A DNA stretch of 64,000 bases from Neolewinella persica DSM 23188. Lineage in GTDB: Bacteria > Bacteroidota > Bacteroidia > Chitinophagales > Saprospiraceae. A program made the translations under genes and the position numbers. Shown piece after piece: positions 1 through 64,000 of this stretch. The notes under the pieces are model-generated. The model had not been told where the DNA came from. It saw only the letters and a program-made list of their open reading frames with translations, and did not search any database. Where the stretch lies: positions 255,399-319,398 of the forward strand of contig NZ_KB890413.1 of the NCBI RefSeq assembly GCF_000373105.1, in the 5' to 3' direction. Positions within the stretch are counted from its first letter, which is position 1. The number at the start of each line of letters is the position of its first letter.

Positions 1-548
1 GACATATCAGTGTCTTTCCGTACGCGGTTAGAGATGAATTTCTCCGCTACAATCTTCTGATTTTTCAGAAATACCTGGCCGATTTCCAGATTGGGCATCA
101 ACTCTCCGTTAACGAAGAGCGCACCGCCGAGGCCAGTGCCGATGGTCACCATCAGTACTACGCCGTCATTAGCGTATTGCTTTCCCGTCCCGAAGGCCAT
201 TGTGGCGATACCGGCCGCATCTGCATCATTCAGTGCCACGAAAGGCAAGCCGGTAGCCTTTCCAAAAACTTTAGTAATATCAGTATTCACCCAACTATTA
301 TCGATGTTGGCAGCACTCGCAGCAATACCTCTTCGCACAATGGCGGGGAACCCCACGCCCACCGGGCCTTTATAACCGATGTGATCGACCAGCTTTTTTA
401 CGGTAGCGGCCATTGCCTCCGGCGTTGCGGGGGAAGGCGTATCAAAACGAAAGCGCTCTGTAACCATTTTACCGGTTGTCACGTCAACAAGGCCACCTTT
501 AATGCCAGTAGCACCGACGTCTATTCCTAGGATTACATTTTTCTTCAT
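1..548 (-). CDS. ppgK: ROK-family glucokinase, probably polyphosphate glucokinase (3' end cut off by window)
   Basis: Partial gene; 182 N-terminal residues are visible and the reading frame stays open to base 1. It starts at ATG 546-548 (MKKNVILG). The N-terminus has the ROK/ASKHA phosphate-binding loop [12 protein letters not shown] at residues 8-19, and a second nucleotide-binding segment, [21 protein letters not shown], follows near residue 135. The GxxGIKGG form of the loop is the one usual in polyphosphate-dependent glucokinases, so the inferred reaction is glucose to glucose-6-phosphate with polyP (and perhaps ATP) in the cytoplasm. A generic ROK glucokinase or regulator is the alternative; no N-terminal DNA-binding domain is present, which argues for an enzyme. 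Confidence 0.82.
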
Positions 549-733
549 TGCGTGTGTGTGTATGCTTAAAATCTCAAAAACAGTTTCGATACGCTTTCAC
601 TGTCACAAAGTACTCTGACACAAATAACCGGAGCGCTCTAAAAGGAAAAGAAGCAGGTAGGCGTTAAATCAGTTAGCCTCAAATTGTAGTTAAACATGAT
701 GACCCGGCTTCCCGCTTTTAGTGCCTCGGTGTT

Positions 734-1612
734 TTACCGAACCAGGGTGATCTTCATCCAAACGTCTTCTACCGGACGATCTCCAGGCTTAGTCTCCGTA
801 GCCGCAATTTTGTCGATCACGTCGAGGCCTTCAATAACCTGGCCAAAAACGGTGTAGTCCTGATCGAGGACGGGAAAGCCACCTTTTTCCAGATACGTTT
901 TCCTTATATCTGAAGGATAACGGACACCCTTAGTCGCCTCCTGCTTATTAAGCTCCGACTCCGTGACCTCACGGCCGTGAACGATGTAGAACTGTGAGCC
1001 ACTGCTGGCCTTCTCCGGGTTAGGCGTGCGGGCTGCGGCAAGTGCCCCCTTAACGTGGGCCAGGCTCTCTACGATTTCTGCAGGCACCTGGTACCCAGGG
1101 CCACCGAAGCCTAAGCGGGTATCGGGAGTTGCATCCCGACTATTCGGGTCTCCTCCCTGTATCATAAAGCCACTCATGACACGGTGAAAAAGCAGGTCAT
1201 CGTAGAAATTTTGCTCTACTAATTTTACGAAGTTGTCCTGGTGCTGTGGCGTAATGTCCGAAAGACGGGCAAGCATATTACCCATTGGGGTTTCAATCCG
1301 GACAAGGCATTCTTTAGGTGGAGTCACGTTGATGATTTGAGTAGTTGATTTAGATTTTCCCTTTGCGTCTGTTGCCGTAAGCACCACGTTATAATCTCCT
1401 GATTGGAAATATCGATGGCTCGGCTCTGCTTCTGTGCTGGTCTCTCCGTCCCCAAATTCCCAAGTGTAGCTAATCGCCTTTTCAGACGTATTATTGAAGG
1501 TGATGGTGTCAGCTGCAACTACGCTTCGTTGGGCGAGGGTGAAGCCCGGTTTAGGCGCAGCACATTGGCTGAACAAAACGGCTAAAAGCAAAAGGGGAAG
1601 TAAATGTCGCAA
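734..1612 (-). CDS. Lipoprotein with PKD domain and cyclophilin-type peptidyl-prolyl isomerase domain
   Basis: 292 residues. Starts with a TTG codon at 1612, followed by a lipoprotein signal ending at LFSQC (Cys17). Residues about 25-95 form a PKD-like beta domain (YTWEFGDGETS). Residues about 105-292 are a cyclophilin domain with the active-site stretch FHRVMSGFMIQGGDPNSRD and the later GSQFYIV. It should catalyse prolyl cis/trans isomerisation of exported proteins on the cell surface or in the periplasm. The PKD module in front of a cyclophilin is unusual and suggests tethering or binding to surface glycans or proteins. It is followed by no close partner; a second cyclophilin lies immediately upstream on the same strand. 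Confidence 0.9.
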   Translation of the reverse strand: MRHLLPLLLLAVLFSQCAAPKPGFTLAQRSVVAADTITFNNTSEKAISYTWEFGDGETSTEAEPSHRYFQSGDYNVVLTATDAKGKSKSTTQIINVTPPKECLVRIETPMGNMLARLSDITPQHQDNFVKLVEQNFYDDLLFHRVMSGFMIQGGDPNSRDATPDTRLGFGGPGYQVPAEIVESLAHVKGALAAARTPNPEKASSGSQFYIVHGREVTESELNKQEATKGVRYPSDIRKTYLEKGGFPVLDQDYTVFGQVIEGLDVIDKIAATETKPGDRPVEDVWMKITLVR

Positions 1613-1660
1613 GGGATGCTATTTTAATAATAAGGCGGGGAGAAGGCAACCTAAAAAATC

Positions 1661-2302
1661 TTATTTAAAAGATACGCTTTCAATCACAACGTCTTCAACT
1701 GGCCGGTTCGCGGCACCGGTAGCTCCTGCGCTGATCGCATCAACCACCTCCATACCAGAGACAACCTGGCCGAAAACGGTATAATCCATGTCCAGGTCTG
1801 GCCGGCCACCATCTTTAATGTAGGCTGCACGTTGTGCTTCGCTGTATTTAATGCCTTTCATTCGTTCGTACTGATCGAGTGCCGAGGCAGCTTGCGGCTG
1901 ACCGGTAACAATGTAGAACTGAGAGCCACTACTTGCTTTTTCAGGGTTTGGTGTACGAGCTGCGGCGAGGGCGCCACGCAGGTGAGGTTGGCCAATCTCG
2001 TGGTCAATCGTATAGCCAGGGCCACCCATACCGAGAGCGGCGCCTGCTGCGGCACCTCTGCTGTTCGGGTCTCCACCTTGAATCATGAAGCCCGGCATTA
2101 CCCGGTGAAAGAGCAGTCCGTCGTAGTATTTTTCCTTAACCATCTTCTGGAAGTTCTCTTTGTGGCGGGGTGTTTCGTCGAAGAGTTCGACCGTAATATC
2201 ACCTTTATTGGTTTTGATCAGCACCGTGTTCGAATCACCGGTACAGGCGGTGAAAAAGGTACAAACCAGCGCAAAAATCGCAATCTTAAGAAGCTGTCGC
2301 AT
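1661..2302 (-). CDS. Cyclophilin-type peptidyl-prolyl cis-trans isomerase, lipoprotein
   Basis: 213 residues with a lipoprotein signal ending CTFFTAC (Cys20), then a single cyclophilin domain (residues about 27-213) with FHRVMPGFMIQGGDPNSRG, the GSQFYIV strand and the DYTVFGQVVSGM segment. The mature part is close in sequence to the isomerase domain of the neighbouring gene at 734-1612, so the two look like a tandem duplication, one copy having gained a PKD module. It acts on folding of exported proteins. A promoter box lies 23 bases upstream of the start (2325-2332). Confidence 0.93.
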   Translation of the reverse strand: MRQLLKIAIFALVCTFFTACTGDSNTVLIKTNKGDITVELFDETPRHKENFQKMVKEKYYDGLLFHRVMPGFMIQGGDPNSRGAAAGAALGMGGPGYTIDHEIGQPHLRGALAAARTPNPEKASSGSQFYIVTGQPQAASALDQYERMKGIKYSEAQRAAYIKDGGRPDLDMDYTVFGQVVSGMEVVDAISAGATGAANRPVEDVVIESVSFK

Positions 2303-2324
2303 ATTTGGTTGTTTATTTTAGTCG

Positions 2325-2332
2325 CCAAAGGT
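2325..2332 (-). promoter_or_regulatory. Bacteroidota -7 promoter box TANNTTTG
   Basis: On the minus strand the box reads TACCTTTG, matching the Bacteroidota sigma-A -7 element. It sits 23 bases from the cyclophilin start at 2302. No clear -33 TTG/TTTG was found at the usual spacing. Confidence 0.55.
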
Positions 2333-2411
2333 AAGCAATTGTGGACTTCGTAGAACCAGCACCGCGCACGGCAGGTATAGCAAACCATAAAGGTTCCAAA
2401 AATCACACCGA

Positions 2412-2777
2412 TTAACCGATAAGTCCTTCCTCCTCTTCCAGTTCCGCAAAATAATCGACAATTTTTTTCTTCAGCAGCTCTTCCTGCCCCGCCAGGTCAC
2501 GCGGCGGAATCTTACCATTTAACTCATAATGTGGCCAACCGTCATCATCACGACCGATGAATTCGTAATGGCCATCGGCAGCAAAGAGGCGGCACACGGC
2601 AACATGCATCAGGTCTTGCTTTTCCTCCTTGGTAAAATCTTGTTTCCAACGCCCCAGTTCCTGTACGCCGATCAGAAAGAGCATAGCGTCCATATTGGGT
2701 AAGACGGGGCGATTAAAACGACTCTGTATCAAGTGACGAACTCGTTGGTAAGCAAAATCTTCTTCCCAGTTTTCCAT
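2412..2777 (-). CDS. Conserved small acidic protein of unknown function
   Basis: 121 residues, soluble, no signal peptide. The N-terminus (ENWEEDFAYQRVRHLI) is aromatic and charged, the C-terminus is Glu-rich (AELEEEEGLIG). I recognise no named domain. Conservation in Bacteroidota is inferred from general look only. It has its own promoter box at 2798-2805 and lies after the rnpB locus on the same strand, separated by a repeat element; function cannot be given. Confidence 0.7.
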   Translation of the reverse strand: MENWEEDFAYQRVRHLIQSRFNRPVLPNMDAMLFLIGVQELGRWKQDFTKEEKQDLMHVAVCRLFAADGHYEFIGRDDDGWPHYELNGKIPPRDLAGQEELLKKKIVDYFAELEEEEGLIG

Positions 2778-2797
2778 ATTACCTTTCGTTAGGGCCG

Positions 2798-2805
2798 CAA
2801 AGATA
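2798..2805 (-). promoter_or_regulatory. -7 promoter box TANNTTTG
   Basis: Minus strand TATCTTTG, 20 bases upstream of the start at 2777; a purine-rich ribosome site (AAAGG) lies between. Confidence 0.55.
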
Positions 2806-2812
2806 ATCAGAT

Positions 2813-2971
2813 GATGAGTGAATGATAGAAGGCGTGACCGCCGCAGGCAGCAGCGTAGCTAATCGGAGAATAGCTGCCGCAAGCGCCATTCGCAGTACTA
2901 TGTTTGCTCTTCATGGCGAGCAAGCGCAGCACCGTGAGTGGATCCAGCGGTCACCATTCACTCACGCTCAC
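2813..2971. repeat. Intergenic hairpin element, arms of GAGTGAATG type
   Basis: Left arm 2813-2841 and right arm 2947-2971 are inverted copies: both contain GAGTGAATG and GTGACCGC, with a few extra bases in the left arm. The interior repeats CTGCCGCAAG and the GAGCAAGCGCAGC words seen in the other elements. The 18-base motif begins 18 bases after the right arm. Confidence 0.75.
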
Positions 2972-2988
2972 ATTTTGTAATGTTTTCA

Positions 2989-3006
2989 GGCGCGGACGCA
3001 GGTGCA
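2989..3006 (-). repeat. 18-base dispersed motif, perfect copy (N=A)
   Basis: Plus strand reads GGCGCGGACGCAGGTGCA. It lies between a hairpin element and the inverted repeat at 3014-3185; no gene starts downstream in its reading direction, unlike most upstream copies. Confidence 0.9.
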
Positions 3007-3013
3007 GGGATTG

Positions 3014-3185
3014 TTTTAGTCTAGTAACGCGAATCAAGAGCTAAAGTGAGTCTCTTTACTTTACAACTAGCCTGAGACTCAGCAAATAATTGAGTGAGAG
3101 AATAATTGACCATTTGATTGCTGGCGCGACTGTTTCATCAGATAGGTACTTGTTTTAGCGCTTGATTCGCGTCATCAGTCTAAAC
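3014..3185. repeat. Long inverted repeat downstream of rnpB
   Basis: Left arm about 3014-3050 and right arm about 3149-3185 are inverted copies with a few mismatches; the shared core is ACGCGAATCAAG followed by GCTAAA. The enclosed 100 bases contain GAGTCTC/GAGACTC and words (AATAATTGAGTGAGAGAATAA) like the arms of the hairpin element at 35228. Confidence 0.65.
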
Positions 3186-3188
3186 GGA

Positions 3189-3222
3189 GGCGGCCCAGCC
3201 TTCTAAAGAAGACCAGGCCGCC
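3189..3222 (-). terminator. Stem-loop terminator of rnpB
   Basis: Minus-strand stem GGCGGCCTGGTCTTCT pairs with AGAAGGCTGGGCCGCC (16 pairs including G-T wobbles, 2-base loop), directly after the RNA 3' end; followed by a weak T-rich stretch. Confidence 0.7.
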
Positions 3223-3226
3223 AGAT

Positions 3227-3634
3227 GCAGACAAGGTTCCGATAAGCCGGGTTCTGTCATCTCGCACGAATGCGAGAGCTCCACCATTTATCCAGGCCCG
3301 GAATTACTTCCGGGCTCTATCTACCTACCCGTAGCGCTCTTGCGAACCGACGGACCGCCGGCTGCCGCGAACGGCAATGCTACTGCTCGGTATTTCAACC
3401 CACGGGGTTTACCCACCCGCCGCATTACTGCGACGCGTCGTGCGCTCTTACCGCACGTTTTCACCCTTACCTCCCGCCCGGAGGCGAAAGGCGGTATAGC
3501 TTTCTGTGGCACTTTCCATATCCTCCGCATTCGGAGAACCCCGGCCGTTAGCCGGCGTGGTGCCCTGCGTTGCCCGGACTTTCCTCTCGCGGTCTTCCCG
3601 AAGGAGCCGCCAGCGGTGGAGTGGACCTGCCTGC
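3227..3634 (-). ncRNA. rnpB: RNase P RNA (bacterial type A)
   Basis: Catalytic RNA that removes 5' leaders from tRNA precursors with the RnpA protein. On the minus strand the 5' half carries GAGAGGAAAGTCCGGGC and the universally conserved CAGGGCA, and the 3' half ends with ACAGAACCCGGCTTATC, the P4/P2 signature of bacterial RNase P RNA. Ends were set from helix P1: GCAGGCAGGT (3634 downward) pairs with ACCTTGTCTGC near 3227. Length about 408 nt fits the family. Open reading frames across 3270-3678 are artefacts of this RNA. Confidence 0.95.
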
Positions 3635-3743
3635 GGGGGGAGAACGTTTTTTGGGAGTGGGAAGTTGACGTTTAGCAAAGCCTGAACCTTTACCCACCTT
3701 TTCGCCTTCCCCTTTGACCAATTAGCTTGCGAACAAAATCACC

Positions 3744-5258
3744 ATGCCGCCTCTCTCCCCCACCATCATCATAGGCGCCGGCGTAGCCGGCCTGGCTGCC
3801 GCCGTCCGCCTGGCCGCTGCAGGCCATCAGGTAACCGTTTTCGAAGCCAACGACGGACCTGGCGGCAAACTCAGCCAGTTCAGTCTGGGAGAGTACCGCT
3901 TCGATTTCGGGCCCAGCTTATTCACCATGCCGCAGTACGTCGACGAACTGTTTGAATTGGCGGGAGAAAAGCCCGCGGATCATTTCAACTACGTCCGCCT
4001 CCCGGAGGTATGTCATTACTGGTGGCCCGACGGGACACGCTTCACCGCGCCGGGAGATACGGATGCGCTGGCCGACGCTGCGGCCGAAACCTTCGGCGTT
4101 CCGCGCCAAGACGTTGCCGGGTTCATGGCAGACGCTGCCCGAAAGTATGAGCTGACCGGCCGGACCTTTCTCGAAAAATCGCTCCACAAACCAGGAACCT
4201 GGCTAGACTGGCAGGTCGCCGGCGCGATGCTCCGCATCCCTACCCTTGACCTGTTTACCAATATGAACAGGGTACATGAACGGGACCTGAAGCACCCGAA
4301 ACTGGTGCAGCTTTTCAACCGTTTTGCCACCTACAACGGTTCCAATCCTTATAAAGCACCGGGGCTCCTCAGTATGATCCCGCACTTCGAGCACCATTTC
4401 GGTGCCTACCTGCCTGCCGGGGGAATGTTTGACATCAGCCAGTCCATTTATGAGTTGGGTAAACGCTTGGGGGTGACCTATCACTTCAACCAGCGGGTAG
4501 AGGAGATTGTAAGAGCAGAAGGAAAAGTAAAGGGGGTGAAAGTGAATGGCGATCAATTCCATCCGGCGGAGACCGTCGTCTGCAACATGGACGTCTGGTT
4601 GGCCTACGATAAGCTCCTCCCCGGAGCGAAGCAACCCAAGCGTACCCTCCGCCAGCAAAAAAGCACCAGTGCCGTCATATTCTACTGGGGCGTAAAGCGG
4701 GCATTCCCCGAGCTGGGCGTCCACAACATCTTTTTCAGTGAAGATTACCGCAACGAATTTGCCCAACTGGAGGCAGGTACGCTTGGCGACGACGTGACTG
4801 TCTACGTCAACATCAGCAGTAAACTGATTAAGGAAGATGCCCCTCCGGGCCATGAAAATTGGTTCGTTATGGTCAATGCCCCAGCCGATACCGGGCAGGA
4901 TTGGGAGACAATGATCCCAAAGCTTCGTGCCAGGGTACTTACCCTGCTCCAAAACCAACTTCTTGCTCCTGCGCCCGCGCCCAAAAATGCAGACGTACAA
5001 ACGCAGCCACTACTCGCAGATTTGATTGAGGAAGAGCGCATCATCACGCCCCCGGAAATCGAACGGCTTACGGGCTCTCATCAGGGCGCGCTATACGGGA
5101 CTAGCAGCAACAATACGATGGCTGCCTTCCTCCGCCATCCGAATTTTAGCCACCGAATTGAAGGGCTGTACTTTCTCGGTGGCAGCGTTCACCCTGGTGG
5201 CGGGGTGCCACTTTGCTTGTTGTCGGCAAAGATCACTGCAGGGCTGGTGAACGGATAG
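3744..5258 (+). CDS. Carotenoid desaturase, CrtI/CrtD family
   Basis: 504 residues. FAD-binding loop IIIGAGVAGLAAA at residues 8-20 followed by FEANDGPGGK, and the C-terminal family signature GLYFLGGSVHPGGGVPLCLLSAKI near residue 475. This family introduces conjugated double bases... that is, double bonds, into phytoene-derived carotenoids at the membrane. In Bacteroidota two paralogues are common, phytoene desaturase (CrtI) and hydroxycarotenoid 3,4-desaturase (CrtD); the N-terminus (RFDFGPSLFTMP) resembles the second, but I cannot decide. No other carotenoid gene is adjacent. One copy of the 18-base motif (one mismatch) lies in codons for an Ala-Pro stretch at 4964-4981. Confidence 0.88.
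   Translation: MPPLSPTIIIGAGVAGLAAAVRLAAAGHQVTVFEANDGPGGKLSQFSLGEYRFDFGPSLFTMPQYVDELFELAGEKPADHFNYVRLPEVCHYWWPDGTRFTAPGDTDALADAAAETFGVPRQDVAGFMADAARKYELTGRTFLEKSLHKPGTWLDWQVAGAMLRIPTLDLFTNMNRVHERDLKHPKLVQLFNRFATYNGSNPYKAPGLLSMIPHFEHHFGAYLPAGGMFDISQSIYELGKRLGVTYHFNQRVEEIVRAEGKVKGVKVNGDQFHPAETVVCNMDVWLAYDKLLPGAKQPKRTLRQQKSTSAVIFYWGVKRAFPELGVHNIFFSEDYRNEFAQLEAGTLGDDVTVYVNISSKLIKEDAPPGHENWFVMVNAPADTGQDWETMIPKLRARVLTLLQNQLLAPAPAPKNADVQTQPLLADLIEEERIITPPEIERLTGSHQGALYGTSSNNTMAAFLRHPNFSHRIEGLYFLGGSVHPGGGVPLCLLSAKITAGLVNG
4964..4981 (+). repeat. 18-base dispersed motif inside carotenoid desaturase (one mismatch, N=G)
   Basis: Reads TGCTCCTGCGCCCGCGCC on plus, the reverse complement form. In frame it encodes Ala-Pro-Ala-Pro-Ala-Pro, a segment that looks like a surface loop. 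Confidence 0.7.
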
Positions 5259-5363
5259 CGATCCAGGAAAAATTTGAGACCAGCCAGGTTAATTTCCGAA
5301 CTTTCTATTTGTCGCTGCGCTATAGCAGTAACGGAGTTTACCCCGTGAAAAATTTAACCAACA

Positions 5364-6080
5364 ATGAAACTAAGCATAAATAGTATTTTTTGTCTCTTCC
5401 TAGCGCTAATTCTAACCCTGGGCTTAGGCTGTAATGCCAGTAGGTCTGCTAAAGGTGCAGTCATCGGCGGTGCTGCCGGAGGTGTAGTTGGCGGTGCCAT
5501 CGGCAAAAAAGGAGGCGATGGAACTAAAGGGGCCGTGATCGGCGGCGTACTCGGTGGTACTGCAGGTGCCATCATCGGCAAATACATGGACAAACAGGCC
5601 AAGGAACTTGAAGAAGAAGTGCCGGGTGCTAAAGTTGAAAAAGTCGAATCCGTTGACCCCGAAACTGGCGAAACCATTACGGAGAGTGTGACGGTCACCT
5701 TTGACGGCGGTGTACTCTTTGAATTCGGCAAGGCCAGTCTGACTGCTGCCAGCCGGGCCGAGCTAGATCGTATGGCCGCTGTATTCATTCGGTATCCGGA
5801 TACCGACATCCTCATTGACGGACATACGGACAGCGTAGGCAGCGAAGCGACTAACCAGGCATTGAGCGAAAAACGCGCTGCCTCAGTTGCGGACTACTTG
5901 GCCCAGGACGGCATTGCCCGCAGCCGGATGCGGACCACTGGTTACGGTAAGACCCGCCCCATTGCGACCAACGAAACGGATACTGGCCGCGCGAAAAACC
6001 GGCGCGTGGAACTATCCATCAAAGCCAACGAAAACCTTTCGAAAAAGGCTGCTGATGGTACATTGACCACGCCTGAATAA
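5364..6080 (+). CDS. OmpA-family lipoprotein with glycine-zipper domain
   Basis: 238 residues. Lipoprotein signal (LALILTLGLGC, Cys23), then a glycine-zipper region with two GAVIGG repeats (residues 32-75) that is likely membrane-inserting, and an OmpA C-terminal peptidoglycan-binding domain (residues about 118-225) with DGHTDSVGSEATNQALSEKR and NRRVELSI. It probably ties the outer membrane to the cell wall. A strong terminator follows at 6102. Single-gene unit. Confidence 0.92.
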   Translation: MKLSINSIFCLFLALILTLGLGCNASRSAKGAVIGGAAGGVVGGAIGKKGGDGTKGAVIGGVLGGTAGAIIGKYMDKQAKELEEEVPGAKVEKVESVDPETGETITESVTVTFDGGVLFEFGKASLTAASRAELDRMAAVFIRYPDTDILIDGHTDSVGSEATNQALSEKRAASVADYLAQDGIARSRMRTTGYGKTRPIATNETDTGRAKNRRVELSIKANENLSKKAADGTLTTPE

Positions 6081-6101
6081 GTCCACCATCAGGGCTTATT
6101 T

Positions 6102-6140
6102 AAATAGCGGTTCCGGGGTTGACTCCGGAACCGCTATTTT
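6102..6140 (+). terminator. Rho-independent terminator after the OmpA lipoprotein
   Basis: Stem AAATAGCGGTTCCGG pairs with CCGGAACCGCTATTT around a short loop and ends in a T run. The T run ends only a few bases before the next start codon at 6147, leaving that gene with almost no leader unless transcription reads through. Confidence 0.9.
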
Positions 6141-6146
6141 TATGTC

Positions 6147-6527
6147 ATGGAATCCCTAAAAACCACTTCTCACCTTCGAGCCTTCGTTCCCGCCAAGGAC
6201 TTTGCCGTCTCCCGTGCCTTTTACCAGGACCTGGGGGCCAAAGAATTGTGGGCTTCTGACGACATGGTATTACTTCAACTAGGCGATAGCCAGTTTTACC
6301 TTCAGAATGCCTACGTTAAAGCCTGGGCGGAGAATACGATGCTTTTCCTGAACGTCCCTGACCTTGAACTTTGTTGGCAGGAGTTACAAGCGCTGGACCT
6401 GGTCAATCGCTATTCCGGTATCCGCTGGAAGCAGCCAACGGACTACGACTGGGGATTACGGGAGATCCACCTGATTGATCCCGCAGGGGTTTTGTGGCAT
6501 TTTGCCCACGCTATAAATAAGGAGTAA
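6147..6527 (+). CDS. VOC (glyoxalase/bleomycin-resistance fold) protein
   Basis: 126 residues, one VOC domain: N-terminal beta strand LRAFVPAKDFAVSRAFYQDLG and C-terminal HLIDPAGVLWHFAH. VOC proteins are small metal enzymes or binding proteins; the substrate is unknown here. The nearby ATG at 6142 is in another frame and closes at once, so 6147 is the start. The gene begins right after a terminator and ends 8 bases before the convergent gatA. Confidence 0.85.
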   Translation: MESLKTTSHLRAFVPAKDFAVSRAFYQDLGAKELWASDDMVLLQLGDSQFYLQNAYVKAWAENTMLFLNVPDLELCWQELQALDLVNRYSGIRWKQPTDYDWGLREIHLIDPAGVLWHFAHAINKE

Positions 6528-6535
6528 CGGTATTG

Positions 6536-7945
6536 TTAAAGCCCTCTGACAAAGCTCAACAACTTCCCCTCCTCCCAGTGGTCCGCCATCAATTGGTAGC
6601 CTACCGGTAATCCTCCTTCCGCCTTCAAAGGGACGGCGATTGCCGGCAAACCGGCCAAATTGGCCAATACGGTGTAAATATCTGCCAGGTAGTTGGCGAC
6701 TGGGTCGTCCGTTTGTTCCCCGATGGGCCAGGGGAGGCTGGGGCTTACGGGCATCAGGATAAAGTCGTGCGCATCAAGAATGCCCTGCAGCTGATCCCGG
6801 ATGAGGCGGCGTACTTTCTGGGCCTTGCCGTAATAAGCATCGTAGTATCCACTGCTGAGGACAAATGTCCCCAAAAGGATGCGCCGCTGTACCTCAGTAC
6901 CGAAGCCTTCGGTCCGGCTCTTGGTGTAGGTTTCAACGAGGTCTGTGGCTTCGCTGCTACGGTGGCCGTAACGCATCCCATCGAACCGACTGAGGTTAGA
7001 GCTGGCTTCGGCGGTGGTGAGTACGTAGTAAGCCGGCACCACGTAGTCGAAGAAAGAGAAGGTAACGGGTACCAGGCGGTGGCCGGCGGCACGGAACCGT
7101 TCCAGCGTGGCTTGCATTGCATTGCGGATTTCCGGTGCAAGAGACTCACTCTCCATCAAATCTGCGAAATAGGCGATGCTTTGCGGGCCTGTTTCTACTG
7201 CCTGCTTGCTGTAGGTGGCCACTATTTTATTGGGAGCAGTGGCGTCATAGGCGTCTGCTCCGGCGCTGATCTCGAGGGCTAAAGCAATGTCGTCCGCATT
7301 GTTTGCCAGATAGCCGATCTGATCAAAGCTTGACCCGTAGGCGATTACTCCGTGGCGGCTAATGCGCCCATAGGTAGGTTTGAACCCGTAAATGCCACAA
7401 AACGATGCTGGCTGACGAACAGACCCCCCCGTGCTGGAGCCCATAGCGATAAGGCAGGTAGCGGCCTGAACCGACACTGCTGCGCCACCGGAGCTTCCTC
7501 CCGGCACCCGGGTCACATCAGCGGCATTCCGGGTGGGCCCGTAAAAACTATTTTCGTTGCCAGAGCCCATGGCGAACTCATCGCAGTTGGTCCGGCCGAT
7601 CACGATTACGCCTTCGTCCAGTAATCGCTGCAAAGCCGTAGCGGTGTACGGAGAGACAAATTCTTCCAATATCCTGGAGCCAGCGCTCACACCGTGGCCG
7701 GCGTAGCAAATAACGTCCTTGATGCTGAGGACAACCCCTGCTAATTTACCCATTTTTGCACCCTGCGTCCGCGCCTCATCCTGCCTGATAGCTTCCCGAA
7801 TTGCTTCTTCGGCATATACCTCAACGTAGATGTTCAGGTGCGCCTGCTCAGCAATAGCGTCGAGATAATTACGGACAATCGCCACTGTAGTGGTAGAGCC
7901 ATCGGCCAGTGCGGCCTGAACGGATTGGATGGAAGTGTGAACCAT
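6536..7945 (-). CDS. gatA: Asp-tRNA(Asn)/Glu-tRNA(Gln) amidotransferase subunit A
   Basis: 469 residues, normal length. Amidase-signature enzyme that releases ammonia from glutamine and passes it to GatB for making Gln-tRNA or Asn-tRNA. The Ser-Ser-Lys triad is visible: Lys76 (LSIKD), Ser151 in GGSSGG and Ser175 in STGGSVRQPA. The GTRNAAD/PGGSSGG block and SFDQIGYLANN match the GatA family rather than other amidases. gatB and gatC are not adjacent in this window. Confidence 0.95.
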   Translation of the reverse strand: MVHTSIQSVQAALADGSTTTVAIVRNYLDAIAEQAHLNIYVEVYAEEAIREAIRQDEARTQGAKMGKLAGVVLSIKDVICYAGHGVSAGSRILEEFVSPYTATALQRLLDEGVIVIGRTNCDEFAMGSGNENSFYGPTRNAADVTRVPGGSSGGAAVSVQAATCLIAMGSSTGGSVRQPASFCGIYGFKPTYGRISRHGVIAYGSSFDQIGYLANNADDIALALEISAGADAYDATAPNKIVATYSKQAVETGPQSIAYFADLMESESLAPEIRNAMQATLERFRAAGHRLVPVTFSFFDYVVPAYYVLTTAEASSNLSRFDGMRYGHRSSEATDLVETYTKSRTEGFGTEVQRRILLGTFVLSSGYYDAYYGKAQKVRRLIRDQLQGILDAHDFILMPVSPSLPWPIGEQTDDPVANYLADIYTVLANLAGLPAIAVPLKAEGGLPVGYQLMADHWEEGKLLSFVRGL

Positions 7946-8161
7946 GGGGTGAAGGTATGGCAGGCTTTGCCATAAGCGGGAAAACCCTGACCTGATTTTG
8001 GCAGGTATTCCGAATTCTTAGCGCTGACAAGCCATTTTTGCTGGATTGAGTAGCTGTGTTGCGATCCCGTAAAATCACTCACGTGCTATTAGATGTTTTT
8101 TTTGCACTTAGCCAGAAAACGTGTCAGCCATTCGCTCCTGCCTGCCGGCGGCCTCAGTCGC

Positions 8162-9103
8162 TCACCCCAGATCCATGCTAGACAACACCGCCTGCGCTGC
8201 CCAGGTACGGTTGTTAGCCTGATCCAACACCAGCGAGCGGGGGCTGTCAATTACTCCATCGGACACTACTACGTTGCGCCGAACGGGTAAGCAGTGCATA
8301 AAGTAGGCGTTGTTTGTCAGGGTCATTTTTGCCTCATCGATGATCCAGCCCGGGAGGTCTGCCGTAGCGCCGTAATCAGTATACGAAGACCAGTTTTTGG
8401 CGTAGATGAAGTCGGCACCACGAAAAGCAGTAGCCTGATCATGCACAACCGTAGCTCCAGCGGTAAACTCGGGAGCCAAATCGAAGCCCTCAGGGTTACA
8501 AATGGTAAGATCCACCTTACCCCAGGCGATCATCCACTCCGCAAAGCTATTGGCCACCGCTTGCGGCAAACGGCGCGGGTGCGGTGCCCAGGTCAGGACG
8601 ACCTTGGGGCGAGGACGATTACTTTTTTCAGAAATGGTCAGGCAATCTGCCAAACTCTGCAACGGATGGCGGGTAGCACTTTCCAAACTGACCACCGGTA
8701 CCGTAGCATATTTCACAAATGCTTTCATCACCTTATCGGCGTAGTCGCCCGCCTTATCCGTCAGGGAAGGAAAAGACCGTACGCAGAGAATATCACAGTA
8801 CTGGCTCAGTACTCCGGCTGCTTCGCGGACGTGTTCCGCCGTATCCAGGTTCATCACTGCTCCTTCTTCAAACTCGATGTTCCACCCTCCGGAAGCATCA
8901 TAGGTGATTACTTCAAATCCCAAATTAATGCCTGCTTTTTCAGTACTGATACGGGTTCGCAGGCTGGGGTTGAAGAATAGATTGATGATGGTCTTACCGT
9001 AACCGACGTCCTCCATATCCAATGGCTTTCGTTTATGCCGTTGGGCACGGTCGACGAGTTCTTCGATGGAGGGGGCGTCTTGAGCGGATAGGAATTGGCG
9101 CAT
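8162..9103 (-). CDS. argF': N-acetyl- or N-succinylornithine carbamoyltransferase (ArgF')
   Basis: 313 residues from Met at 9103 (MRQFLSAQD). An upstream in-frame ATG at 9160 would only add residues encoded by a TTGGTGCTATTGG-type repeat, so it is rejected. The carbamoyl-phosphate motif FFNPSLRTRIS and the YFMHCLPVRRN motif are present. Bacteroidota use this acylated-ornithine variant in arginine synthesis; N-succinylornithine is the substrate in Bacteroides, N-acetylornithine in xanthomonads, and I cannot tell which applies. Carbamoyl phosphate plus acylornithine gives acylcitrulline in the cytoplasm. Confidence 0.9.
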   Translation of the reverse strand: MRQFLSAQDAPSIEELVDRAQRHKRKPLDMEDVGYGKTIINLFFNPSLRTRISTEKAGINLGFEVITYDASGGWNIEFEEGAVMNLDTAEHVREAAGVLSQYCDILCVRSFPSLTDKAGDYADKVMKAFVKYATVPVVSLESATRHPLQSLADCLTISEKSNRPRPKVVLTWAPHPRRLPQAVANSFAEWMIAWGKVDLTICNPEGFDLAPEFTAGATVVHDQATAFRGADFIYAKNWSSYTDYGATADLPGWIIDEAKMTLTNNAYFMHCLPVRRNVVVSDGVIDSPRSLVLDQANNRTWAAQAVLSSMDLG

Positions 9104-9111
9104 TGTGTGGA

Positions 9112-9165
9112 GTGTTGGTGCTATTGGAGCTATTGGTCTGTTGGTGCTGTTGGTGAGCAAATTCT
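9112..9165. repeat. Single repeat arm of TATTGGTGCTGTTGG type
   Basis: Degenerate 7-9-base words (TGTTGGTGC, TATTGGAGC, TATTGGTCTG) just upstream of argF'. The same words form the arms of the hairpin at 10656-10713, but here no inverted partner is seen. Confidence 0.55.
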
Positions 9166-9176
9166 ATTCGAATTCA

Positions 9177-10625
9177 TTAATTCAGTCGCCAAAAGTAAGG
9201 GGTAAACAGGACCAGCACGGTAAATATTTCCAAGCGACCCACAATCATGACGAAGCTCAGGAAAAGTTTTACGTGAGCGGGTAGCCAGGCGAAGTTGTCG
9301 ACCGGGCCAACCCCGCCGATGCCTGGGCCGACGTTGCCGAGACTGGTGGCCATGGCGCCGATGGCCGTCATAAAGTCCAGTCCCATAGTTGCGAGGATAA
9401 TGGAACCGAAAACGAATACCAGCAAATAAAGCAGAAGGAAGTTGAAGATATGCGTGATGATTCGTCCGGGGACTACCTGATCGTTTATCCGCAGGGGAAC
9501 GATGGCGGAAGGGTGAATGATCCGCTTAAATTCGAGGTAGCTGTTTTTAAAAAACACCAGGTGGCGGATCAGTTTGATCCCGCCTGAGGTAGATCCTGCA
9601 CAAGCCCCTATTGAGAGTAAGACAAAGAAAACCAGGGTCAGATTGGTGCCCCAGCTGGTATAGTCTGCCGATACAAATCCGGTGGTGGTAATGAGGCTTA
9701 CAATTTGGAATAGGCTGTCGCGGAAAGACTGCTCCAGATCATTAGCCCCCGTGGCATAATACACCTGTATGGTGCAGAAAAGTGCCAACAACACGATCAG
9801 GCCGATGTAGGCTTTCAGTTCGTCGCTTTGCCATACCTCGGTCCATCTGCGCTTAAAACTCAGGTAGAGCACCGTATAATTTACGCCGGCAAAAAACATG
9901 AACAGAATGAGCAGGTACTGTACCGCAGGGCTGAAGGCGGCGGCGCTGGCGTTTCGGGTGCTGAAGCCTCCGGTGGCCATGGTTGTTAGGGCATGGTTGA
10001 TGGCTTCGTAGGGAGCGAGACCGAAGACCACCAATAGGAAACCAAGTAAGATCGTTAGCCCGACGTAGAGAAACCACAGCCGTTTGGCCGTTTCACTAAT
10101 GCGGGGGTGGAGTTTGTCGGAGGTCGGGCCAGGTGCCTCAGCTGCGAACAACTCAATACCGCCAATACCCAACAATGGGAAGATGGCTACCGTGAGGACG
10201 ATGATGCCCATCCCGCCAATCCACTGCGTCAGGCTGCGCCAGTAGAGCAATCCCCGCGGCTGCGCCTCAATGTCGGTTAAGACCGAAGCGCCGGTGGTCG
10301 TCATGCCAGAGACCGTCTCAAACAGGGCATCGGGCACCGACGGGATCATCCCGCTGTACAGATAGGGCAGCATTCCAGACAGCACCATCGCCAGCCAGCT
10401 CAGGGCCACGATGAGGTAACCCTCCCGTTTCCGGATGGGAATGCCTTTTGGATTCCTGACCAGGAACAAGCTTCCGCCGATCACGATGCTAGTCAGGCCG
10501 GAAAGGATTAGTGGCCGCCAGTCTTCATCATACCAGATGCTGAAGGGTACACCGGTCCACATCAATACGCCGACGATGCAGAGAAGGATACCGATGACGC
10601 GGGCTATGGGGCGGAAGTTGATCAC
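9177..10625 (-). CDS. trkH: Trk-type potassium uptake membrane subunit
   Basis: 482 residues, about ten hydrophobic segments. The four pore-loop filter sequences are all visible: MTTTGASVL, MATGGFSTR, ITTTGFVSA and TSLGNVGPG. It carries K+ (with H+ or Na+) across the inner membrane and is gated by TrkA. trkA lies upstream on the same strand, separated by about 95 bases that hold a perfect hairpin; the two form the uptake system. Confidence 0.96.
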   Translation of the reverse strand: MINFRPIARVIGILLCIVGVLMWTGVPFSIWYDEDWRPLILSGLTSIVIGGSLFLVRNPKGIPIRKREGYLIVALSWLAMVLSGMLPYLYSGMIPSVPDALFETVSGMTTTGASVLTDIEAQPRGLLYWRSLTQWIGGMGIIVLTVAIFPLLGIGGIELFAAEAPGPTSDKLHPRISETAKRLWFLYVGLTILLGFLLVVFGLAPYEAINHALTTMATGGFSTRNASAAAFSPAVQYLLILFMFFAGVNYTVLYLSFKRRWTEVWQSDELKAYIGLIVLLALFCTIQVYYATGANDLEQSFRDSLFQIVSLITTTGFVSADYTSWGTNLTLVFFVLLSIGACAGSTSGGIKLIRHLVFFKNSYLEFKRIIHPSAIVPLRINDQVVPGRIITHIFNFLLLYLLVFVFGSIILATMGLDFMTAIGAMATSLGNVGPGIGGVGPVDNFAWLPAHVKLFLSFVMIVGRLEIFTVLVLFTPYFWRLN

Positions 10626-10655
10626 TTGGTTGGTGCTGTTGGTCTATTGGTACTG

Positions 10656-10713
10656 TTGGTCATATTGGCGCTATTGGTACATGCCAATAGACCAATAGCG
10701 CCAATATGACCAA
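10656..10713. repeat. Perfect 23-base-pair hairpin between trkA and trkH
   Basis: 10656-10678 and 10691-10713 are exact reverse complements (core CATATTGGCGCTATTGG) with a 12-base loop that itself holds another CCAATAG. The preceding 30 bases continue the same words in direct orientation. No T run follows on either strand, so it is not a standard terminator; it could still stop or process the trkA-trkH transcript. Confidence 0.9.
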
Positions 10714-10719
10714 ATAAGT

Positions 10720-12060
10720 TTATCGAAAAAGTTCCTCCAGTCGCTTGATTGCCTTTGGGAGGGCAAATACGATCACTTTGTCCTCCAACTGCAACTGGGT
10801 GTCGCCCCGGGGAATGAGGGTCTGATCGCCCCGGATGACGCCGCCAATGAGGGCGGTATCCGGAAAGTGGAGGTCTTTGATTTTTCGCTTCGTCAGCTGG
10901 TTACTTTTCGTGATCACGTACTCGATCACTTCTGCATCTACCCCATGCAAACTGGTTATAGCCTGAACGGTTCCTTTACGGATGTAGCGAAAGATATTAT
11001 TCGCTGCCAGTAGCTTCTTATTGATCAGAGTATCCACGCCGATGTTTTGGCTGATGTGGATGTACTCTTTGTTCTCGACCTGGGCGATGGTCTTGTACAC
11101 GCCGTGGTTGCGGGCGGTAAGGCAGGAGATGATGTTGGTCTCGCTGTTGCCGGTCAGGGCAATGAAGGCATCCATTTTATCAAGCCCTTCCTCCTTCAGC
11201 AGCTCAATATTTGTATAATCCCCTTTGATGACCAGAACATTATTTAGCTGCTCATTTATTTCCTGACAACGCCGTTTGTTCTTTTCAATGATGGTAACAC
11301 TGTAGTTATCCTGCATCAGGCGGGCCGTGGAAATGGCAAGGTCCGTCCCACCCAAAATCATGGCATTTTTGACCTTCCGTTGTTTTTTGCCAACAAACTC
11401 TTCCACCAGCGCTAGTTTCTCCGGCTTGGTGATGAAGTAAATGTGGTCGTTGCGCTGCAACTGGGTGAAGCCTCGGGGAATGAGTGTTTTGTGGCCCCGC
11501 AGAATGGCGATCGGGTGCAGGTCTGCTTTTGTTTCCAGTTGAGAGATGTCGCTAAGGCGGACGCCGACCAGGGGGGAGTCGTCATCGAGTGTGATGCCGA
11601 GCAGGGAGAGCTTACCGTCTTCGAATTCGAAGATGTCAGTAAAAGAGCACTGCTTGATCAGCCGGACGATTTCCTCGGAAGCCAGTTGTCGGGGGCTGAT
11701 GATCTGATCAATACCCAGCGAGCAAATAGTCCCCATGTGCTCGTCGCACATGTACTCCTCATTATCGACCCGGGCAATGACGCTACGGCAGCCCAGTTTT
11801 TTACTGAAGATGGCTGCCATCATGTTCGTCTTTTCGGAGGTCGTGACGGCCAACATAAGATCAGCGTTGCTAACGCGGGCCCTCTGCAAAGTGGCGATGC
11901 TGGTGGCATCTCCTTTTACGGTTAGTACGTCCAGGTGGGAACCGGCATATTCCAATACTTCCTGATCGGTATCGATCAGCACGATGTTCTGGTTCTCGAT
12001 GGCCAGCAACTCCGCTAAATGAAAGCCGACGTCGCCAGCTCCGGCAATGACTATATTCAT
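10720..12060 (-). CDS. trkA: Trk potassium uptake regulatory subunit
   Basis: 446 residues with two RCK units. The first has IVIAGAGDVGFHLAELL at residue 3 (NAD-binding GxGxxG) followed by TrkA-C; the second starts near residue 233 (AMILGGTDLAISTARLM), with a less canonical glycine loop, followed by another TrkA-C. It binds NAD(H)/ATP and gates TrkH. Minus-strand promoter-like GACCTTTG (one mismatch to TANNTTTG) lies about 30 bases upstream, at 12089-12096. Confidence 0.96.
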   Translation of the reverse strand: MNIVIAGAGDVGFHLAELLAIENQNIVLIDTDQEVLEYAGSHLDVLTVKGDATSIATLQRARVSNADLMLAVTTSEKTNMMAAIFSKKLGCRSVIARVDNEEYMCDEHMGTICSLGIDQIISPRQLASEEIVRLIKQCSFTDIFEFEDGKLSLLGITLDDDSPLVGVRLSDISQLETKADLHPIAILRGHKTLIPRGFTQLQRNDHIYFITKPEKLALVEEFVGKKQRKVKNAMILGGTDLAISTARLMQDNYSVTIIEKNKRRCQEINEQLNNVLVIKGDYTNIELLKEEGLDKMDAFIALTGNSETNIISCLTARNHGVYKTIAQVENKEYIHISQNIGVDTLINKKLLAANNIFRYIRKGTVQAITSLHGVDAEVIEYVITKSNQLTKRKIKDLHFPDTALIGGVIRGDQTLIPRGDTQLQLEDKVIVFALPKAIKRLEELFR

Positions 12061-12130
12061 ACGATGGTGTCTTGTTTGCTAAGACGACGCAAAGGTCGGT
12101 AATGTTTAGGGAATAGTTGGCCTGCGGCCT

Positions 12131-12249
12131 GGTAGTGAGGAGTGGGTAGTTAGTAGTACTGCCGCTTTTGCCAGTTCGCTCCGCTCGTCAGGGGCTATGA
12201 AAGAAGTGAGCAAGCTCTTGCGGTAGCACTACCTTCCACCCACTACCAG
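12131..12249. repeat. Intergenic hairpin element, arms of GGTAGTGGGTAGT type
   Basis: Left arm starts GGTAGTGAGGAGTGGGTAGT, right arm ends CACCCACTACC. On the minus strand the interior reads GCTACCGCAAGAGCTTGCTCAC, matching the family core. It lies between divergent genes and is followed 7 bases later by the 18-base motif. Confidence 0.75.
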
Positions 12250-12256
12250 CTAATAA

Positions 12257-12274
12257 GGCGGGGCCGCAGGTGCA
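12257..12274 (-). repeat. 18-base dispersed motif (one mismatch, N=C)
   Basis: Plus strand GGCGGGGCCGCAGGTGCA, pointing at the HD-domain gene, whose start codon is 153 bases further on. Position 5 is G, as in the copies at 40222, 57480 and 61348. Confidence 0.8.
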
Positions 12275-12305
12275 GGGGAAGGCTTTTTTAAGGAGCAGGC
12301 ATTTT

Positions 12306-12358
12306 GTTCCCCGGTACTTGTGCCGGAACGTAGCCTACCGGCACAAGTACCGGGGAAC
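12306..12358. repeat. Perfect 21-base-pair inverted repeat upstream of the HD gene
   Basis: 12306-12326 and 12338-12358 are exact reverse complements (GTTCCCCGGTACTTGTGCCGG and its inverse is 21 bases long; key parts CCCCGGTACTTG and CAAGTACCGGGG) with an 11-base loop. No T run follows. A related half-site CCGGGGAACAAAAC occurs at 38805. It could be an operator or an RNA hairpin in the HD gene leader. Confidence 0.85.
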
Positions 12359-12427
12359 GAAACAACCTTAAAGCGCCTAACTCCGTATCTTGCCCCACCT
12401 CGAATCATCATAACCCGCTGCATCCCC

Positions 12428-13645
12428 ATGGAAAAAACCCACAAAATCCTCAACGACCCAGTCTACGGTTTCGTCAGTATTCCGTACGGGATCTTGTTTG
12501 ATTTGGTGGAGCATCCCTATTTCCAGCGCCTGCGCAGCATCAAGCAGGTCAGCCTGACGCACTACGTGTACCCCGGGGCCTTGCACACCCGGTTCCACCA
12601 TGCTCTTGGGGCACTGCACCTGATGGGCCAGGCGGTGGCCAGCCTGAAAAGTAAAGGCGTAAAAATCAACAAACGGGAAGCCGAGGCTGTCCACATTGCC
12701 ATCCTGCTACACGACATCGGTCACGGCCCTTTCTCCCACACCCTGGAGCATACCCTGATCGAAGCCCACCACGAAGAGCTCTCAGTTCATTTCATGGAGC
12801 GTCTGAATGACGAATTTGGCGGTAAGTTGGAGTTGGCCATCAAGATCTTCCGGGGCAAATACAAGAAACACTTTCTGCACCAGCTCGTCACCGGCCAGCT
12901 GGATATGGACCGGATGGATTACCTCAACCGCGACAGCTACTTCACCGGCGTAAGCGAAGGAGTGATCGGCTACGACCGGATCATCAAGATGCTGAACGTG
13001 GCCGATGATCGCCTGGTGGTAGAGCAAAAAGGCATTTACTCCGTAGAGCGCTTCCTCACCAGCCGGCGGATAATGTACTGGCAGGTATACCTCCACAAAA
13101 CGGTGGTGGCCGCCGAGCAAATGCTCATCCTCGTGCTGCAACGTGCCCGCGACCTGAGCCGGTCCGGCACCGAAGTGTGGGCACCACCCAGCCTCGAGTT
13201 TTTTCTGAAAAACCGGATCACCAGCGCAGACTTCCAGGTTCGCCGTAATCAGTTGCTCGACTGCTTCGCCGCCCTCGACGACACCGACATCACCTCCGCC
13301 GTCAAAGCCTGGCAGCAACACCCCGACCAACTGCTCGCCTACCTCAGTTACGGCCTCATCAACCGCCGGCTCTTCCGACTTGAATTCTCCAACGAGCCCT
13401 TCTCCGATGGTTATCTGGCCAGCATCCGCCAGTCGCTGGCCAAGCACCGAGACCTGCCCAGAGGTGCCGAGGCTTTCCTCATCAGCGGCGAGGAAAGCAA
13501 CAGTGCTTATACCCTTAATAAAGAGGAGATCATGGTATTGACCAAGTCCGGAGACGTCGTCCCCATGTCCAAAATCAGCGATTTTGGCATCGAACCACGG
13601 ACGTTTCGGAAGTATTTTGTTTGTTACCCTAAGGAGGTGGGGTGA
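12428..13645 (+). CDS. HD-superfamily phosphohydrolase (SAMHD1/dGTPase-like)
   Basis: 405 residues from Met at 12428 (MEKTHKILND); the open frame extends upstream through the palindrome at 12306, but that extension has no protein-like features. The metal site is visible as His57-His58 (TRFHHALG), His95-Asp96 (LLHDIGHGPFSHTLEH) and a later Asp (GQLDMDRMDYLNRD). This arrangement belongs to the dNTP triphosphohydrolase-like HD family; the substrate is unproven. The leader contains a hairpin element, an 18-base motif and a palindrome, which is heavy for one gene. Confidence 0.9.
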   Translation: MEKTHKILNDPVYGFVSIPYGILFDLVEHPYFQRLRSIKQVSLTHYVYPGALHTRFHHALGALHLMGQAVASLKSKGVKINKREAEAVHIAILLHDIGHGPFSHTLEHTLIEAHHEELSVHFMERLNDEFGGKLELAIKIFRGKYKKHFLHQLVTGQLDMDRMDYLNRDSYFTGVSEGVIGYDRIIKMLNVADDRLVVEQKGIYSVERFLTSRRIMYWQVYLHKTVVAAEQMLILVLQRARDLSRSGTEVWAPPSLEFFLKNRITSADFQVRRNQLLDCFAALDDTDITSAVKAWQQHPDQLLAYLSYGLINRRLFRLEFSNEPFSDGYLASIRQSLAKHRDLPRGAEAFLISGEESNSAYTLNKEEIMVLTKSGDVVPMSKISDFGIEPRTFRKYFVCYPKEVG

Positions 13646-13647
13646 GG

Positions 13648-13770
13648 GAGAGAATAATTAAAGGAGTGAATGGCTACCGCAAGTACCGTTCGCGACGCTG
13701 CGCTTGCTCACCTGGGCGAACAAGCGCAGCGCAGGGAGTGGAAACGGCGGGAGCTGTTCTCTTATTCACT
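13648..13770. repeat. Intergenic hairpin element, arms of GAGTGAATG type
   Basis: Left arm GAGAGAATAATTAAAGGAG plus GAATGGCTACCGC, right arm with the inverse GTTCTCTTATTCACTC. An inner perfect 10-base stem (GCTGCGCTTG 13697-13706 with 13721-13730) is present. It lies just after the HD gene. Confidence 0.72.
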
Positions 13771-13897
13771 CATTTCACTTTGCCAATAGGATCCTCCGCA
13801 TTCCCCTTTCCTCAATGCCTGAATGTCCTGAATGGTTATTCCAAATGAAACATCTCCTTAGTGCCTTAATGTCTTAGTGGTTATCCTTCTCCATTTC

Positions 13898-13905
13898 TAC
13901 CTTTG
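13898..13905 (+). promoter_or_regulatory. -7 promoter box TANNTTTG
   Basis: TACCTTTG 17 bases upstream of the start codon at 13923, implying a very short leader for the TrpF-like gene. Confidence 0.6.
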
Positions 13906-13922
13906 CGAAAAATAAGCAAGCC

Positions 13923-14564
13923 ATGCTAGCCACCAAAGTCCTTGCCTCCGGCATTACCCATCTGACCGACGCTCGTTATTTCGCAGCCTGGGAGGTGGAT
14001 TACCTCGCCTTCCCCATCGGTGAGGGCGTTGCCGAAGGCATCAGTTGGGATTACCTCAACGCCCTGCGCGAATGGGTGGAAGGGCCCACCATCGTAGCCG
14101 AACTTGGCCAGGTTGAAGATGGTGCCGCTACCGCGCAGCTGCTCCAACAACAGAACATTGGCACAGCCTTAATAACGTCCGCTGCACCTGCGGCCGCGCC
14201 CGAAAAATTGACCGAAGCGGGCATCGATGTCATCAGCCACGTCCCCGTTTCCGGCCACCAAAGCAGCGAAGACGTAGCGGAAGGCATCGCTAACCACCCT
14301 GAAGCGGCATTGGTTATTCTCGACTTTGAACAAGGCGGCATCACCTGGAATGACCTGGTGTCTGGCCACCCCTTCGGTCTGCCCGATCTTGACGCGCTCT
14401 TGCGCAGTCGCCCCTGTTTGTTGCAAATAAGCCTTGACGGAAACGACCCCATAGCGTTGAAGGACGCTCATCCCGTCTTCGGTTTTGCCGTTCGTGGCAG
14501 CAGCGAGGAAAAGGTGGGCTATAAGAGTTTTGACGACCTGGACGACTTGTTTGAGGGGTTGTAG
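13923..14564 (+). CDS. Divergent phosphoribosylanthranilate isomerase-like (TrpF-fold) protein
   Basis: 213 residues. The N-terminus KVLASGITHLTDARYFAAWEVDYLAFPIG aligns with the TrpF start (K-I-C-G-I-T...DAR...G-x-D-Y-L-G-F), and the sequence alternates strands and helices as a TIM barrel would. The catalytic Cys of the KICGI motif is replaced (KVLASGI), and I see no clear general-acid Asp, so tryptophan-pathway activity is doubtful. No other trp gene is nearby. A perfect 18-base motif at 14183-14200 encodes Ala-Ala-Pro-Ala-Ala-Ala-Pro in a loop. Likely a paralogue with another role; remote homology is inferred by eye. Confidence 0.65.
   Translation: MLATKVLASGITHLTDARYFAAWEVDYLAFPIGEGVAEGISWDYLNALREWVEGPTIVAELGQVEDGAATAQLLQQQNIGTALITSAAPAAAPEKLTEAGIDVISHVPVSGHQSSEDVAEGIANHPEAALVILDFEQGGITWNDLVSGHPFGLPDLDALLRSRPCLLQISLDGNDPIALKDAHPVFGFAVRGSSEEKVGYKSFDDLDDLFEGL
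14183..14200 (+). repeat. 18-base dispersed motif inside the TrpF-like gene, perfect (N=C)
   Basis: Plus strand TGCACCTGCGGCCGCGCC; in frame gives Ala-Pro-Ala-Ala-Ala-Pro. Confidence 0.85.
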
Positions 14565-14569
14565 GTTTT

Positions 14570-14754
14570 TGGTTAGTAGTCTGTAGTGGTTTGTGCTGCC
14601 GCAGGACGTAACTCGCTGCGCCCGGCTGCTACGCAGCTTTGTTTTCACAGAGGTTGCGCAGAGGGAGGCACGGAATACGCACAGAGGGGCCGAACGAACG
14701 AAGTGAGCATTCTCCCTTGCGGTAAAACTACCTGTTATTCACTACCCACTAATT
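14570..14754. repeat. Intergenic hairpin element, arms of GTAGTGG type
   Basis: Left arm TTAGTAGTCTGTAGTGGTTT, right arm CACTACCCACTAA. Minus strand interior shows TTACCGCAAGG then TGCTCACTTCGTTCGTTC, the family core. It lies between convergent genes and overlaps the 3' end of the DUF2237 gene. Confidence 0.7.
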
Positions 14755-15103
14755 TAGCTTCCAGTAAGCACTCAAAATCGATGTACTCCAATGCCTTCTG
14801 GTGCGTCGCCTCCAGCTTCACCGGCACAACTATGCCTGCATCCCAGGCCTCCTTCCAGCGCAGGGCGCACAGGCACCAACCATCGCCCGGGCGCAGGCCG
14901 GGAAATTGGTACTCGGGACGGGGGGTGGACAGGTCATTCCCACGGCTGCGGCTAAATGTCAGGAACTCCTCCGTCACAATGGCACAGACTACGTGGCGGC
15001 CGGTATCCGTTGGGCCGGTATTGCACACGCCGTCGCGGTAAAAACCGGTCATCGGATCGGTGCAGCAAGAGATTAGCGGGGTACCTAGTACGTTCTTTTC
15101 CAT
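14735..15103 (-). CDS. DUF2237 family protein
   Basis: 122 residues, full length for the family. Diagnostic stretches: KNVLGTPLISCCTDPMTGFYRDG at residue 3, HVVCAIVTEEFLTFS, GNDLSTPRPEYQFPGL and GDGWCLCALRW. The family is widespread, cytoplasmic and Cys-rich, without an assigned reaction. The start at 15103 gives the conserved N-terminus. It is divergent from the VOC gene at 15383, with a hairpin element between. Confidence 0.9.
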   Translation of the reverse strand: MEKNVLGTPLISCCTDPMTGFYRDGVCNTGPTDTGRHVVCAIVTEEFLTFSRSRGNDLSTPRPEYQFPGLRPGDGWCLCALRWKEAWDAGIVVPVKLEATHQKALEYIDFECLLEAKLVGSE

Positions 15104-15120
15104 TGGTCGTTTATCTGGGA

Positions 15121-15280
15121 ACAGGATTCTGTAATCAGTGTTTAGTAATCAGGTTACAGGTATCAGGGTTCAGGCTCGGAATTCAGGAGCAAGGGTTCAG
15201 GGCTTAAAAGCTATCCGTTCTGGATAATGAGCACTTAAACCTGAATGCTGAATCCTTCAACCTGATGCTTCAAGACTCAT
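15121..15280. repeat. Intergenic hairpin element, arms of ATCAGGTTTCAGG type
   Basis: Left half repeats AATCAGG, TATCAGGG, TTCAGG words; right half has the inverse CCTGAATGCTGAATCC and CAACCTGATGC. Pairing is imperfect. The 18-base motif follows after 2 bases. Confidence 0.65.
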
Positions 15281-15282
15281 TG

Positions 15283-15300
15283 GGCGCGGACGCAGGTGCA
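15283..15300 (-). repeat. 18-base dispersed motif, perfect (N=A)
   Basis: Plus strand GGCGCGGACGCAGGTGCA, 82 bases upstream of the VOC start codon and pointing toward it. Confidence 0.9.
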
Positions 15301-15382
15301 GGGGTAAGGGACAACAGGAGCAAGGTAGAAAAGGTCTCTTCAAATTCATAACTTGTCTCCACCTAACCTTAAAACCATCATC

Positions 15383-15793
15383 ATGAAACAAACCCTCGCC
15401 CGAATCGCCCTGGTTGTAGACAATTACGACGACGCCATTGATTTTTACGTCCGGAAGTTAAAGTTTGAGCTGGTGGAAGACACCTACCAGCCCGAACAGG
15501 ATAAAAGATGGGTCGTCGTCCGCCCGCCCGGATCCGATAACGGCGCGGCGCTGTTGCTGGCAGAAGGCCGGGGCGAAAAACAACGCGATTTCATCGGCAA
15601 TCAGGCTGGCGGCCGGGTTTTTCTTTTTCTGTTCACCGATGATTTTGAGCGGGACTACGCCAACCTGCTGGCCCATGAAATTGAGATCATCCGACCGCCA
15701 AATGACTTCCCCTACGGCCGCGTCGTCGTCTTTGCCGACCTGTATGGCAACCTGTGGGACTTGGTCGAGCCCAGTGAGACAGCGATACTTTAG
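15383..15793 (+). CDS. VOC family protein (glyoxalase-like)
   Basis: 136 residues from MKQTLARIALVVDNYDDAIDFY; the earlier in-frame ATG at 15353 lies outside the domain. Two beta-alpha-beta modules with FYVRKLKFELVED and ADLYGNLWDLVEP, where the terminal Asp/Glu is in the usual metal-ligand position. Substrate unknown. rbfA follows 80 bases downstream on the same strand. Confidence 0.88.
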   Translation: MKQTLARIALVVDNYDDAIDFYVRKLKFELVEDTYQPEQDKRWVVVRPPGSDNGAALLLAEGRGEKQRDFIGNQAGGRVFLFLFTDDFERDYANLLAHEIEIIRPPNDFPYGRVVVFADLYGNLWDLVEPSETAIL

Positions 15794-15873
15794 CTGGCCC
15801 CGTTCGCCGAGTTCCGGTTGTGCCTGCGCAACTCCCCCACCCTCCAAGACGTTATTTGACATAAATCCCCAAC

Positions 15874-16257
15874 ATGGAATCCAAAAGACAACGGCAGGTA
15901 GCCGAAATGATAAAGCGTAATTTTAGCATCGTCCTGCAGCAGGAAGGTTCTTATATCTACGGCGCCCAGCCATTAGTTACCGTCACGGAGGTGCACCCTA
16001 CCCCTGATCTTAGCCAATGCAAAATCTACGTCAGTATTTGGAATACCGACGATAAGCAGGCAGTCCTCATGCAGATGAATCAAGACCATCAGCGATTAAA
16101 GGCCGCCCTGGCGTACCGCGTTCGACGGCACATCCGCCGCATCCCCGACATTTCTTTTTTCATCGACGAAACGCTCGACGAAATGACCCGCGTAGAGACG
16201 ATGTTTGACCGGCTGTACGAGGATAAACAGATGCCTGATAGTGAGGAAGAGGGGTAG
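15874..16257 (+). CDS. rbfA: Ribosome-binding factor A
   Basis: 127 residues. KH-like fold protein that assists maturation of 16S rRNA 5' end on the 30S subunit. Seen: ESKRQRQVAEMIKRNFSIVLQQEG at the N-terminus, VTVTEVHPTPDLSQCKIYVSIW in the middle and LRHIRRIPDISFFIDETLDE-type C-terminal segment, all typical. It is not next to infB here (which lies at 40.4 kb). Followed by a hairpin element. Confidence 0.94.
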   Translation: MESKRQRQVAEMIKRNFSIVLQQEGSYIYGAQPLVTVTEVHPTPDLSQCKIYVSIWNTDDKQAVLMQMNQDHQRLKAALAYRVRRHIRRIPDISFFIDETLDEMTRVETMFDRLYEDKQMPDSEEEG

Positions 16258-16452
16258 TGTTCAGGAGTCAGTATTCAGGAATCAGCGGTCAGTATTCAGT
16301 ACTTAGGTTTCAGCCGTCAGTATTCAGGTGCCGGGGTTCAGTACCCGACATTTGTTTATTTTTAGAACTGTTCCATTCTTGGTTGCTGAATACTACAACC
16401 TAAGTCCTGATGTCTGCATCCTGAGAACTGATTATTAAAAACTGAATCCTAT
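16257..16452. repeat. Intergenic hairpin element, arms of AGTATTCAGG type
   Basis: Left half has TCAGTATTCAGG three times and ACTTAGGTTTCAG; right half carries the inverse CTGAATACTACAACCTAAGT. Same word class as the element at 15121, but no family core is obvious. Confidence 0.65.
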
Positions 16453-16455
16453 AAA

Positions 16456-17238
16456 ATGCTCCGCAAACGCAACCTCATCAACGTAATCAAATGGCCGCTC
16501 GTCTTTCTGGGGTTGATGTGGGCCGTGTTTATTGTCGACACCTACCTCACCGGTAGTTCGCTAACTTATTGGTACGCCCTGCGGCCGAACGAGATCGTGG
16601 GGCTGAAGGGGATTCTCTTCTTTCCTTTCCTCCATGGCAGCTGGGGGCATTTGCTGAGTAATTCGCTGCCGTTTCTGTCGCTCAGCGGAATGCTGATCTT
16701 CTTTTACCCGCGCCTCTGGCCGCGGATACTAACGAGCTTATGGCTTGGCTCCGGTGCCTTACTCTGGGCACTGGGCGGTCCGCTCAATACCCTGATCGAC
16801 CTCAACACCGCCCCCGAAGCGCACATCGGAGCTAGTGGACTGGTCTACGCCCTGGCCTCCTTCCTGGCCTTCAGTGGCATCTTCCGGCGGGACTTCCGGG
16901 CGATCGTGGTAGCGCTGATCGTATTGTTCTATTATGGTGGTATGGCCGCAGGTATATTACCCGGGCAAGAGGGCATCAGCTGGGAAGGCCACCTGATGGG
17001 TGGCGTGATGGGCGCCTTGGCTGGCTGGATGTTTCGGGGCCAGCTGGAAGACCATGAGATTGAAAAACGCAACAAGGATCTTGCCCGGCGCACCCCTCGA
17101 CAGAAGGAGCACTTTCTGGAGCCCGATGCTTTCACCAAAACAAAAAAGGAACGTGCCGAAGAAGCCGAACAGCTCAAGCAACAAGCGTTTTGGGAACGGC
17201 TGCAGAAGCTTAAGGAGGAGGATAAGTTGCGGCGGTAG
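16456..17238 (+). CDS. Rhomboid family intramembrane serine protease
   Basis: 260 residues with about six membrane segments. HGSWGHLLSN (residues 55-64) matches the rhomboid HxxxxHxxxN block, HIGASGLVYAL holds the catalytic Ser in GASG, and GHLMGGVMGALAG supplies the catalytic His. It cleaves transmembrane proteins in the inner membrane. The C-terminal 60 residues are a charged cytoplasmic tail (EDHEIEKRNKDLARR). Substrate unknown. Confidence 0.93.
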   Translation: MLRKRNLINVIKWPLVFLGLMWAVFIVDTYLTGSSLTYWYALRPNEIVGLKGILFFPFLHGSWGHLLSNSLPFLSLSGMLIFFYPRLWPRILTSLWLGSGALLWALGGPLNTLIDLNTAPEAHIGASGLVYALASFLAFSGIFRRDFRAIVVALIVLFYYGGMAAGILPGQEGISWEGHLMGGVMGALAGWMFRGQLEDHEIEKRNKDLARRTPRQKEHFLEPDAFTKTKKERAEEAEQLKQQAFWERLQKLKEEDKLRR

Positions 17239-17313
17239 GGCACCAGATGGCGACAACTATAGCTGCGGCTTTGACCGGATAGCCCAAAAGAAATTTGCCC
17301 AATCCATTTTTAA

Positions 17314-17329
17314 TACTACGTTTGTAGTA
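17314..17329. promoter_or_regulatory. Palindrome TACTAC-N4-GTAGTA, BlaI/CopY-like operator
   Basis: TACTACGTTTGTAGTA resembles the operator of BlaI/MecI/CopY repressors (TACA/TGTA half-sites). No such regulator gene is in the window, so the assignment is speculative. Confidence 0.35.
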
Positions 17330-17518
17330 CAAAGTTATTTCTCAGCAAAACTAAGCCACTCCGTTCATCGTTTAATTCCCGAATCGGAGGCAACCCTATC
17401 CTCTTTTAACTCGTAGGGTTTTAGTAAGCAGGATCTGCTTAAGCTGGCAAGGCCCGACAGCCTCCGCCGTTGTCAGCAAAACCTTCTTACCAAGGCAGGA
17501 ACTCCTGCAAATCCGCCG

Positions 17519-17526
17519 TATTTTTG
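17519..17526 (+). promoter_or_regulatory. -7 promoter box TANNTTTG
   Basis: TATTTTTG, 25 bases upstream of the DsbD start at 17552. Confidence 0.55.
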
Positions 17527-17551
17527 CGCCCCGTCGGCAAATTCATTTCCC

Positions 17552-20227
17552 ATGTTACGATCACTTTTCACTTTTCTGCTTCTCACCCTTACCCTTGGCC
17601 TCACTGCTCAGTTTAGTAACCCCATTCGTTGGGATTTCAGTTACAAGCAAGTGGAGGGCAATGAGTTTGACCTGATCGCGACCTCAAGGGCCGAGGACGG
17701 TTTTTCGATCTATAGCCAGTACACGCCAGAAGGTGGCCCGATACCCACCAGTTTTGTCTGGGAGCCAGGGGACCACTACGAGCTGGTAGGTAAAGGCAAA
17801 GAGGAGGGACACAAGAAATCCGGCATGGACGATATGTTCGGGGTGGAAGTAATCAAGTTTCTTGACGACAAGCCGGTGGTATGGACCCAACGGGTAAAAG
17901 TCAAAGACTTCAGCAAACCCATCGAAGGGTCAGTTGAATGGATGTGCTGCGACGATGAACAGTGCCTTCCGCCAACGGATGAAGTTTTCAGCTACGTGTT
18001 GCCGGCTGCCGGTCCGCCCAAAGGGGCAGTTACCCCCGGCCCCGCCAGCTCAGTAACCCAGCCACCGCCAACAACGCCCTCTCTGCAGGCTACCAGCACT
18101 GCTTCGACCTCCCCTGCTCCTGCCACCCCTACTTCTGCACCTGCGCCCGCGCCCAAAAAAAATGGCACTCCCGCAGCTCCTGCTCAGCCAGAACTCAGGG
18201 TTTCTTCCAACAACAACCCCGTGGCCACCTACCGGGCAGAAGGCACCCCGGCCAACGAAAACGATCCGGTCAGCTGGGTTTTCACCGTTGATCAACTCAA
18301 TGAAACGGACTATAAAGTCAGCATGACCGGCACCCTTTCTAAAGGGTGGACGATCTACAGCAAAGACGGAGACCCTACTATCGGTTTCATCCCGACTACC
18401 TTCCTGCTTGAGCCAAATGATGCCATTACCCTCCTGGGCGAATCGACCGAGGAGAGCGCTACACTGAAGCACAAATACGATAAGGCCTGGGACGCCGAGG
18501 TCGATAAAATCGATGGCGGAACCGTGGTCTACAGCCAGGTCGTCCGCATAAACGGACAGCCGGAAATTAAGGGCTACGTAGAGTACCAGACCTGCGACGA
18601 GGAAATGTGCTTCCCTCCGAAAGAAGTGCCCTTCGCCCTCAACCTCAGCGCTGACCCCGTTGCCGCCTCCATCGACGGAATTACCGGTGAAATGGGAAAA
18701 GGTCTCACAAACACCCCCGTTGTAACCACCAATGAACTAGGTATTTCCGCCAATTTCATCCCCGAGCCCGTAGGCACGTGCAGCGAAGGCGCCAGCACTA
18801 CCCAGGGCAAAAGTCTCTGGGCCATCTTCGGCCTTGGCCTTCTGGGCGGCCTCTTCGCCATGTTGATGCCCTGCATCTTTCCGATGATCCCGCTCACCGT
18901 CAGCTTTTTCACTAAGAGCGGCGGCACCCGGGGTGAAGGCATTCGTAAGGCTGGCCTCTACGGTTTTTTCATTTTCATGATCTACGTACTGCTCAGTGCG
19001 CCGTTTCACCTCCTGGAAGGACTGGACCCCAGTATTCTGAATACTATTGCCAGCAACGTTTACCTCAACATCGTTTTCTTCCTTGTCTTCATGTTCTTCG
19101 CCGGCAGCTTCTTCGGTTTCTACGAACTAACGCTGCCTGAAAGCTGGAGCAACCGCGCCAGCAGAGCCGAAGGCTCTGGTGGTATTGTCGGTATTTTCTT
19201 CATGGCGCTCACCCTCGCGCTGGTCAGCTTCAGCTGTACCGGCCCGATTCTTGGCAGCCTGCTGGTTGAAACCCTCAGCGGCGGTGCCTGGCCCCTTACG
19301 GCGGGCATGGCCGGCTTCGGCGTGGCGTTGGGTCTTCCCTTCGCACTTTTTGCCGCCTTCCCCGGCTTCCTGCAAAGCATGCCCAAAAGTGGCGGCTGGC
19401 TAAACAGCGTTAAAGTAGTACTTGGCTTTGTTGAAGTTGCCCTCGCCTTCAAATTCCTCAGTACGGCCGACCTGGTCGGTGAATGGGACCTTCTCCGCAT
19501 TGAGCCCTTCCTCCTGGTATGGATTCTCTGCGCCATCGGCATTGCAGCCTACTTATTTGGCTTCATCAGCTTCCCCCTCGACAGTAAAAAACGCAAAAGA
19601 AGTCCCATTGGTGTAGTAATTGCGGTAGCCGCCGTGGTCTTCACCGGCTACCTCGCAATGGGCCTCACAGCAGACGGTGACACCGGCACCTACCGTGGCC
19701 GTAACGTCCTCAGCGGTATTGCTCCGCCCGTATGCTACAACTACTTTCTGCCCTGTGATGAGAACCTGAACATTACGCCGTTCAAGAGCCTCGAAGAAGG
19801 CCTTGCATACGCCCGTAAGGTCAACAAGCCCGTGATGCTGGATTTCACCGGTTATTCCTGCGTCAACTGCCGCAAAATGGAAGAACACGTCTGGACCGTC
19901 GATAATGTAAAACGCTACCTGACCGACGAGTATGTCATCGTTAGCCTCTACGTGGATGACCGGACGGAACTCCCCAAGGCTCAACAGCGCGAAGTAGACC
20001 GGATGGACGGCACCGGCCGGACCCGCCTGATCGACAATGTTGGCAAAAAGTGGCAGTACCTGCAGCAAACCATCTACGCCAAGTCTTCTCAACCTTACTA
20101 TGTGCTTGTTAGCCCCGATGGCACTACCCTCAACCCCCCAGTGGCCTATACCCCGGATGCGGAGACTTATGAAAATTTCCTGGCTTGTGGGTTGAGTACT
20201 TTCCGGGCGCTTAGCGCGAGTAAGTAG
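17552..20227 (+). CDS. dsbD: Thiol:disulfide interchange protein, DsbD-like, with two periplasmic alpha domains
   Basis: 891 residues. Signal peptide 1-20; first DsbD-alpha domain to about 155 with the paired cysteines of CCDDEQCLPP; a Pro/Thr/Ala linker; second alpha domain about 225-375 with CDEEMCFPP; a CcdA-like membrane core about 425-690 with LMPCIFPMIPL and FSCTGPILG, the two redox cysteines; and a C-terminal thioredoxin domain with SCVNCRKME. It passes electrons from cytoplasmic thioredoxin to periplasmic disulfides. Standard DsbD has one alpha domain, so the duplicate is notable. The linker holds a perfect 18-base motif at 18136. Confidence 0.94.
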   Translation: MLRSLFTFLLLTLTLGLTAQFSNPIRWDFSYKQVEGNEFDLIATSRAEDGFSIYSQYTPEGGPIPTSFVWEPGDHYELVGKGKEEGHKKSGMDDMFGVEVIKFLDDKPVVWTQRVKVKDFSKPIEGSVEWMCCDDEQCLPPTDEVFSYVLPAAGPPKGAVTPGPASSVTQPPPTTPSLQATSTASTSPAPATPTSAPAPAPKKNGTPAAPAQPELRVSSNNNPVATYRAEGTPANENDPVSWVFTVDQLNETDYKVSMTGTLSKGWTIYSKDGDPTIGFIPTTFLLEPNDAITLLGESTEESATLKHKYDKAWDAEVDKIDGGTVVYSQVVRINGQPEIKGYVEYQTCDEEMCFPPKEVPFALNLSADPVAASIDGITGEMGKGLTNTPVVTTNELGISANFIPEPVGTCSEGASTTQGKSLWAIFGLGLLGGLFAMLMPCIFPMIPLTVSFFTKSGGTRGEGIRKAGLYGFFIFMIYVLLSAPFHLLEGLDPSILNTIASNVYLNIVFFLVFMFFAGSFFGFYELTLPESWSNRASRAEGSGGIVGIFFMALTLALVSFSCTGPILGSLLVETLSGGAWPLTAGMAGFGVALGLPFALFAAFPGFLQSMPKSGGWLNSVKVVLGFVEVALAFKFLSTADLVGEWDLLRIEPFLLVWILCAIGIAAYLFGFISFPLDSKKRKRSPIGVVIAVAAVVFTGYLAMGLTADGDTGTYRGRNVLSGIAPPVCYNYFLPCDENLNITPFKSLEEGLAYARKVNKPVMLDFTGYSCVNCRKMEEHVWTVDNVKRYLTDEYVIVSLYVDDRTELPKAQQREVDRMDGTGRTRLIDNVGKKWQYLQQTIYAKSSQPYYVLVSPDGTTLNPPVAYTPDAETYENFLACGLSTFRALSASK
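18136..18153 (+). repeat. 18-base dispersed motif in the DsbD linker, perfect (N=G)
   Basis: Plus strand TGCACCTGCGCCCGCGCC; encodes Ala-Pro-Ala-Pro-Ala-Pro followed by Lys in the flexible linker between the two alpha domains. Confidence 0.85.
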
Positions 20228-20229
20228 CC

Positions 20230-20368
20230 TTGTGGTCTTGTGGTCTTGTGGTCTTGTAATGTGCGTCCTATGCTCGCTATCGCTCGTGGGGGCAATCGCC
20301 CCGAGCGATAGCGAGATGCCCTTTGCGGTAGCACTACAAGACCACCGAACTACAAGACCACTAGACCA
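20230..20368. repeat. Intergenic hairpin element, arms of GTGGTCTT type
   Basis: Left arm has three tandem TGTGGTCTT words; right arm has ACTACAAGACCAC twice. Inside, CTCGCTATCGCTCG (20273-20286) pairs perfectly with 20302-20315. The minus strand reads GCTACCGCAAAGGG, the start of the family core. The 18-base motif follows 4 bases later. Confidence 0.8.
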
Positions 20369-20372
20369 ATAA

Positions 20373-20391
20373 GGCGCGGCCGCAGGATGCA
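20373..20391 (-). repeat. 18-base dispersed motif with one inserted base (N=C)
   Basis: Plus strand GGCGCGGCCGCAGGATGCA, 92 bases before the SPOR lipoprotein start and pointing to it. Downstream flank AAAATCAGCTTTTAACGAG resembles that of the copies at 57480 and 45486. Confidence 0.75.
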
Positions 20392-20483
20392 AAAATCAGC
20401 TTTTAACGAGCAATGTACAGTATTCACCCAACCTCCCGATGATAAATGTGTATTAGCTTTAGTGTTTCAAAACCCATACCACC

Positions 20484-21137
20484 ATGCAAAAATTCACGCT
20501 CCTCTTTTCTCTTGCCTTATTACTTGTCCTCTCCAGCTGTTCGAAGAAGACAACCTCCGCTGCAACCTCGCCTGATGGCGGACGTGACTGGGCCAGCCTT
20601 GCCGCAACCTACAAGAAAAACCCCGACGCGCTGCGCCAGCTCGTAGAAGATTGTGAAACAACGGAGGCCCAACTTGCCACCACCCGACAGCAACTCAACG
20701 AGTATCGGACCCAGAGTGGTGCTAATAGCCAGGACATTACCGCCCTGCGTGCCAACCTCACCAATGCTCAGATGGAGAACGACCAGCTGCGCCAGCAGGT
20801 CGCTGATGCTAATGCCCGTGCTGCGGCCGCGGCAACCAATGACCGTCTCGACACCGATCAGCAAACCGTTGTGGCGGGTGTCATCTTCCAGGTTCAGCTT
20901 GGGGCTTACGCCAAGAATACGGTAAACCCGGACCTGTCCACCGGCAACGCGCTGGAACTACAGGAACAGGACGGGGTGCAAAAAGTCGTCGTCAGCCAGT
21001 TCCGTACTTACGCTAATGCTGCACAGTTACGCGATCGCCTCAAAACGATGGGTGTGAACGGGGCCTTCGTAGTTGCTAAAAACAACGGTGTCCGGATTCC
21101 AGTGCCGGAGGCACTGCGGATAACGGGACAGGGTTAA
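20484..21137 (+). CDS. Lipoprotein with coiled coil and SPOR-like C-terminal domain
   Basis: 217 residues. Lipoprotein signal (LLLVLSSC, Cys19), coiled-coil region about 55-115 (heptads such as ENDQLRQQVADANARAAA), and a C-terminal SPOR-type fold from about 130 (FQVQLGAYAKN...VSQFRTYANAAQLRDRLK...GAFVVAKNNG). SPOR domains bind denuded peptidoglycan at division or remodelling sites. Probably an outer-membrane lipoprotein contacting the wall; exact role unknown. A terminator follows. Confidence 0.8.
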   Translation: MQKFTLLFSLALLLVLSSCSKKTTSAATSPDGGRDWASLAATYKKNPDALRQLVEDCETTEAQLATTRQQLNEYRTQSGANSQDITALRANLTNAQMENDQLRQQVADANARAAAAATNDRLDTDQQTVVAGVIFQVQLGAYAKNTVNPDLSTGNALELQEQDGVQKVVVSQFRTYANAAQLRDRLKTMGVNGAFVVAKNNGVRIPVPEALRITGQG

Positions 21138-21156
21138 AAGGCCTGCGGCCTTTTTA
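21137..21156 (+). terminator. Short rho-independent terminator
   Basis: AAAAGGCC-TGC-GGCCTTTTT: 8-pair stem with tri-base loop and T run, directly at the stop codon of the SPOR lipoprotein. Confidence 0.8.
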
Positions 21157-21314
21157 GTAGACAGTAAGCAGAGGGTAGTAAGTAGTGCTCCCGCAGGAGG
21201 CTGCTCACTTCGTTTGTAGGAACCTTAATTATAACCGGAACTTACGAGCGTAGCTAGCAGTCACCTGCGGTAACACTACCCTTTCCCTACCAAGGGCAAA
21301 GCCCGTCTACCAAG
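21154..21314. repeat. Intergenic hairpin element, arms of GGTAGTAAGTAGT type
   Basis: Left arm TAGTAGACAGTAAGC plus GGGTAGTAAGTAGTG, right arm AACACTACCCTTTCCC and GTCTACC. Core GCTCCCGCAGGAGGCTGCTCACTTCGTTTGTAG is clear on plus. Lies between convergent genes. Confidence 0.72.
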
Positions 21315-21338
21315 AAAAAGAGCGCAGCTAGTTTTCGT

Positions 21339-24300
21339 CTACTCTTCCCGTAAGATCGAGAGGTAATAGTTGTACACAAACTTTGGCGTTTCGGTGTAGA
21401 GCGCCTCATAATGTTCCAGGGCTGTTTTCCGCGCATCGTCGTCAATTCCCCCACTTATCCGGAAGCGGGTAAGGCTGGCTTCGGCACGCTTTTCCGCACT
21501 GAGGTCGCTTTCGGCCTGGACTTCCTCTACCTGCCGGAGGGCCTCTTCCGTATTGGCGGGATCGTAGGCAGCGAGCGCCAATGCATGAAGTAAGCGAACG
21601 CCGGTCAACAGTTCCGGATTACCGAGCTCTTCGGCAACAGCTAATGCTTCCGTCTCAATTGTGCGCAAGGCTTCCAATTGGCCATCGGCCAATAGTACCC
21701 GCCCTTTCTCCTCGAGGCTGGACCCCAGCACCAGCCGGTTATTTGTGCTACGGGCAATTTCTATTGCCTGATCATAATACATCAGGGAAATATCGTGCTG
21801 GCCCTGGAGGTAATAGATATCTCCCAGGGTATTAACCGCTTTAGCCACGCCTTTACGATAGCCAAGTTCCCGGCTGATGCTTAGGCTACGATCCAGGTGT
21901 TGAATTGCTATGGTAAATTCTCCCATTACACTGTTCAGGTCACCGACCAACCCTTCTACAACCGCAATTCCTTGCCGGTCCCCCAACTCCTGACAAATTA
22001 CCAGGTCTTTGGTAAAGTGCTCAATGGCTGCTTCATAATCCCCCTCACGTTCAAAGACGCTACCGAGGCTCCCAAGCCCAATGGCTTGCAGGCGTTTGTT
22101 CCCCAATTCTTTTGCAAACTCCAAGCCTGCGTAATGGTGTTCTTTCGATTTCTCGTAATCTCCGCTTTCGAAGTAAATGATTCCCAGATTAGTATGCAAT
22201 GAGGCAAGGCCCATTTTGTCCTGATTTTCCTGATGCCGGGGAATTTGCTCTTTCACTACACTAATTGCCTCAGAATAATTCCCCAGGTTCATATAGGTTA
22301 GTCCGAGGTGGCTGATCGTCTCTGCTGCGCTTGAGGTTCCCGCTTCGCTAAAGCCGTTATTCAGTGATTTTCGGTAATAGGTCAGTGCATCCTGATAGTG
22401 GGCAGTCCGGAAATAAAGATTGCCCATGTTGCTGTGGGTCCTTGCAATACCGAAGATGTCGTCTACTGATTCAAATAGTCCGGCTGCAATCCGCAAAAAA
22501 TCCATGGCCTTTTCATAATCGCCCTTAAGGGTATGTAAGCGTCCGAGGTGGTTATTAGTCCGTCCCAGCAAAACGATGTCCCGGCTGGATTTAGCAATTC
22601 GTTGTGCCTGCTCATAGGCAACCTGTGCTTCATCCCATCTGCCGACAATTTCTAATACTTTGGCCCGGTTGATGTGGGTATTTACCGTAACCTCCTGATC
22701 AGGCTGATTGACAAATTTCTCAATAAGCCGTTCGTATAGATCCAGTGCTTGTTGGTTTTGGAAATTGGAGCGGGCATAATTTGCGGCTTTGCTCAGGTAT
22801 TGTACCGTTTGCTCTTTCTCTCCGGCTTGTTCGTAGTGAAAGGCCAGGTCGACGTAGCGCTCTTCGATGTTCTCATCGTAAAGTTTTTCGATGGCGTGAG
22901 CAATTTGCCGGTGCAGTTGCTGCAACCTGGTGGTTAGTTGCATACTGTATACCGCCTCCCGCAAAAGGCTGTGCCGGAAAATGTAGCGCAATTCATTCAT
23001 GGCGCTCCATATCTGCCCCTTTTCAGCTACTTCGATCTGTTCGCGTAGCATGGTCATTGCCTCTTCGGTCGTGGCCAGGCCACTGTCCTCCCGGATAACC
23101 TCAGAAAGAACGGGAATGTCAAATTCCCGGCCAATTACTGCGGCAGCTTTTACTGTTTCGCGCACCATGTCAGAAAGCCGGTCGATCCGTGAAGTAAGGA
23201 TGGAGGTTATGCTGGTGGAGAGTTTAATACTTTCATCACTTAGGTTTAGTACGCCGTCCTCATCCTCCACCAATAATTCATTTTCTCTGAAGTACTCCAG
23301 AACCTGCTCCAGGTAGAAGGGATTGCTGTTTGTGGCCCGAAGCAAGGTGGTCAGGCAATCGTCTCCGATGGCTGACCCCAGGGTGATTTCTGCCATTTTT
23401 CGCACAGCGGATTCGTCAAGTGCCGAAATTTCAACCGAAAGTGTTTTCAGCTCAATCTTCTCCCGTTCCTCTTCGGAGATTAGCCGTGAATAAGTGCCAT
23501 CATCCTCCGCCCGCGAAGTAGCGATGATGAGCAAGGGTAGATTATTGGTTTTACGAACTAATTCCCGAACAACAGTTACGCTGTCATCGTCAATCCAATG
23601 GATGTCCTCCAGCTCTAATATTGTGGGCTGAATCATTGCTTCGGCAACCAGCAGGTTCACTACAGCAGCGATGGTATTCAGGTACCTTCCCTGAGCGTCT
23701 AATTGCGTCCAGAGTGAGCGAGGTGGAGCAATACCCAGTTGAGCTGCCAGAATGGAGTCCGTCCTTTCCAGTTCCGTGATTACTTCCGCAGCATCCTCCC
23801 TGCCGGTCAGTCGCAGACCTTGTTTTATTTGACTTATTCTGAATTGAAACCGCCGCTGGTTTTGTGCAACACCCAGGTCAAGGCTCTGTCGGAACATCCG
23901 CTTCAGCAGGTAAGTAAAAGGGTTAAAGGGCTTGCGCAGAATCTGATCTGCGCTTGCCAGCAGCCAGTTTACGGGGGCTTGCTGATTTAGTTGTCGGTGA
24001 ACCTCATGCGTAAGCCGGCTTTTGCCAATCCCAGCTTCCCCCAAAACATAGACAAGACCAGCGCTACGAGCATTAAAGAGTGGTTGCGCGAAATCGAGTA
24101 GTTGGTCAACCTCTTTTTCCCGACCAACCAATTCTCCCCCATAATTGGGTTTACCCAGGGTTTGCCTGCGCCCTAGCAGCATAAAAGTGGGCACCGATGC
24201 CAGAATTCCCTTGTAATGAATATCTCCTTTTAGTTGAAACCGAAAATGCGAAGCCTTTGCCAGTTCTTCATCCACCAGGATGTCGTGCCAGTCTGCTGAG

Positions 24301-25481
24301 CTCATAATACGTGCGGCAAGATTAACCCGGTTCCCCACACAAGCATATTGCACCCGTTCCTTACCGCCCACAAAGCCCGTAAAGGCAGTTCCGACCGTGA
24401 GGCCAATTCGATAGCGAAAATCCATTGAAGTTTCTTCCCGTAAAGCATCGAGTTCCGCCTTAACGGTCAGAGAGAACTCCAGTGCTCTGACGGCATTATT
24501 CTCGTAAGAAACCGGTGCGCCGAAAAACACTACCATCAAAGACCCCTTGTCTCCGTAATCCACCTCTTTAAAGTAGCCACCGAAATCATTGACCTGATTC
24601 AATACTACAGTGGCAAACTCATTTAACTCGTCATGGCTTCCTACCTCATCGAAAGATAAAAAAGCAGATACAACCGTACGGAACTCCCCGGTTTGATCAT
24701 ATCGTACCACCTCGGGAGGTAGAAAGGTTGTGGCGATCTCCGGATCAATTTCAGGTAGATTTAATGCAGGGTAATGCACATCATCCACCGCATTACTGAT
24801 GTCTCCCACCACGCGGTAGGCTCCTTGCGCGATTTCCTCGGCTACAATGATCTGATCTTCGAGCAAGCTGTGCATAACTTCGTCGATCACAATATCCTGG
24901 TCGCTAGCCTGGGTTTGGCAGTAGGCTGCCCGGTCAATGGCTTTACCTCTGAAATAAAAAGCCCGCAAATCCTCACCGACGATGCCGTAACTGATCCCTC
25001 CGGCAGCTAAGCCTGCCTTGACACCAATGGTGTAGCCATCACCGAACTCGTTACCTCTTTTTTGAAATATCCTTCTGGTAAGCTCTGCGGTATGGAGCAA
25101 ATGCATTGCATGCAACCGATCGAGTTTGCCCGGAAAAACCGCCGTAAAAGCATCGCCGGCAAAATAGGGGATGAAGCCCCCCCGCTGGTAAGCCAGGGAA
25201 ACCAGCGGCTCAAAAATCTCATTCAGAATATGAGACAAACGCTCAGCCCCAATGGGGCCTTCCTTCATCAGAGACTCGGTTAGCGGCGTAAAGCCCGACA
25301 AATCGATATTTAGCGTAAACCCAACTATCTCACCGGAGAGTTCTCCGGCGAGCAAGCGTTGTTGAACAAAAGGAGGAATAAGTGGCTGCAAGTAAGAAAA
25401 GAATGGGTTATGGCTAAAGATACGTTCCCGCCTCCGGCAATCGCCAAAAAAACGACCGCCCGTAGAACTACGGGCGGTCAT
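21339..25481 (-). CDS. Soluble adenylyl cyclase-like protein: two class III cyclase domains, AAA ATPase, TPR array
   Basis: Up to 1380 residues. First cyclase domain about 45-230 has both metal Asp positions (NIDLSGFT Asp60, FAGDAF Asp110). Second domain about 265-430 lacks the first Asp (AFLSFDEV) but has the NRVNLAARI transition-state segment at 384-392, which the first lacks. So the two halves seem to make one composite site. An ATPase module follows with Walker A GEAGIGKS at 481-488, then TPRs from about 860 to 1330. This order is that of mammalian soluble adenylyl cyclase. The start is uncertain: the only early ATG (25481) lies within a terminator hairpin; a TTG at 25391 just before the first domain is an alternative. 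Confidence 0.88.
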   Translation of the reverse strand: MTARSSTGGRFFGDCRRRERIFSHNPFFSYLQPLIPPFVQQRLLAGELSGEIVGFTLNIDLSGFTPLTESLMKEGPIGAERLSHILNEIFEPLVSLAYQRGGFIPYFAGDAFTAVFPGKLDRLHAMHLLHTAELTRRIFQKRGNEFGDGYTIGVKAGLAAGGISYGIVGEDLRAFYFRGKAIDRAAYCQTQASDQDIVIDEVMHSLLEDQIIVAEEIAQGAYRVVGDISNAVDDVHYPALNLPEIDPEIATTFLPPEVVRYDQTGEFRTVVSAFLSFDEVGSHDELNEFATVVLNQVNDFGGYFKEVDYGDKGSLMVVFFGAPVSYENNAVRALEFSLTVKAELDALREETSMDFRYRIGLTVGTAFTGFVGGKERVQYACVGNRVNLAARIMSSADWHDILVDEELAKASHFRFQLKGDIHYKGILASVPTFMLLGRRQTLGKPNYGGELVGREKEVDQLLDFAQPLFNARSAGLVYVLGEAGIGKSRLTHEVHRQLNQQAPVNWLLASADQILRKPFNPFTYLLKRMFRQSLDLGVAQNQRRFQFRISQIKQGLRLTGREDAAEVITELERTDSILAAQLGIAPPRSLWTQLDAQGRYLNTIAAVVNLLVAEAMIQPTILELEDIHWIDDDSVTVVRELVRKTNNLPLLIIATSRAEDDGTYSRLISEEEREKIELKTLSVEISALDESAVRKMAEITLGSAIGDDCLTTLLRATNSNPFYLEQVLEYFRENELLVEDEDGVLNLSDESIKLSTSITSILTSRIDRLSDMVRETVKAAAVIGREFDIPVLSEVIREDSGLATTEEAMTMLREQIEVAEKGQIWSAMNELRYIFRHSLLREAVYSMQLTTRLQQLHRQIAHAIEKLYDENIEERYVDLAFHYEQAGEKEQTVQYLSKAANYARSNFQNQQALDLYERLIEKFVNQPDQEVTVNTHINRAKVLEIVGRWDEAQVAYEQAQRIAKSSRDIVLLGRTNNHLGRLHTLKGDYEKAMDFLRIAAGLFESVDDIFGIARTHSNMGNLYFRTAHYQDALTYYRKSLNNGFSEAGTSSAAETISHLGLTYMNLGNYSEAISVVKEQIPRHQENQDKMGLASLHTNLGIIYFESGDYEKSKEHHYAGLEFAKELGNKRLQAIGLGSLGSVFEREGDYEAAIEHFTKDLVICQELGDRQGIAVVEGLVGDLNSVMGEFTIAIQHLDRSLSISRELGYRKGVAKAVNTLGDIYYLQGQHDISLMYYDQAIEIARSTNNRLVLGSSLEEKGRVLLADGQLEALRTIETEALAVAEELGNPELLTGVRLLHALALAAYDPANTEEALRQVEEVQAESDLSAEKRAEASLTRFRISGGIDDDARKTALEHYEALYTETPKFVYNYYLSILREE
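25446..25479 (-). terminator. Rho-independent terminator overlapping the annotated 5' end of the cyclase gene
   Basis: Minus strand GACCGCCCGTAG-TT-CTACGGGCGGTC then a G and seven T. A perfect 12-pair stem plus T run in the direction of the cyclase gene. It may end the upstream anti-sigma transcript or act as an attenuator for the cyclase. Confidence 0.85.
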
Positions 25482-25605
25482 ATGGGGAAGAATTTCGTCT
25501 CAGAATGGCCAGAAGATCAGTATCCGGCCAAAAGATATTCGCTTATTATATTGATCCGTCTGAAAAAATCGAAAAAAACTTCCAGTTTAAAAATTACGTG
25601 CACCG

Positions 25606-25803
25606 TCAAAAAGGGCAGAAGACAAGCTCAGTCCTCCTCCGATAGCGCAGGCAAATAAGAAAGCGTACAACAAAGTCATTGGTAAGTAGATTAAAAGTGA
25701 TGAAAGCGGTGACTAAGTTGCTCATGGAATAGGGCATAAATAACCCCATTGCTTGGCAGAAAACCAAGTAATGGATAGAAAAAATCAATATTTTATGACT
25801 CAT
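25606..25803 (-). CDS. Possible small hydrophobic protein (65 residues)
   Basis: ATG overlaps the stop of the upstream anti-sigma-like gene as ATGA, which suggests translational coupling. The product would have two hydrophobic stretches (ILIFSIHYLVFC and NLVTAFITFNLL) and a basic C-terminal part. Base composition is more AT-rich than neighbouring genes and no homologue is recognised, so it may be a chance frame. The rest of 25482-25799 shows nothing else but the terminator at its left end. Confidence 0.3.
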   Translation of the reverse strand: MSHKILIFSIHYLVFCQAMGLFMPYSMSNLVTAFITFNLLTNDFVVRFLICLRYRRRTELVFCPF

Positions 25804-26603
25804 TGGGTTTTCAGCGTACCTGAAATGGGAGTTCCGTCCAAAGAAAGGTCTGCTATCAGCGTATTTCCGCCACCATCAATAGATGATGCCGGTTCAATCC
25901 TTCTACCATAAATTTGCAGTGAGCTGGTCTCTTTTTCAAGTAAAACGGGATGAAGCCCCAGTCGGTCTTTGCCTGAAATCACCAATACGGGGTCCTCATT
26001 CAGCTGACCGTTGAAGAACACGTGGTAGACATGTCCGGCAGAAATGCCATCACAGTGAGAAAGATCGAGCAAAACGACGTGCTGATTTAGAAGTCGGTGG
26101 AGAAGAACCACCCCGTTCTTCACAGCAACTTTCTGGGTAGTGATGTCCTGCCATTCAGGAATGCTCTTCAGGGCATGCTTTAATGCTAAGTGATGAGAAG
26201 TTTCATCCTGAGCATGCTCGGCCTTTTCAATGATTAAGTTCGAGTGGTTGTTCTCACTTATCCGAAAAAGAAACCCGCAAAGACAAAGTAACAACAAGCA
26301 CAACACACCCAGGCCATAACGCCACTTCACCAGAGAATGGTTTCGGGCAGTCATCTGCATGATCATCTCATAATCCAGGTCATCAAAATCTTCCTGTTTA
26401 CGAGGCTCGCGCCCGTCATCCGGAACCTGGAGCCCCTGGTCAACCACATAGCCGTCAAACTCACTTCTGAGTTTATCGAAGTCCTTTTTCACTTCAGGAT
26501 CCTCCTCCAGCATCTTCTGGATCATCAGGGATTCCTTACGACTGGTCAGCCCCAGTACATATTGTTCTAAAAGTCCGCTCTTTTTCAGGTCATCACGGTT
26601 CAT
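25800..26603 (-). CDS. Anti-sigma factor-like membrane protein (RskA-type)
   Basis: 267 residues. N-terminal cytoplasmic domain with SGLLEQYVLGLTSRKESLMIQKMLEED, the zinc-less anti-sigma start common in Bacteroidota; one membrane segment near residues 94-114 (YGLGVLCLLLLCLCGFLF); then an extracytoplasmic beta domain with an RskA-like ending (VFFNGQLNEDPVLVISGKD). It should hold an ECF sigma factor at the membrane, but no sigma gene is adjacent; those in this window are at 56.7 and 61.6 kb. The external domain is short and could be a sensor. Confidence 0.7.
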   Translation of the reverse strand: MNRDDLKKSGLLEQYVLGLTSRKESLMIQKMLEEDPEVKKDFDKLRSEFDGYVVDQGLQVPDDGREPRKQEDFDDLDYEMIMQMTARNHSLVKWRYGLGVLCLLLLCLCGFLFRISENNHSNLIIEKAEHAQDETSHHLALKHALKSIPEWQDITTQKVAVKNGVVLLHRLLNQHVVLLDLSHCDGISAGHVYHVFFNGQLNEDPVLVISGKDRLGLHPVLLEKETSSLQIYGRRIEPASSIDGGGNTLIADLSLDGTPISGTLKTQ

Positions 26604-26719
26604 GCAATCATCTTATCGCACACCCGGAAAGGACTACCTTAGGGTGCTATGTCACACTAACGCAAAGCAACGCCTCGTGTTCAGAGATCTATGCAATAAC
26701 AACCTGGTAAAAACTTCTT

Positions 26720-27724
26720 TTAGCCTTTTCCGTCGTAAGCCCATTTCAAGTAAAGAGCCCCCCAAGTAAACCCGCCACCGAAAGCCGTAAGAATAATATC
26801 GTCTCCCTTTTTCAGCTGAGATTCATAATCCCACAAGCACAGTGGAAGGGTCCCCGCCGTAGTATTTCCGTATTTGTGAATATTCACCATGACTTTTTCC
26901 AATGGGAAATCAGTCATCTTACTCACCGTTTGGATGATCCGAATATTGGCTTGATGGGGTACCAGCCAATCCAGCGAGTCCGAATCAAGGTTATTTCGTT
27001 TCATCACTTTTTTCACCACGTCGCTCATTCCGGTAACGGCAGCTTTAAAGACGGGTCGACCGTTCTGGCGCACAAAGTGCTCCCGGGCCATCACTGAATC
27101 AACGGTAGCCGGTTTTCGGGAACCTCCCGCTACTAAGTAGAGGTACTTCTCTCCACTTCCATCTCCATGGTGTTGATAATCGATGATGCCAATCCCTTCC
27201 TCCTCAGTTGGTTCCAGCAATACCGCTCCGGCACCATCCCCAAAGATCACACAGGTTGTACGGTCTGTGTAGTCAATAATGGAAGACATCTTATCTGCGC
27301 CAACTACGATGACCTTCTTGTGTGTCCCGCCTTCGATCATCTTTGCACCAACCGTAAGGGCATAAAGGAACCCACTACAGGCCGCGCTCAAATCAAAACC
27401 GAAAGCATTTGTCATCCCGGTATTATAAGTCGCAATATTCGCCGTATCAGGAAAGATGGAATCTCCCGTTACCGTAGCACAAATCACCAGGTCAATATCC
27501 AATGGGTCCGTATTAGTTTTCTCTAACAACCCCTTTAATGCCTCCGTTACCATGACGGAAGTTCCTTGCCCCTCCCCTTTCAGGATGTGGCGGGTTTTGA
27601 TGCCGGTCCGGGAAGTGATCCACTCATCGTTGGTGTCAACAATGGTCGCCAGCTCGTCATTAGTAAGTACATAGTCAGGTACGTAGCCTTGAACACCGGT
27701 AATGGCTGCACGAATTTTGGACAT
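26720..27724 (-). CDS. fabH: 3-oxoacyl-ACP synthase III (beta-ketoacyl-ACP synthase III)
   Basis: 334 residues from MSKIRAAITGVQGYVPDYVL; an upstream ATG at 27754 adds ten unconserved residues. Condenses acyl-CoA with malonyl-ACP to begin fatty-acid synthesis. Catalytic Cys116 in LSAACSGFLYAL, His in WLVPHQANIRI and Asn in YGNTTAGTLPLCL form the full triad. Many Bacteroidota have several FabH paralogues for fatty acids, flexirubins or resorcinols; this one stands alone, so the housekeeping role is likely but not certain. Confidence 0.92.
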   Translation of the reverse strand: MSKIRAAITGVQGYVPDYVLTNDELATIVDTNDEWITSRTGIKTRHILKGEGQGTSVMVTEALKGLLEKTNTDPLDIDLVICATVTGDSIFPDTANIATYNTGMTNAFGFDLSAACSGFLYALTVGAKMIEGGTHKKVIVVGADKMSSIIDYTDRTTCVIFGDGAGAVLLEPTEEEGIGIIDYQHHGDGSGEKYLYLVAGGSRKPATVDSVMAREHFVRQNGRPVFKAAVTGMSDVVKKVMKRNNLDSDSLDWLVPHQANIRIIQTVSKMTDFPLEKVMVNIHKYGNTTAGTLPLCLWDYESQLKKGDDIILTAFGGGFTWGALYLKWAYDGKG

Positions 27725-27819
27725 ATTTTGGATATTTTCGGTTAGGGCGCGCAAGATACATCAACAACTTTTGGCCTCACAACCGGGATTACAATGGAAA
27801 TACCGACCGCTAAAAGCGC

Positions 27820-29394
27820 TTATTCTCCGGTCGCTGACCCATCATCGTTAGTTTCTTCGATCGATTGGAAGTCTCCAAAATCGCTGAGTGCCACCAGACC
27901 AAGGAAGGTAAGCAGGCCATTAAAGGCCAGAATAAGGAACCCAAACTCAAAGCCCAACATCAGTTCAGCGGAGTTAGCGTCGACCAGCATGGAGATGATC
28001 GGGGCAGCCAAACAAACGAGCAGTAATGCCGGTAGCTGAAAGTTTCCGATTTGCACCACTTCCCGTACCCGCAAACGGGTAAATAGTCCAAAAGCAAATA
28101 ACCCAAGTAACGGGCCGTAAGTATAACCTGCCGCTTTAAACAAACTATTGATTACTGCCCGGTCACCAATGGTTTTAAAAGCAAGGATGACGAAGAACAG
28201 CAATACTGAAAAGCCAACGTGAACGTAAAGCCGCTTACGTTTATCCGCCGCTAATGCAACGTCATCTTTACCCCCGGGTACGGCTTCATTCATGCCCAGG
28301 AAATCAACGCAGAAGGAAGTCGTCAATGCCGTAAGCGCGCTATCAGCGCTCGAATATGCCGCAGCAATTAGCCCAAGAACAAATACCACCCCCGCGCCGG
28401 CAGGCAGGTGCCGAAGGGCGATACTCGGGTACAACTGGTCGGATGCTTCAGGGATGGCAAGCCCAACACTGGTAGCATAAATGTAAAGTAAGGCCCCCAG
28501 TGAGAGGAACAGAATGTTCGCAAAAATGAGCACGATGCTGAACGTAGCCATGTTTTTCTGGGCATCCCTCAAATTTGGCATGCTCAGATTCTTCTGCATC
28601 ATATCCTGGTCTAGCCCGGTCATGACGATGGTAATCAGCGCTCCGCTAAAAAACTGTTTCCAGAAATTGTTGGGGTCCGTCCATCCGCCTTCGAAGTAAA
28701 ACATCTGGCTATAATCGCTGTTACGAATCAACTCTACCATGCCTCCCAGGTCAGTTTCAAGCGCTTGACCGATAAAATAGACCGTTAGACCTGCAGCCAG
28801 GAGCATACAGATCGTCTGAAGGGTGTCAGTGTACACGATGGTTTTAATACCACCCTGAAAGGTATACAGCCAGATCAAGGCAATTGTGATCGCAACAGTA
28901 ACGCCAAAAGGTACTCCCAGCGGACCAGTTACAAATTCCTGAAGTACAATTGCCACAAGGAAGAGGCGGAAAGAGGCTCCGATTACACGGGAGAGCAAAA
29001 AATAGAAGGCGCCAACCTTATAGGCATAGGGCCCTATCCGCCCTTTCAGGTACTCATAAATGCTGGTCAGGCCCAACCGATAGTACAGCGGCAAAAGAAC
29101 CACTCCGATGAACAGATAGCCCAGCAAGTAGCCAAAAACCACCTGCATGTAGCTGAAAGCCTCGTTTGCCCCCCCCGCACCAACAGCGCCAGGCACACTG
29201 ATAAAGGTGACGCCAGAGAGGCTGGCACCTACCATACCAAGCGCGACCAATGGCCAGGGCGATTTGCGCCCTGCCAGAAAGAACGACTCATTGTCGTTCC
29301 CCTTTCTGCTTGTCAGAAAAGAAATGAGTACCAACACCGCGAAATAAACGGCAATGATGCCAAGAATCGCGGTAGGACTTAGGGATGAATTCAT
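27820..29394 (-). CDS. Sodium:solute symporter (SSS family)
   Basis: 524 residues from MNSSLSPTAILG at 29394 (a further ATG lies five codons upstream). About 13 membrane segments with LeuT-fold SSS signatures: GRKSPWPLVALGMVGASLSGVTFISVPG near residue 45, FQGGIKTIVYTDTLQTICM and ADSALTALTTSFCVDFLG. Imports a small solute with Na+; the substrate (sugar, amino acid or nucleoside) cannot be told. No catabolic genes nearby. Confidence 0.9.
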   Translation of the reverse strand: MNSSLSPTAILGIIAVYFAVLVLISFLTSRKGNDNESFFLAGRKSPWPLVALGMVGASLSGVTFISVPGAVGAGGANEAFSYMQVVFGYLLGYLFIGVVLLPLYYRLGLTSIYEYLKGRIGPYAYKVGAFYFLLSRVIGASFRLFLVAIVLQEFVTGPLGVPFGVTVAITIALIWLYTFQGGIKTIVYTDTLQTICMLLAAGLTVYFIGQALETDLGGMVELIRNSDYSQMFYFEGGWTDPNNFWKQFFSGALITIVMTGLDQDMMQKNLSMPNLRDAQKNMATFSIVLIFANILFLSLGALLYIYATSVGLAIPEASDQLYPSIALRHLPAGAGVVFVLGLIAAAYSSADSALTALTTSFCVDFLGMNEAVPGGKDDVALAADKRKRLYVHVGFSVLLFFVILAFKTIGDRAVINSLFKAAGYTYGPLLGLFAFGLFTRLRVREVVQIGNFQLPALLLVCLAAPIISMLVDANSAELMLGFEFGFLILAFNGLLTFLGLVALSDFGDFQSIEETNDDGSATGE

Positions 29395-29499
29395 AGTTGT
29401 CGGCCGCAATATAAGGTCATGCGGGGAATAGAGGGAAATAGTTCGGTATTCCTGCCTTTAGAAACGGCGAATCCTTCAGCAAAAGTCTGTACTAACGAA

Positions 29500-29814
29500 T
29501 CAAGAGCGCAACTTTGCCAGCTCCGCCTTCAGCACACCAATACTCTGTACTCCGGCAGCACGAAACTTAATGTCCCCGTTTTGGAAAATGATGGTCGTGG
29601 GCATGGAGGACACCTTCAGTTTCTGGCAAATTTCCTGATTACGGTCCACATCAATTTTTATCAGACGTAGATCTTCTCCTTCATCTTTCTTCAATTGTTG
29701 GAGGATTGGGCTGTACGCATGACAAGGGCCACACCAAGTGGCAAAAAAATCGATCAGCACCGGAGTTTCACCGTTGATGAGATCACGAAAGGAGGTTGTT
29801 TGCTTGTTAGACAT
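29500..29814 (-). CDS. trxA: Thioredoxin
   Basis: 104 residues from MSNKQTTSFRDLI; the open frame upstream is a shadow of the next gene. Active site WCGPC at residues 27-31, cis-Pro in SSMPTTIIF, Lys of IKIDVD. Cytoplasmic dithiol reductant. It lies 43 bases downstream of the PorE-like lipoprotein gene on the same strand and may be co-transcribed. Confidence 0.95.
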   Translation of the reverse strand: MSNKQTTSFRDLINGETPVLIDFFATWCGPCHAYSPILQQLKKDEGEDLRLIKIDVDRNQEICQKLKVSSMPTTIIFQNGDIKFRAAGVQSIGVLKAELAKLRS

Positions 29815-29857
29815 GATTTTTATTTTTAATAACCTCCGCACCCCCATTTCGGTTGCC

Positions 29858-31897
29858 TTACAGCCTGACCAGGCCATGGCGCTGCCCATCATCGTACCGC
29901 ACAGCGAAGGCCGAAGGAAAACCGTTAGACTGCACAAAGGCCAGTGCCTTCTTTGCCGCTGCGGCATCCGTAAAATATCCGACAGTAATCCTCTGTAACT
30001 GTTTGCCAGGAATAGGTTCAGCCTGCAAATTACCAATGGCCCGAACCCTTTCGTACCTGCCGTCTTCTGCAACAAAGTCACGGGAGGCGCTGATCTGAAT
30101 CCGATAAGCAACCGGTGCAACATTTTTTGGCGCGGACGCAGGTGCAGGGGGAGGACCAACAAGCCCCGGGTCAGGTCGGCTTCCGTTCCCCGCAGGCACG
30201 GTAGGTGGGGGTGGCAACTCTTGCTGGTTACCTCCACCTTGCACCTGCGGCCGCGCCCCCTGCCCCGTACTATTCTGGATAGCATTTCGCAACAGAAAAA
30301 CGGGCTGGCCATAAAGAGAGGACCCGGCCTCGCTGGTCTCTACCTGATACTCCGCTCCCTGGTAACCTTCGCGCCGGATCACCACTTGGTAATTGCTTCC
30401 AGGCTGCAGGTTAAAATCATAAATGCCCGTCGGAAAAGTTCTTTTTTCTAATTCCGTGACCCGACCATCTGGCATCAATTCAAGTAAAGTCACCTCAGCG
30501 CCCCCCAGTTCCGACCCCGTCGTATTATCATACACCATCGCCTTAAGTCGTGCCCTCCCTGCCCGAAAGTTTAAGGTATAAATATCCGTTTCCGTTGTGT
30601 TAAACTTCACTTCGTCAAAGCTTCGGTTACTCGTCAGGTAGCCCCTCCCGGTACCCGCAGCAAGCGAGAGTCCATAATCATCGGCAGACGAATTTACCGG
30701 CCGCCCCAGGTTCTCCGGCCGCTGAAAATCGCCGAGGCCATCCACCGCCGACCGAAAGACGTCCAAACCGCCAAAACCCGGGTGGCCGTTACTGGCAAAA
30801 TACAGCACGCCACTTTCCAGGTCGTAAAACGGCGTCACCTCATCGCTGACCGTATTGATTGTTCGGGAAAGTGGCCTTGCCACCGCAAAAGTTGTTGGAT
30901 CTTCTGCCCGAATCTGCGTACTAACGTAAATGTCCATTCCACCCTTCCCCCCGGGGCGGTCACTGGCAAAATACAGGACGGCTAACCCATCAGAGCCGAT
31001 AAATACGGAAGGAAAAGTATTGGTGGATCCCGGTTGGTTCACCTCCGCGTTCAAGCGCTCCGGCTGGCTCCAGATGCCGGAAGCATTCCGGGAACCACGG
31101 AATATTTCGCAGCGATTCGTCGCATCCTCACCCGTCAACCCACTACAAATGGTAAAGAAGAACACCTGCCCGTCTGCGCTGAAACTTCCCGTCCCGAACT
31201 CCCCTTCGGCAATAACGGGAAAGCCTGGCGGCACCGTCGCTTTCGTCCATTCTTTAGCCTGCAGCCGGCTTTGGTAAAGCCGGCTCTGCCCACCGGCAGT
31301 GCTCGTAAAAAACAGCTGATCGCCGGCAATCGCTACCGGCCCAAACTCATCGGCACTGGTATTTACGCCCCTACCTGGCCGATCGATGTCTACAGCTCCG
31401 GGCACCGACACATCCTCCTGTGCCAGGCGTAGCCCCATCAGTTCGTTGTTGACAATCTCTTTTACGATAGCTCGGTCAGCCCCATTGTAAGACTCTATAA
31501 ACAGCCCCAACTGCCGGCGCGCCTGTTCGTACCGGCCATCCTGCTTCAATGCCCTGCCATACTGCAGGCCCAGCAAGGGCCAGCGTTGATCGTCCGCCTC
31601 CAGAAACTGGTAGGCATTAGCTGCTTTTTTGTAGTCCCGTACCCGATCAAACAACTCTGCCGCTTTAAACAGTATCTCTTTTTTGCGTGGCTTCTGGTCG
31701 TAAGCCTTCCGGTAGTTCTCCGCTGCCGCAAGGTAGTTTCCCGCTAAAGTCTCCACTTCCGCATTATGGATGAGTTTCTTGTAGGGCAATTCCGCCGAAG
31801 TAGTCGTTCGCGGCCCCCCACAGGCACTGAATACCAGTAGCAGACAAATGATACAATTAGCCCTGAGGCCGGGTAGGGTCGTCGGTTGGAAGGTCAT
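29858..31897 (-). CDS. PorE-like lipoprotein: TPR, PD40 propeller, carboxypeptidase-regulatory domain, SPOR
   Basis: 679 residues. Lipoprotein Cys26 (LLVFSAC). TPR-like helices about 40-150 (AGNYLAAAENYRKAYDQKP), a PD40 beta-propeller about 170-430 (repeats such as LFFTSTAGGQSRLYQS, LYFASNGHPGFGGLDVF), a carboxypeptidase-regulatory-like domain about 445-540 (GSELGGAEVTLLE, GYQGAEYQV), a Pro/Gly linker, and a SPOR domain about 595-679 (YRIQISASRDF...GYFTDAAAAKKALAF). T9SS protein PorE has the same first three domains but ends in OmpA; both OmpA and SPOR bind peptidoglycan. The linker carries two 18-base motifs in opposite directions. Confidence 0.82.
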   Translation of the reverse strand: MTFQPTTLPGLRANCIICLLLVFSACGGPRTTTSAELPYKKLIHNAEVETLAGNYLAAAENYRKAYDQKPRKKEILFKAAELFDRVRDYKKAANAYQFLEADDQRWPLLGLQYGRALKQDGRYEQARRQLGLFIESYNGADRAIVKEIVNNELMGLRLAQEDVSVPGAVDIDRPGRGVNTSADEFGPVAIAGDQLFFTSTAGGQSRLYQSRLQAKEWTKATVPPGFPVIAEGEFGTGSFSADGQVFFFTICSGLTGEDATNRCEIFRGSRNASGIWSQPERLNAEVNQPGSTNTFPSVFIGSDGLAVLYFASDRPGGKGGMDIYVSTQIRAEDPTTFAVARPLSRTINTVSDEVTPFYDLESGVLYFASNGHPGFGGLDVFRSAVDGLGDFQRPENLGRPVNSSADDYGLSLAAGTGRGYLTSNRSFDEVKFNTTETDIYTLNFRAGRARLKAMVYDNTTGSELGGAEVTLLELMPDGRVTELEKRTFPTGIYDFNLQPGSNYQVVIRREGYQGAEYQVETSEAGSSLYGQPVFLLRNAIQNSTGQGARPQVQGGGNQQELPPPPTVPAGNGSRPDPGLVGPPPAPASAPKNVAPVAYRIQISASRDFVAEDGRYERVRAIGNLQAEPIPGKQLQRITVGYFTDAAAAKKALAFVQSNGFPSAFAVRYDDGQRHGLVRL
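30129..30146 (-). repeat. 18-base dispersed motif in PorE-like gene, perfect (N=A)
   Basis: In the gene's own reading direction it encodes Ala-Pro-Ala-Ser-Ala-Pro, just before the SPOR domain (about residues 584-590). Confidence 0.85.
30240..30257 (+). repeat. 18-base dispersed motif in PorE-like gene, perfect, opposite orientation (N=C)
   Basis: Read in the gene direction as GGCGCGGCCGCAGGTGCA, encoding Ala-Arg-Pro-Gln-Val-Gln (about residues 547-553). It is the only coding copy in this orientation; 93 bases separate it from the copy at 30129. Confidence 0.85.
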
Positions 31898-31992
31898 GTG
31901 CAGATAGTGTAGCCAAACTCTAAATCTTGGAAAAGGTAGGGGATTTTAAGCAGACCCAACGGTATTCCGGGCCCGGTTTATTGATTTTTGTG

Positions 31993-32784
31993 CTATCGTT
32001 CGACCACAAAAGCCAGGCATTGCCAGTTTACGGCATTCCCGCGTGCATCCATTGGTTCTGCCAGCGGCAGGTGATCGGTCCAATCGTCCAACCGCCAACC
32101 GGCCTGCCGGAGGTGGTCAAGTATTTTCACGGGAGGGTATGCCTTACGCCAGCTATCTGGCTGGAGGAAATTGAGCGGAGACACGGTAATGAGGCGACCA
32201 CCAGGTTTGAGGACCCGCCGCCACTCTGCAAAAGCGGAGAATGGGCCTGGCAAGCGGTCAATCAGAAAGGTGTTGATGATCACATCCAGCGACGCATCGG
32301 GAAAAGGAAGGGCTTCGGCCCGGGACAGTCCAAAGTGCAGGTTTTCCAGTTGGTAGCCGTCCAGGGCCGGAGTACCCCAGCCAAACCGGATCAGGTTAGG
32401 TTGTAAGTTTACTCCTTGCGTCCAGAAGTCACGGGCCTGGCGCAGCATTTGGTAACTAAGGTCCAAACCGTACACGTCCCAGTCAGCGTACCGTTGTGCC
32501 AATGTGGCCGCTATACGCCCAACGCTGCAGCCCAGGTCGGCTACTGCAAGTGGTTGTTTACTAACCGGAAGCCAGGTACTAACGTATTCCAGCAATGTAG
32601 CAAAAGGATAACCCCCGTGTAGCTCGTCGGCCAGGTGGAGAGCCGTCTGTCGGGTCACCAACGCATCGTAGCGTTCGTAAACGTCGCCGGCTATTTCCGC
32701 TTCCGACTTTTGGTAATAAAAAGGAACACCCCGCCTTACGGAAAGGGGCGCCGGGAGTAATCTGCCAAAATCTAAATCAGACAA
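31993..32784 (-). CDS. Class I SAM-dependent methyltransferase
   Basis: 263 residues. Motif I AVADLGCSVGRIAATLAQRY near residue 98 and the acidic loop YGLDLSYQML, then ALPFPDASLDVIINTFLIDRLP and RVLKPGGRLITVSPLNFL, as in UbiE/SAM-methyltransferase type 11 proteins. The 80-residue N-terminal region (YYQKSEAEIAGDVYERYDALV) is of unknown role. Starts 3 bases after the IscA stop, so translation is likely coupled. Substrate unknown. Confidence 0.85.
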   Translation of the reverse strand: MSDLDFGRLLPAPLSVRRGVPFYYQKSEAEIAGDVYERYDALVTRQTALHLADELHGGYPFATLLEYVSTWLPVSKQPLAVADLGCSVGRIAATLAQRYADWDVYGLDLSYQMLRQARDFWTQGVNLQPNLIRFGWGTPALDGYQLENLHFGLSRAEALPFPDASLDVIINTFLIDRLPGPFSAFAEWRRVLKPGGRLITVSPLNFLQPDSWRKAYPPVKILDHLRQAGWRLDDWTDHLPLAEPMDARGNAVNWQCLAFVVER

Positions 32785-32787
32785 ACC

Positions 32788-33147
32788 TTAAGCGCTGAAG
32801 CTCGTTCCACAACCACAAGTTTCCGTAGCATTGGGATTATTGAAGGTAAACCCACGGTTATTCAGCCCCGTGGCCCAGTCGATCTCCATTCCGATCAGGT
32901 AAAGTGCGTGCCCCGGCTTCATCAAAACAGTTTCATCGCCAATCTGGTACAGCTTATCATCTTCTTCCGGAAGATCGAAGCCCAATTGGTATTCAAAACC
33001 AGAACAGCCACCACCGCGCACACCGATGCGAAGGAAGTGATCCTGATCGACTTTAAGCTCCGCACGCAACTCTTTGAGTTGTACCAAAGCAGAAGGAGTG
33101 ATCGTAATTGGGGAAGTAGAAGTAGCAGTCTGTACGTCGGCGCTCAT
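32788..33147 (-). CDS. A-type iron-sulfur cluster carrier (IscA/ErpA/HesB family)
   Basis: 119 residues. Three conserved cysteines: Cys48 in RGGGCSGFEYQ, Cys111 and Cys113 in ETCGCGTSFSA. Transfers Fe-S clusters to apo-proteins in the cytoplasm. A promoter box at 33167-33174 drives it together with the methyltransferase. Whether it is the IscA, SufA or ErpA type cannot be set from sequence alone. Confidence 0.94.
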   Translation of the reverse strand: MSADVQTATSTSPITITPSALVQLKELRAELKVDQDHFLRIGVRGGGCSGFEYQLGFDLPEEDDKLYQIGDETVLMKPGHALYLIGMEIDWATGLNNRGFTFNNPNATETCGCGTSFSA

Positions 33148-33166
33148 GTTATAGATTTTGGCTCGG

Positions 33167-33174
33167 CAAAATTA
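33167..33174 (-). promoter_or_regulatory. -7 promoter box TANNTTTG (minus)
   Basis: Minus strand TAATTTTG, 20 bases upstream of the IscA start. Divergent from the box at 33182, only 7 bases away. Confidence 0.6.
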
Positions 33175-33181
33175 CAAAGTT

Positions 33182-33189
33182 TACCTTTG
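33182..33189 (+). promoter_or_regulatory. -7 promoter box TANNTTTG (plus)
   Basis: TACCTTTG facing the small membrane protein gene; start codon about 105 bases downstream. Confidence 0.45.
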
Positions 33190-33294
33190 GTGCTGGTTAA
33201 ACAACCGGGGTATGATTCTGGTTGATATCCGAACAGTATTGTATGGTCGGGAGGTCGTTTTATGACAATTCCCCACCAGCAGAAAAAAAATAAC

Positions 33295-33837
33295 ATGGAT
33301 CTGACGACCCTTCTGGTACTTTTTCTTGGCTTTGCGCTCATTGCGGGTATCCTCTTTGCTACCATAAACAATACCCTTAAGCAACTCAACGATACCATTA
33401 TCGCTTTAGTAAAACGTGCTGAAGCACCCGTCGCCACTACTAAAGGCGATGCAAAAGAGAACACGAATGCACTGCGGTTACAAGCCTGTGAGCGACTGAC
33501 GTTGATGCTTGAGCGGATCAATGTGCCAAATCTTTTATTACGCATTAATCCCGCTGCAGACACAAGCGCCCAAGCCTATACCGCCAACCTCTTGCTGACC
33601 ATCCGTGAGGAGTTCGAGTACAACGTTACCCAGCAGATATATGTAAGCGATGCGTTGTGGTCCATCATGGTTCAGGCGCGCGATAATGTTAGCCAGCTGA
33701 TTATCCGGGCAGCCGAAGGGGCAGAGAGTGGGACACAGGTAGCCAGTCGCCTTCGTTTAATGAGTAGTCGCCAGCCAGACGATGCCATTGGCGTTGGCCA
33801 GGCCGCCATCCGCAGAGAGGCCAGCTTGGTGCTGTAG
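33295..33837 (+). CDS. Conserved membrane-anchored protein of unknown function
   Basis: 180 residues from MDLTTLLVLFLGFALIAGILFATI, one N-terminal membrane anchor; an in-frame ATG at 33262 adds eleven polar residues. The remaining cytoplasmic part is alpha-helical and contains ERLTLMLERINVPNLLLRINP and IREEFEYNVTQQIYVSDALWSIM, a pattern I associate with an uncharacterised Bacteroidota family. No function can be named. Ends just before the 18-base motif at 33846. Confidence 0.75.
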   Translation: MDLTTLLVLFLGFALIAGILFATINNTLKQLNDTIIALVKRAEAPVATTKGDAKENTNALRLQACERLTLMLERINVPNLLLRINPAADTSAQAYTANLLLTIREEFEYNVTQQIYVSDALWSIMVQARDNVSQLIIRAAEGAESGTQVASRLRLMSSRQPDDAIGVGQAAIRREASLVL

Positions 33838-33845
33838 TATTTTTC

Positions 33846-33863
33846 GGCGCGGGCACAGGTGCA
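33846..33863 (-). repeat. 18-base dispersed motif (one mismatch, N=G)
   Basis: Plus strand GGCGCGGGCACAGGTGCA, 8 bases after a stop codon and directly before the alpha/beta-hydrolase remnant. Confidence 0.8.
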
Positions 33864-34203
33864 GGGTTTAGGGACAAATACGCAAACTCACCTGCCCGTC
33901 AGTGAGGCCCAGCTTCACTATGACTGGAGTATTGCCAGCTATGCCAGTCCCAGGGCTACGGTTAAAACAGCCGAAGCCTGGGCAGAGATTGATTTCCGCG
34001 CAGAACTTAAAAACATAACGGTACCCACCCTGATTATTCACGGTAAAGCCGACAAAATAGTCCCCATCGAAACTGCCGGCGATCGGGCCACCAAAGGAAT
34101 CTCCGACAACCAATACCACCGTATCGACGATGCTCCACACGGTCTCGGGCTAACGCACCAAGACAAATTGAATAAGTTGCTATTAGCTTTTATGGGCAGC
34201 TGA
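33859..34203 (+). pseudogene. C-terminal remnant of an alpha/beta-hydrolase
   Basis: About 105 residues corresponding to the last third of a chloroperoxidase/lipase-like hydrolase: LPVSEAQLHYDWSIASYASPRATVKTAEAW, then VPTLIIHGKADKIVPIETAG (catalytic Asp) and DDAPHGLGLTHQDKLNKLLLAFM (catalytic His). The nucleophile Ser region and the whole N-terminal half are missing and no upstream fragment is found; the 18-base motif sits at the break. No stop codons inside, so the loss may be recent. It is unlikely to be an active enzyme. Confidence 0.8.
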
Positions 34204-34356
34204 TCCTCATTCATACAATGTTGTAAAAGTTATTTCCACGTTAAAAGGGGGTGGACAAGGAAGACCAAAACCAGTAGACGCTGTTGCAACAACGCGCATA
34301 TTTGGAAAGGACTTAAACCCTAGCCCCCCTTTCCCGTGTTAGTTACTTCACACGGC

Positions 34357-35226
34357 ATGAAAGACAAAACAATCCTCATTACGGGAGCAAACGACGGTAT
34401 TGGCCGCGCCACCGCAGAGCGGCTGGCTGGCTGGGGTGCGCATTTGGTCCTCGCTTGTCGTGACGAGGTAAAAGCGCAGCTCACCGCGCAGGCGATTACC
34501 GAAAAAACCGGCAATCAGAACATTGACACCCTGCCCCTTGACCTGGCAAGTTTCTCTTCCATTCGCGCTGCCGCCGACGAGTTCCTCGCGGAACACCCCA
34601 AGCTTGATGTCCTGATCAATAATGCCGGTTGTTATACCGACAGCCTTGAACTTACAGAAGACGGCTACGAACTACAGTTCGGCGTCAATCATCTTGGTCA
34701 CTTTTTACTGACCATGGCCCTGATGCCCGCCATTCGCTGTTGCCGGCTTTGTAGCCGGGTCATCAACGTCAGTAGCGCCCTACACAAAAAAAGCGGACTC
34801 GACTTCGGCAGCTTCAAGGGAGAACACGGACCCAAAGCCTACAACGGATCGAAGCACTACGCCCAGAGCAAACTGGCCAACGTACTCTTTACCATGGAAC
34901 TGGACCGTCGCTTCGGTGAAGAGTTGACCACCAACTGCCTGCACCCCGGTGTAGTCGGTACCCGCCTGGCCAACAAGAAGGCAGGTACCCTCACCAGCGC
35001 AGTGTGGTCAATGTACAAGCCCTTCGCCATCACCCCCATGAAAGGCGCTGACACCTCTGTGTACCTGGCTGCCAGCCCCGAGGTGAAGGATGTTTCAGGC
35101 CGCTATTTCGATGAAAACCAGTGCCTGCAGAAACCCTCCAGTATTGCGCGCAATGAACAGCTTGCCCGTCGACTTTGGGAGTATAGCGAACAGGCGGTTG
35201 CCGGTTTTTTGCGTGAAGAGGCTTAG
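34357..35226 (+). CDS. Short-chain dehydrogenase/reductase, retinol dehydrogenase-like
   Basis: 289 residues from MKDKTILITGANDGIGRATA (an earlier ATG at 34336 gives seven extra residues). NAD(P)-binding TGANDGIG at 9-16, NNAG, Ser of INVSSALHKK and the YAQSK active site. The sequence follows the WW-oxidoreductase/retinol-dehydrogenase-like group (FQFGVNHLGHFLLT-type, HPGVVGTRL). Substrate unknown. The stretch IRCCRLCSRVI is Cys-rich and odd for the family, possibly a local frame scramble. Confidence 0.88.
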   Translation: MKDKTILITGANDGIGRATAERLAGWGAHLVLACRDEVKAQLTAQAITEKTGNQNIDTLPLDLASFSSIRAAADEFLAEHPKLDVLINNAGCYTDSLELTEDGYELQFGVNHLGHFLLTMALMPAIRCCRLCSRVINVSSALHKKSGLDFGSFKGEHGPKAYNGSKHYAQSKLANVLFTMELDRRFGEELTTNCLHPGVVGTRLANKKAGTLTSAVWSMYKPFAITPMKGADTSVYLAASPEVKDVSGRYFDENQCLQKPSSIARNEQLARRLWEYSEQAVAGFLREEA

Positions 35227-35227
35227 T

Positions 35228-35383
35228 TAATAATTGAATGAGAGAATAATGAAATAATGGAATGGCTGCCGCTATTTCCACTCCCTGCGCTACGCTTGTT
35301 CGTCTAAGGTGAGCGCCCGCAGGGCAGCGAACGGCACCTGCGGTAGCCATTCGCTTATTCTCTCCTTCAATTATTCAATTATT
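35228..35383. repeat. Intergenic hairpin element, long arms of AATAATTGAATGAGAGAATAA type
   Basis: Arms of about 44 bases (35228-35271 and 35340-35383) match with few mismatches, both ending in GAATGGCTACCGC or GAATGGCTGCCGC. The minus-strand interior reads ACCGCAGGTGCCGTTCGCTG. Largest arm pair in the window; lies between the SDR gene and the tRNA cluster. Confidence 0.85.
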
Positions 35384-35477
35384 TCCCTGCGCTGCAACTA
35401 ATCCCGCCCTCCATATCATTATCCCCCCGACGAAGCAACCCAACCATGATTTTGATCAACAAAAATAAACGGTTCGA

Positions 35478-35544
35478 CCGGCGAGATATGCGCCGGGGTA
35501 TTAATTGCTAAGCCTCCGAAACGGGCTTAATAATTATGCCCCGG
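35478..35544. other. Two overlapping, mutually exclusive hairpins before the tRNA cluster
   Basis: CCGGCG (35478-35483) can pair with CGCCGG (35491-35496), or CCGGGG (35493-35498) with its inverse at 35539-35544, extended by TATTAATTGCTAAGCC against GGGCTTAATAATTAT. The two cannot form together. No T run or gene follows directly. Confidence 0.4.
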
Positions 35545-35565
35545 ACATGTCCTCTCCCCAATATA

Positions 35566-35663
35566 GTATTGTAGTCTTTTGGCCCTGTAGAGTTCCCGCA
35601 GCAGTCTGCTCGCTGCGCTCGTGCAGTAGCCCTGCAAGACCAAAGAACTACCAGACCAAGACT
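35566..35663. repeat. Intergenic hairpin element, arms of AGTCTTTTGG type
   Basis: Left arm GTAGTCTTTTGGCCCTGTAG, right arm CTGCAAGACCAAAGAACTACC. Core GTTCCCGCAGCAGTCTGCTCGCTGCGCTCGTGCAG on plus. Ends only a few bases before tRNA-Ile. Confidence 0.7.
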
Positions 35664-35669
35664 ATTTTT

Positions 35670-35743
35670 TCCGATGTGGCGCAATTGGTTAGCGCATCCG
35701 CCTGATACGCGGAAGGCTGGTGGTTCGAGTCCACCCATCGGGA
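35670..35743 (+). tRNA. tRNA-Ile (GAT)
   Basis: Seven-pair acceptor stem TCCGATG/CATCGGG (first pair T-G), D arm GCGC/GCGC, anticodon stem TCCGC/GCGGA with loop CTGATAC, T arm GGTGG-TTCGAGT-CCACC, discriminator A. CCA is not encoded. First of four tRNA genes. Confidence 0.95.
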
Positions 35744-35765
35744 CGATTGCCGAAAGGCCAAACAT

Positions 35766-35841
35766 TGGTGCGTAGCTCAGTTGGTAGAGTAGCGGTCTCT
35801 TAAACCGTGGGTCGTGGGTTCGAACCCCACCGCACCAACCA
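35766..35841 (+). tRNA. tRNA-Lys (CTT)
   Basis: Acceptor TGGTGCG/CGCACCA keeps T8 and A9 in place; anticodon loop CTCTTAA gives CTT; T arm GTGGGTTCGAACCCCAC. Discriminator A followed by encoded CCA (35839-35841), unlike its neighbours. Confidence 0.94.
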
Positions 35842-35880
35842 GGTTGCAAGTTGCAGGTTGCAGGTTGCACCCTGCAACTT
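35842..35880. repeat. Short arm pair of AGGTTGCA type between tRNA genes
   Basis: GGTTGCA repeated in direct orientation three to four times, then the inverse CCTGCAACTTG. Small snap-back of the same style as the hairpin elements; a single-arm relative is at 52932. Confidence 0.6.
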
Positions 35881-35886
35881 GAAAAA

Positions 35887-35958
35887 GGTGATGTAGTTCA
35901 ACGGTAGAGCAGTGGATTGTCTATCCACAAGTTGCGGGTTCGAATCCCGTCATTACCG
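35887..35958 (+). tRNA. tRNA-Asp (GTC)
   Basis: Acceptor GGTGATG/CATTACC (one G-T pair), D arm with TTCAACGGTAGA, anticodon stem GTGGA/TCCAC with loop TTGTCTA, T arm GCGGGTTCGAATCCCGT, discriminator G. CCA not encoded. Confidence 0.95.
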
Positions 35959-36071
35959 CAAAATAAATTATTGTCCCAAACGGCCCTGCGTTAAACCGTT
36001 GGCATGCCGTGGGGCAAGGGGGCGAGGGACTGGTGGAGCAGTTGTGCTCATCAATCCCCAGCCCTTTTTCT

Positions 36072-36143
36072 GGTTTTCTAGCTCAATGGTAGAGCCACGT
36101 CCCGTTAAGGCGAGGGTTGCGAGTTCGAATCCCGCGGAAACCG
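36072..36143 (+). tRNA. tRNA-Asn (GTT), slightly degenerate
   Basis: Acceptor GGTTTTC/GGAAACC, D arm GCTC/GAGC, anticodon loop CCGTTAA giving GTT, T loop TTCGAAT. Two mismatches: A-A closing the anticodon stem (ACGTC/GGCGA) and A-C in the T stem (GCGAG/CCCGC). It is also unlike the usual Bacteroidota tRNA-Asn acceptor, so it may be a minor or decaying gene. Confidence 0.75.
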
Positions 36144-36157
36144 CATAGTGATTGTTG

Positions 36158-36198
36158 GAAAGCCCGTCCCTTCCCACTTGGGGAGGGGCGGCTTTTTT
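36158..36198 (+). terminator. Rho-independent terminator of the tRNA cluster
   Basis: AAAGCCCGTCCCTTCCC pairs with GGGGAGGGGCGGCTTT, ending in a T run; directly after tRNA-Asn. Confidence 0.88.
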
Positions 36199-36372
36199 CT
36201 TACGTGCCTGTTTAGCACAACACTCCACCAGCGCCACCTGCACCTGCCCCCAATAGCTATAAGGGCGCCCAAAAAACACGTTCGTCGATATCTCACCCCA
36301 ACGTATCGATTCCTGCGAGTTAAAAACCAACGGATTCCCCGCTCACACCTTTCTTCTGAAAACCATTCATTC

Positions 36373-36897
36373 ATGAAACCACTCTACCTACTATTACTCC
36401 TCCTGATGGCCTGCGGTTTCTTTGCCTGCACGACGGACCAGGCACAGGACGCCACCGAAATTACGCCTGCTCCTGAAGGCAAAACGCTGGACGCTTTTAG
36501 CTTTACCGAATTTACCGAACTGCTGGTTGACTTCGACGTTTTTGACGAAACCTCCCTGAAAGAGGAAGGGGATTATGGTGCCGGAGATTTCCGCCTCTAC
36601 TATGACGAAGAAGGGGATCTTGTACTCGACCCACTCACGGAAGGCAGTTACCTACCCGCTTCTGAATACGCCGACCCAATCACTGCGCTACCCGCACGTC
36701 AATGGGCTTCATCGATTGCACTTGGCTTCACCACCGCTTCGGCTGACCAACTGAACAGCTGGTTAACCAGGAATTTCAGTAGTCAGCCATCGATCGACCT
36801 CCGCATAATCCTTGTGGAAAATGGCACCATTTTATTCCAGGGTACGCCTACTACGGAAGAAGCTTTAGCTGACTTTCCGGATATGGACTGGTTCTAA
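36373..36897 (+). CDS. Hypothetical lipoprotein
   Basis: 174 residues from MKPLYLLLLLLMACGFFAC; the longer frame from 36148 runs through the terminator and is rejected. Lipoprotein Cys14 or Cys19. The mature part is acidic (DFDVFDETSLKEEGDYG) with a possible beta-rich domain. No recognised family. It lies 32 bases ahead of truA. Confidence 0.75.
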   Translation: MKPLYLLLLLLMACGFFACTTDQAQDATEITPAPEGKTLDAFSFTEFTELLVDFDVFDETSLKEEGDYGAGDFRLYYDEEGDLVLDPLTEGSYLPASEYADPITALPARQWASSIALGFTTASADQLNSWLTRNFSSQPSIDLRIILVENGTILFQGTPTTEEALADFPDMDWF

Positions 36898-36929
36898 CAC
36901 AAGTTCCCGGGAATCTTTCCCACCTTTAC

Positions 36930-37766
36930 GTGGTGACAGATTCTCGATCAAATTCTTTTCATTACTTCCTCCACCTCGCCTACGACGGCACCGCCTACCG
37001 CGGCTGGCAACGCCAGCCCCACAACGTGGTATCCGTCCAGCAAACACTAGAGGAGTGCCTGAGCGAAGTCCACGGCCGCGAGATCGTCCTCGGGGGCTGT
37101 GGTCGGACGGATGCCGGTGTGCATGCCTCCCAGTACTACGCTTACCTGCGGGCGGAACGGCCGCTGCAAGACAAGTATGTCTTTATCGTCAATAAACGGC
37201 TGCCTAATGACATTACGTTGCACGCCGCCCTCCCGGTGCCCCTTAACTCCCAGGCCCGGTATGACGCTACCGAACGTACCTACGACTACTTCCTTCACGG
37301 AAGGCCCGATGCCTTCCTCGGTCGCTTCAGCGGACAGTATGATTTTCAGGCTTTTGACCCCGAAGCAGTAGCCGCTACCCTCCCCCTCCTCCTGAAACAC
37401 CAGGATTTTCGGGCATTCTGCAAAACCCCGGACCGCCATAATACGACCATCGTAAAATTTCGCCAGGCGACGCTTTACCGCACCGCTACCGGCGATCGAT
37501 ACCGCCTACGTTTCGTTGCCAACCGTTTTCTGCGGGGCATGATCAGGCTGTTGGTCAACGACCTGATGCTGGTGGGGACTGGGAAACTCTCGCAGCAGAT
37601 ATTCGCCGAAATGCTGAAAACCGGGGTGCGGCAGCCCCACTTCCAGCTGGCCCCCTCTGAAGGATTGTTCCTCACGGGGGTCAGCTATCCTTACATTGAT
37701 CGGGAGGCGGAGCTACCCGTCAGCGGCCAGATAATATGGCACGAAATACCTTATCTTGAAGGATAA
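36930..37766 (+). CDS. truA: tRNA pseudouridine(38-40) synthase
   Basis: 278 residues; starts with GTG at 36930. Converts U38-U40 of the anticodon arm to pseudouridine. LAYDGTAYRGWQRQP at residue 16, catalytic Asp61 in GCGRTDAGVHASQ, and FLRGMIRLLVNDLMLVGTGKL near residue 190 are the family signatures. yciI-like gene follows after 12 bases, likely the same operon. Confidence 0.95.
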   Translation: MVTDSRSNSFHYFLHLAYDGTAYRGWQRQPHNVVSVQQTLEECLSEVHGREIVLGGCGRTDAGVHASQYYAYLRAERPLQDKYVFIVNKRLPNDITLHAALPVPLNSQARYDATERTYDYFLHGRPDAFLGRFSGQYDFQAFDPEAVAATLPLLLKHQDFRAFCKTPDRHNTTIVKFRQATLYRTATGDRYRLRFVANRFLRGMIRLLVNDLMLVGTGKLSQQIFAEMLKTGVRQPHFQLAPSEGLFLTGVSYPYIDREAELPVSGQIIWHEIPYLEG

Positions 37767-37778
37767 TTACCTTGCCTG

Positions 37779-38270
37779 ATGAGAATTACTGCGCCGTTCA
37801 CCATCCTTCTTTTCGTTATCCTGGTTGCCTGCGAAACAGCTCCGGAGGTTGTTGCTACCGAAGTGACAACTGCCGAAACATCAACCGCCTATGACCCCGC
37901 CTTTGCCGCGCGCGTCGGTGCTGACGATTACGGTATGAAGCAGTACGTTATGGCCTTTCTCAAAGCCGGCCCGAACCGGGACCGGGACAGTACCGAAGCC
38001 GCTCGACTCCAGGCCGGCCACATGGCCAATATTCGCCGGATGGCTGAAGCCGGAGAGCTCGTTCTTGCCGGTCCTTTTCTCGACGACGGGGAGCTGCGGG
38101 GCATCTACATCTTTAACGTAAAGACCATTGAAGAAGCCCGGGCACTCACCGCTACGGACCCGGCCATCCAGGCGGGCAGCCTCGTCATGGAGCTTAAACC
38201 CTGGTACGGTTCCGCAGCCATGATGGAGATCAATGCGATGCACTCAAGATTAAAGAAACCAAGCGAATAG
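37779..38270 (+). CDS. Lipoprotein with YCII-related domain
   Basis: 163 residues. Lipoprotein signal LLFVILVAC (Cys18), a Thr-rich spacer, then a YCII-like ferredoxin-fold domain from about 50 (YVMAFLKAGPNRDRDSTEAARLQAGHMANIRRMAEAGELVLAGPF, DPAIQAGSLVMELKPWYG). Family proteins are mostly cytoplasmic and poorly understood; an exported version is common in Bacteroidota. Function unknown. Confidence 0.85.
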   Translation: MRITAPFTILLFVILVACETAPEVVATEVTTAETSTAYDPAFAARVGADDYGMKQYVMAFLKAGPNRDRDSTEAARLQAGHMANIRRMAEAGELVLAGPFLDDGELRGIYIFNVKTIEEARALTATDPAIQAGSLVMELKPWYGSAAMMEINAMHSRLKKPSE

Positions 38271-38299
38271 CCTGGTTGGCCATCTTCTTCAGCCCTGCT

Positions 38300-38752
38300 T
38301 CACTCCCGGTTTTTCGAATCGATCCAGATCGTCACGGGTCCGTCGTTCACCAGCGCCACCTGCATATCCGCCCCAAACTCTCCCGTGGCTACTGGCCGCA
38401 GCGCCGTAAACGACAAAGTTTTCACGAAAGTCTCGTATAGCGGGATCGCCACCGGAGGCTTCGCACTCCGGATAAAACTAGGCCGGTTCCCCTTTTTAGT
38501 ACTCCCGTACAAGGTAAACTGAGAGACGACCAATAAGCCGCCATCTACGTCTACTACACTCCGGTTCATCAGGCCCTCATCGTCGCCGAAGATCCGCAGG
38601 CGGCTGATCTTCCCGCTGAGCCAGTCAATGTCCTCCTGCGCATCGGCCTCCTCGATCCCCAGCAATACCAGCAGCCCCGGGCCGATTTCACCGGATACCT
38701 GACCGGCAATGGTTACGGAGGCGGAGGAGACTCTTTGGATTAGTGCGCGCAT
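38300..38752 (-). CDS. dtd: D-aminoacyl-tRNA deacylase
   Basis: 150 residues, full length. Hydrolyses D-aminoacyl-tRNAs to protect translation. [24 protein letters not shown] at the N-terminus, the active-site [17 protein letters not shown] segment and the C-terminal [11 protein letters not shown] (Gly-cisPro) are all present. A hairpin with arms TTACCC/GGGTAA (38762-38787) lies right in front of its start and could affect its translation. Confidence 0.95.
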
Positions 38753-38817
38753 ATTTCATGGTTACCCGGTCCTTAGCCGGTGGGTAAAATAATCAGCATA
38801 AATGCCGGGGAACAAAA

Positions 38818-39375
38818 CTACAATGCCTTTTCCATTATCCAGTCCTCCATCAGGTACCCGTGTCCGATGTCGGTATCAAACCTACCCACCTTTTCAAAGC
38901 CCAGGTATTCATAAAACCCCACCGCCTTATTTTCATAGTTCACATCCAGCCGCAGCGTTTGCTGGCCTGCGGCCCGGGCGATGGTTTCGATCTTATGGGT
39001 CATCGCTTTACCGTAGCCCCTTCCCTGCACGGAGGGCAGGGCGTAGAGTTTATGAATCTTGGTGGTTCCGGGCAGGTAATCGAGCTGATGGCTGACGTAG
39101 CCGACGGGCTTGAAACGTACAGTCTTCGCCTTAGGGTACTGCAAATTGGGACTGGGCTGCTGGTTTCCAGACTGTCTTTCCAGTAACAGGTGAAAAACGT
39201 GGCCTTTAGCCACTTGCGCTTCGATGGCCTCCAGGCTATACATCATCCCCAGCATATAATCGATTTGCGCTCCGGAGAGGATATCGCCAAAGGTGTCTGG
39301 CCAGGTATTGTGGGCGATTTGCCGGATGGTCTCGTACTCAGCAGGGGTGACGGGAAGGATACGGTAATCAATCAT
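38818..39375 (-). CDS. GNAT family N-acetyltransferase
   Basis: 185 residues. GNAT core with KIHKLYALPSVQGRGYGKAMTHKIETIA (acetyl-CoA loop QGRGYG) and LRLDVNYENKAVGFYEYLGFEKVGRFDTDIG in motif B. N-terminal part ITPAEYETIRQIAHNTWPDTFGDIL is typical of a small-molecule acetylase group. Substrate unknown. Probably transcribed with dtd downstream. Confidence 0.88.
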   Translation of the reverse strand: MIDYRILPVTPAEYETIRQIAHNTWPDTFGDILSGAQIDYMLGMMYSLEAIEAQVAKGHVFHLLLERQSGNQQPSPNLQYPKAKTVRFKPVGYVSHQLDYLPGTTKIHKLYALPSVQGRGYGKAMTHKIETIARAAGQQTLRLDVNYENKAVGFYEYLGFEKVGRFDTDIGHGYLMEDWIMEKAL

Positions 39376-39377
39376 AG

Positions 39378-39468
39378 AACAGAAGTGAATACTAGAATGA
39401 GCGAATAATACGGAGGTAATCTTATTATCTCCTTTAAAAATTCAATTATTCACCAATTCTCTCATGCA
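39378..39468. repeat. Partial arm pair of GAATGAGCGAATAAT type
   Basis: GAATACTAGAATGAGCGAATAAT and the weakly inverse ATTATTCACCAATTCTCTCAT, the second running into the SRAP gene's last codons. No family core; perhaps a decayed hairpin element of the 35228 class. Confidence 0.4.
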
Positions 39469-40126
39469 ACTCGGGTCCATTATTTCGCACATTCCCGACC
39501 ATTGAACCTACGGGGTAGTACTCCAGCGTACCGTCTGGCGGAGTATGCAGCAGGTCCAGTACATCTGCCAACGGCAGGTTCCGGTCCAGCCAGTGGCTTT
39601 GGGTCGCTTCGTTGACTAGTAACATTGGCATTCGATCATGGATCGGGGCCATTTCAGCATTGGGGGCACCGGTGATGATCGTGTAGGTAAATACCGGATC
39701 GGTATTGCCGTCTTTAGGTTGCCATTGTTCCCAAAGACCTGCCATGACGAGCAGGCTACCGTCGGAGGGCTTGATCCGAAAAGGGGTTTTACCGCCGTCG
39801 TGGCGTTGCCACTCGTAGAAGCTATCGGCAATGACCAGGCACCGTCGTTCGCGGATAGGTTTACGGAAACTGGGCTTGTCCTCAATCCCTTCGCTGCGGG
39901 CGTTGATCATTCGGGCACCGATCTTCAGGTCTTTTGCCCAGAAGGGTACCAGCCCCCACCGAAAAAGGTCGAGTTGGTCGGGGTTCCGATCAGTAATCAC
40001 CAGACCCGACTGGGTCGGAGCAACGTTATAGTTTTTTACCAGTCCGTTCATCGGTAGCTGGAGCTGTGGCGAAAATTGTTTCCGGAGTTGTTCTTCGGTG
40101 ATGACGATGGAGTAGCGGCCGCACAT
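39446..40126 (-). CDS. SOS response-associated peptidase (SRAP, YedK/HMCES family)
   Basis: 226 residues. Cys2 (MCGRYSIV), which crosslinks to abasic sites in single-stranded DNA, then YNVAPTQ, MINARSEG, DSFYEWQR and APIHDRMPMLL with the active-site His. Protects replication forks from abasic-site breakage. Complete and likely active. The last residues (HERIGE) overlap a repeat arm. Confidence 0.94.
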   Translation of the reverse strand: MCGRYSIVITEEQLRKQFSPQLQLPMNGLVKNYNVAPTQSGLVITDRNPDQLDLFRWGLVPFWAKDLKIGARMINARSEGIEDKPSFRKPIRERRCLVIADSFYEWQRHDGGKTPFRIKPSDGSLLVMAGLWEQWQPKDGNTDPVFTYTIITGAPNAEMAPIHDRMPMLLVNEATQSHWLDRNLPLADVLDLLHTPPDGTLEYYPVGSMVGNVRNNGPELHERIGE

Positions 40127-40137
40127 GGATGGTCAGG

Positions 40138-40180
40138 TTATCGGGTTGTCAAGTTGTCGGGTAATCCTGACGATAAAATG
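40138..40180. repeat. Single repeat arm of GGTTATCGGGTTGTC type
   Basis: GGTTATCGGGTTGTCAAGTT and GTCGGGTAATCC; the same words build both arms of the hairpin at 58676, here without inverted partner. Confidence 0.55.
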
Positions 40181-40221
40181 TCCCAGGGTAGCGAAAGTTT
40201 TTGAAACACAGGCTATTTCAG

Positions 40222-40239
40222 GGCGGGGCCGCAGGTACA
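40222..40239 (-). repeat. 18-base dispersed motif (two mismatches, N=C)
   Basis: Plus strand GGCGGGGCCGCAGGTACA followed by AAATTGGTTAAAAAGCA, the longest version of the extended flank. Forms an inverted pair with the copy at 40318. Confidence 0.7.
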
Positions 40240-40317
40240 AAATTGGTTAAAAAGCAAAGTGGCAGCCCGCAGGTGCTTTGTTCCCTAGCCAAGACATTCC
40301 TGCCTTCCAACTTCCCA

Positions 40318-40335
40318 TGCACCTGCGACCGCGCC
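40318..40335 (+). repeat. 18-base dispersed motif, perfect (N=T)
   Basis: Plus strand TGCACCTGCGACCGCGCC, just downstream of the infB terminator in transcription sense. Facing the copy at 40222. Confidence 0.88.
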
Positions 40336-40347
40336 TGAAGGGCATAC

Positions 40348-40382
40348 AAAAGCCCCGTCCGATTTTCATCAGACGGGGCTTC
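40348..40382 (-). terminator. Rho-independent terminator of the rimP-nusA-infB operon
   Basis: Minus strand AGCCCCGTC...GACGGGGCTTTTG, about 27 bases past the infB stop. Confidence 0.88.
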
Positions 40383-40409
40383 TCAATTTTCTGCGGAGAA
40401 AAATGAAGG

Positions 40410-43289
40410 TTACTTCATCTTCTGTGCGATCTCAACGACCTCGTAGCCTTCGATCACATCGCCTTCTTTGATGTCATTGAAGCCTTTGATGTTCAGACCA
40501 CATTCCATACCGGCACGGACTTCCTTGACGTCGTCCTTGAAGCGCTTGAGGCTCGCCAGTTCGCCGACCATACCTTCTTTGAGCGGGTAGACAACGATGC
40601 CGTCGCGGATAATACGGATAAGTGTATTGCGGGTGATCTTGCCCTCGTCGACGTAACAGCCGGCAATGGTACCGATCTTGGAAATTTTGAACGTTTCCCG
40701 AACGGACACCTGGCAAATGGTACGCTCCTCCTTGGTAGGTTCGAGCATGCCTTCAATCGCATCACGAATTTCTTCGATCGCTTTGTAGATAACCGAGTAG
40801 GTCTTGATTTCCACACCTTCGCGTTCGGCCAGCTTTCGGGCCGAGCCACTTGGGCGAACCTGAAAACCAACAATGATTGCTTCTGAAGCCGTAGCCAAAA
40901 GGATATCCGAGTCGATGATCTGACCAACGGCCTTATGGATCACGTTTACCTGAACGGTCTCTTGAGAAAGCTTGATCAGGGAGTCAGCCAAAGCTTCTAC
41001 GGAACCATCTACATCACCTTTGACGATGAGGTTAAGCTCTTTAAAGTTACCGAGTGCCAAACGACGTCCAATCTCATCGAGAGAGATCCGTTTGCTGGCA
41101 CGGTTGGCTTGTTCGCGGGAAATCTGTGCACGGCGGCTGGCCAACTGGCGGCTTTCCTGCTCATTCTCCATCACCTTCAGCATTTCACCCGCTTGCGGAG
41201 CGCCGTTGAGACCAAGCAGTAGCGTTGGGCTACCTGGCTTGACTTCTTTCACGCGCTTATTACGTTCGTTGAACATGGCTTTCACACGGCCGCTGTGCTC
41301 ACCGGCCACAATGATGTCCTGAATGCGGAGCGTCCCGTGGTTAACGATGATCTTAGTAACGTAGCCTCGGCCATGTTCCAACGATGCTTCCACAATGGTG
41401 GCAATCGCAGGGCGGTCGGGGTTTGCTTTCAATTCGAGGATTTCGGCTTCGAGCATGATTTTTTCCATCAGATCGTCAATGCCAATTCCTTTCAGCGCGG
41501 AGATGTCCTGGCTCTGGTACTTACCACCGTACTCTTCGATGGAATAGCCCATTGCAGCCAGCTCGCCCTTAATCTTGTCGGGATTAGCCCCGGCCTTATC
41601 AATCTTGTTGATGGCGAAGATCATTGGAACGTTGGCGGCTTCAGCATGGCTGATGGCTTCCTTTGTCTGTGGCATGATGTCGTCATCAGCCGCAATGATG
41701 ATCACGGCGATGTCCGTCACCTTCGCACCACGGGCACGCATGGCCGTAAAGGCTTCGTGACCAGGTGTATCGAGGAAGGTAATTTTCTTACCGTCCTTGT
41801 TCTTTACTTCGTAGGCGCCGATGTGCTGGGTGATACCGCCGGCTTCGCCTTCGGTTACCGTAGCTTTACGGATGTAATCCAGGAGGGAGGTCTTACCGTG
41901 GTCAACGGGACCCATTACGGTAACAATTGGTGGACGTTCCACGAGGTCTTCCGGATCATCTACCCACTCGTCTTCCTCTTCCACATCTTCTTCGGCGGAG
42001 ATGAATTCTACTTCGTGTTCGAATTCTTCTGCTACGAGTTCGATGATTTCTGCATCCAAACGCTGGTTGATGGAAACGATCACACCGGCATTCATACAGG
42101 CCATGATTACGTCTCCTACGCCCACATCCATCATATTGGCCAATTCCTGGGCCGTGATGAACTCCGTTACCTGAAGCTTGTCCGTGGTGCGTTCGGCCTC
42201 GATGGCTTCCTGGCGTTCACGGATACGTTCGCGGTTGTCACGCCGCTGACGCTGACGTTTCTTTTTGCCACCACCACCCTGAAGGCGGGCCATGGTTGCT
42301 TTGATCTTATCTTCGATTTCCTTGGCGGAAACTTCGCGTGGTTCGTTGTTTCGGCTATTGCTGCCAGCACCCGTACGGCCACGATTAGAACCACCAGATC
42401 CGGAACGGCTGCGAGGTCCTCCTCCGGAAGTCCCCGTAGTGCCGGGGGAAGTCGTAATCTTTTTACGCTTACGCTTACGCCGCTGCTCTTCTTGCGTTGG
42501 CTTCTTCTCCGGTTTTTTAATATCGATCTTACCCATGACCTTAAGGCCACGGAGTTCGGGCGTACCGGTACCGGCGCGGATTACATTTGGTGCTTCGGGA
42601 GTAGCCGGAGCTGCAGGCGGAGGCGTTGCACTAGCTGGCTTTGCCGGCGGAGGATCCACAGGGGCCTTGGCTGCAGGTGCTGGTGCCGGCTTGGGTGCTG
42701 GCTTTGCCGGTGCCTTAGCTGCTGGCTTTTTCTTAGAGGGTTTCCCCGCACGCTTAGCTGCATCGAGATCAATCGTCCCTAAAACTTTCAGTCCCGGAGC
42801 CTTACGTTCTCCACTAATGGGAGCTTCAGGCTTCGCAGCAGGTGTTTCGGCAGCAGGAGCTGCGGGTGCCTCTGGCTTTGCCGGTGCTGGCACAGCGGGC
42901 TTTTCAGCCGCAGGAGCTGGCGTTTCCTTTGCTACGGGCGCTGGTTCCACAGGCTTTTTCACAGGTACCGGTGGTACCGGCGGCGGCGGCGGTGTTGGCC
43001 GTGCAGCTATTGGTGGCGGTGGCGGCGGAGGAAGTGTTCGGCCGGGAGTTGGAGGTGGGGGCGGAGGCAAGGGAGTAGCCGTAGGACGAGTGTTAAACTC
43101 CATAGAGTCAGCCTTCTTTTTGTCCTGCAGTGCTTTTGCGAACGCCTCACGCACCACATTCTCCATATCCGGTGTCAGCTTAGCCGTGGGTTTGTTCTCC
43201 ACGTCAAAGCCTTTACTGGACAGGTGCTCGACGATTGTCGAGGTGGCCACATTAAGTTCGTTCGCTACTTTGATTAGTCGTTTACTCAT
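40410..43289 (-). CDS. infB: Translation initiation factor IF-2
   Basis: 959 residues from [23 protein letters not shown]; an upstream in-frame ATG at 43310 is not needed. GTPase that delivers initiator tRNA to the 30S subunit. N-terminal IF2_N helix bundle, then a long low-complexity Pro/Ala/Lys region to about residue 300, a second IF2_N segment, and the G domain from about residue 456 ([28 protein letters not shown]). C-terminal beta barrels complete. Third gene of the operon; about 285 bases separate it from nusA. Confidence 0.97.
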
Positions 43290-43525
43290 TCGATCTTTTA
43301 AGCACTGCAATATTTAACCGCGGAGTGCTGCCGCGGGGCGATTTAGAAAAACCCTAAATAGCCGTGGTTTCCTCTTTCCAACACCGCTTTAAGAGGAAGA
43401 ATTCCGAAACAATTTCCGGAAAGCGAGGCAAAGATAAGGTACAGAGAGAAGAAAACAGTAACTGTTACGCTTCGTCTTCATAACCTTTTCAACAAGCCTT
43501 CTATTGAGTTAGTTGCATATAGTTA

Positions 43526-43553
43526 AGCCGGAGGGCTTTCAGACCCTCCGGCT
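43526..43553 (-). terminator. GC-rich hairpin between nusA and infB, without T run
   Basis: AGCCGGAGGG and CCCTCCGGCT pair perfectly round an 8-base loop about 21 bases after the nusA stop. With no T tract it is more likely an RNA processing or partial attenuation site than a terminator. Confidence 0.5.
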
Positions 43554-43573
43554 CAACGGCTTCTACTGCGTTT

Positions 43574-44980
43574 TTACTCCTCTTCCGAAGGAGCGGCAGC
43601 TTCGGCAACGGGCACCTCTGCAGGAGCTTCTGCTGGTACTTCTGCTGGCACTTCTGCAAATGCTTTGGCGGTTTCAGGAGTAGGTGCTTCAGTTGGTGCA
43701 GTAGCCGCCACTTCCGCTGGTTCGGGAGTAGAGATTATCTTAACTTCTTCGTCAAATTCCGCCGCCAGGACTTTGAGTACGTTGGTCACGGTCTCTTCTT
43801 CCAGGTCGGTCCGGCGAACCAGATCTTCGACGCTGAGTTCGAGTACAGAACGGGCCGTATCACAACCAATGGACTTGAAGGCATCCAGTACCCACATCTC
43901 GATTTCATCCTTGAATTCTTCCAGGTCGACATCGTCAATTTCCACTTCGTTGTTGCGGTAGACATCAATTTCGAATTCCACCAGCCTGCTGGCCAGTTTG
44001 ATGTTCGTACCACCTTTGCCGATGGCAAGGCTGACCTGGTCTGGTTCCAGGTACACCTTTGCACGGCGGCCTTCCATATCGAGGTCGATGTTGGAAACAC
44101 GTGCCGGTGTAAGGCTACGCTGAATGTAGAGCGACGTATTGTTGGTGTAAGGAATTACGTCGATATTTTCCTGGTTCAGCTCCCGGACAATGCCGTGGAT
44201 ACGCGAACCTTTCATACCGACACAAGCGCCGACCGGATCAATACGATCGTCATAGCTCTCAACCGCGACCTTAGCACGTTCGCCAGGAATACGGACGATG
44301 CCTTTGATCGTAATCAGACCATCTTCGATTTCCGGAACTTCCTGTTCCATCAGCTTCGCAAGGAAACGTTCGTCGGTGCGCGATACGATAACCACCGGGT
44401 TATTGTTGTTGCGCATCTCCACTTCCTTAATGATACCACGGACCATGTCTCCCTTACGGAAGTAATCTCCACGGATGGTTTCTACCCGGGGCATAACGAG
44501 TTCGCGGCCATTAGCGTCGTCGATCACCAGGATCTCACGCTTGAGGATTTGCTGTACTTCGCAAAGCACCAGATCGCCAACGCGTTCGGTGTAGCTGCGG
44601 TAGAGCTCGTCTTTTTCGAGGTCCATAATACGGCTGATGAGCGTCTGCCGTGCAGCCATGATCGAACGACGACCAAAGTCTTCGAGGAAGAGTTGCTGGT
44701 AGCATTCTTCTCCTACTTCGTAGTCTTCATCAACGGCCAATGCCTCCGAAAAAGAAATTTCGGCCAGCTCATCGGTTACCTCTCCATCGGGTACAATTTC
44801 TCGTACGCGCCAGAGTTCGAGGTCTCCGCGGTTAGCGTTCACGATGATGTTGAAATTTTCATCGGTGGTAAACTTCTTCTTGATCAGGGTCCGGAATACG
44901 TCTTCCAGCACCCGCACCATAGTGGGGCTGTCAATCGCTTTTCCGGAGCTGAAGTCCTTAAAGATTTCTACTAGATTCAT
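43574..44980 (-). CDS. nusA: Transcription termination/antitermination factor NusA
   Basis: 468 residues. N-terminal RNA polymerase-binding domain, S1 domain about 135-200 (GDLVLCEVQQILKREILVID), two KH domains about 205-345 (DPVGACVGMKGSRIHGIVREL and LAIGKGGTNIKLASRL), one helix-hairpin-helix unit, and an Ala/Pro/Glu tail (APTEAPTPETAKAFAEVPAE) of about 40 residues that replaces the longer acidic repeats of E. coli. Its ATG is 2 bases past the rimP stop codon region, so expression is coupled. Confidence 0.97.
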   Translation of the reverse strand: MNLVEIFKDFSSGKAIDSPTMVRVLEDVFRTLIKKKFTTDENFNIIVNANRGDLELWRVREIVPDGEVTDELAEISFSEALAVDEDYEVGEECYQQLFLEDFGRRSIMAARQTLISRIMDLEKDELYRSYTERVGDLVLCEVQQILKREILVIDDANGRELVMPRVETIRGDYFRKGDMVRGIIKEVEMRNNNNPVVIVSRTDERFLAKLMEQEVPEIEDGLITIKGIVRIPGERAKVAVESYDDRIDPVGACVGMKGSRIHGIVRELNQENIDVIPYTNNTSLYIQRSLTPARVSNIDLDMEGRRAKVYLEPDQVSLAIGKGGTNIKLASRLVEFEIDVYRNNEVEIDDVDLEEFKDEIEMWVLDAFKSIGCDTARSVLELSVEDLVRRTDLEEETVTNVLKVLAAEFDEEVKIISTPEPAEVAATAPTEAPTPETAKAFAEVPAEVPAEAPAEVPVAEAAAPSEEE

Positions 44981-44982
44981 AG

Positions 44983-45453
44983 CTAGAAACTGATTTTTAC
45001 AATTGATTTTTTAATGTCAGCGTAGGAAATTTTAGTCTCCTGCACCACCGTTTTCTTGCGCTTGCCTTCTTTGATCCTGACTTTAGCTTCCAGGACCAGG
45101 TGGTCCGCTTCGGCTGCCGTCATTTTCCCGGCGTGCTTTTCACCATCCTCAGTGGTCACCTCCAAGTTCCTGCCTACGTTTTTCACGTACTGGCGGTGAA
45201 ACTTTAGCGGCCGGCTCACGCCAGGGCTACTGACGTTGAGGGTGTATTTTTCGCCCAGTGGTTGCTCCTCATCGAGGTAGGCCTCCACAAAGCGACTGAT
45301 GCGCTGGCACTTGCGAAAGGTCATGGACGAATCGGAATCGACAAAAATATCAAGCTTGGTATTGCTCAGGTTAATGTCGACCACAAAACAGTCCGTAAAG
45401 TCCTCGCTAGTAGCGAACATTTCTTCCAGCATTCCGGTGATGTGTTCTTCCAT
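44983..45453 (-). CDS. rimP: Ribosome maturation factor RimP
   Basis: 156 residues from MEEHITGMLEEMFATSEDF; the longer frame to 45528 runs through the 18-base motif and a terminator and is rejected. Assists early 30S assembly. LDIFVDSDSSMTFRKCQRISRFVEAYLD and YTLNVSSPGVSRPLKFHRQYVKNVGR are diagnostic, the latter with the family SSPGxxRPL. First gene of rimP-nusA-infB. Leader carries a promoter, a terminator-like hairpin and the motif. Confidence 0.95.
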   Translation of the reverse strand: MEEHITGMLEEMFATSEDFTDCFVVDINLSNTKLDIFVDSDSSMTFRKCQRISRFVEAYLDEEQPLGEKYTLNVSSPGVSRPLKFHRQYVKNVGRNLEVTTEDGEKHAGKMTAAEADHLVLEAKVRIKEGKRKKTVVQETKISYADIKKSIVKISF

Positions 45454-45485
45454 CGGGTGTACTTCTTTGCATTTAAACCATTCGT

Positions 45486-45503
45486 TGCACCTGCGTCCGC
45501 GCC
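45486..45503 (+). repeat. 18-base dispersed motif in the rimP leader, perfect (N=A)
   Basis: In rimP's direction it reads GGCGCGGACGCAGGTGCA, then ACGAATGGTTTAAATGCA; it ends 32 bases ahead of the start codon, the closest of all upstream copies. Confidence 0.88.
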
Positions 45504-45526
45504 AGAAAACTGAATAGTTATGGCAC

Positions 45527-45555
45527 AAAAAAGAGGGAATCTAAACGATTCCCTC
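45527..45555 (-). terminator. Terminator-like attenuator in the rimP leader
   Basis: Minus strand GAGGGAATC-GTTTA-GATTCCCTC followed by six T. It lies about 20 bases after the likely transcription start and about 75 bases before rimP, so it would end most transcripts unless read through. Confidence 0.8.
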
Positions 45556-45581
45556 CGGGTGCTTTTAACGGCCTTGTGATG

Positions 45582-45589
45582 CAAAGGTA
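45582..45589 (-). promoter_or_regulatory. -7 promoter box TANNTTTG of the rimP operon
   Basis: Minus strand TACCTTTG; predicted start of RNA near 45575. Confidence 0.65.
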
Positions 45590-45633
45590 ACGCTTTCTTT
45601 TTAAAAGAGTTGAATTGGAGGCCGTACAAAAGA

Positions 45634-45668
45634 ACTGCTCCGGAAACATCAATAGTTTCCGGAGCAGT
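45634..45668 (-). terminator. Terminator of the fasciclin gene
   Basis: Perfect 14-pair stem ACTGCTCCGGAAAC/GTTTCCGGAGCAGT with a 7-base loop, followed on minus by TCTTTTG. Between it and the stop lies a weak, degenerate likeness of the 18-base motif (45680-45703). Confidence 0.82.
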
Positions 45669-45725
45669 AATCAGGTTTTGCGGGGCGACGGTGCGCAGGG
45701 TGCAAAAACCGTTTAAAGAGCAGGG

Positions 45726-47078
45726 TTAAAGCCCCTCCGGTACCAGTACGCCGTTAATAAGGTGAATGACACCATTAGAGGCCTGGATATCGGTTAGGTC
45801 GAAATTGACGCTGGTATCATCATCAATGAAGATGAAGAAATTACCATCTCCGTCTACCCGTATGTCAATAACGTCGTCTGGATTAAGCGTTGGCACCGTT
45901 CCTGCGGCCAGGTCGGTACTTCGTACGTTTCCAGTTACCACGTGGTAGGTCAGTACTTTGGCGAGCTGCTCGACGGTCAGTGAGTCGACTACGTCCGAAA
46001 TGGCCTCGAAAGCTGAATTTACCGGCCCAAATACAGTCAGCGGATCCGTACCGCTAAGCGCACCAACCAGGTCGGCTGCAATCAGGGCGCTTTCCAGTTC
46101 AGAAACGCCTTCTGCCTTGACGGTGAAGTCCACAATGGTTTGAGGAGTGAGCACTTTACTCACGGCATGGATGACGCCATTGGTACCAAACACATTCGGT
46201 ACTAACACATTGGCATCAGTATTTACCGATACGCCACCGGTACTGCTGTTAACCAGCAAGGACAGTGCGGAGCCACCGGGGCCGGAAGCGCTGAGAGAAG
46301 TGACAAAGTTATCACCATCTGCCAAATCTCCGGCTGGTACCGAAGTACCCAGAACATGGTATAGCAACAGGTCACTGAGTTCTTCATCAGTAACACTTTC
46401 CAGGTCGATATTAGCTTCGGTAAAAGCATCGTCAGTGGGGGCAAAAATGGTAAGGGTGCCTTCTCCGTTTACCGTTTCGTCTAGTCCGGTACGCTCCAGC
46501 GCAGCGATCAGAGAGGTAAAACGCCCATCGATTCTGGCGCGGTCGAGCAAGCTCGGCGGCAGAAGTACTTTGTCGATGGCGTGAATGGTACCGTTAACTG
46601 CTTCCACGTCCGGCACCACTACTGTAGCCGATTCGTTGATGGTTATACTGGTTCCGTCATTATCAACAAACAGCGGCAATTGGGCACCGCCAGGTCCGGT
46701 TTTATTTTCCGTCAGCAGCTCTGTGCGGCCTGAAGGAATGGCACTGGAAACGATATTGCTACCCAAAATAACGTGGTAAGCGAGAATATTCGCAAGTGCA
46801 TCATCCGAAAGGGTACTCAAATCGACACCGAGGTCGGTAAAAGCATCATCGGTAGGCGCAAAAACGGTAAGCTGGCTGGAGGAGACGTCGAGAAAATCGT
46901 CCAGTCCGGTACGCTCTAATGCAGCTGTAAGGGTGGTGAAACGGCTGTCGGCAGAAGCCACGTCGGTGATGGTTCCAATAACTGGATCAATGGGACCGTC
47001 TTCATCGTCGTCACAAGCCGAGAAACTGAAGATAGTAAGCAAAAGGATGACTGTCCATCCGAGGGATAGTTTACGCAT
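45726..47078 (-). CDS. Lipoprotein with three fasciclin (FAS1) domains
   Basis: 450 residues from MRKLSLGWTVILLLTIFSFSAC. Three FAS1 domains of about 135 residues, each with the pattern FTTLTAALERTGL...LTVFAPTDDAF...LLYHV...TNGVIHAIDKVL. The third is more divergent (FGPVNSAFEAI). FAS1 domains mediate cell adhesion or matrix contacts; the protein probably sits on the outer surface. The domains look duplicated within the gene. Confidence 0.93.
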   Translation of the reverse strand: MRKLSLGWTVILLLTIFSFSACDDDEDGPIDPVIGTITDVASADSRFTTLTAALERTGLDDFLDVSSSQLTVFAPTDDAFTDLGVDLSTLSDDALANILAYHVILGSNIVSSAIPSGRTELLTENKTGPGGAQLPLFVDNDGTSITINESATVVVPDVEAVNGTIHAIDKVLLPPSLLDRARIDGRFTSLIAALERTGLDETVNGEGTLTIFAPTDDAFTEANIDLESVTDEELSDLLLYHVLGTSVPAGDLADGDNFVTSLSASGPGGSALSLLVNSSTGGVSVNTDANVLVPNVFGTNGVIHAVSKVLTPQTIVDFTVKAEGVSELESALIAADLVGALSGTDPLTVFGPVNSAFEAISDVVDSLTVEQLAKVLTYHVVTGNVRSTDLAAGTVPTLNPDDVIDIRVDGDGNFFIFIDDDTSVNFDLTDIQASNGVIHLINGVLVPEGL

Positions 47079-47338
47079 AATATTAGGTTTTAAAGCGGAA
47101 TGCACTCAGGTTAATGGGTTCAGATAATTCCGCTGGTATGGTTGATAGTATTACTATCTCCAATGGGAACGAAGCTGAAAATGTTCTCTAACAAGAGACG
47201 TTAAGCAAGCCCATTAGCAGACTAGTGTTAAAGTTGATTTTTTTTCGAACCTGAGACTCACGAATCCCCTCTTAAAGTCGTCCTACCCTCTTTTTTTAAT
47301 GCCTGGCAACGTAAATCAAGCGTTAGTAGTCAACTTGC

Positions 47339-49042
47339 TTAATCATGTTGTACCGCCGGAGCGTCCCATCCACGATCATCGGGGTTGTTTTCCAAATGGT
47401 CCAGTGCACTCTGGATCGACAAAAAGTTATGTGCTGCTCCCATACGTTCCATTAGGCCACAGCGGTAAAGCTTGTCTCTTACTGGTCCAATAATACCACA
47501 TAGGTACAGGCTGACATTTTGCTTTTCCAGCGTTTCCAGGAAGCGGGTAAGCTCATATAGGCCAGTAGTGTCGATGTCGTTAATTGTATGACCATCGATG
47601 ATAACTACACGGAGGGCATCTCCTCTTTCACGGACAAGCTCCTCCATCCGATCCCGGAAGTACTCAGCGTTTCCGAAATACAATTCAGCATCAAACCGAA
47701 CCAACAGGACAGCAGGGTCAACTTCTGCCTCCCCAAACCTCATACGATTCCGGAAAGCATTGGTGCCCGGCACCCGGCCTAACTCGGCCAAATGCGGCCG
47801 GGCAGCTCGCCAAAAAACGAAGATCAAAGAGAGCAATACCCCTCCGGCAATGCCATATTGCAATCCGGCAAACAACGTGAAGACAAAAGTGATCAATAGC
47901 GTTGCGAACTCCTTGGGAGCCAAATGCCAAAGTTTGCGCATTTCTCCCAGGTCGAATAGGTTGCGAATCGAATAAATAATGATGGCAGCCAGAACGGGGA
48001 TCGGCAGATAATAGAACAGGGGGGTAAAAAACAGTAACACCAGTACTAATAACAGTAATGCGGCAAGGCTGCTCAAAGCTGATTTTCCTCCCCCCTCTTC
48101 CAGTACAGCGGAACGACTGAAACTAGCGGACGAAGGAATGGCCTGAAAAAAGGCCCCTCCAATTTTACCGATTCCGAGTGCGATGGATTCTCGATCGGGA
48201 GAAATTCGGTAATAATTATGGTTGGGAGAAAAAGTCTTGCCAATCGACAAGGTTTCAATAAAGCTGATCAGCGCCATAACCAAGGCTACTGGAAATAACT
48301 GCTGTAAAATATTGAGGTCGAGTACCGGCAGAGAAAATATTGGTAATCCGGCCGGAATATCTTCAACGGTTGAAACGCCCCATTCCTGCCCGAACAGCCA
48401 CACTATCGTTGTGGAGATAACGATCAGAATAAGCATAGTGGGAAATCGCCGTGGTAGCCAGCGTTTAGCTGCCAGCAAGGAAAAGAAAGCACCAACGCCA
48501 AGTACTGCCGTTGGTAAATGAAGGTTTGGCGCGCCAGTAACCAACTCCAAGACGGAAGCATGGAATTTACTGGTAGACATGGTAGGAATTCCCAGGAGAG
48601 CATCAAGCTGAGAAACCATGATAAGTACCGCAGCAGCGGAAACGAAGCCTGAAAGTACCGGTCGGCTAAGCAGACTAACAATACCTCCTAACCTAAGCAA
48701 CCCAAACAACAGATGAAGTACTCCGGTAAGCCCCCCCAGTAATACGGCATAAGCCACATATTCTGCGGTGCCCGGATCGGCCAAACCAGAAAGCCCGTTG
48801 AGACAGAGTAAAGAAGCTAAAGCTGTGGGCCCGACCGACACATGGGGAGTCGATGCCACCAAGGTGTACAGTAACATTGGGACAAAGGCGGCATACAGTC
48901 CGTACACAGGGTCAACCCCCGCCAGCATTGCGTAGGCCATGGCCTGTGGAATGAGGAGGATGCCCAGCGTAAGGCCGGCGGTCAGATCCGAGATCAGACC
49001 GGTAGTTCGATATTCTTTGGGGCGAGGAAACCAGCCGGCCAT
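47339..49042 (-). CDS. SulP family anion transporter with STAS domain
   Basis: 567 residues. Membrane core with about 12-14 segments (GLISDLTAGLTLGILLIPQAMAYAMLAGVDPVYGLY near residue 16 is the SulP signature; DRESIALGIGKIGGAFFQAIPSSASFSRSAV follows) and a cytoplasmic STAS domain about 440-550 (VVIIDGHTINDIDTTGLYEL). Carries sulfate, bicarbonate or another anion. Its start is 27 bases after the metallo-beta-lactamase/rhodanese gene on the same strand; that neighbour handles sulfane sulfur, so export or uptake of a sulfur oxyanion is a reasonable guess. Confidence 0.92.
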   Translation of the reverse strand: MAGWFPRPKEYRTTGLISDLTAGLTLGILLIPQAMAYAMLAGVDPVYGLYAAFVPMLLYTLVASTPHVSVGPTALASLLCLNGLSGLADPGTAEYVAYAVLLGGLTGVLHLLFGLLRLGGIVSLLSRPVLSGFVSAAAVLIMVSQLDALLGIPTMSTSKFHASVLELVTGAPNLHLPTAVLGVGAFFSLLAAKRWLPRRFPTMLILIVISTTIVWLFGQEWGVSTVEDIPAGLPIFSLPVLDLNILQQLFPVALVMALISFIETLSIGKTFSPNHNYYRISPDRESIALGIGKIGGAFFQAIPSSASFSRSAVLEEGGGKSALSSLAALLLLVLVLLFFTPLFYYLPIPVLAAIIIYSIRNLFDLGEMRKLWHLAPKEFATLLITFVFTLFAGLQYGIAGGVLLSLIFVFWRAARPHLAELGRVPGTNAFRNRMRFGEAEVDPAVLLVRFDAELYFGNAEYFRDRMEELVRERGDALRVVIIDGHTINDIDTTGLYELTRFLETLEKQNVSLYLCGIIGPVRDKLYRCGLMERMGAAHNFLSIQSALDHLENNPDDRGWDAPAVQHD

Positions 49043-49069
49043 TGCGCGTTGGGTAATGAAGTGATTGAT

Positions 49070-50452
49070 CTAAGCGGTTTGCAGTGCGATAATATCTTCG
49101 ACTTTATCCTGCACATTAATCAGTTGATCAAACCCACGAGATTTCAGTAAGCTGGCAGCAATAGTGGAACGATAGCCACTGCCACAGTGGAGGTAGTATT
49201 TGTTTTCGGGCTTTAACTCCTTCATCCGGCCATTCAGGGAAGTCAAAGGAATATTGACCGCGTCGACAAGGTGACCATTTTCGTATTCACTTGCTTTGCG
49301 CACGTCAAGAATGTGGGAGGCCTGACCACTGTTAAAGGGTTCTTTGAATTCTTCCGCGTTGATTGTCTGAACAGCATCCAGTTCACCACCAGCAGCCTTC
49401 CATGCGGCGATGCCGCCTTCAAGGTATCCCAGGGTCTGATCATAGCCTACCCGACTTAATCTTTCTACGGCTTCCGCCTCTCTTCCGGGCGCTGTTACTA
49501 ATAATATCGGCTGCTGTAAGTCGGGAATCAGTTCTCCAGCCCACGGAGCGAAACTGCCATCCAGTCCTATGAAAATACTGTTTGGGACAAAGCCCCGGAC
49601 AAAATCAGCCTTATCCCGCACATCCAGAACCAACGGCCGTTGGTCGTTAGCAACTTTCTCAAAGGCGGCAGGAGAGAGAGCAACGGCACCTCGGTCCATT
49701 ACCTCGGCGAAAGACTCGTACCCCTGCTTGTTCATCCGGACGTTTTCGCTGAAATATGCAGGAGGAGGCAAAAGGCCTTCCGTTACTTCCTTGACAAACT
49801 CCTGGCGGGTCATATCTGCCCGCAGAGCATAGTTGGTTGCCTTCTGGTTCCCCAGGGTATCCTGGGTCTCGTGGCTCATCTTTTTACCGCAGGCGGAGCC
49901 TGCGCCATGTGCTGGATAAACGACTACCTCATCGGGCAACACCATGATCTTACGGCGGAGGCTATCATAGAGCAATCCTGCCAAATCTTCCATAGTTAAA
50001 GCACCTTTTTTCTGGGCCAGGTCGGGCCGGCCGACATCACCGATAAAAAGGGTATCTCCGGAAAAAATAGCCTTAGGGCGCCCTACTTCATCAAGCAACA
50101 AATAAGTGGTACTCTCCAGCGTATGACCTGGCGTATGAAGCGCCCGGATGGTTACTTTTCCGAGTTTAAAATCCTCCATATCGTGTGCCTCATACTTCTC
50201 GTAATCCGTCTTTGCCCCCGGGCCGTATACGATAGTGGCACCGGAGGAGGCGGCAAGGTCCAGGTGTCCGCTGACGAAATCAGCATGAAAATGTGTCTCA
50301 AAGATGTACTTGATTTTGCTGCCAGCTTCTTTGGCACGGAGCAGGTAAGGTTCGGGGCTACGCAGAGGGTCGATGATCGCTGCTTCTCCCTCACTCTCAA
50401 TATAGTACGCTCCCTGAGCAAGGCATCCGGTATAAATCTGGTCAATTGTCAT
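49070..50452 (-). CDS. Metallo-beta-lactamase fold hydrolase with two rhodanese domains (persulfide dioxygenase-like)
   Basis: 460 residues. N-terminal MBL domain with His54-x-His56-x-Asp58 (THFHADFVSGH), HTPGHTLES and FSGDTLFIGDVGRPDL, typical of ETHE1-like persulfide dioxygenases. First rhodanese domain about 255-350 lacks a Cys at the active loop (LLVTAPGREAEA), the second about 365-455 has it (LHCGSGYRSTIAAS). It should oxidise glutathione- or other persulfide to sulfite and pass sulfane sulfur. A promoter box stands 5 bases upstream. Operon with the SulP gene. Confidence 0.9.
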   Translation of the reverse strand: MTIDQIYTGCLAQGAYYIESEGEAAIIDPLRSPEPYLLRAKEAGSKIKYIFETHFHADFVSGHLDLAASSGATIVYGPGAKTDYEKYEAHDMEDFKLGKVTIRALHTPGHTLESTTYLLLDEVGRPKAIFSGDTLFIGDVGRPDLAQKKGALTMEDLAGLLYDSLRRKIMVLPDEVVVYPAHGAGSACGKKMSHETQDTLGNQKATNYALRADMTRQEFVKEVTEGLLPPPAYFSENVRMNKQGYESFAEVMDRGAVALSPAAFEKVANDQRPLVLDVRDKADFVRGFVPNSIFIGLDGSFAPWAGELIPDLQQPILLVTAPGREAEAVERLSRVGYDQTLGYLEGGIAAWKAAGGELDAVQTINAEEFKEPFNSGQASHILDVRKASEYENGHLVDAVNIPLTSLNGRMKELKPENKYYLHCGSGYRSTIAASLLKSRGFDQLINVQDKVEDIIALQTA

Positions 50453-50456
50453 TCCT

Positions 50457-50464
50457 CAAAGGTA
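50457..50464 (-). promoter_or_regulatory. -7 promoter box TANNTTTG, very close to the start codon
   Basis: Minus strand TACCTTTG then AGGA then ATG. If used, the transcript would begin at or near the start codon. Confidence 0.45.
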
Positions 50465-50501
50465 CGGATGAACAATGCTTTCATCACCTGATCGTAAGTC
50501 A

Positions 50502-51407
50502 CTACAACTCCAAATCAGGAACCAGACTCAACAGTTTGCGAAGTTTTTCACGATTCGGTTCCGACAGCGGCATCAGCGGCACACGTAACTTATTATGGCA
50601 AAAACCTAGCATTGAGACAGCCGCTTTTATGCCTATTGGGTTTCCCTCTACATAAAGTAGCGGATGAACATCAAGCATATCGAAGTTTAGCTTACGCGCC
50701 TTTGGGAAATCACTTGCCAGTGCTGCGTTTACCATTCCGCTGAAATGCTTAGGCAGGGCGTTAGCAATTACGCTGATACCGCCATGCCCCCCGAGAGCAA
50801 TTACCGCAGCAGTTATCGGATCATCTCCTGAGAGCACACCAAAATTATCATGGCAATGCTTCAGAATTTCGACCGATTGCTCCAGCTTACCACTTGCTTC
50901 CTTAACGGCGGCAAAGTTTTCGTGGTTCTCAGACAGCTTAAGTATGGTTTCCGGCAGCACGTTGCTGCTCGTCCGTCCGGGCACATTGTAAATAATAACC
51001 GGAAGTGGGCTGGCCTCTGCGACCCGTATGAAGTGCTCGTATATCCCCGACTGAGGGGGTTTACTGTAGGCCGGGCTACTGGACATAATACCCGATACGC
51101 CATCAAAATTATAGTTCTTAATGATCGTCTCTAGCTTATCAGTGTAGTTCCCGCCAAAAAAGCCAGCCACAATCTCTACCCGGCCATCCACGTGTCGGAG
51201 CGTGAAATCCAAAATTTCCCGGCACTCCTGACTACTCAGTGTAATCGCTTCACCAGTTGTTCCCAAAGAGACAATGTAGTCTACTCCACCTTCAATAACG
51301 TAGTCAATGATGTTCCCCAGCGCGTGGTAATCCACCGTATTGTCAGGCAGGAAAGGCGTAATCAAAGCGACGCCGGTGCCGCTAAATTTTGGAAGTACTC
51401 GTTGCAT
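50502..51407 (-). CDS. dapA: 4-hydroxy-tetrahydrodipicolinate synthase
   Basis: 301 residues from MQRVLPKFSGTGVALITPF; an alternative ATG at 51431 gives a longer overlap with the upstream gene. Condenses pyruvate and aspartate semialdehyde in lysine/diaminopimelate synthesis. LGTTGEAITLS at residue 48, Tyr of VIIYNVPGRTS and the Schiff-base Lys of FAAVKEASGKL are all present. Overlaps the 185-residue gene by 26 bases, so it belongs to the accA-unknown-dapA operon. Confidence 0.95.
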   Translation of the reverse strand: MQRVLPKFSGTGVALITPFLPDNTVDYHALGNIIDYVIEGGVDYIVSLGTTGEAITLSSQECREILDFTLRHVDGRVEIVAGFFGGNYTDKLETIIKNYNFDGVSGIMSSSPAYSKPPQSGIYEHFIRVAEASPLPVIIYNVPGRTSSNVLPETILKLSENHENFAAVKEASGKLEQSVEILKHCHDNFGVLSGDDPITAAVIALGGHGGISVIANALPKHFSGMVNAALASDFPKARKLNFDMLDVHPLLYVEGNPIGIKAAVSMLGFCHNKLRVPLMPLSEPNREKLRKLLSLVPDLEL

Positions 51408-51939
51408 TCGTGAAGGTGAAAATTTGCTCAATGGCCGCCAATTGGTCTTTTAGTCTAACCGACAGGCTTCCATCAAATTGCAGGTGATAAGGATTTGTGG
51501 AGTCTTTGACAAAGGGACCTACCTTCAGTTTCGCCGGTTTTGTTGTCGCTAGAAAGTCAAGGACAGGATGTTGGGCGGGCCCCAGTCGTATTAATAAGTC
51601 GGTGGCATCGCTCTGTATTTTTTTGACGACATCCCCCTGCGGAACACCGTACCAGTTTAAGTCCTTGACTGATACTATTTCAAAATCAAAGCTTGCGGAG
51701 CCAACTTCATGTTCAAAAAAGCCAATTACTTTAATTTTGCTTCCGTGGCGCCGGTTAGCATCTCTCCATTTATCTACTGCTTTTCGGTCTTCGGCGGAGT
51801 CGGCAATAAACAGAATGGTTATTTGTCTGGAGTTAACCAGATTAATCTTTTCCCCTGGTTGCTTCACAGGCGGCGTGGAAGTTTCTTCCTCCATCCGTTT
51901 ACGGAACAACCGTTCCTTTATGTTTGTAAGGAAAGACAT
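51382..51939 (-). CDS. Conserved protein of unknown function between accA and dapA
   Basis: 185 residues, soluble. N-terminal basic stretch (NIKERLFRKRMEEET), then a Rossmann-like beta-alpha pattern (RQITILFIADSAEDRKAVDKWRDANRRHGSKIKVIGFFEH) and DLLIRLGPAQHPVLDFLATTKPAKLKVGP. I believe it is an uncharacterised family common next to dapA in Bacteroidota. Starts one base inside the accA stop codon and overlaps dapA, so all three are co-translated. No reaction can be proposed. Confidence 0.8.
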   Translation of the reverse strand: MSFLTNIKERLFRKRMEEETSTPPVKQPGEKINLVNSRQITILFIADSAEDRKAVDKWRDANRRHGSKIKVIGFFEHEVGSASFDFEIVSVKDLNWYGVPQGDVVKKIQSDATDLLIRLGPAQHPVLDFLATTKPAKLKVGPFVKDSTNPYHLQFDGSLSVRLKDQLAAIEQIFTFTNATSTSKI

Positions 51940-52895
51940 TACCCGGCGTTTTCTACCCGCCCAATAGCCGAGTACTTCGCGATACGCTCTTCAATTACCT
52001 GGTCGATATCTTTTTCCTGTAAGGCCACAATTGCCTTTTTCAATTGCCGTTTGAGGCTCTTGGCCATTTCATCCGGAGCGGAATGGGCCCCACCATGAGG
52101 CTCCTTTACGATTTCGTCAATAATGCCGAACCCTAACATGTCATCAGCGGTCAGTTTCAGCGCTTCGGCAGCCTGTTCTTTATAGTCCCAGCTGCGCCAC
52201 AGAATACTGCTGCAACTCTCAGGACTGATGACGGAATACCAGGTATTTTCCAGCATCATCACATGGTCTCCCAGCCCGATACCAATAGCGCCGCCACTGG
52301 CACCTTCACCAATCACTGCACAAACGATTGGAACGCGCAACTGAGCCATCTCGATCAGGTTTCGGGCTATGGCCTCTGCCTGCCCGCGCTCTTCAGCCTC
52401 GATCCCCGGAAAGGCTCCCGGAGTATCGATCAGCGTAACTACTGGAAAGCCAAAACGTTCGGCCATTTTCATTAACCGGAGTGCTTTACGATAACCTTCA
52501 GGGTTGGCCATACCGAAGTTACGGTACTGCCGCATTTTCGTATTCACCCCTTTCTGGTGTCCGATGATCACTACTGTTTGCCCGTCCATATTGCCAATAC
52601 CCCCCACGATGGCTTTGTCGTCTCCGTGGTACCGGTCTCCGTGTAACTCCACAAACTTCCGGCACATCTGTTCGATGTAGAATAAAGTGTAAGGACGCTC
52701 AGGGTGTCGACTGAGCTGTACCCGCTGCCAGCCAGAAAGATCGCTGTAGATCTCCTTTCTGGTCTGTTTAATCCGGGACTCAAGCTCTTGAATGGTCTCC
52801 TCCATGTCCACGACACCGTCTTCCGCTACTTCCCGGACTTTTTCCAGTTGTTCGTAGAGTTTCTCCAGTGGTCGCTCAAATTCTAGAAATACCAT
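51939..52895 (-). CDS. accA: Acetyl-CoA carboxylase carboxyltransferase subunit alpha
   Basis: 318 residues, full length. Transfers the carboxyl group from biotin to acetyl-CoA to form malonyl-CoA, with Acc[21 protein letters not shown] helical start, [50 protein letters not shown] and [18 protein letters not shown] are the family blocks. First gene of the operon with a clear promoter at 52923. accD is not in the window. Confidence 0.96.
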
Positions 52896-52922
52896 TTAAT
52901 TCGTGGTTTTTGGTAAGCGGGG

Positions 52923-52930
52923 CAAAGGTA
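52923..52930 (-). promoter_or_regulatory. -7 promoter box TANNTTTG of accA
   Basis: Minus strand TACCTTTG, 27 bases ahead of the accA start. Confidence 0.6.
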
Positions 52931-52931
52931 C

Positions 52932-52970
52932 AACATGCAGGTTGCACGTTGTTAGATTGCAAGGTTCAAG
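52932..52970. repeat. Single repeat arm of AGGTTGCA type
   Basis: CAGGTTGCACGTTGTTAG and GCAAGGTTCAAG, the words also seen at 35842; overlaps the expected -33 region of accA. Confidence 0.5.
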
Positions 52971-53037
52971 TAAAACAATCGTGAGAAGGGAATCAAATGG
53001 CTTCGACAAGCTAAGCCACCGATTAATCTTCGGTAAA

Positions 53038-53076
53038 AGCCGTCAATAATCTGCCCAAGGCGAATTATTGACGGCT
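53038..53076 (-). terminator. Terminator of the coiled-coil gene
   Basis: AGCCGTCAATAAT pairs with ATTATTGACGGCT, with further inner pairs GCC/GGC, followed by TTTTA on the minus strand. Confidence 0.8.
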
Positions 53077-53157
53077 AAACGACCTGACGGATCAATGACT
53101 GAGCTGACAGGACCGTCCTTGTGATTGTCCTGCAAGGTTCAGATTAATAAGCTATGG

Positions 53158-54099
53158 CTATCGCAAGTTTACATTAGCAGCACCTAACAGACCCAGATCG
53201 GTAAAAATCTGTGCGCGGTAATACCCCGCCTGTAGTTTTACGTCGAGATCATGGGTAAAGCTGATCCGTTGATTCTTTTCTACGTTGACGTCACGGCCTT
53301 CCAGCGCAATGAGGTCCATCGCGGCGCCATTCACAATGGCTTTAGCACGAACGGGATTTTCAGATACAACGGGGGTGCCAGACTGATCAGACAATACCAG
53401 GTAGATAGGCCGTACGCCCAGGTACTTGTCTGGTACAGCGGTGAGGTCAAAACTGACGTTCATCCTCCTTACTTTGCTGGCATCGGCCGTGACCTTATCT
53501 CCTTTACCCCTGAACATCTCTACCTGTATGGCCGTGGCCTTAAAAGCGCCAAGGGTCATTTCTGTAATCTGTTTTTCCATGCTTTGCGTCATGGTCTCCA
53601 GGTTTTCACTCTTTTTTTCAAAGTTGTAGGCGGCGGTTTTAGCAGTGCTAAGGTCTTGCCGCAGCACTACGTTCGTTTCCCGAAGCTGCTGATTCTCCGC
53701 TTCCAGCGCAATCAGGCTGGTTTCCAGGTTAGCCCGGGCGTTGATCAGGTCCTCGATCTGCAAACGCATCTGGTAGGCTACCTCATTGTCGTTTTTACGA
53801 GACTTTTGAGCCTTGCGCATATCGTAGAGTGCCCGCTTGGTGACGTCTTGCGATTCGGCCAGCTGCCCCTTCAGGGACTCGTTGTCCGAAACTGCAGTTT
53901 CGTAGATCGTTCCCAGGCTATCCACCTGTTTCTCCAGGTTGGCCCGTAGCAGGGACAGCTGGTCTACTTCTGCACTCATCTCCGTATTGGCAGCCGACAG
54001 TTCCCCAGCGGCACTGTTACGGCTTATGCCCCAGAAAAGGCTGGCTAAAAAAAGCAGTGCCAATAGGATGGCAACGATCGTTAGTGACTTCTTATTCAT
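53158..54099 (-). CDS. Membrane-anchored coiled-coil protein of unknown function
   Basis: 313 residues from MNKKSLTIVAILLALLFLASLFWG, a signal anchor. Residues about 30-190 form a long coiled coil (LEKQVDSLGTIYETAVSDNESLKGQL...), and the C-terminal 120 residues a beta-rich domain (MNVSFDLTAVPDKYLGVRPIYLVLSDQSGTPV). This layout is common in Bacteroidota proteins of the cell envelope, function unknown to me. Alone on the minus strand with its own terminator. The 18-base motif lies 135 bases upstream and points to it. Confidence 0.8.
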   Translation of the reverse strand: MNKKSLTIVAILLALLFLASLFWGISRNSAAGELSAANTEMSAEVDQLSLLRANLEKQVDSLGTIYETAVSDNESLKGQLAESQDVTKRALYDMRKAQKSRKNDNEVAYQMRLQIEDLINARANLETSLIALEAENQQLRETNVVLRQDLSTAKTAAYNFEKKSENLETMTQSMEKQITEMTLGAFKATAIQVEMFRGKGDKVTADASKVRRMNVSFDLTAVPDKYLGVRPIYLVLSDQSGTPVVSENPVRAKAIVNGAAMDLIALEGRDVNVEKNQRISFTHDLDVKLQAGYYRAQIFTDLGLLGAANVNLR

Positions 54100-54135
54100 T
54101 TCGCTTAGTGTTGGTTTTCGTCGTAAAGAACGCAT

Positions 54136-54513
54136 TTACGGCCGAATTGCTCATTAAGGTTTGTCCAACAGCCCACTTTTAGTCCTAATCTGGCGGGTTT
54201 TAACGGTTTCCCTCATCTTATTTACCCTTCTTATTGCACCTGCGGCCGCGCCCCCAAAGTGAATGTAAGCATACTTGGATGCGTGAGTTGCTACCGATGG
54301 TTAAGCGAATATCAAGGAAAGCAAGGCTACCTTTTCCCAAAGCGATTACCGCCTGTGGGTTGAGGAAACTAAGGATCGTCGCATGGGTATAGGAGCAAGG
54401 CAGTTAAAAAACCTGCAAATCAACCAGCAGCCTGAATAGTGGGCTCAAATTCTGGCATACTGCGTTCTTCGGCGGCAACCGGTTAGTTTAGCGCTTGATG
54501 TACGTTTGAGCAT
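54136..54513. other. 378-base intergenic region
   Basis: Holds one perfect 18-base motif (54235) and no hairpin element. I see no gene or RNA here; the right half (54300-54500) has no clear repeats. Confidence 0.55.
54235..54252 (+). repeat. 18-base dispersed motif, perfect (N=C)
   Basis: In the direction of the coiled-coil gene it reads GGCGCGGCCGCAGGTGCA, 135 bases ahead of its start codon. Confidence 0.88.
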
Positions 54514-54969
54514 TCAAATCTCCCGCCGCATCACCACCATATATTTGCTGAATCCCTTTTTCTCGTAAGCCCGGATTGCGCCGAAATTATCGTCATAGAC
54601 CCTAAGCTGTACTTCGGTCAGCCCACGAGCACGCGCCCAATCCAGTAAGGCGTCGGTTACCAGGCCGTTCACGCCCCGGCCCCGGTATTCCGGGCGGACA
54701 AACATGAAGCCAAGAAAACAATGCTTCGGTGGGTCGACGTAAAGGTCTGAAGGCTTCTCCTTAGCATAACCGGAACCAACAATCAGATCGCCATCGACGG
54801 CAACAATAACTTCTACCTCCGGGTCTACGATCATCGCCCCAATGTCGTAATAACTGATCGGATCTGGTTTCAGCGTAGGGTCAAAGGGGCGCTCAGCCGT
54901 GATGATGCCTTGTTCGAACTGTAGGAGAACGGGAAGGTCTGCCGGTGTGGCGGGGCGGGTGGTAATCAT
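54514..54969 (-). CDS. GNAT family N-acetyltransferase
   Basis: 151 residues. Acetyl-CoA loop in FLGFMFVRPEYRGRGVNGLVTDALLDWARARG and motif B in QLRVYDDNFGAIRAYEKKGFSKYMVVM. N-terminal ITTRPATPADLPVLLQFEQGI fits the ribosomal-protein/small-molecule acetyltransferase group. Substrate unknown. No operon partner. Confidence 0.9.
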   Translation of the reverse strand: MITTRPATPADLPVLLQFEQGIITAERPFDPTLKPDPISYYDIGAMIVDPEVEVIVAVDGDLIVGSGYAKEKPSDLYVDPPKHCFLGFMFVRPEYRGRGVNGLVTDALLDWARARGLTEVQLRVYDDNFGAIRAYEKKGFSKYMVVMRREI

Positions 54970-55108
54970 TGCATTAACAGGTTAATTATTACGATGACGT
55001 TGCGTGGAGGATCTCCGTTCTTTTTGTTTCGTGCTGATCAGTCAGGGCTTCCCCCCGTACGGCCGGCCACAATTTAACCGAAAAATTTCCAGTGGCTATC
55101 AGTTTGCC

Positions 55109-55801
55109 TTAAAAGTACACCGACTCACCCGCCTTAGGAATTTTAAGCTCATGCTCACCCGTAAGAAAACCGTTCATCGAGGCACGCACCTTTGGTTTTT
55201 CATTAAAGCTATGGGTTACCTCCGTGATAACGGGATCGTCTTCACTTTCACTGCAGTCCTCGGTTGTTTTTACCCACTCAGCGTCGCCGGTGGAAAGGTT
55301 ATAGTCGAGGTCTTCGAAATAATCGCAGGGGGCACCAGCGTGAACCGTTGCGCCGATGAGTTGGAAGTCACCGTTTTGCCAACGAAAACGGTGGGTATAA
55401 GCCCATTTCTGGCGGCTGCCACCGAAGTGATCGATGACAATAGTGTTTCCTTCAATGTCAACACCTTCCAGCGGGTCGCCCATCATTCCGCCGTTCTCGG
55501 TAGGGAGAAGGACACTTCTGGCCGTGTACCAATTTTTACGTGTATTGCCGGTGCCGGAATACACGACGAGATCCCGCTCTTTACCGAGGCCACGGTCTTC
55601 CCGGTCCGTCATCCGGATCTCTAAAAAGTCGGGCACTCCGTCGCTGTTGAAGTCTGCCGAAAGCAAAACCGGTTCTTCAGGAGAGGTAGAGGTTGTTGGC
55701 GCCGTAGGTTCTTCAGGAGCTTTTGGTTGCTCGGAGGGAGGCTTGGGATCACAGGCAAAAAGGGTTCCCAGCAATAAAAAGAATAAAGCAGCATGTTTCA
55801 T
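55109..55801 (-). CDS. Lipoprotein with a VCBS/FG-GAP-like start, unknown function
   Basis: 230 residues. Lipoprotein signal LLLGTLFAC (Cys17), a Pro/Glu/Thr spacer to about 45, then SADFNSDGVPDFLEIRMTDRED, a calcium-binding repeat motif like those of FG-GAP proteins, and a beta-rich rest. Cys pairs (APCDYFEDL, EDCSESEDD) could form a disulfide. Probably surface-exposed. No homologue named. Confidence 0.7.
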   Translation of the reverse strand: MKHAALFFLLLGTLFACDPKPPSEQPKAPEEPTAPTTSTSPEEPVLLSADFNSDGVPDFLEIRMTDREDRGLGKERDLVVYSGTGNTRKNWYTARSVLLPTENGGMMGDPLEGVDIEGNTIVIDHFGGSRQKWAYTHRFRWQNGDFQLIGATVHAGAPCDYFEDLDYNLSTGDAEWVKTTEDCSESEDDPVITEVTHSFNEKPKVRASMNGFLTGEHELKIPKAGESVYF

Positions 55802-56220
55802 GGGGCGAATATCGGCGATCCATTAGGAAATGAACCAAAAACTAAGCCCTTCTCTCAAAAAGAGGAAGGGCTGTGTCGAGGGAGTGCCTTTTCAGTTTAG
55901 CAATTTATACCTCGGCGGAGACAATGGATTAGTAGCAGAGGTACATCGCTGAAATCTTAGGTTGATTCAGTAGTTTCCTGATTTCTTTCGTAGGGACGGG
56001 ACTTTCCCAATCTCTATTGGCATCCTGAAGGCGCTTTTTTGTTCGCTCAGCGAACGGCAAATCCCACCTCGCCTACAGGGACGGAGGCAAGCCCCGCCCC
56101 TACAGATTACCACTTGATTCACAAAACTTCTGAACCAGCCCACTAGTACTCTGTGAGGTCGACATTGTCGTATAAATGCGATATATTTCAACTCGTTACC
56201 CCTGCCTACCGGTAGCCGAC
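55802..56220. other. 419-base intergenic region with structured repeats
   Basis: Contains an imperfect hairpin AGCCCTTC...GAAGGGCT at 55844-55872 that on the minus strand is followed by a T-rich stretch (possible terminator), and the repeat at 55995-56105. No gene seen. Confidence 0.5.
55995..56105. repeat. GTAGGGACGGG-type inverted repeat
   Basis: GTAGGGACGGGAC near 56000 and the inverse CCCCGCCCCTAC near 56095, with an inner GTTCGCTCAGCGAAC palindrome (56041-56055). Similar GTAGGGGCGGGG-type repeats occur in unrelated bacteria; it is not of the hairpin family described elsewhere here. Confidence 0.55.
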
Positions 56221-56640
56221 TTACTTAATCTCCACCTCCCGTTCCGGCTGCGAAGCCTCCGGCGTTTTGGGGGCGGTGATGACGAGAACGCCATCTTCAA
56301 AGTTCGCGGAGATGGCCGACTGGTCGACTTTCTCGCTTAGCTGGAACCACCGCTCAAAGGATTTGATGGGGTATTCCTGCAAAAGGAAATCCGGATATTC
56401 CTCCACTGGCTTGCGGGTTCCGCTGATGTAAATCATATCGTTAAGGAGGCTGATCTTAACATCCTCCTTCGCAAAGCCGACGCAGTAAACCCGGGCTTTA
56501 AAGCCGGTGGCTGTTTCCTGAATATTCACGGGCACATTGTGCTTGGGCCGGCGCGGACCGTATTGTGGCCGATGACCACGACGGCCTCCTGGGCCACGAT
56601 GATGGCCGCGTCCGCGGCCTGGGTGCATTTGATGACGCAT
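56221..56640 (-). CDS. Small heat shock protein (Hsp20/alpha-crystallin)
   Basis: 139 residues. Arg/Gly/His-rich N-terminal tail (HPGRGRGHHRGPGGRRGHRP) of about 33 residues, then an alpha-crystallin domain about 35-130 (PVNIQETATGFKARVYCVGFAKEDVKISLL...IKSFERWFQLSEKVD...ANFEDGVLVITAPK). ATP-independent holdase. The basic tail could bind nucleic acid or condense. Lies 73 bases downstream of an ECF sigma gene on the same strand. Confidence 0.92.
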   Translation of the reverse strand: MRHQMHPGRGRGHHRGPGGRRGHRPQYGPRRPKHNVPVNIQETATGFKARVYCVGFAKEDVKISLLNDMIYISGTRKPVEEYPDFLLQEYPIKSFERWFQLSEKVDQSAISANFEDGVLVITAPKTPEASQPEREVEIK

Positions 56641-56712
56641 AATTATTTGGTTGTTGATTGGTTATTGATAATTGGTATTCATCCTGGTAGACGCAGTTAC
56701 TTCAGCATTACT

Positions 56713-57234
56713 CTAATAATCCTCAAAATATTCTTCGTAGACCTCCTGCAGCAAATCCCGCAATCGCCGACGGGCATAGCCCTTACGGGAGATGACCGTC
56801 TTCAACGGAATCCCCAGATCGGTGGCTATTTCGCGGAGGGTCTCTCCGTCCAGTTCGTTACGGACGAAGACTTCCCGCTGGTCGGGCGGCACCTGATCGA
56901 GCGCAGCCTCGATCTCTTCCCAGAGCTCGTCCGGGTCTCCGCGGAAATCAGCCTCGTCAGCAGTATCTTCTGTGGCACTCAGGTCCTGGAAAGCAGGCCG
57001 GCGCGTAGCCTGGCGATAGCCATCGGTGATCCGGTTACGGGCGACACGGTACAACCAGGCGCGTGGATCAGCAATTTTTTCTTCGTTTAGGGTGGTAGCA
57101 AAGACCGCCCATACCTCCTGCAGCAAATCTTCTGCATCTCCGTTACCTACGCGACTGCGGACAAAAGATTCGAGCTCCGGGCCGAATTCCTGGTAGGCCT
57201 GGCCCCACTCGTCCTGTTCGGTTAATTCATACAT
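56713..57234 (-). CDS. ECF-type RNA polymerase sigma factor
   Basis: 173 residues. Sigma-70 region 2 about 20-90 (VGNGDAEDLLQEVWAVFATTLNEEKIADPRAWLYRVARNRITDGYRQ) and region 4 about 115-165 (ALDQVPPDQREVFVRNELDGETLREIATDLGIPLKTVISRKGYARRRLRDLL). No anti-sigma gene adjacent; Hsp20 follows, so it may serve a stress response. Confidence 0.92.
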   Translation of the reverse strand: MYELTEQDEWGQAYQEFGPELESFVRSRVGNGDAEDLLQEVWAVFATTLNEEKIADPRAWLYRVARNRITDGYRQATRRPAFQDLSATEDTADEADFRGDPDELWEEIEAALDQVPPDQREVFVRNELDGETLREIATDLGIPLKTVISRKGYARRRLRDLLQEVYEEYFEDY

Positions 57235-57300
57235 TCACTAGGGTAGACGACGGGAAAGAGGAAATACTTCGATTTGAGCGTGAAAAAATTGAAGGCAGTG

Positions 57301-57308
57301 TAATTTTG
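57301..57308 (+). promoter_or_regulatory. -7 promoter box TANNTTTG
   Basis: TAATTTTG on plus, directly in front of the hairpin element; would give a 250-base leader for the PadR gene. Confidence 0.35.
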
Positions 57309-57316
57309 CGCCCTTT

Positions 57317-57479
57317 TTAGTCAATCAGTCAGAGCGTCAAGGAGTCAGAGAGTTCTCGCGGATGCTCGCTAAACTTGTGTGTCTGTATCTTTTCATTTAG
57401 TGAGGCTACTTAGCAGGTACACGAACGCAGTGAGTTCCGACGCTCTGACTCCTTGACTATTTGACTCCCTGACTAATAG
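57317..57479. repeat. Intergenic hairpin element, arms of GTCAAGGAGTCAGAG type
   Basis: Left arm TTAGTCAATCAGTCAGAGCG, GTCAAGGAGTCAGAG; right arm is the inverse (GACGCTCTGACTCCTTGAC, then more such words). Both sides of the interior carry core words: GTTCTCGCGGATGCTCGCT and on minus GGAACTCACTGCGTTCGTG. The 18-base motif follows at once. Confidence 0.8.
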
Positions 57480-57497
57480 GGCGGGGCCGCAGGTGCA
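57480..57497 (-). repeat. 18-base dispersed motif (one mismatch, N=C)
   Basis: Plus strand GGCGGGGCCGCAGGTGCA, then AAATATGTTAAAAGAAG; 61 bases ahead of the PadR start, same direction. Confidence 0.82.
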
Positions 57498-57558
57498 AAA
57501 TATGTTAAAAGAAGCCTGGTGCTTGCAAATGCATCCGAATTAGATGTATCATTACCCT

Positions 57559-57891
57559 ATGTACTCAAAAGAACTGATCAAAGGCACGCTTCGCACCGTT
57601 GTACTTCGCCTTATCGACCGGGAAGGGCGGATGTATGGCTATCAGATGACCAAGCGGGTTAGCGACCTGAGCGACGGGAACTACAAACTCACTGAAGGCT
57701 CCCTATATCCGCTACTGCATAAGCTGGTAAAAGACGGTATGCTGACAACGGAAACGGAGACCGTCAACGGCCGTCCCCGCCGATACTACGTCATCACCGC
57801 CGCGGGCCGCGCAGCGGCCACCGATCGCCGCGACGAATTCCGCCGCTTCCTACTCACCATGCAGCGTTTGCTCGACCTGCAACCAGAATAA
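57559..57891 (+). CDS. PadR family transcriptional regulator
   Basis: 110 residues from MYSKELIKGTLRTVVLRLI (an ATG at 57544 is five codons upstream). Winged helix with YGYQMTKRVSDLSDGNYKLTEGSLYPLLHKLVKDGMLTTETE and RRYYVITAAGRAA. Short PadR proteins of this kind usually repress themselves and a membrane partner gene next door. Here the partner is the M23 protein, 4 bases downstream. Confidence 0.93.
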   Translation: MYSKELIKGTLRTVVLRLIDREGRMYGYQMTKRVSDLSDGNYKLTEGSLYPLLHKLVKDGMLTTETETVNGRPRRYYVITAAGRAAATDRRDEFRRFLLTMQRLLDLQPE

Positions 57892-57895
57892 TCCC

Positions 57896-58669
57896 ATGAC
57901 CATCCTTACCAAGCCACAAGTTGCCCACGTAGAGGCCCATCTGGCCCATGCGGGACTACCCGATGGTCTCAGCGGTGAACTGCTGGACCATCTCTGCTGC
58001 GCCATCGAACAGGAAATAGACAAAGGCAGCACCTTCGATGCAGCCCTGTCCGAAACCCTTCAAAACTGGCCCATCCGGCACTTGCAAAAGCTTCACCGTG
58101 ACGTTCGCTTCACGACCAAAACCAAACCTATGCTTTACCGTATTTCCGCCGCTGCCGCACTGCTGGCCGGCATCGCCTTCCTCTCTCCCCTACCCTGGCC
58201 TGCTGAGGCCGACCATGTCAAGACGCTACCAATTGAACTTGCTACCACCGTTAATGATTTCCTCTTTGAGCCGCCCACGGCCAGCCCCATTGCAGGGGTA
58301 GACATGAAGAACAATCTCTCTTCAGGGTTCGGTATGCGTACGCATCCTTATTTCAAGCGGAAAGTATTCCATAAAGGGATTGACCTAAAGGCACCGACCG
58401 GCACCCCGGTGATGGCTACCGCAGACGGACAGGTTATCTTCGCCGGTGATGACGGAGACTACGGCATTTCAGTGAGAATCCTACACGAAGACGGTTACGT
58501 AACCGTTTACCACCACCTCCACGACCATACCGTACAAAAAGGTGATCAGCTCCTTCTGGGCCAGACAATCGGGGCCGTCGGCAGCACCGGTCTGTCGACC
58601 GGGCCACACCTCCACTACGAAGTACGTAAGGATGACGTGCCGATGGACCCACTGGCGTTGCTTGATTAG
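57896..58669 (+). CDS. Membrane protein with PadR-partner N-terminus and M23 metallopeptidase domain
   Basis: 257 residues. Residues 1-70 are helical (LPDGLSGELLDHLCCAIEQEIDKG), like the cytoplasmic part of the membrane proteins that accompany PadR regulators in Bacteroidota. One membrane segment about 80-100, then an LytM/M23 domain from about 140: zinc ligands His159 and Asp163 in HKGIDLKAPTGTPV, His238/His240 in GPHLHYEV. It should cut peptidoglycan cross-links in the periplasm, controlled by the PadR protein upstream. The fusion is unusual. Confidence 0.88.
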   Translation: MTILTKPQVAHVEAHLAHAGLPDGLSGELLDHLCCAIEQEIDKGSTFDAALSETLQNWPIRHLQKLHRDVRFTTKTKPMLYRISAAAALLAGIAFLSPLPWPAEADHVKTLPIELATTVNDFLFEPPTASPIAGVDMKNNLSSGFGMRTHPYFKRKVFHKGIDLKAPTGTPVMATADGQVIFAGDDGDYGISVRILHEDGYVTVYHHLHDHTVQKGDQLLLGQTIGAVGSTGLSTGPHLHYEVRKDDVPMDPLALLD

Positions 58670-58675
58670 ACAGGC

Positions 58676-58797
58676 CGGAGGCCTGGCGTCCAGTTATCGG
58701 GTTGTCGGTTCTCGGGTTATCAGGAAAACCAGACTCTAAGACAACCTGATAACTGGGCAACCCGGTAACTCGACAACCCGACACCCCGATAACTGGA
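58676..58797. repeat. Intergenic hairpin element, arms of GGTTATCGGGTTGTC type
   Basis: Left arm GTCCAGTTATCGGGTTGTCG plus CGGGTTATCAGG; right arm the inverse with CCTGATAACTGGGCAACCCG and CCCCGATAACTGGAC. Short loop, no family core seen. Fills the space between convergent genes; ends at 58797, 7 bases before the next stop codon. Confidence 0.8.
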
Positions 58798-58803
58798 CAC
58801 CCC

Positions 58804-61233
58804 CTACCGCAGAAGCATAGTACCCCCGCTTAGTTGAAGTGTTTGGAAACCGTCGTAGTAGGTTATAACGTAAACGTAATGGCCGGCTGCACCGGCCTCT
58901 CCGCCAACCTCCCCATCCCAGCCTTCGGAGAGCTGGCTACCGGCGTACACTTCTCCGCCCCACCGGTTGAATACCCGAAAGGTGAAATTCGTAACCGGCG
59001 CACAAAGCCGGGGATCAGGGAAGGCGCGAAACACATCGTTGATTCCATCCCCGTTGGGGGAGAAAGCATTGGGCAGGTACAGCCGACAGCAACTTTGACC
59101 GTCCAGGCTGAAAACCGATTCTATTTCCTGACAACCGTTACTGATGGTCAGGGCGTAATCCCCAGGATTGCGAAAGGTCCGCTGGGGTTCGTTGCTATCA
59201 TTTTCCCAGCGGTAGGAGAAAGCGCCTTCGGTGGTTGCATCAAGTTCAAGAGAATCTCCGGGGCAAAGCGACTGATCGACAAACCCGGGTGGGAGGCCTA
59301 GGTTTTCACCGGGGGATACCGTTACGGTGTCAGACGTAGTATTACAGTTGTTGCTGATCGCAACCACGTAGGTTCCCGGCTCCGTAATCCTTCTCCTTGC
59401 ATCCTGCGCGCCGTCGCCCCACAAATAATCAGTTGCGCCTGCTGCCGTCGCATCCACGAAGAGTTCTTCGCCGGGGCACAAAACTGCATCCGGAAGGTCC
59501 GGTTCAAAAGGTCCGCTGGCCAGCAGCTCAAAACACATTTTCGCTACGCTGGGGGGGAAACAGGACGAGCGTACCTGAAACCTAACCTCTCGCTCTCCAG
59601 CTAAAATCTGCTCATTATCGTTACGGTAATTGATGCGTTGCATTAGCCGAACGACGTCTTCATTTGGCAGATTTCGGGTATTAAGGAAGGTGATTATGTT
59701 GTCCGCGTCACGCTGAAACAACTCAGCAATATCAACCGGTATCTCAAGATACTCCATCGGGTCTGACGACATTAAAGAGATGCGAACGACGTCGATGGTC
59801 GGACCGGAAAACTTGAATACTGCGTCCGAATCCATTATCGGCAACGGCTCCTCATAACAGCGTTGGGGCAAGTTAAAACCATTGAAAGTGGACGGCATTG
59901 AGCTGTCATCGGCGTCGAGATCCAACTGTTGGCAATTGCGATCGTTGATAACAACTGGTCGTTCTTCCAATAAAAACGGCTGTACTGGTGGCTCCGTCCG
60001 CCCGGCGATGGTTCCGATGGCTGTTCGGGAGATGTTTGCTGCGGGGCTTCGGCGGAGGTCTACCGAAAAAGCAGGGCAGGATTCCCTCGCATTCCCCAGG
60101 GTGTCGTTCAGGTAGATGAGCATAAGGTCGCGGTCGCCCTGAGGGCAAAGCGTCCCGGATCCCGCGAGGTAATACCCCCCACTTGGTGCAAGCGCCAGGT
60201 CATTTATTCGGGCCTCTGCGAGAGCGCCTACCGTTCGTTGTCGTAAAATTTCTCCCTCATAACTTACTTCCATTACTAACCCCGGAGTTTTCCCGAGTTG
60301 TGGACTGGAGGTGGAACCAGCCATAAGGAGCGTACCCGATGGCGTGAGCAAGGTGGCCCGAATTACATCCCGGCCGGCACCGCCGATTAGCGATTTACTA
60401 ACGACGTCACCATCGCCGTTCAACCGAAGAAAAAGAATGTCGGTCGTTCCTTCTCCGGTATCGACGTGGCTTGTTACGATTAAATCTCCATTTGGAAGTA
60501 CCTGCAAGGTCCTCGATCGGGCATCGGCCTCATTGACGTAGTTGTAGCGGTAACGCCAAATCAGGTCCCCTTGCCGGGTGGTCTTAACGAGGAGGGTTTG
60601 GCCCGTGACCTCCTCGACCGTAGAGTAGCCCACCATAATGATACCGTCATCAACTTCCCGTGCCTCGTGAAAAACATTGTAACGGGTATCGGGGATGACA
60701 AAGGTTCGGCGCCAGCGCTCTGTACCGTCGGGTGAAAAGCAGAAAAAGAGGCCATTATTGGTATTTCCCACGTTACCGACAGCGACGACGTCACCATTAC
60801 TCAGGGGGAGTAGGCTATTTGCCTGTTCGTCATCTACAGCGTCTCCCCAGCCGAAGGCGTAGCCTGCCCCGAGGGTGTTGAGGGCGTAGAAGACCTGGTT
60901 ATCGGAAGTTTCCGTTACGTTGGTCCAGCCGCCGGCCAGCAGGCCCGGTGTGCCGTTGATCGATATGGTAGCAAGTGTGGTAATATAACTGCGGTGGTCG
61001 CTCACCACGGTTGCGGTGTAGCGGAGGTTTCCGTTGCGGTCGAGCGCGTGGAGGATGCCATTGAAACGGTCCAGGGCATTAGCATCTGTGCGCCCCGCGA
61101 TGACCAGGTTATTATCGACCACTTCACATACTGCACCCCATTCATCCCCACCGCTATCGAAGAAGCGCTCGAAAAAATCCTGAGCGGGAAGCAGGGTGGG
61201 GAAAAGTAAGGAAAGCAGGCAGAGGTACCGCAT
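58804..61233 (-). CDS. Large secreted protein with gliding-motility-associated C-terminal domain (T9SS cargo)
   Basis: 809 residues from MRYLCLLSLLFPTLLPAQ (signal peptide, cut after Ala-Gln); a longer frame to 61545 is rejected. The N-terminal half resembles beta-propeller/delta-60 repeats (LVIAGRTDANALDRFNG, GDVVAVGNVGNTNNGLFF, GTLLMAGSTSSPQLG). Then Cys-pair beta domains (PDAVLCPGEELFVDATAAGATDYLWGDGA), and at about 715-809 the CHU_C/type B sorting domain with LYLPNAFSPNGDGINDVFR and FRVFNRWGGEVYAG. So it leaves by the type IX secretion system and is probably attached to the surface. Confidence 0.92.
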   Translation of the reverse strand: MRYLCLLSLLFPTLLPAQDFFERFFDSGGDEWGAVCEVVDNNLVIAGRTDANALDRFNGILHALDRNGNLRYTATVVSDHRSYITTLATISINGTPGLLAGGWTNVTETSDNQVFYALNTLGAGYAFGWGDAVDDEQANSLLPLSNGDVVAVGNVGNTNNGLFFCFSPDGTERWRRTFVIPDTRYNVFHEAREVDDGIIMVGYSTVEEVTGQTLLVKTTRQGDLIWRYRYNYVNEADARSRTLQVLPNGDLIVTSHVDTGEGTTDILFLRLNGDGDVVSKSLIGGAGRDVIRATLLTPSGTLLMAGSTSSPQLGKTPGLVMEVSYEGEILRQRTVGALAEARINDLALAPSGGYYLAGSGTLCPQGDRDLMLIYLNDTLGNARESCPAFSVDLRRSPAANISRTAIGTIAGRTEPPVQPFLLEERPVVINDRNCQQLDLDADDSSMPSTFNGFNLPQRCYEEPLPIMDSDAVFKFSGPTIDVVRISLMSSDPMEYLEIPVDIAELFQRDADNIITFLNTRNLPNEDVVRLMQRINYRNDNEQILAGEREVRFQVRSSCFPPSVAKMCFELLASGPFEPDLPDAVLCPGEELFVDATAAGATDYLWGDGAQDARRRITEPGTYVVAISNNCNTTSDTVTVSPGENLGLPPGFVDQSLCPGDSLELDATTEGAFSYRWENDSNEPQRTFRNPGDYALTISNGCQEIESVFSLDGQSCCRLYLPNAFSPNGDGINDVFRAFPDPRLCAPVTNFTFRVFNRWGGEVYAGSQLSEGWDGEVGGEAGAAGHYVYVITYYDGFQTLQLSGGTMLLR

Positions 61234-61347
61234 TTTGGATGGCTGGTGGGAATAGTTTTTAGGTGTAGGTGGTCTTCGAGAAGTAAGATACTGAATTAGG
61301 GAATAGGGTTGCCTGGGGAGACAATAAGGGAGAAGGACGCACATTAG

Positions 61348-61365
61348 GGCGGGGCCGCAGGTGCA
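61348..61365 (-). repeat. 18-base dispersed motif (one mismatch, N=C)
   Basis: Plus strand GGCGGGGCCGCAGGTGCA, 221 bases upstream of the sigma factor start, pointing to it. No hairpin element is next to it. Confidence 0.82.
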
Positions 61366-61433
61366 AGCAAAAGACGCTGAAGCTGGGATTGATTGGTTGG
61401 AGCTGGACGCGAGGAAAGATGAAGCTGTAGTAA

Positions 61434-61500
61434 ATATGTAGAAGTACGACAGACCCGCAAAACAGGGTAGATCATCGTAGATATGTAGAAGTACGACAGA
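61434..61500. repeat. Perfect 20-base direct repeat upstream of an ECF sigma gene
   Basis: ATATGTAGAAGTACGACAGA at 61434-61453 and again at 61481-61500, start-to-start 47 bases; GTAG precedes both. Ends 86 bases before the sigma start. Spacing is not a whole number of helical turns times a small integer by much (about 4.5 turns). Could be a double regulator site or a small duplication. Confidence 0.8.
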
Positions 61501-61586
61501 GCTCTCCGCAACCCACAACATTTTTTTCCGTCCTTCTTGTAACAAACTACTCTTAGCCGCCGTGTCTTAGGCAAACGCACCCAATT

Positions 61587-62090
61587 TTGGATCAGTACTC
61601 CAGTATAATAACTTCCGTCCGTGACCGCCTTTACCGGCTGGCACTGCGCGTCGTCAATGACGCGGACGAGGCGGAAGATGTGGTACAGGATGTGCTGGTA
61701 AAGAGTTGGAAAAAGCGTGACCAGATCGTTGGTCTTGACAACCCACCAGCCTGGCTGATGCGGATGACCAAGCACCAGGCGATCGACCGGCTTCGTTCTG
61801 CAAAAGTGCGGTGTGCCAGAGAAACGGAAGCGGCCGCTCCGGATTTCGTTGCACACACACCTTTTCAGATTACAGCCACCAACGACACCCTCGGCCATAT
61901 CCACCGGCTCCTCCAGCAGCTTCCGCCAGATCAGCGGTCGGTGCTCCACCTGCGCGAGGTGGAAGGGATGGACTATAAAGAAATAGCCGAGGCCACTGGC
62001 CTTAGTTTGTCGCAGGTAAAAACCTACCTGCACCGCGGCCGCGGTAAACTCAGGGGCCTGTTACTTCAACAAAGAATCGTAGAATCATGA
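61587..62090 (+). CDS. ECF-type RNA polymerase sigma factor
   Basis: 167 residues, TTG start at 61587 (Met-Asp-Gln-Tyr). Region 2 (RLYRLALRVVNDADEAEDVVQDVLVKSWKKRDQIVGLDNPPAWLMRMTKHQAIDRLRS) and region 4 (LLQQLPPDQRSVLHLREVEGMDYKEIAEATGLSLSQVKTYLHRGRGKLRGLL) are clear. It overlaps the anti-sigma gene by 4 bases and heads an operon with two DUF4252 genes. Confidence 0.93.
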   Translation: MDQYSSIITSVRDRLYRLALRVVNDADEAEDVVQDVLVKSWKKRDQIVGLDNPPAWLMRMTKHQAIDRLRSAKVRCARETEAAAPDFVAHTPFQITATNDTLGHIHRLLQQLPPDQRSVLHLREVEGMDYKEIAEATGLSLSQVKTYLHRGRGKLRGLLLQQRIVES

Positions 62091-62554
62091 CGCATACTAC
62101 AGCTAAAACACTGCTCGACCGCTACTTCCTCGGGGAAACCACCCTGGAGGAGGAGGAGCAACTGAGGGCTTATTTCCGGGCCGGAGACATCCACCCGGAC
62201 CTGGCTCCCTATCCTCCGCTTTTCTCTTATTGGGAACAGGCAGGTGAAATTGTTGCCCCTAAGGTGCGGCGGCCCGCAATTCAACGGCGGCTCCCCGTTC
62301 GTTGGTTGGCCGCAGTAGCGGCTGCCGTGGTCATGTTACTCTGCCTGCATACCTGGTTCAACCAGCAACCCGATCTCTCCAGCTTCCCCATCGCCGAGGC
62401 ACAGCCCATCGATTGGAGTAAGTACGAGGTCACCGACCCCGAGGAAGCCTACCGCTTACTGCGGGGCGCCCTCAAAACCGCCAGTTCCGAAATCAATCGT
62501 GGTCCTGAGATCACAATCCGGGAACTGGGGGAAGTGCGCAGGATGTTGAAATAA
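62087..62554 (+). CDS. Anti-sigma factor-like membrane protein
   Basis: 155 residues, ATG overlapping the sigma stop as ATGA. N-terminal LLDRYFLGETTLEEEEQLRAYFRAGDIHPDLAPY is the usual Bacteroidota anti-sigma start; one membrane segment about 73-90 (WLAAVAAAVVMLLCLHTW), then about 60 periplasmic residues. It should hold the preceding sigma factor inactive. No Zn ligands seen. Confidence 0.85.
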   Translation: MTHTTAKTLLDRYFLGETTLEEEEQLRAYFRAGDIHPDLAPYPPLFSYWEQAGEIVAPKVRRPAIQRRLPVRWLAAVAAAVVMLLCLHTWFNQQPDLSSFPIAEAQPIDWSKYEVTDPEEAYRLLRGALKTASSEINRGPEITIRELGEVRRMLK

Positions 62555-62617
62555 GAACTGTACCTAATCAGATTCAACATTTTACGCTTTCCACCATCAA
62601 CCTTTAAATCAACAATA

Positions 62618-63124
62618 ATGAAATATCTGATTGCCCTGCTCCTTTGCCTTTACCTGGCACCTGCGTCCGCGCAAAAAATCCCCCGGGATGCTATTTCTAC
62701 TTATTTCAGTGAATACGTCGACGATCAGGATTTTACCGTCGTATACATCAGTGGTAAAATATTTCAACTCGTCAAAGACGCCAAACTTGATTTGGAAGAT
62801 ATGGACGAAAAGGAAGTCGAGGCCATTTTGAAAGTTGTCCAGGACATCCAGGGTATCCGGATCCTCCATACCGATGAAAACGTGATGGCGCACTGGAAAG
62901 CGGCTAAAAATCGAATTCCCACTGATAAGTACGAGTTGCTTTTCAAAATCCGGACCAAGGACGGCGACAACGTCGAAGCCTTCATTCAGGACGAAGACGC
63001 CGTCATCAGTGAACTGTTCATGCTCATCGGCGCCGTCGATAATTTTGCCATGTTCAGCTTCGTCGGCAAAATTGACCTTACCAAAATTTCTGACCTGCAA
63101 CGGGCCATTGAAGGACGGAATTAG
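62618..63124 (+). CDS. DUF4252 family exported protein
   Basis: 168 residues. Signal peptide MKYLIALLLCLYLAPASAQ, cut after Ala-Gln region; the last codons of the signal are made of an 18-base motif copy. The mature part shows the DUF4252 pattern (SKIFQLV, EEVEAILKVVQDIQGIRIL-like, LLFKIRTKDGDNVEAFIQDEDAVISELFMLIGAVDNFAMFSFVGKID). DUF4252 proteins follow ECF sigma/anti-sigma pairs in many Bacteroidota; function unknown. Second paralogue downstream. Confidence 0.9.
   Translation: MKYLIALLLCLYLAPASAQKIPRDAISTYFSEYVDDQDFTVVYISGKIFQLVKDAKLDLEDMDEKEVEAILKVVQDIQGIRILHTDENVMAHWKAAKNRIPTDKYELLFKIRTKDGDNVEAFIQDEDAVISELFMLIGAVDNFAMFSFVGKIDLTKISDLQRAIEGRN
62656..62673 (+). repeat. 18-base dispersed motif in a signal peptide (two end mismatches, N=A)
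   Basis: Plus strand GGCACCTGCGTCCGCGCA; in frame gives Ala-Pro-Ala-Ser-Ala before the Gln at the cleavage site of the DUF4252 precursor. Confidence 0.65.
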
Positions 63125-63222
63125 TCTATAGTTAGGTAGTGGGTAGTTCGTAGTAGCTGCCGCAAGATATTGCTCACTTCGTTCGTGCCGGAACTACCCA
63201 CTACCGACTATTAACCACCCAC
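63124..63222. repeat. Intergenic hairpin element, arms of GGTAGTGGGTAGTTC type
   Basis: Left arm GGTAGTGGGTAGTTC, right arm GAACTACCCACTACC, perfect over 15 bases. Core GCTGCCGCAAGATATTGCTCACTTCGTTCGTGC. Lies between the two DUF4252 genes. Confidence 0.85.
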
Positions 63223-63247
63223 TAAATACCCATAAATAAAACCTAGT

Positions 63248-63757
63248 ATGAAAAAGCTAATACTCCTGTTTCTGTTGGTCACTCTGGCCGCCCCTACTCT
63301 CTTCTCCCAAAATAGAGCCGTCCGGGATTTCATCCGCGAACATCGTAAGGGCGAGGAAAATGTAGCCATTACCATTCCAGGCTTCCTGATTGGCCTTGCC
63401 GGTGAAATAGGTATGCTGGCCAGCGAGGACGAAGAGGAACGCGCCGCATTCTCCCTTGCGCAGGAGTTTGGCACCACCCGAATTCTGACCTTCGACAACC
63501 ATGATTTCGACGCCGGCAAAGACATCAAACGGTTGCTTCGCACCCTGGAGTCGGAACACAACTACGAGCGCTGGGCCACCGTCCGCGCGAAATCCGGCGA
63601 GCAAGTAGAATTGTCCGTCAGTATGAAAGGTGACACCGTTCGGGAAATCATCGCCATCGTCAGTGAACCAACGGAGCACCGCACCGTATTTCTGCACGCC
63701 AAGACCGACTTTACGGCGGAAGAACTTGGAGAAGTTTTGAACAAATTAGTTCAGTAG
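63248..63757 (+). CDS. DUF4252 family exported protein, second copy
   Basis: 169 residues. Signal peptide MKKLILLFLLVTLAAPTLFSQ. The C-terminal half matches the previous protein (KRLLRTLESEHNYERWATVRAKSGEQVELSVSMKGDTVREIIAIVSEPTEHRTVFLHAKTD), the rest is diverged. Likely same operon, though a hairpin element intervenes. No function known. Confidence 0.87.
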   Translation: MKKLILLFLLVTLAAPTLFSQNRAVRDFIREHRKGEENVAITIPGFLIGLAGEIGMLASEDEEERAAFSLAQEFGTTRILTFDNHDFDAGKDIKRLLRTLESEHNYERWATVRAKSGEQVELSVSMKGDTVREIIAIVSEPTEHRTVFLHAKTDFTAEELGEVLNKLVQ

Positions 63758-63870
63758 TTCATAGTCAGTATTTCGTAGTAGCTCCCGCAAGAAAGTGCTC
63801 ACTGCGTTCGTGCAGCAGCTACTACTAAACTATGGCTTTTAGACCATGAACTGCTGAACTACCGACTAAT
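63757..63870. repeat. Intergenic hairpin element, arms of ATAGTCAGTATTTCGTAGTAG type
   Basis: CGTAGTAGCT pairs with AGCTACTACT, then weaker pairing and a further ATGAACTGCTGAACTACCG; core GCTCCCGCAAGAAAGTGCTCACTGCGTTCGTGC is one of the clearest. Between convergent genes; its right end runs into the last codons of the next gene. Confidence 0.78.
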
Positions 63871-64000
63871 AAATTGCTTCCAGGCGCCCAGTAAATCTCC
63901 CTCCGGTGGCGTAGCCATCCGCAGTGATTCGTCCGGCAGGTCACCGATATTGAAATAAGTCACGGAGTCGTGAGCAGTATCGAGGTAGAGTTTAAAATCT
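63859..64000 (-). CDS. C-terminal end of an unidentified protein (cut by window)
   Basis: Last 46 residues visible, ending GDLLGAWKQFISR before TAG at 63859-63861. Contains YLDTAHDSVTYFNIGDLPDESLRM. Frame open to the window edge. Too short to assign; no homologue recognised. Confidence 0.6.
   Translation of the reverse strand, partial: DFKLYLDTAHDSVTYFNIGDLPDESLRMATPPEGDLLGAWKQFISR

Follow-up and report, generated by a model that had tools for sequence, protein, structure and literature searches.

A dispersed motif with strand-specific spacing and species dialects in Neolewinella: a candidate self-DNA uptake sequence

Why should an almost invariant sequence of 18 bases recur every few kilobases of a bacterial chromosome, within genes as well as between them? 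The question is raised by a 64,000-nucleotide stretch of the Neolewinella persica DSM 23188 genome (hereafter the window), in which an earlier note had pointed out 17 copies of such a motif, nine perfect and eight imperfect. We recovered all nine perfect copies at the coordinates given: 2989..3006 (+), 15283..15300 (+) and 54235..54252 (-), which are intergenic; 45486..45503 (-), intergenic according to our heuristic gene caller; 14183..14200 (-), within predicted gene 13923-14564 (+); 18136..18153 (-), in the Ala-Pro stretch of predicted gene 17552-20227 (+); the convergent close pair formed by 30129..30146 (+), within predicted gene 29858-31897 (-), and 30240..30257 (-); and 40318..40335 (-), the intergenic right half of another convergent close pair, whose left half, 40222..40239 (+), is also intergenic and has two mismatches. 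Seven of the eight imperfect copies, the latter included, were found without gaps. Five have one mismatch: 4964..4981 (-), within predicted gene 3744-5258 (+); 12257..12274 (+) and 57480..57497 (+), both intergenic; 61348..61365 (+), intergenic according to the gene caller; and 33846..33863 (+), at a gene edge. The seventh, with two mismatches, 62656..62673 (-), encodes part of the signal-peptide-like N-terminus of predicted gene 62618-63124 (+). The eighth, 20373..20391 (+; GGCGCGGCCGCAGGATGCA), is an example of a recurring variant with a one-base insertion (GGATGCA). The total of 17 proved too low: a further insertion copy (GGGTGCA) lies at 7757..7775 (-), bringing the number in the window to 18 or more. 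Chance was rightly dismissed: allowing up to three mismatches gave 16 ungapped matches, whereas 100 dinucleotide shuffles averaged 0.27 and never exceeded 2. A named RNA family was rejected as the identity of the motif: in an Rfam search of the window, tRNAs and RNase P were the only families to attain their gathering scores.

The earlier note had proposed counting the motif over the whole genome and in relatives. At up to two mismatches, the 7.08-Mb genome contains 1744 copies, far above the 3 for the reversed control, divided equally between the strands (869 and 875). The scan of genome contigs returned at least 100 matching stretches, 80 of them listed. Approximately 860 kb sampled from the genome held 224 copies, or one per 3.8 kb, the density estimated from the window; 139 were intergenic, 81 genic and 4 at a gene edge, bearing out the observation that copies occupy both strands, genes and intergenic DNA. 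The description of one free base among fixed neighbors needed revision. All four bases do occur at position 8, but unequally: among copies with up to two mismatches in 859 kb, C accounts for 0.54, A for 0.28, T for 0.11 and G for 0.07. In the same copies, position 5 holds C (0.70) or G (0.24), and the share of A at position 12 is 0.82. The consensus is unusually strong: at 14 positions, perfect copies outnumber singly mismatched ones (167 copies with no mismatch, 61 with one, 26 with two), compared with 0, 2 and 4 copies in a single sequence simulated with an order-3 Markov model. When all 17 fixed positions are counted, the numbers become 73, 100 and 51, with fewer perfect than singly mismatched copies because three of those positions vary. 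The core is part of a composite of ~45 bp, comprising a T-rich lead, the 18-bp core, a purine tail and a second box, RGCAR, at a variable distance. The looser tail that had been noticed behind intergenic copies also follows genic ones.

A terminator role was rejected on the placement of the copies: neighbors within 300 bp lie 36 to 299 bp from each other, and convergent intergenic regions hold no excess of sites (16 in 23.0 kb, compared with 72 in 91.7 kb of tandem and 51 in 40.0 kb of divergent intergenic DNA). Nor was there a clear replication-strand bias, 122 of the 224 copies matching the sign of the local GC skew, which is a weak test.

Dialects, strand-specific spacing and phage copies are features beyond those in the earlier note. 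As to the first, the motif is common in 18 of the 21 Neolewinella-genus genomes searched (173 to 1744 copies each); the other three have 60, 10 and 10, so that matches occur in all 21 (10 to 1744). Among 243 sampled genomes of other genera, the count per genome was 0 to 16. The genomes that nearly lack the main motif carry their own versions, and the motif therefore has species dialects. We recovered dialects in eight of nine relatives tried. For the ninth, G006, the derivation gave no sensible motif and the genome was left out, as the search ran away (225 and 462 “sites”); a seed from G003, CGGACGAGCCT, was likewise left out as a different repeat. The site in the MtaB gene agrees, by eye, with the local dialect in G003, G011 and G014, at loci outside the DNA from which these dialects were derived. 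One genus member, G010, has a quite different dialect. In 298 sampled family genomes, a set that excludes G010, counts of that dialect were mostly near controls, the largest being 19 against 3 for the control in each of G095 and G264. Stretches of 80 kb from five other genera yielded tandem gene repeats or weak words and no dispersed motif of this type, while the two 80-kb stretches used as positive controls both yielded dispersed motifs.

The strand rule is the strongest of the new facts. Copies on the same strand are seldom less than ~3 kb apart: 13 such pairs were found, compared with 52.8 on strand permutation, and none of 5000 permutations was as low (minimum 37). Of 31 close pairs, 27 are convergent, and the 27 convergent pairs within 300 bp compare with 7.7 on permutation (maximum 18). 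At distances of 300 bp to 3 kb, divergent pairs too are somewhat few (26 versus 38.5). In the eight dialect genomes pooled, there were 35 same-strand pairs within 3 kb, where about 107 were expected, and 20 convergent, 5 divergent and 2 same-strand pairs within 300 bp; the 300-500 bp bin is reversed, with 1 convergent and 7 divergent. Such evenness (coefficient of variation of same-strand spacing 0.56, about 0.95 for random placement), together with the equality of the strands, could be expected of a site bound by a protein that organizes or segregates the chromosome, its regular spacing being maintained by selection on chromosome structure. We regard this as quite unlikely. We read the same-strand gaps as an empty zone of ~3 kb, beyond which the next copy arrives almost at random as far as 23 kb; opposite strands hardly restrict one another, phage contigs carry the motif too (see below), and the consensus is stronger than ordinary binding sites would have, following an argument made in passages of PMC1626085.

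How the sites arise bears on a further possibility raised earlier, a very small mobile or templated sequence. Alignable relatives were available for 19 of the 81 genic copies, the other 62 having none. In HisS, the site is ungapped in all 18 rows that reach it, and in MtaB in all 19, the query’s own genome included in both; none of these 37 alignments is gapped at the site, and intermediate sequence states are visible. Judged from these alignments, the motif arose in the two genes by substitution and not by insertion. For genes outside HisS and MtaB, 26 alignments covering 13 copies were compared, and 6 of them have a gap at the site, much as in the adjacent control windows (6 and 5). Four queries from a single repeat-domain protein were kept apart from this count; there, 33 of 53 alignments are gapped at the site (control windows 12 and 5), and insertion may have played a part. 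A REP, MITE or templated repeat would account for that protein, for the strong consensus, for a unit of ~45 bp whose internal distance varies and for the likeness of a convergent close pair to inverted ends. Against it, outside that protein the alignments lend no support to insertion into empty sites, the consensus differs between species, and the insides of 21 of 27 close pairs of sufficient length showed no mutual similarity at E 0.01. These sequence comparisons appear to have largely refuted a mobile or replicating element already, and we consider it the most improbable of the readings.

The motif is also found in phages. Of 59 viral stretches with the exact core, 23 have host-type flanks, which would be unexpected if the motif marked the host chromosome alone; other dialects appeared in one viral stretch each. 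The motif-bearing phage contigs encode terminase, portal-like, tape-measure and integrase genes, and their same-strand spacings range from 3391 to 10420 bp (n = 8, not all independent because several of these contigs are near-identical). Both these gene contents and a polar action over ~3 kb or more would suit a pac-like site at which a gene transfer agent or transducing phage packages the adjacent DNA in one direction and transfers it, spreading the sites. Yet Terminase_6N (PF03237), the one terminase family searched, occurs in only 1 of the 21 genus genomes, so no agent of that family is shared by the carriers; a gene transfer agent was rejected on this count, and we think packaging improbable, a little more so than a role in chromosome organization.

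The main rival is of another kind. Chi sites are dispersed, one per few kilobases, act in a polar manner, are 5 to 8 bases long and oriented, and are biased to one replication strand. A comparable intracellular self-mark would license or switch off a translocating, strand-specific nuclease or recombination enzyme (AddAB/RecBCD-like, or a defense translocase) that meets it in one orientation; motif-free DNA would be degraded, and host and phage genomes alike would need the motif on each strand. The orientation-specific exclusion over ~3 kb is as expected of a polar enzyme that has a refractory run behind every site, and the tailed copies in phage contigs, at the spacings given above, agree with such a need. 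The likeness to Chi (dispersed, oriented, one per few kilobases, polar) is offset by a motif much longer than 5 to 8 bases, whose 18-bp core is joined by a tail and, at a distance that varies, a second box, by the lack of a clear orientation bias in the weak skew test, and by the species dialects; we know of no Chi dialect change of comparable kind within one genus. We regard a Chi-like mark as unlikely, if less so than the other alternatives.

The reading we favor, at a probability of roughly 55%, is that the motif serves self-recognition in DNA uptake, as USS and DUS do, and that processing is polar. As in such systems, copies are dispersed on both strands, the consensus is strong, sites originate by substitution in HisS and MtaB, and relatives have dialects. 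The interpretation in the earlier note is thus partly supported: its DNA-protein site that may act in uptake agrees with these features, with the strand parity and with the mixture of genic and intergenic copies, whereas its mobile or templated alternative is not supported. A surface DNA receptor would bind the dialect of its own species, and motif-bearing DNA would preferentially enter competent cells, pass ComEC and DprA and recombine. A site-creating mutation would then be copied into more recipients, sites would build up by biased uptake (molecular drive), and dialects would drift along with the receptor. Because interference is mainly between same-strand neighbors, processing should be polar, each site serving at least ~3 kb on one side. 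That side may be the 3′ (tail) side, which the excess of convergent pairs fits because each site would carry its partner.

Passages of PMC1626085 describe the Hin and Apl types of Pasteurellaceae USS as a 9-bp core with 3′ flanking segments, present about once per kb. The Neolewinella motif resembles these in its core with 3′ flanks, strong consensus, genic and intergenic copies, substitution origin and subclade types, and differs in its 18-bp core within a ~45-bp composite, its density of one per ~4 kb, its purine tail with a variable-distance box and its strand-specific exclusion. Even spacing of USS was noted by Karlin, as cited in PMC1939737; the same source reports motif orientation to be without effect on uptake in H. 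influenzae, from which polar action would be a difference. Close USS pairs in H. influenzae lie within 14 bp in both arrangements (excerpts of PMC7811141), whereas in Neolewinella the distance is tens to ~260 bp and most pairs are convergent. With the DUS of Neisseriaceae, as presented in sections of PMC3630211, the motif shares its abundance in a species group and its dialects; it is unrelated in sequence, much longer and from a different phylum, and one member of the genus, G010, departs widely in dialect.

Machinery was sought in the same 21 genus genomes. ComEC is present in all 21 and DprA in 20, the miss being a 55%-complete genome; both also occur in control genomes (10 and 11 of 14, respectively) and are hence no proof of competence. 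Unlike in USS and DUS systems, a PF00437 search of these genomes revealed no ATPase of a type IV pilus or of type II secretion, and competence machinery built on such a pilus with a minor-pilin receptor is not indicated: matches in 20 genomes were weak and partial, in 11 at or just above the cut-off, and five matching frames that we checked were Clp-type AAA proteins or a helicase. Another machinery may serve, as it does in Riemerella, also a member of the Bacteroidota, which likewise has ComEC and DprA. It is naturally competent with otherwise unfamiliar proteins, a machinery its authors call unique (passages of PMC8459023), and R. columbina prefers its own DNA (passages of PMC7965970). These two papers establish no uptake motif in Riemerella, for k-mers up to 10 bases, A-rich. 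A Riemerella-type receptor was rejected, as the surface family DUF5689 is missing from 20 of the 21 genomes and, with its barrel partner, limited to G010; the barrel protein had no further match at E 1e-30. The G010 locus adjoins MbnP- and MauG-like genes and may therefore serve another uptake. More tentatively, at rather less than even odds, we propose a directional self-DNA license: a species password of ~45 bp, independent of USS and DUS, recognized by a species-varying receptor, read in one direction over at least ~3 kb by a pilus-independent reader, and carried by phages as well.

In 2013, the requirement for an uptake motif was called unique to Neisseriaceae and Pasteurellaceae (PMC3630211). 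Within open-licence PMC papers, we found neither uptake motifs outside these two families nor work on DNA uptake or transformation in Neolewinella, and the candidate would be the first for Bacteroidota that our searches know of. If true, it would constitute an independent uptake motif from a further phylum, and one that has many dialects within a single genus. Such a case would allow the receptor to be hunted by genome comparison and would put to the test the idea that motifs of this kind owe their existence to drive through biased uptake. Through the strand-specific 3-kb exclusion, the direction and reach of DNA processing could be studied from genomes, and the motif predicts a route to making Neolewinella transformable.

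All nine perfect copies of the dispersed 18-bp motif that the earlier note had reported in the window (2989, 14183, 15283, 18136, 30129, 30240, 40318, 45486 and 54235) were recovered in place. Seven of its eight imperfect copies were likewise found without a gap, while the eighth (20373) proved to be a one-base-insertion copy. Overall, the window holds 16 matches with up to three mismatches versus 0.27 expected from shuffles, and a further insertion copy lies on the minus strand at 7757-7775. The insertion form recurs, with 16 copies compared to 167 plain 14-position cores (the strictly kept positions) in 860 kb. Counting over the whole genome, a check proposed at the outset, yielded 869 forward and 875 reverse copies with at most two mismatches, versus two and one for a reversed control motif.

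Profiling 859 kb of the genome extended the motif beyond its core. Upstream, it is T-rich at -6 to -3 with G at -1; downstream of the 18 bp, RRGRAAGG reaches to about +25, and after a TT a run of purines continues until about +40. Most copies (154 of 224, compared to 11% of random places) also have a second box, RGCAR, whose start lies between +28 and +45; in 144 cases it lies between +31 and +36. Since the distance to this box varies, the arrangement suggests two contact modules. According to our heuristic gene caller (coding fraction ~0.82), 139 of the 224 copies lie between genes, 81 within them and four at edges, and the genic profile resembles the overall one. By eye, genic copies occupy five of the six reading frames; the vacant frame would give RGRRC. 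Eleven of the 16 antisense frame-0 copies map to residues 11 to 21 of their predicted proteins, encoding the end of a signal-peptide-like stretch (e.g., CTCGRAQ), and many other genic copies lie within Ala-Pro or Gly-Ala stretches.

The window contains other repeats and RNA genes. Inverted copies of ~100 bases, 82-84% complementary (13665-13766 and 35253-35355), make up a dispersed repeat that is longer than the motif and not related to it. Degenerate 14-base units of type CAGTATTCAGGAAT form two clusters (15108-15175 and 16255-16343), and a dispersed repeat of type GCTCCCGCAGGAGNCTGCTCACTTCGTTCGT occurs at 21187-21217, 35592-35622, 63137-63197 and 63762-63822, one pair spanning 61 bases. RNase P RNA is encoded at 3225-3632 (minus strand) and a cluster of four tRNAs (Ile, Lys, Asp, Asn) at 35670-36144 (plus strand). 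Elsewhere in this genome, GTTGCAGGGGTTGCAGGGG-type words were the most enriched in the first 200 kb of contig C2; they are probably tandem arrays, since in the first 160 kb they dropped from the top list once copies less than 500 bp apart were merged. A second dispersed repeat around TCGGCGGACGAGCCTCGT, not of the motif's type, has 18 sites in the first 100 kb of contig C5 of a relative, G003 (L300-L304).

The motif obeys a marked strand rule. Thirteen pairs of same-strand sites lie less than 3 kb apart; random placement would give 89 (summed over bins), and permuting the strands at the observed positions gave 52.8 (lowest value in 5000 permutations, 37). The restriction is far weaker for opposite-strand pairs: at separations of 300 bp to 3 kb, convergent pairs number 35 and divergent pairs 26, compared to about 38.5 expected for each (bin sums). 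Neighbors within 300 bp comprise 27 convergent, four divergent and no tandem pairs, and strands switch between successive sites in 153 of 221 cases. Same-strand gaps reach at most 23 kb, and their lengths resemble a dead zone of ~3 kb beyond which sites arrive at random. That exclusion acts mainly between same-strand sites implies an action that would be polar over at least ~3 kb.

The genus Neolewinella belongs to the Lewinellaceae (Saprospirales, Bacteroidota). Among the matches listed, exact cores in named genomes came mostly from Neolewinella, Lewinella, Saprospiraceae and one Bacteroidia bin, with single matches in unrelated genomes. Within the genus, counts range from 1744 down to 10 per genome, and genomes seemingly devoid of the main motif have versions of their own, which we term dialects. 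G012 uses GGCGgCGGaGCGCAGGtA (its word CGGAGCGCAGG has 23 copies in 200 kb versus 0.72 expected), and G010, which diverges furthest of all the genomes (70% in HisS, 74% in MtaB), uses ttttggctaaCAAAGTAGCAatG, found at 51 to 53 sites over 160 kb. G020, G014, G003, G011, G013 and G019 carry further variants; the dialect search in G006 gave no motif. The strand trend recurs in a pool of eight relatives, each scored by the dialect it carries: 35 same-strand pairs lie within 3 kb versus about 107 expected. Within 300 bp they have 20 convergent, five divergent and two same-strand pairs, although at 300-500 bp the trend is opposite (one convergent, seven divergent). G010 alone has three same-strand pairs versus about 24 expected; the strongest argument that it shares the system is that this rule holds for its motif, so unlike the main one in sequence. 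Across 243 genomes of other genera the main motif occurs 0 to 16 times, and 80-kb samples of five other genera revealed no comparable motif, whereas 80 kb of G010 or the window's own genome revealed it clearly.

How sites arise was examined in 19 loci each of HisS and MtaB from the 21 genus genomes, each gene carrying one copy. No gap occurred at the site in 18 HisS and 19 MtaB rows reaching it (own genome counted), and the codons there form a series in which the motif is absent (RALKKNPDAK), partial or near-perfect (RALGANAGAK). By eye, among the eight dialect relatives, the MtaB site shows the own dialect in G014, G003 and G011, whose loci lie outside the DNA used for dialect derivation, and a partial match in G013 and G019; it is unmatched in G012 and G020, and G010 has no site. 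Local-DNA alignment, with a gap test designed after a passage in PMC1626085, found alignable relatives for 19 of the 81 genic copies. The 37 HisS and MtaB alignments had no gaps at the site or in control windows. Thirteen other copies had six of 26 alignments gapped at the site, compared to six and five in control windows. Four copies in a repeat-domain protein, kept apart and aligned for the most part with paralogous repeats, gave 33 of 53 gapped (controls 12 and 5). Judged from these alignments, the HisS and MtaB sites clearly appear to have been born by substitution; in the other genes, gaps are not in excess over controls, except for the repeat-domain protein, where sites may have arisen either way.

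Phages carry the motif too. Fifty-nine viral stretches hold the exact core. In 23 of these, drawn from 21 records, one site or more has host-type flanks, meaning a score beyond the 99th percentile for random host DNA. Phage contigs including L356, L360, L362, L376 and L377 reach 3 to 5 copies in 10 to 15 kb, allowing two mismatches, mostly with host-type flanks. A scan of 20 proteins from five of these stretches revealed a tape-measure protein, a large terminase accompanied by a portal-like protein and an integrase, a head maturation protease and tail-fibre-like proteins. All eight same-strand spacings are at least 3391 bp, their independence being low as several contigs are 94-100% identical. 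Prophages could gain sites through the same uptake drive as the host; alternatively, selection could favor phages that bear a password. This second reading speaks somewhat for a Chi-like motif, read in one orientation by a translocating nuclease or recombination enzyme inside the cell, and is a main reason why we place the probability of a self-DNA uptake sequence only slightly above even, at roughly 0.55.

In the parts of the literature consulted, uptake motifs are described only from Neisseriaceae (DUS) and Pasteurellaceae (USS), and our search of open-licence PMC papers found none in Bacteroidota. ComEC is present in 21 of 21 genus genomes and DprA in 20. A pilus or type II ATPase (PF00437), matched in 14 of 14 control genomes, was not found in the 21 beyond partial matches (E 1.3e-5 or weaker). 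Matches at or just over the cut-off occurred in 11 of them; of five matching frames checked, three were Clp-type AAA proteins and two belonged to a helicase family. This absence is less damaging than it looks, because a Riemerella transposon screen, reported in PMC8459023, yielded four proteins unlike known competence machinery besides ComEC, DprA, ComF and RecA. The Riemerella competence surface protein family occurs in only one of the 21 genomes. In G010 (contig C115, L344 2194-10601), MbnP- and MauG-like genes lie next to a TonB-plug-like barrel protein and to a protein with DUF5689 in triplicate; a competence protein of Riemerella belongs to this DUF5689 family.

Because pilus-type machinery, where tested, was not encountered in Neolewinella, in contrast to USS/DUS systems, membership of that class is not established; the motif nevertheless behaves like USS/DUS and is a candidate member. 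Biased uptake would drive the accumulation of sites, and such a drive would account for the strong consensus, the origin by substitution, the tolerance at permissive places in proteins and the dialects, as well as for exclusion near an existing site, where the neighbor would already supply the benefit.
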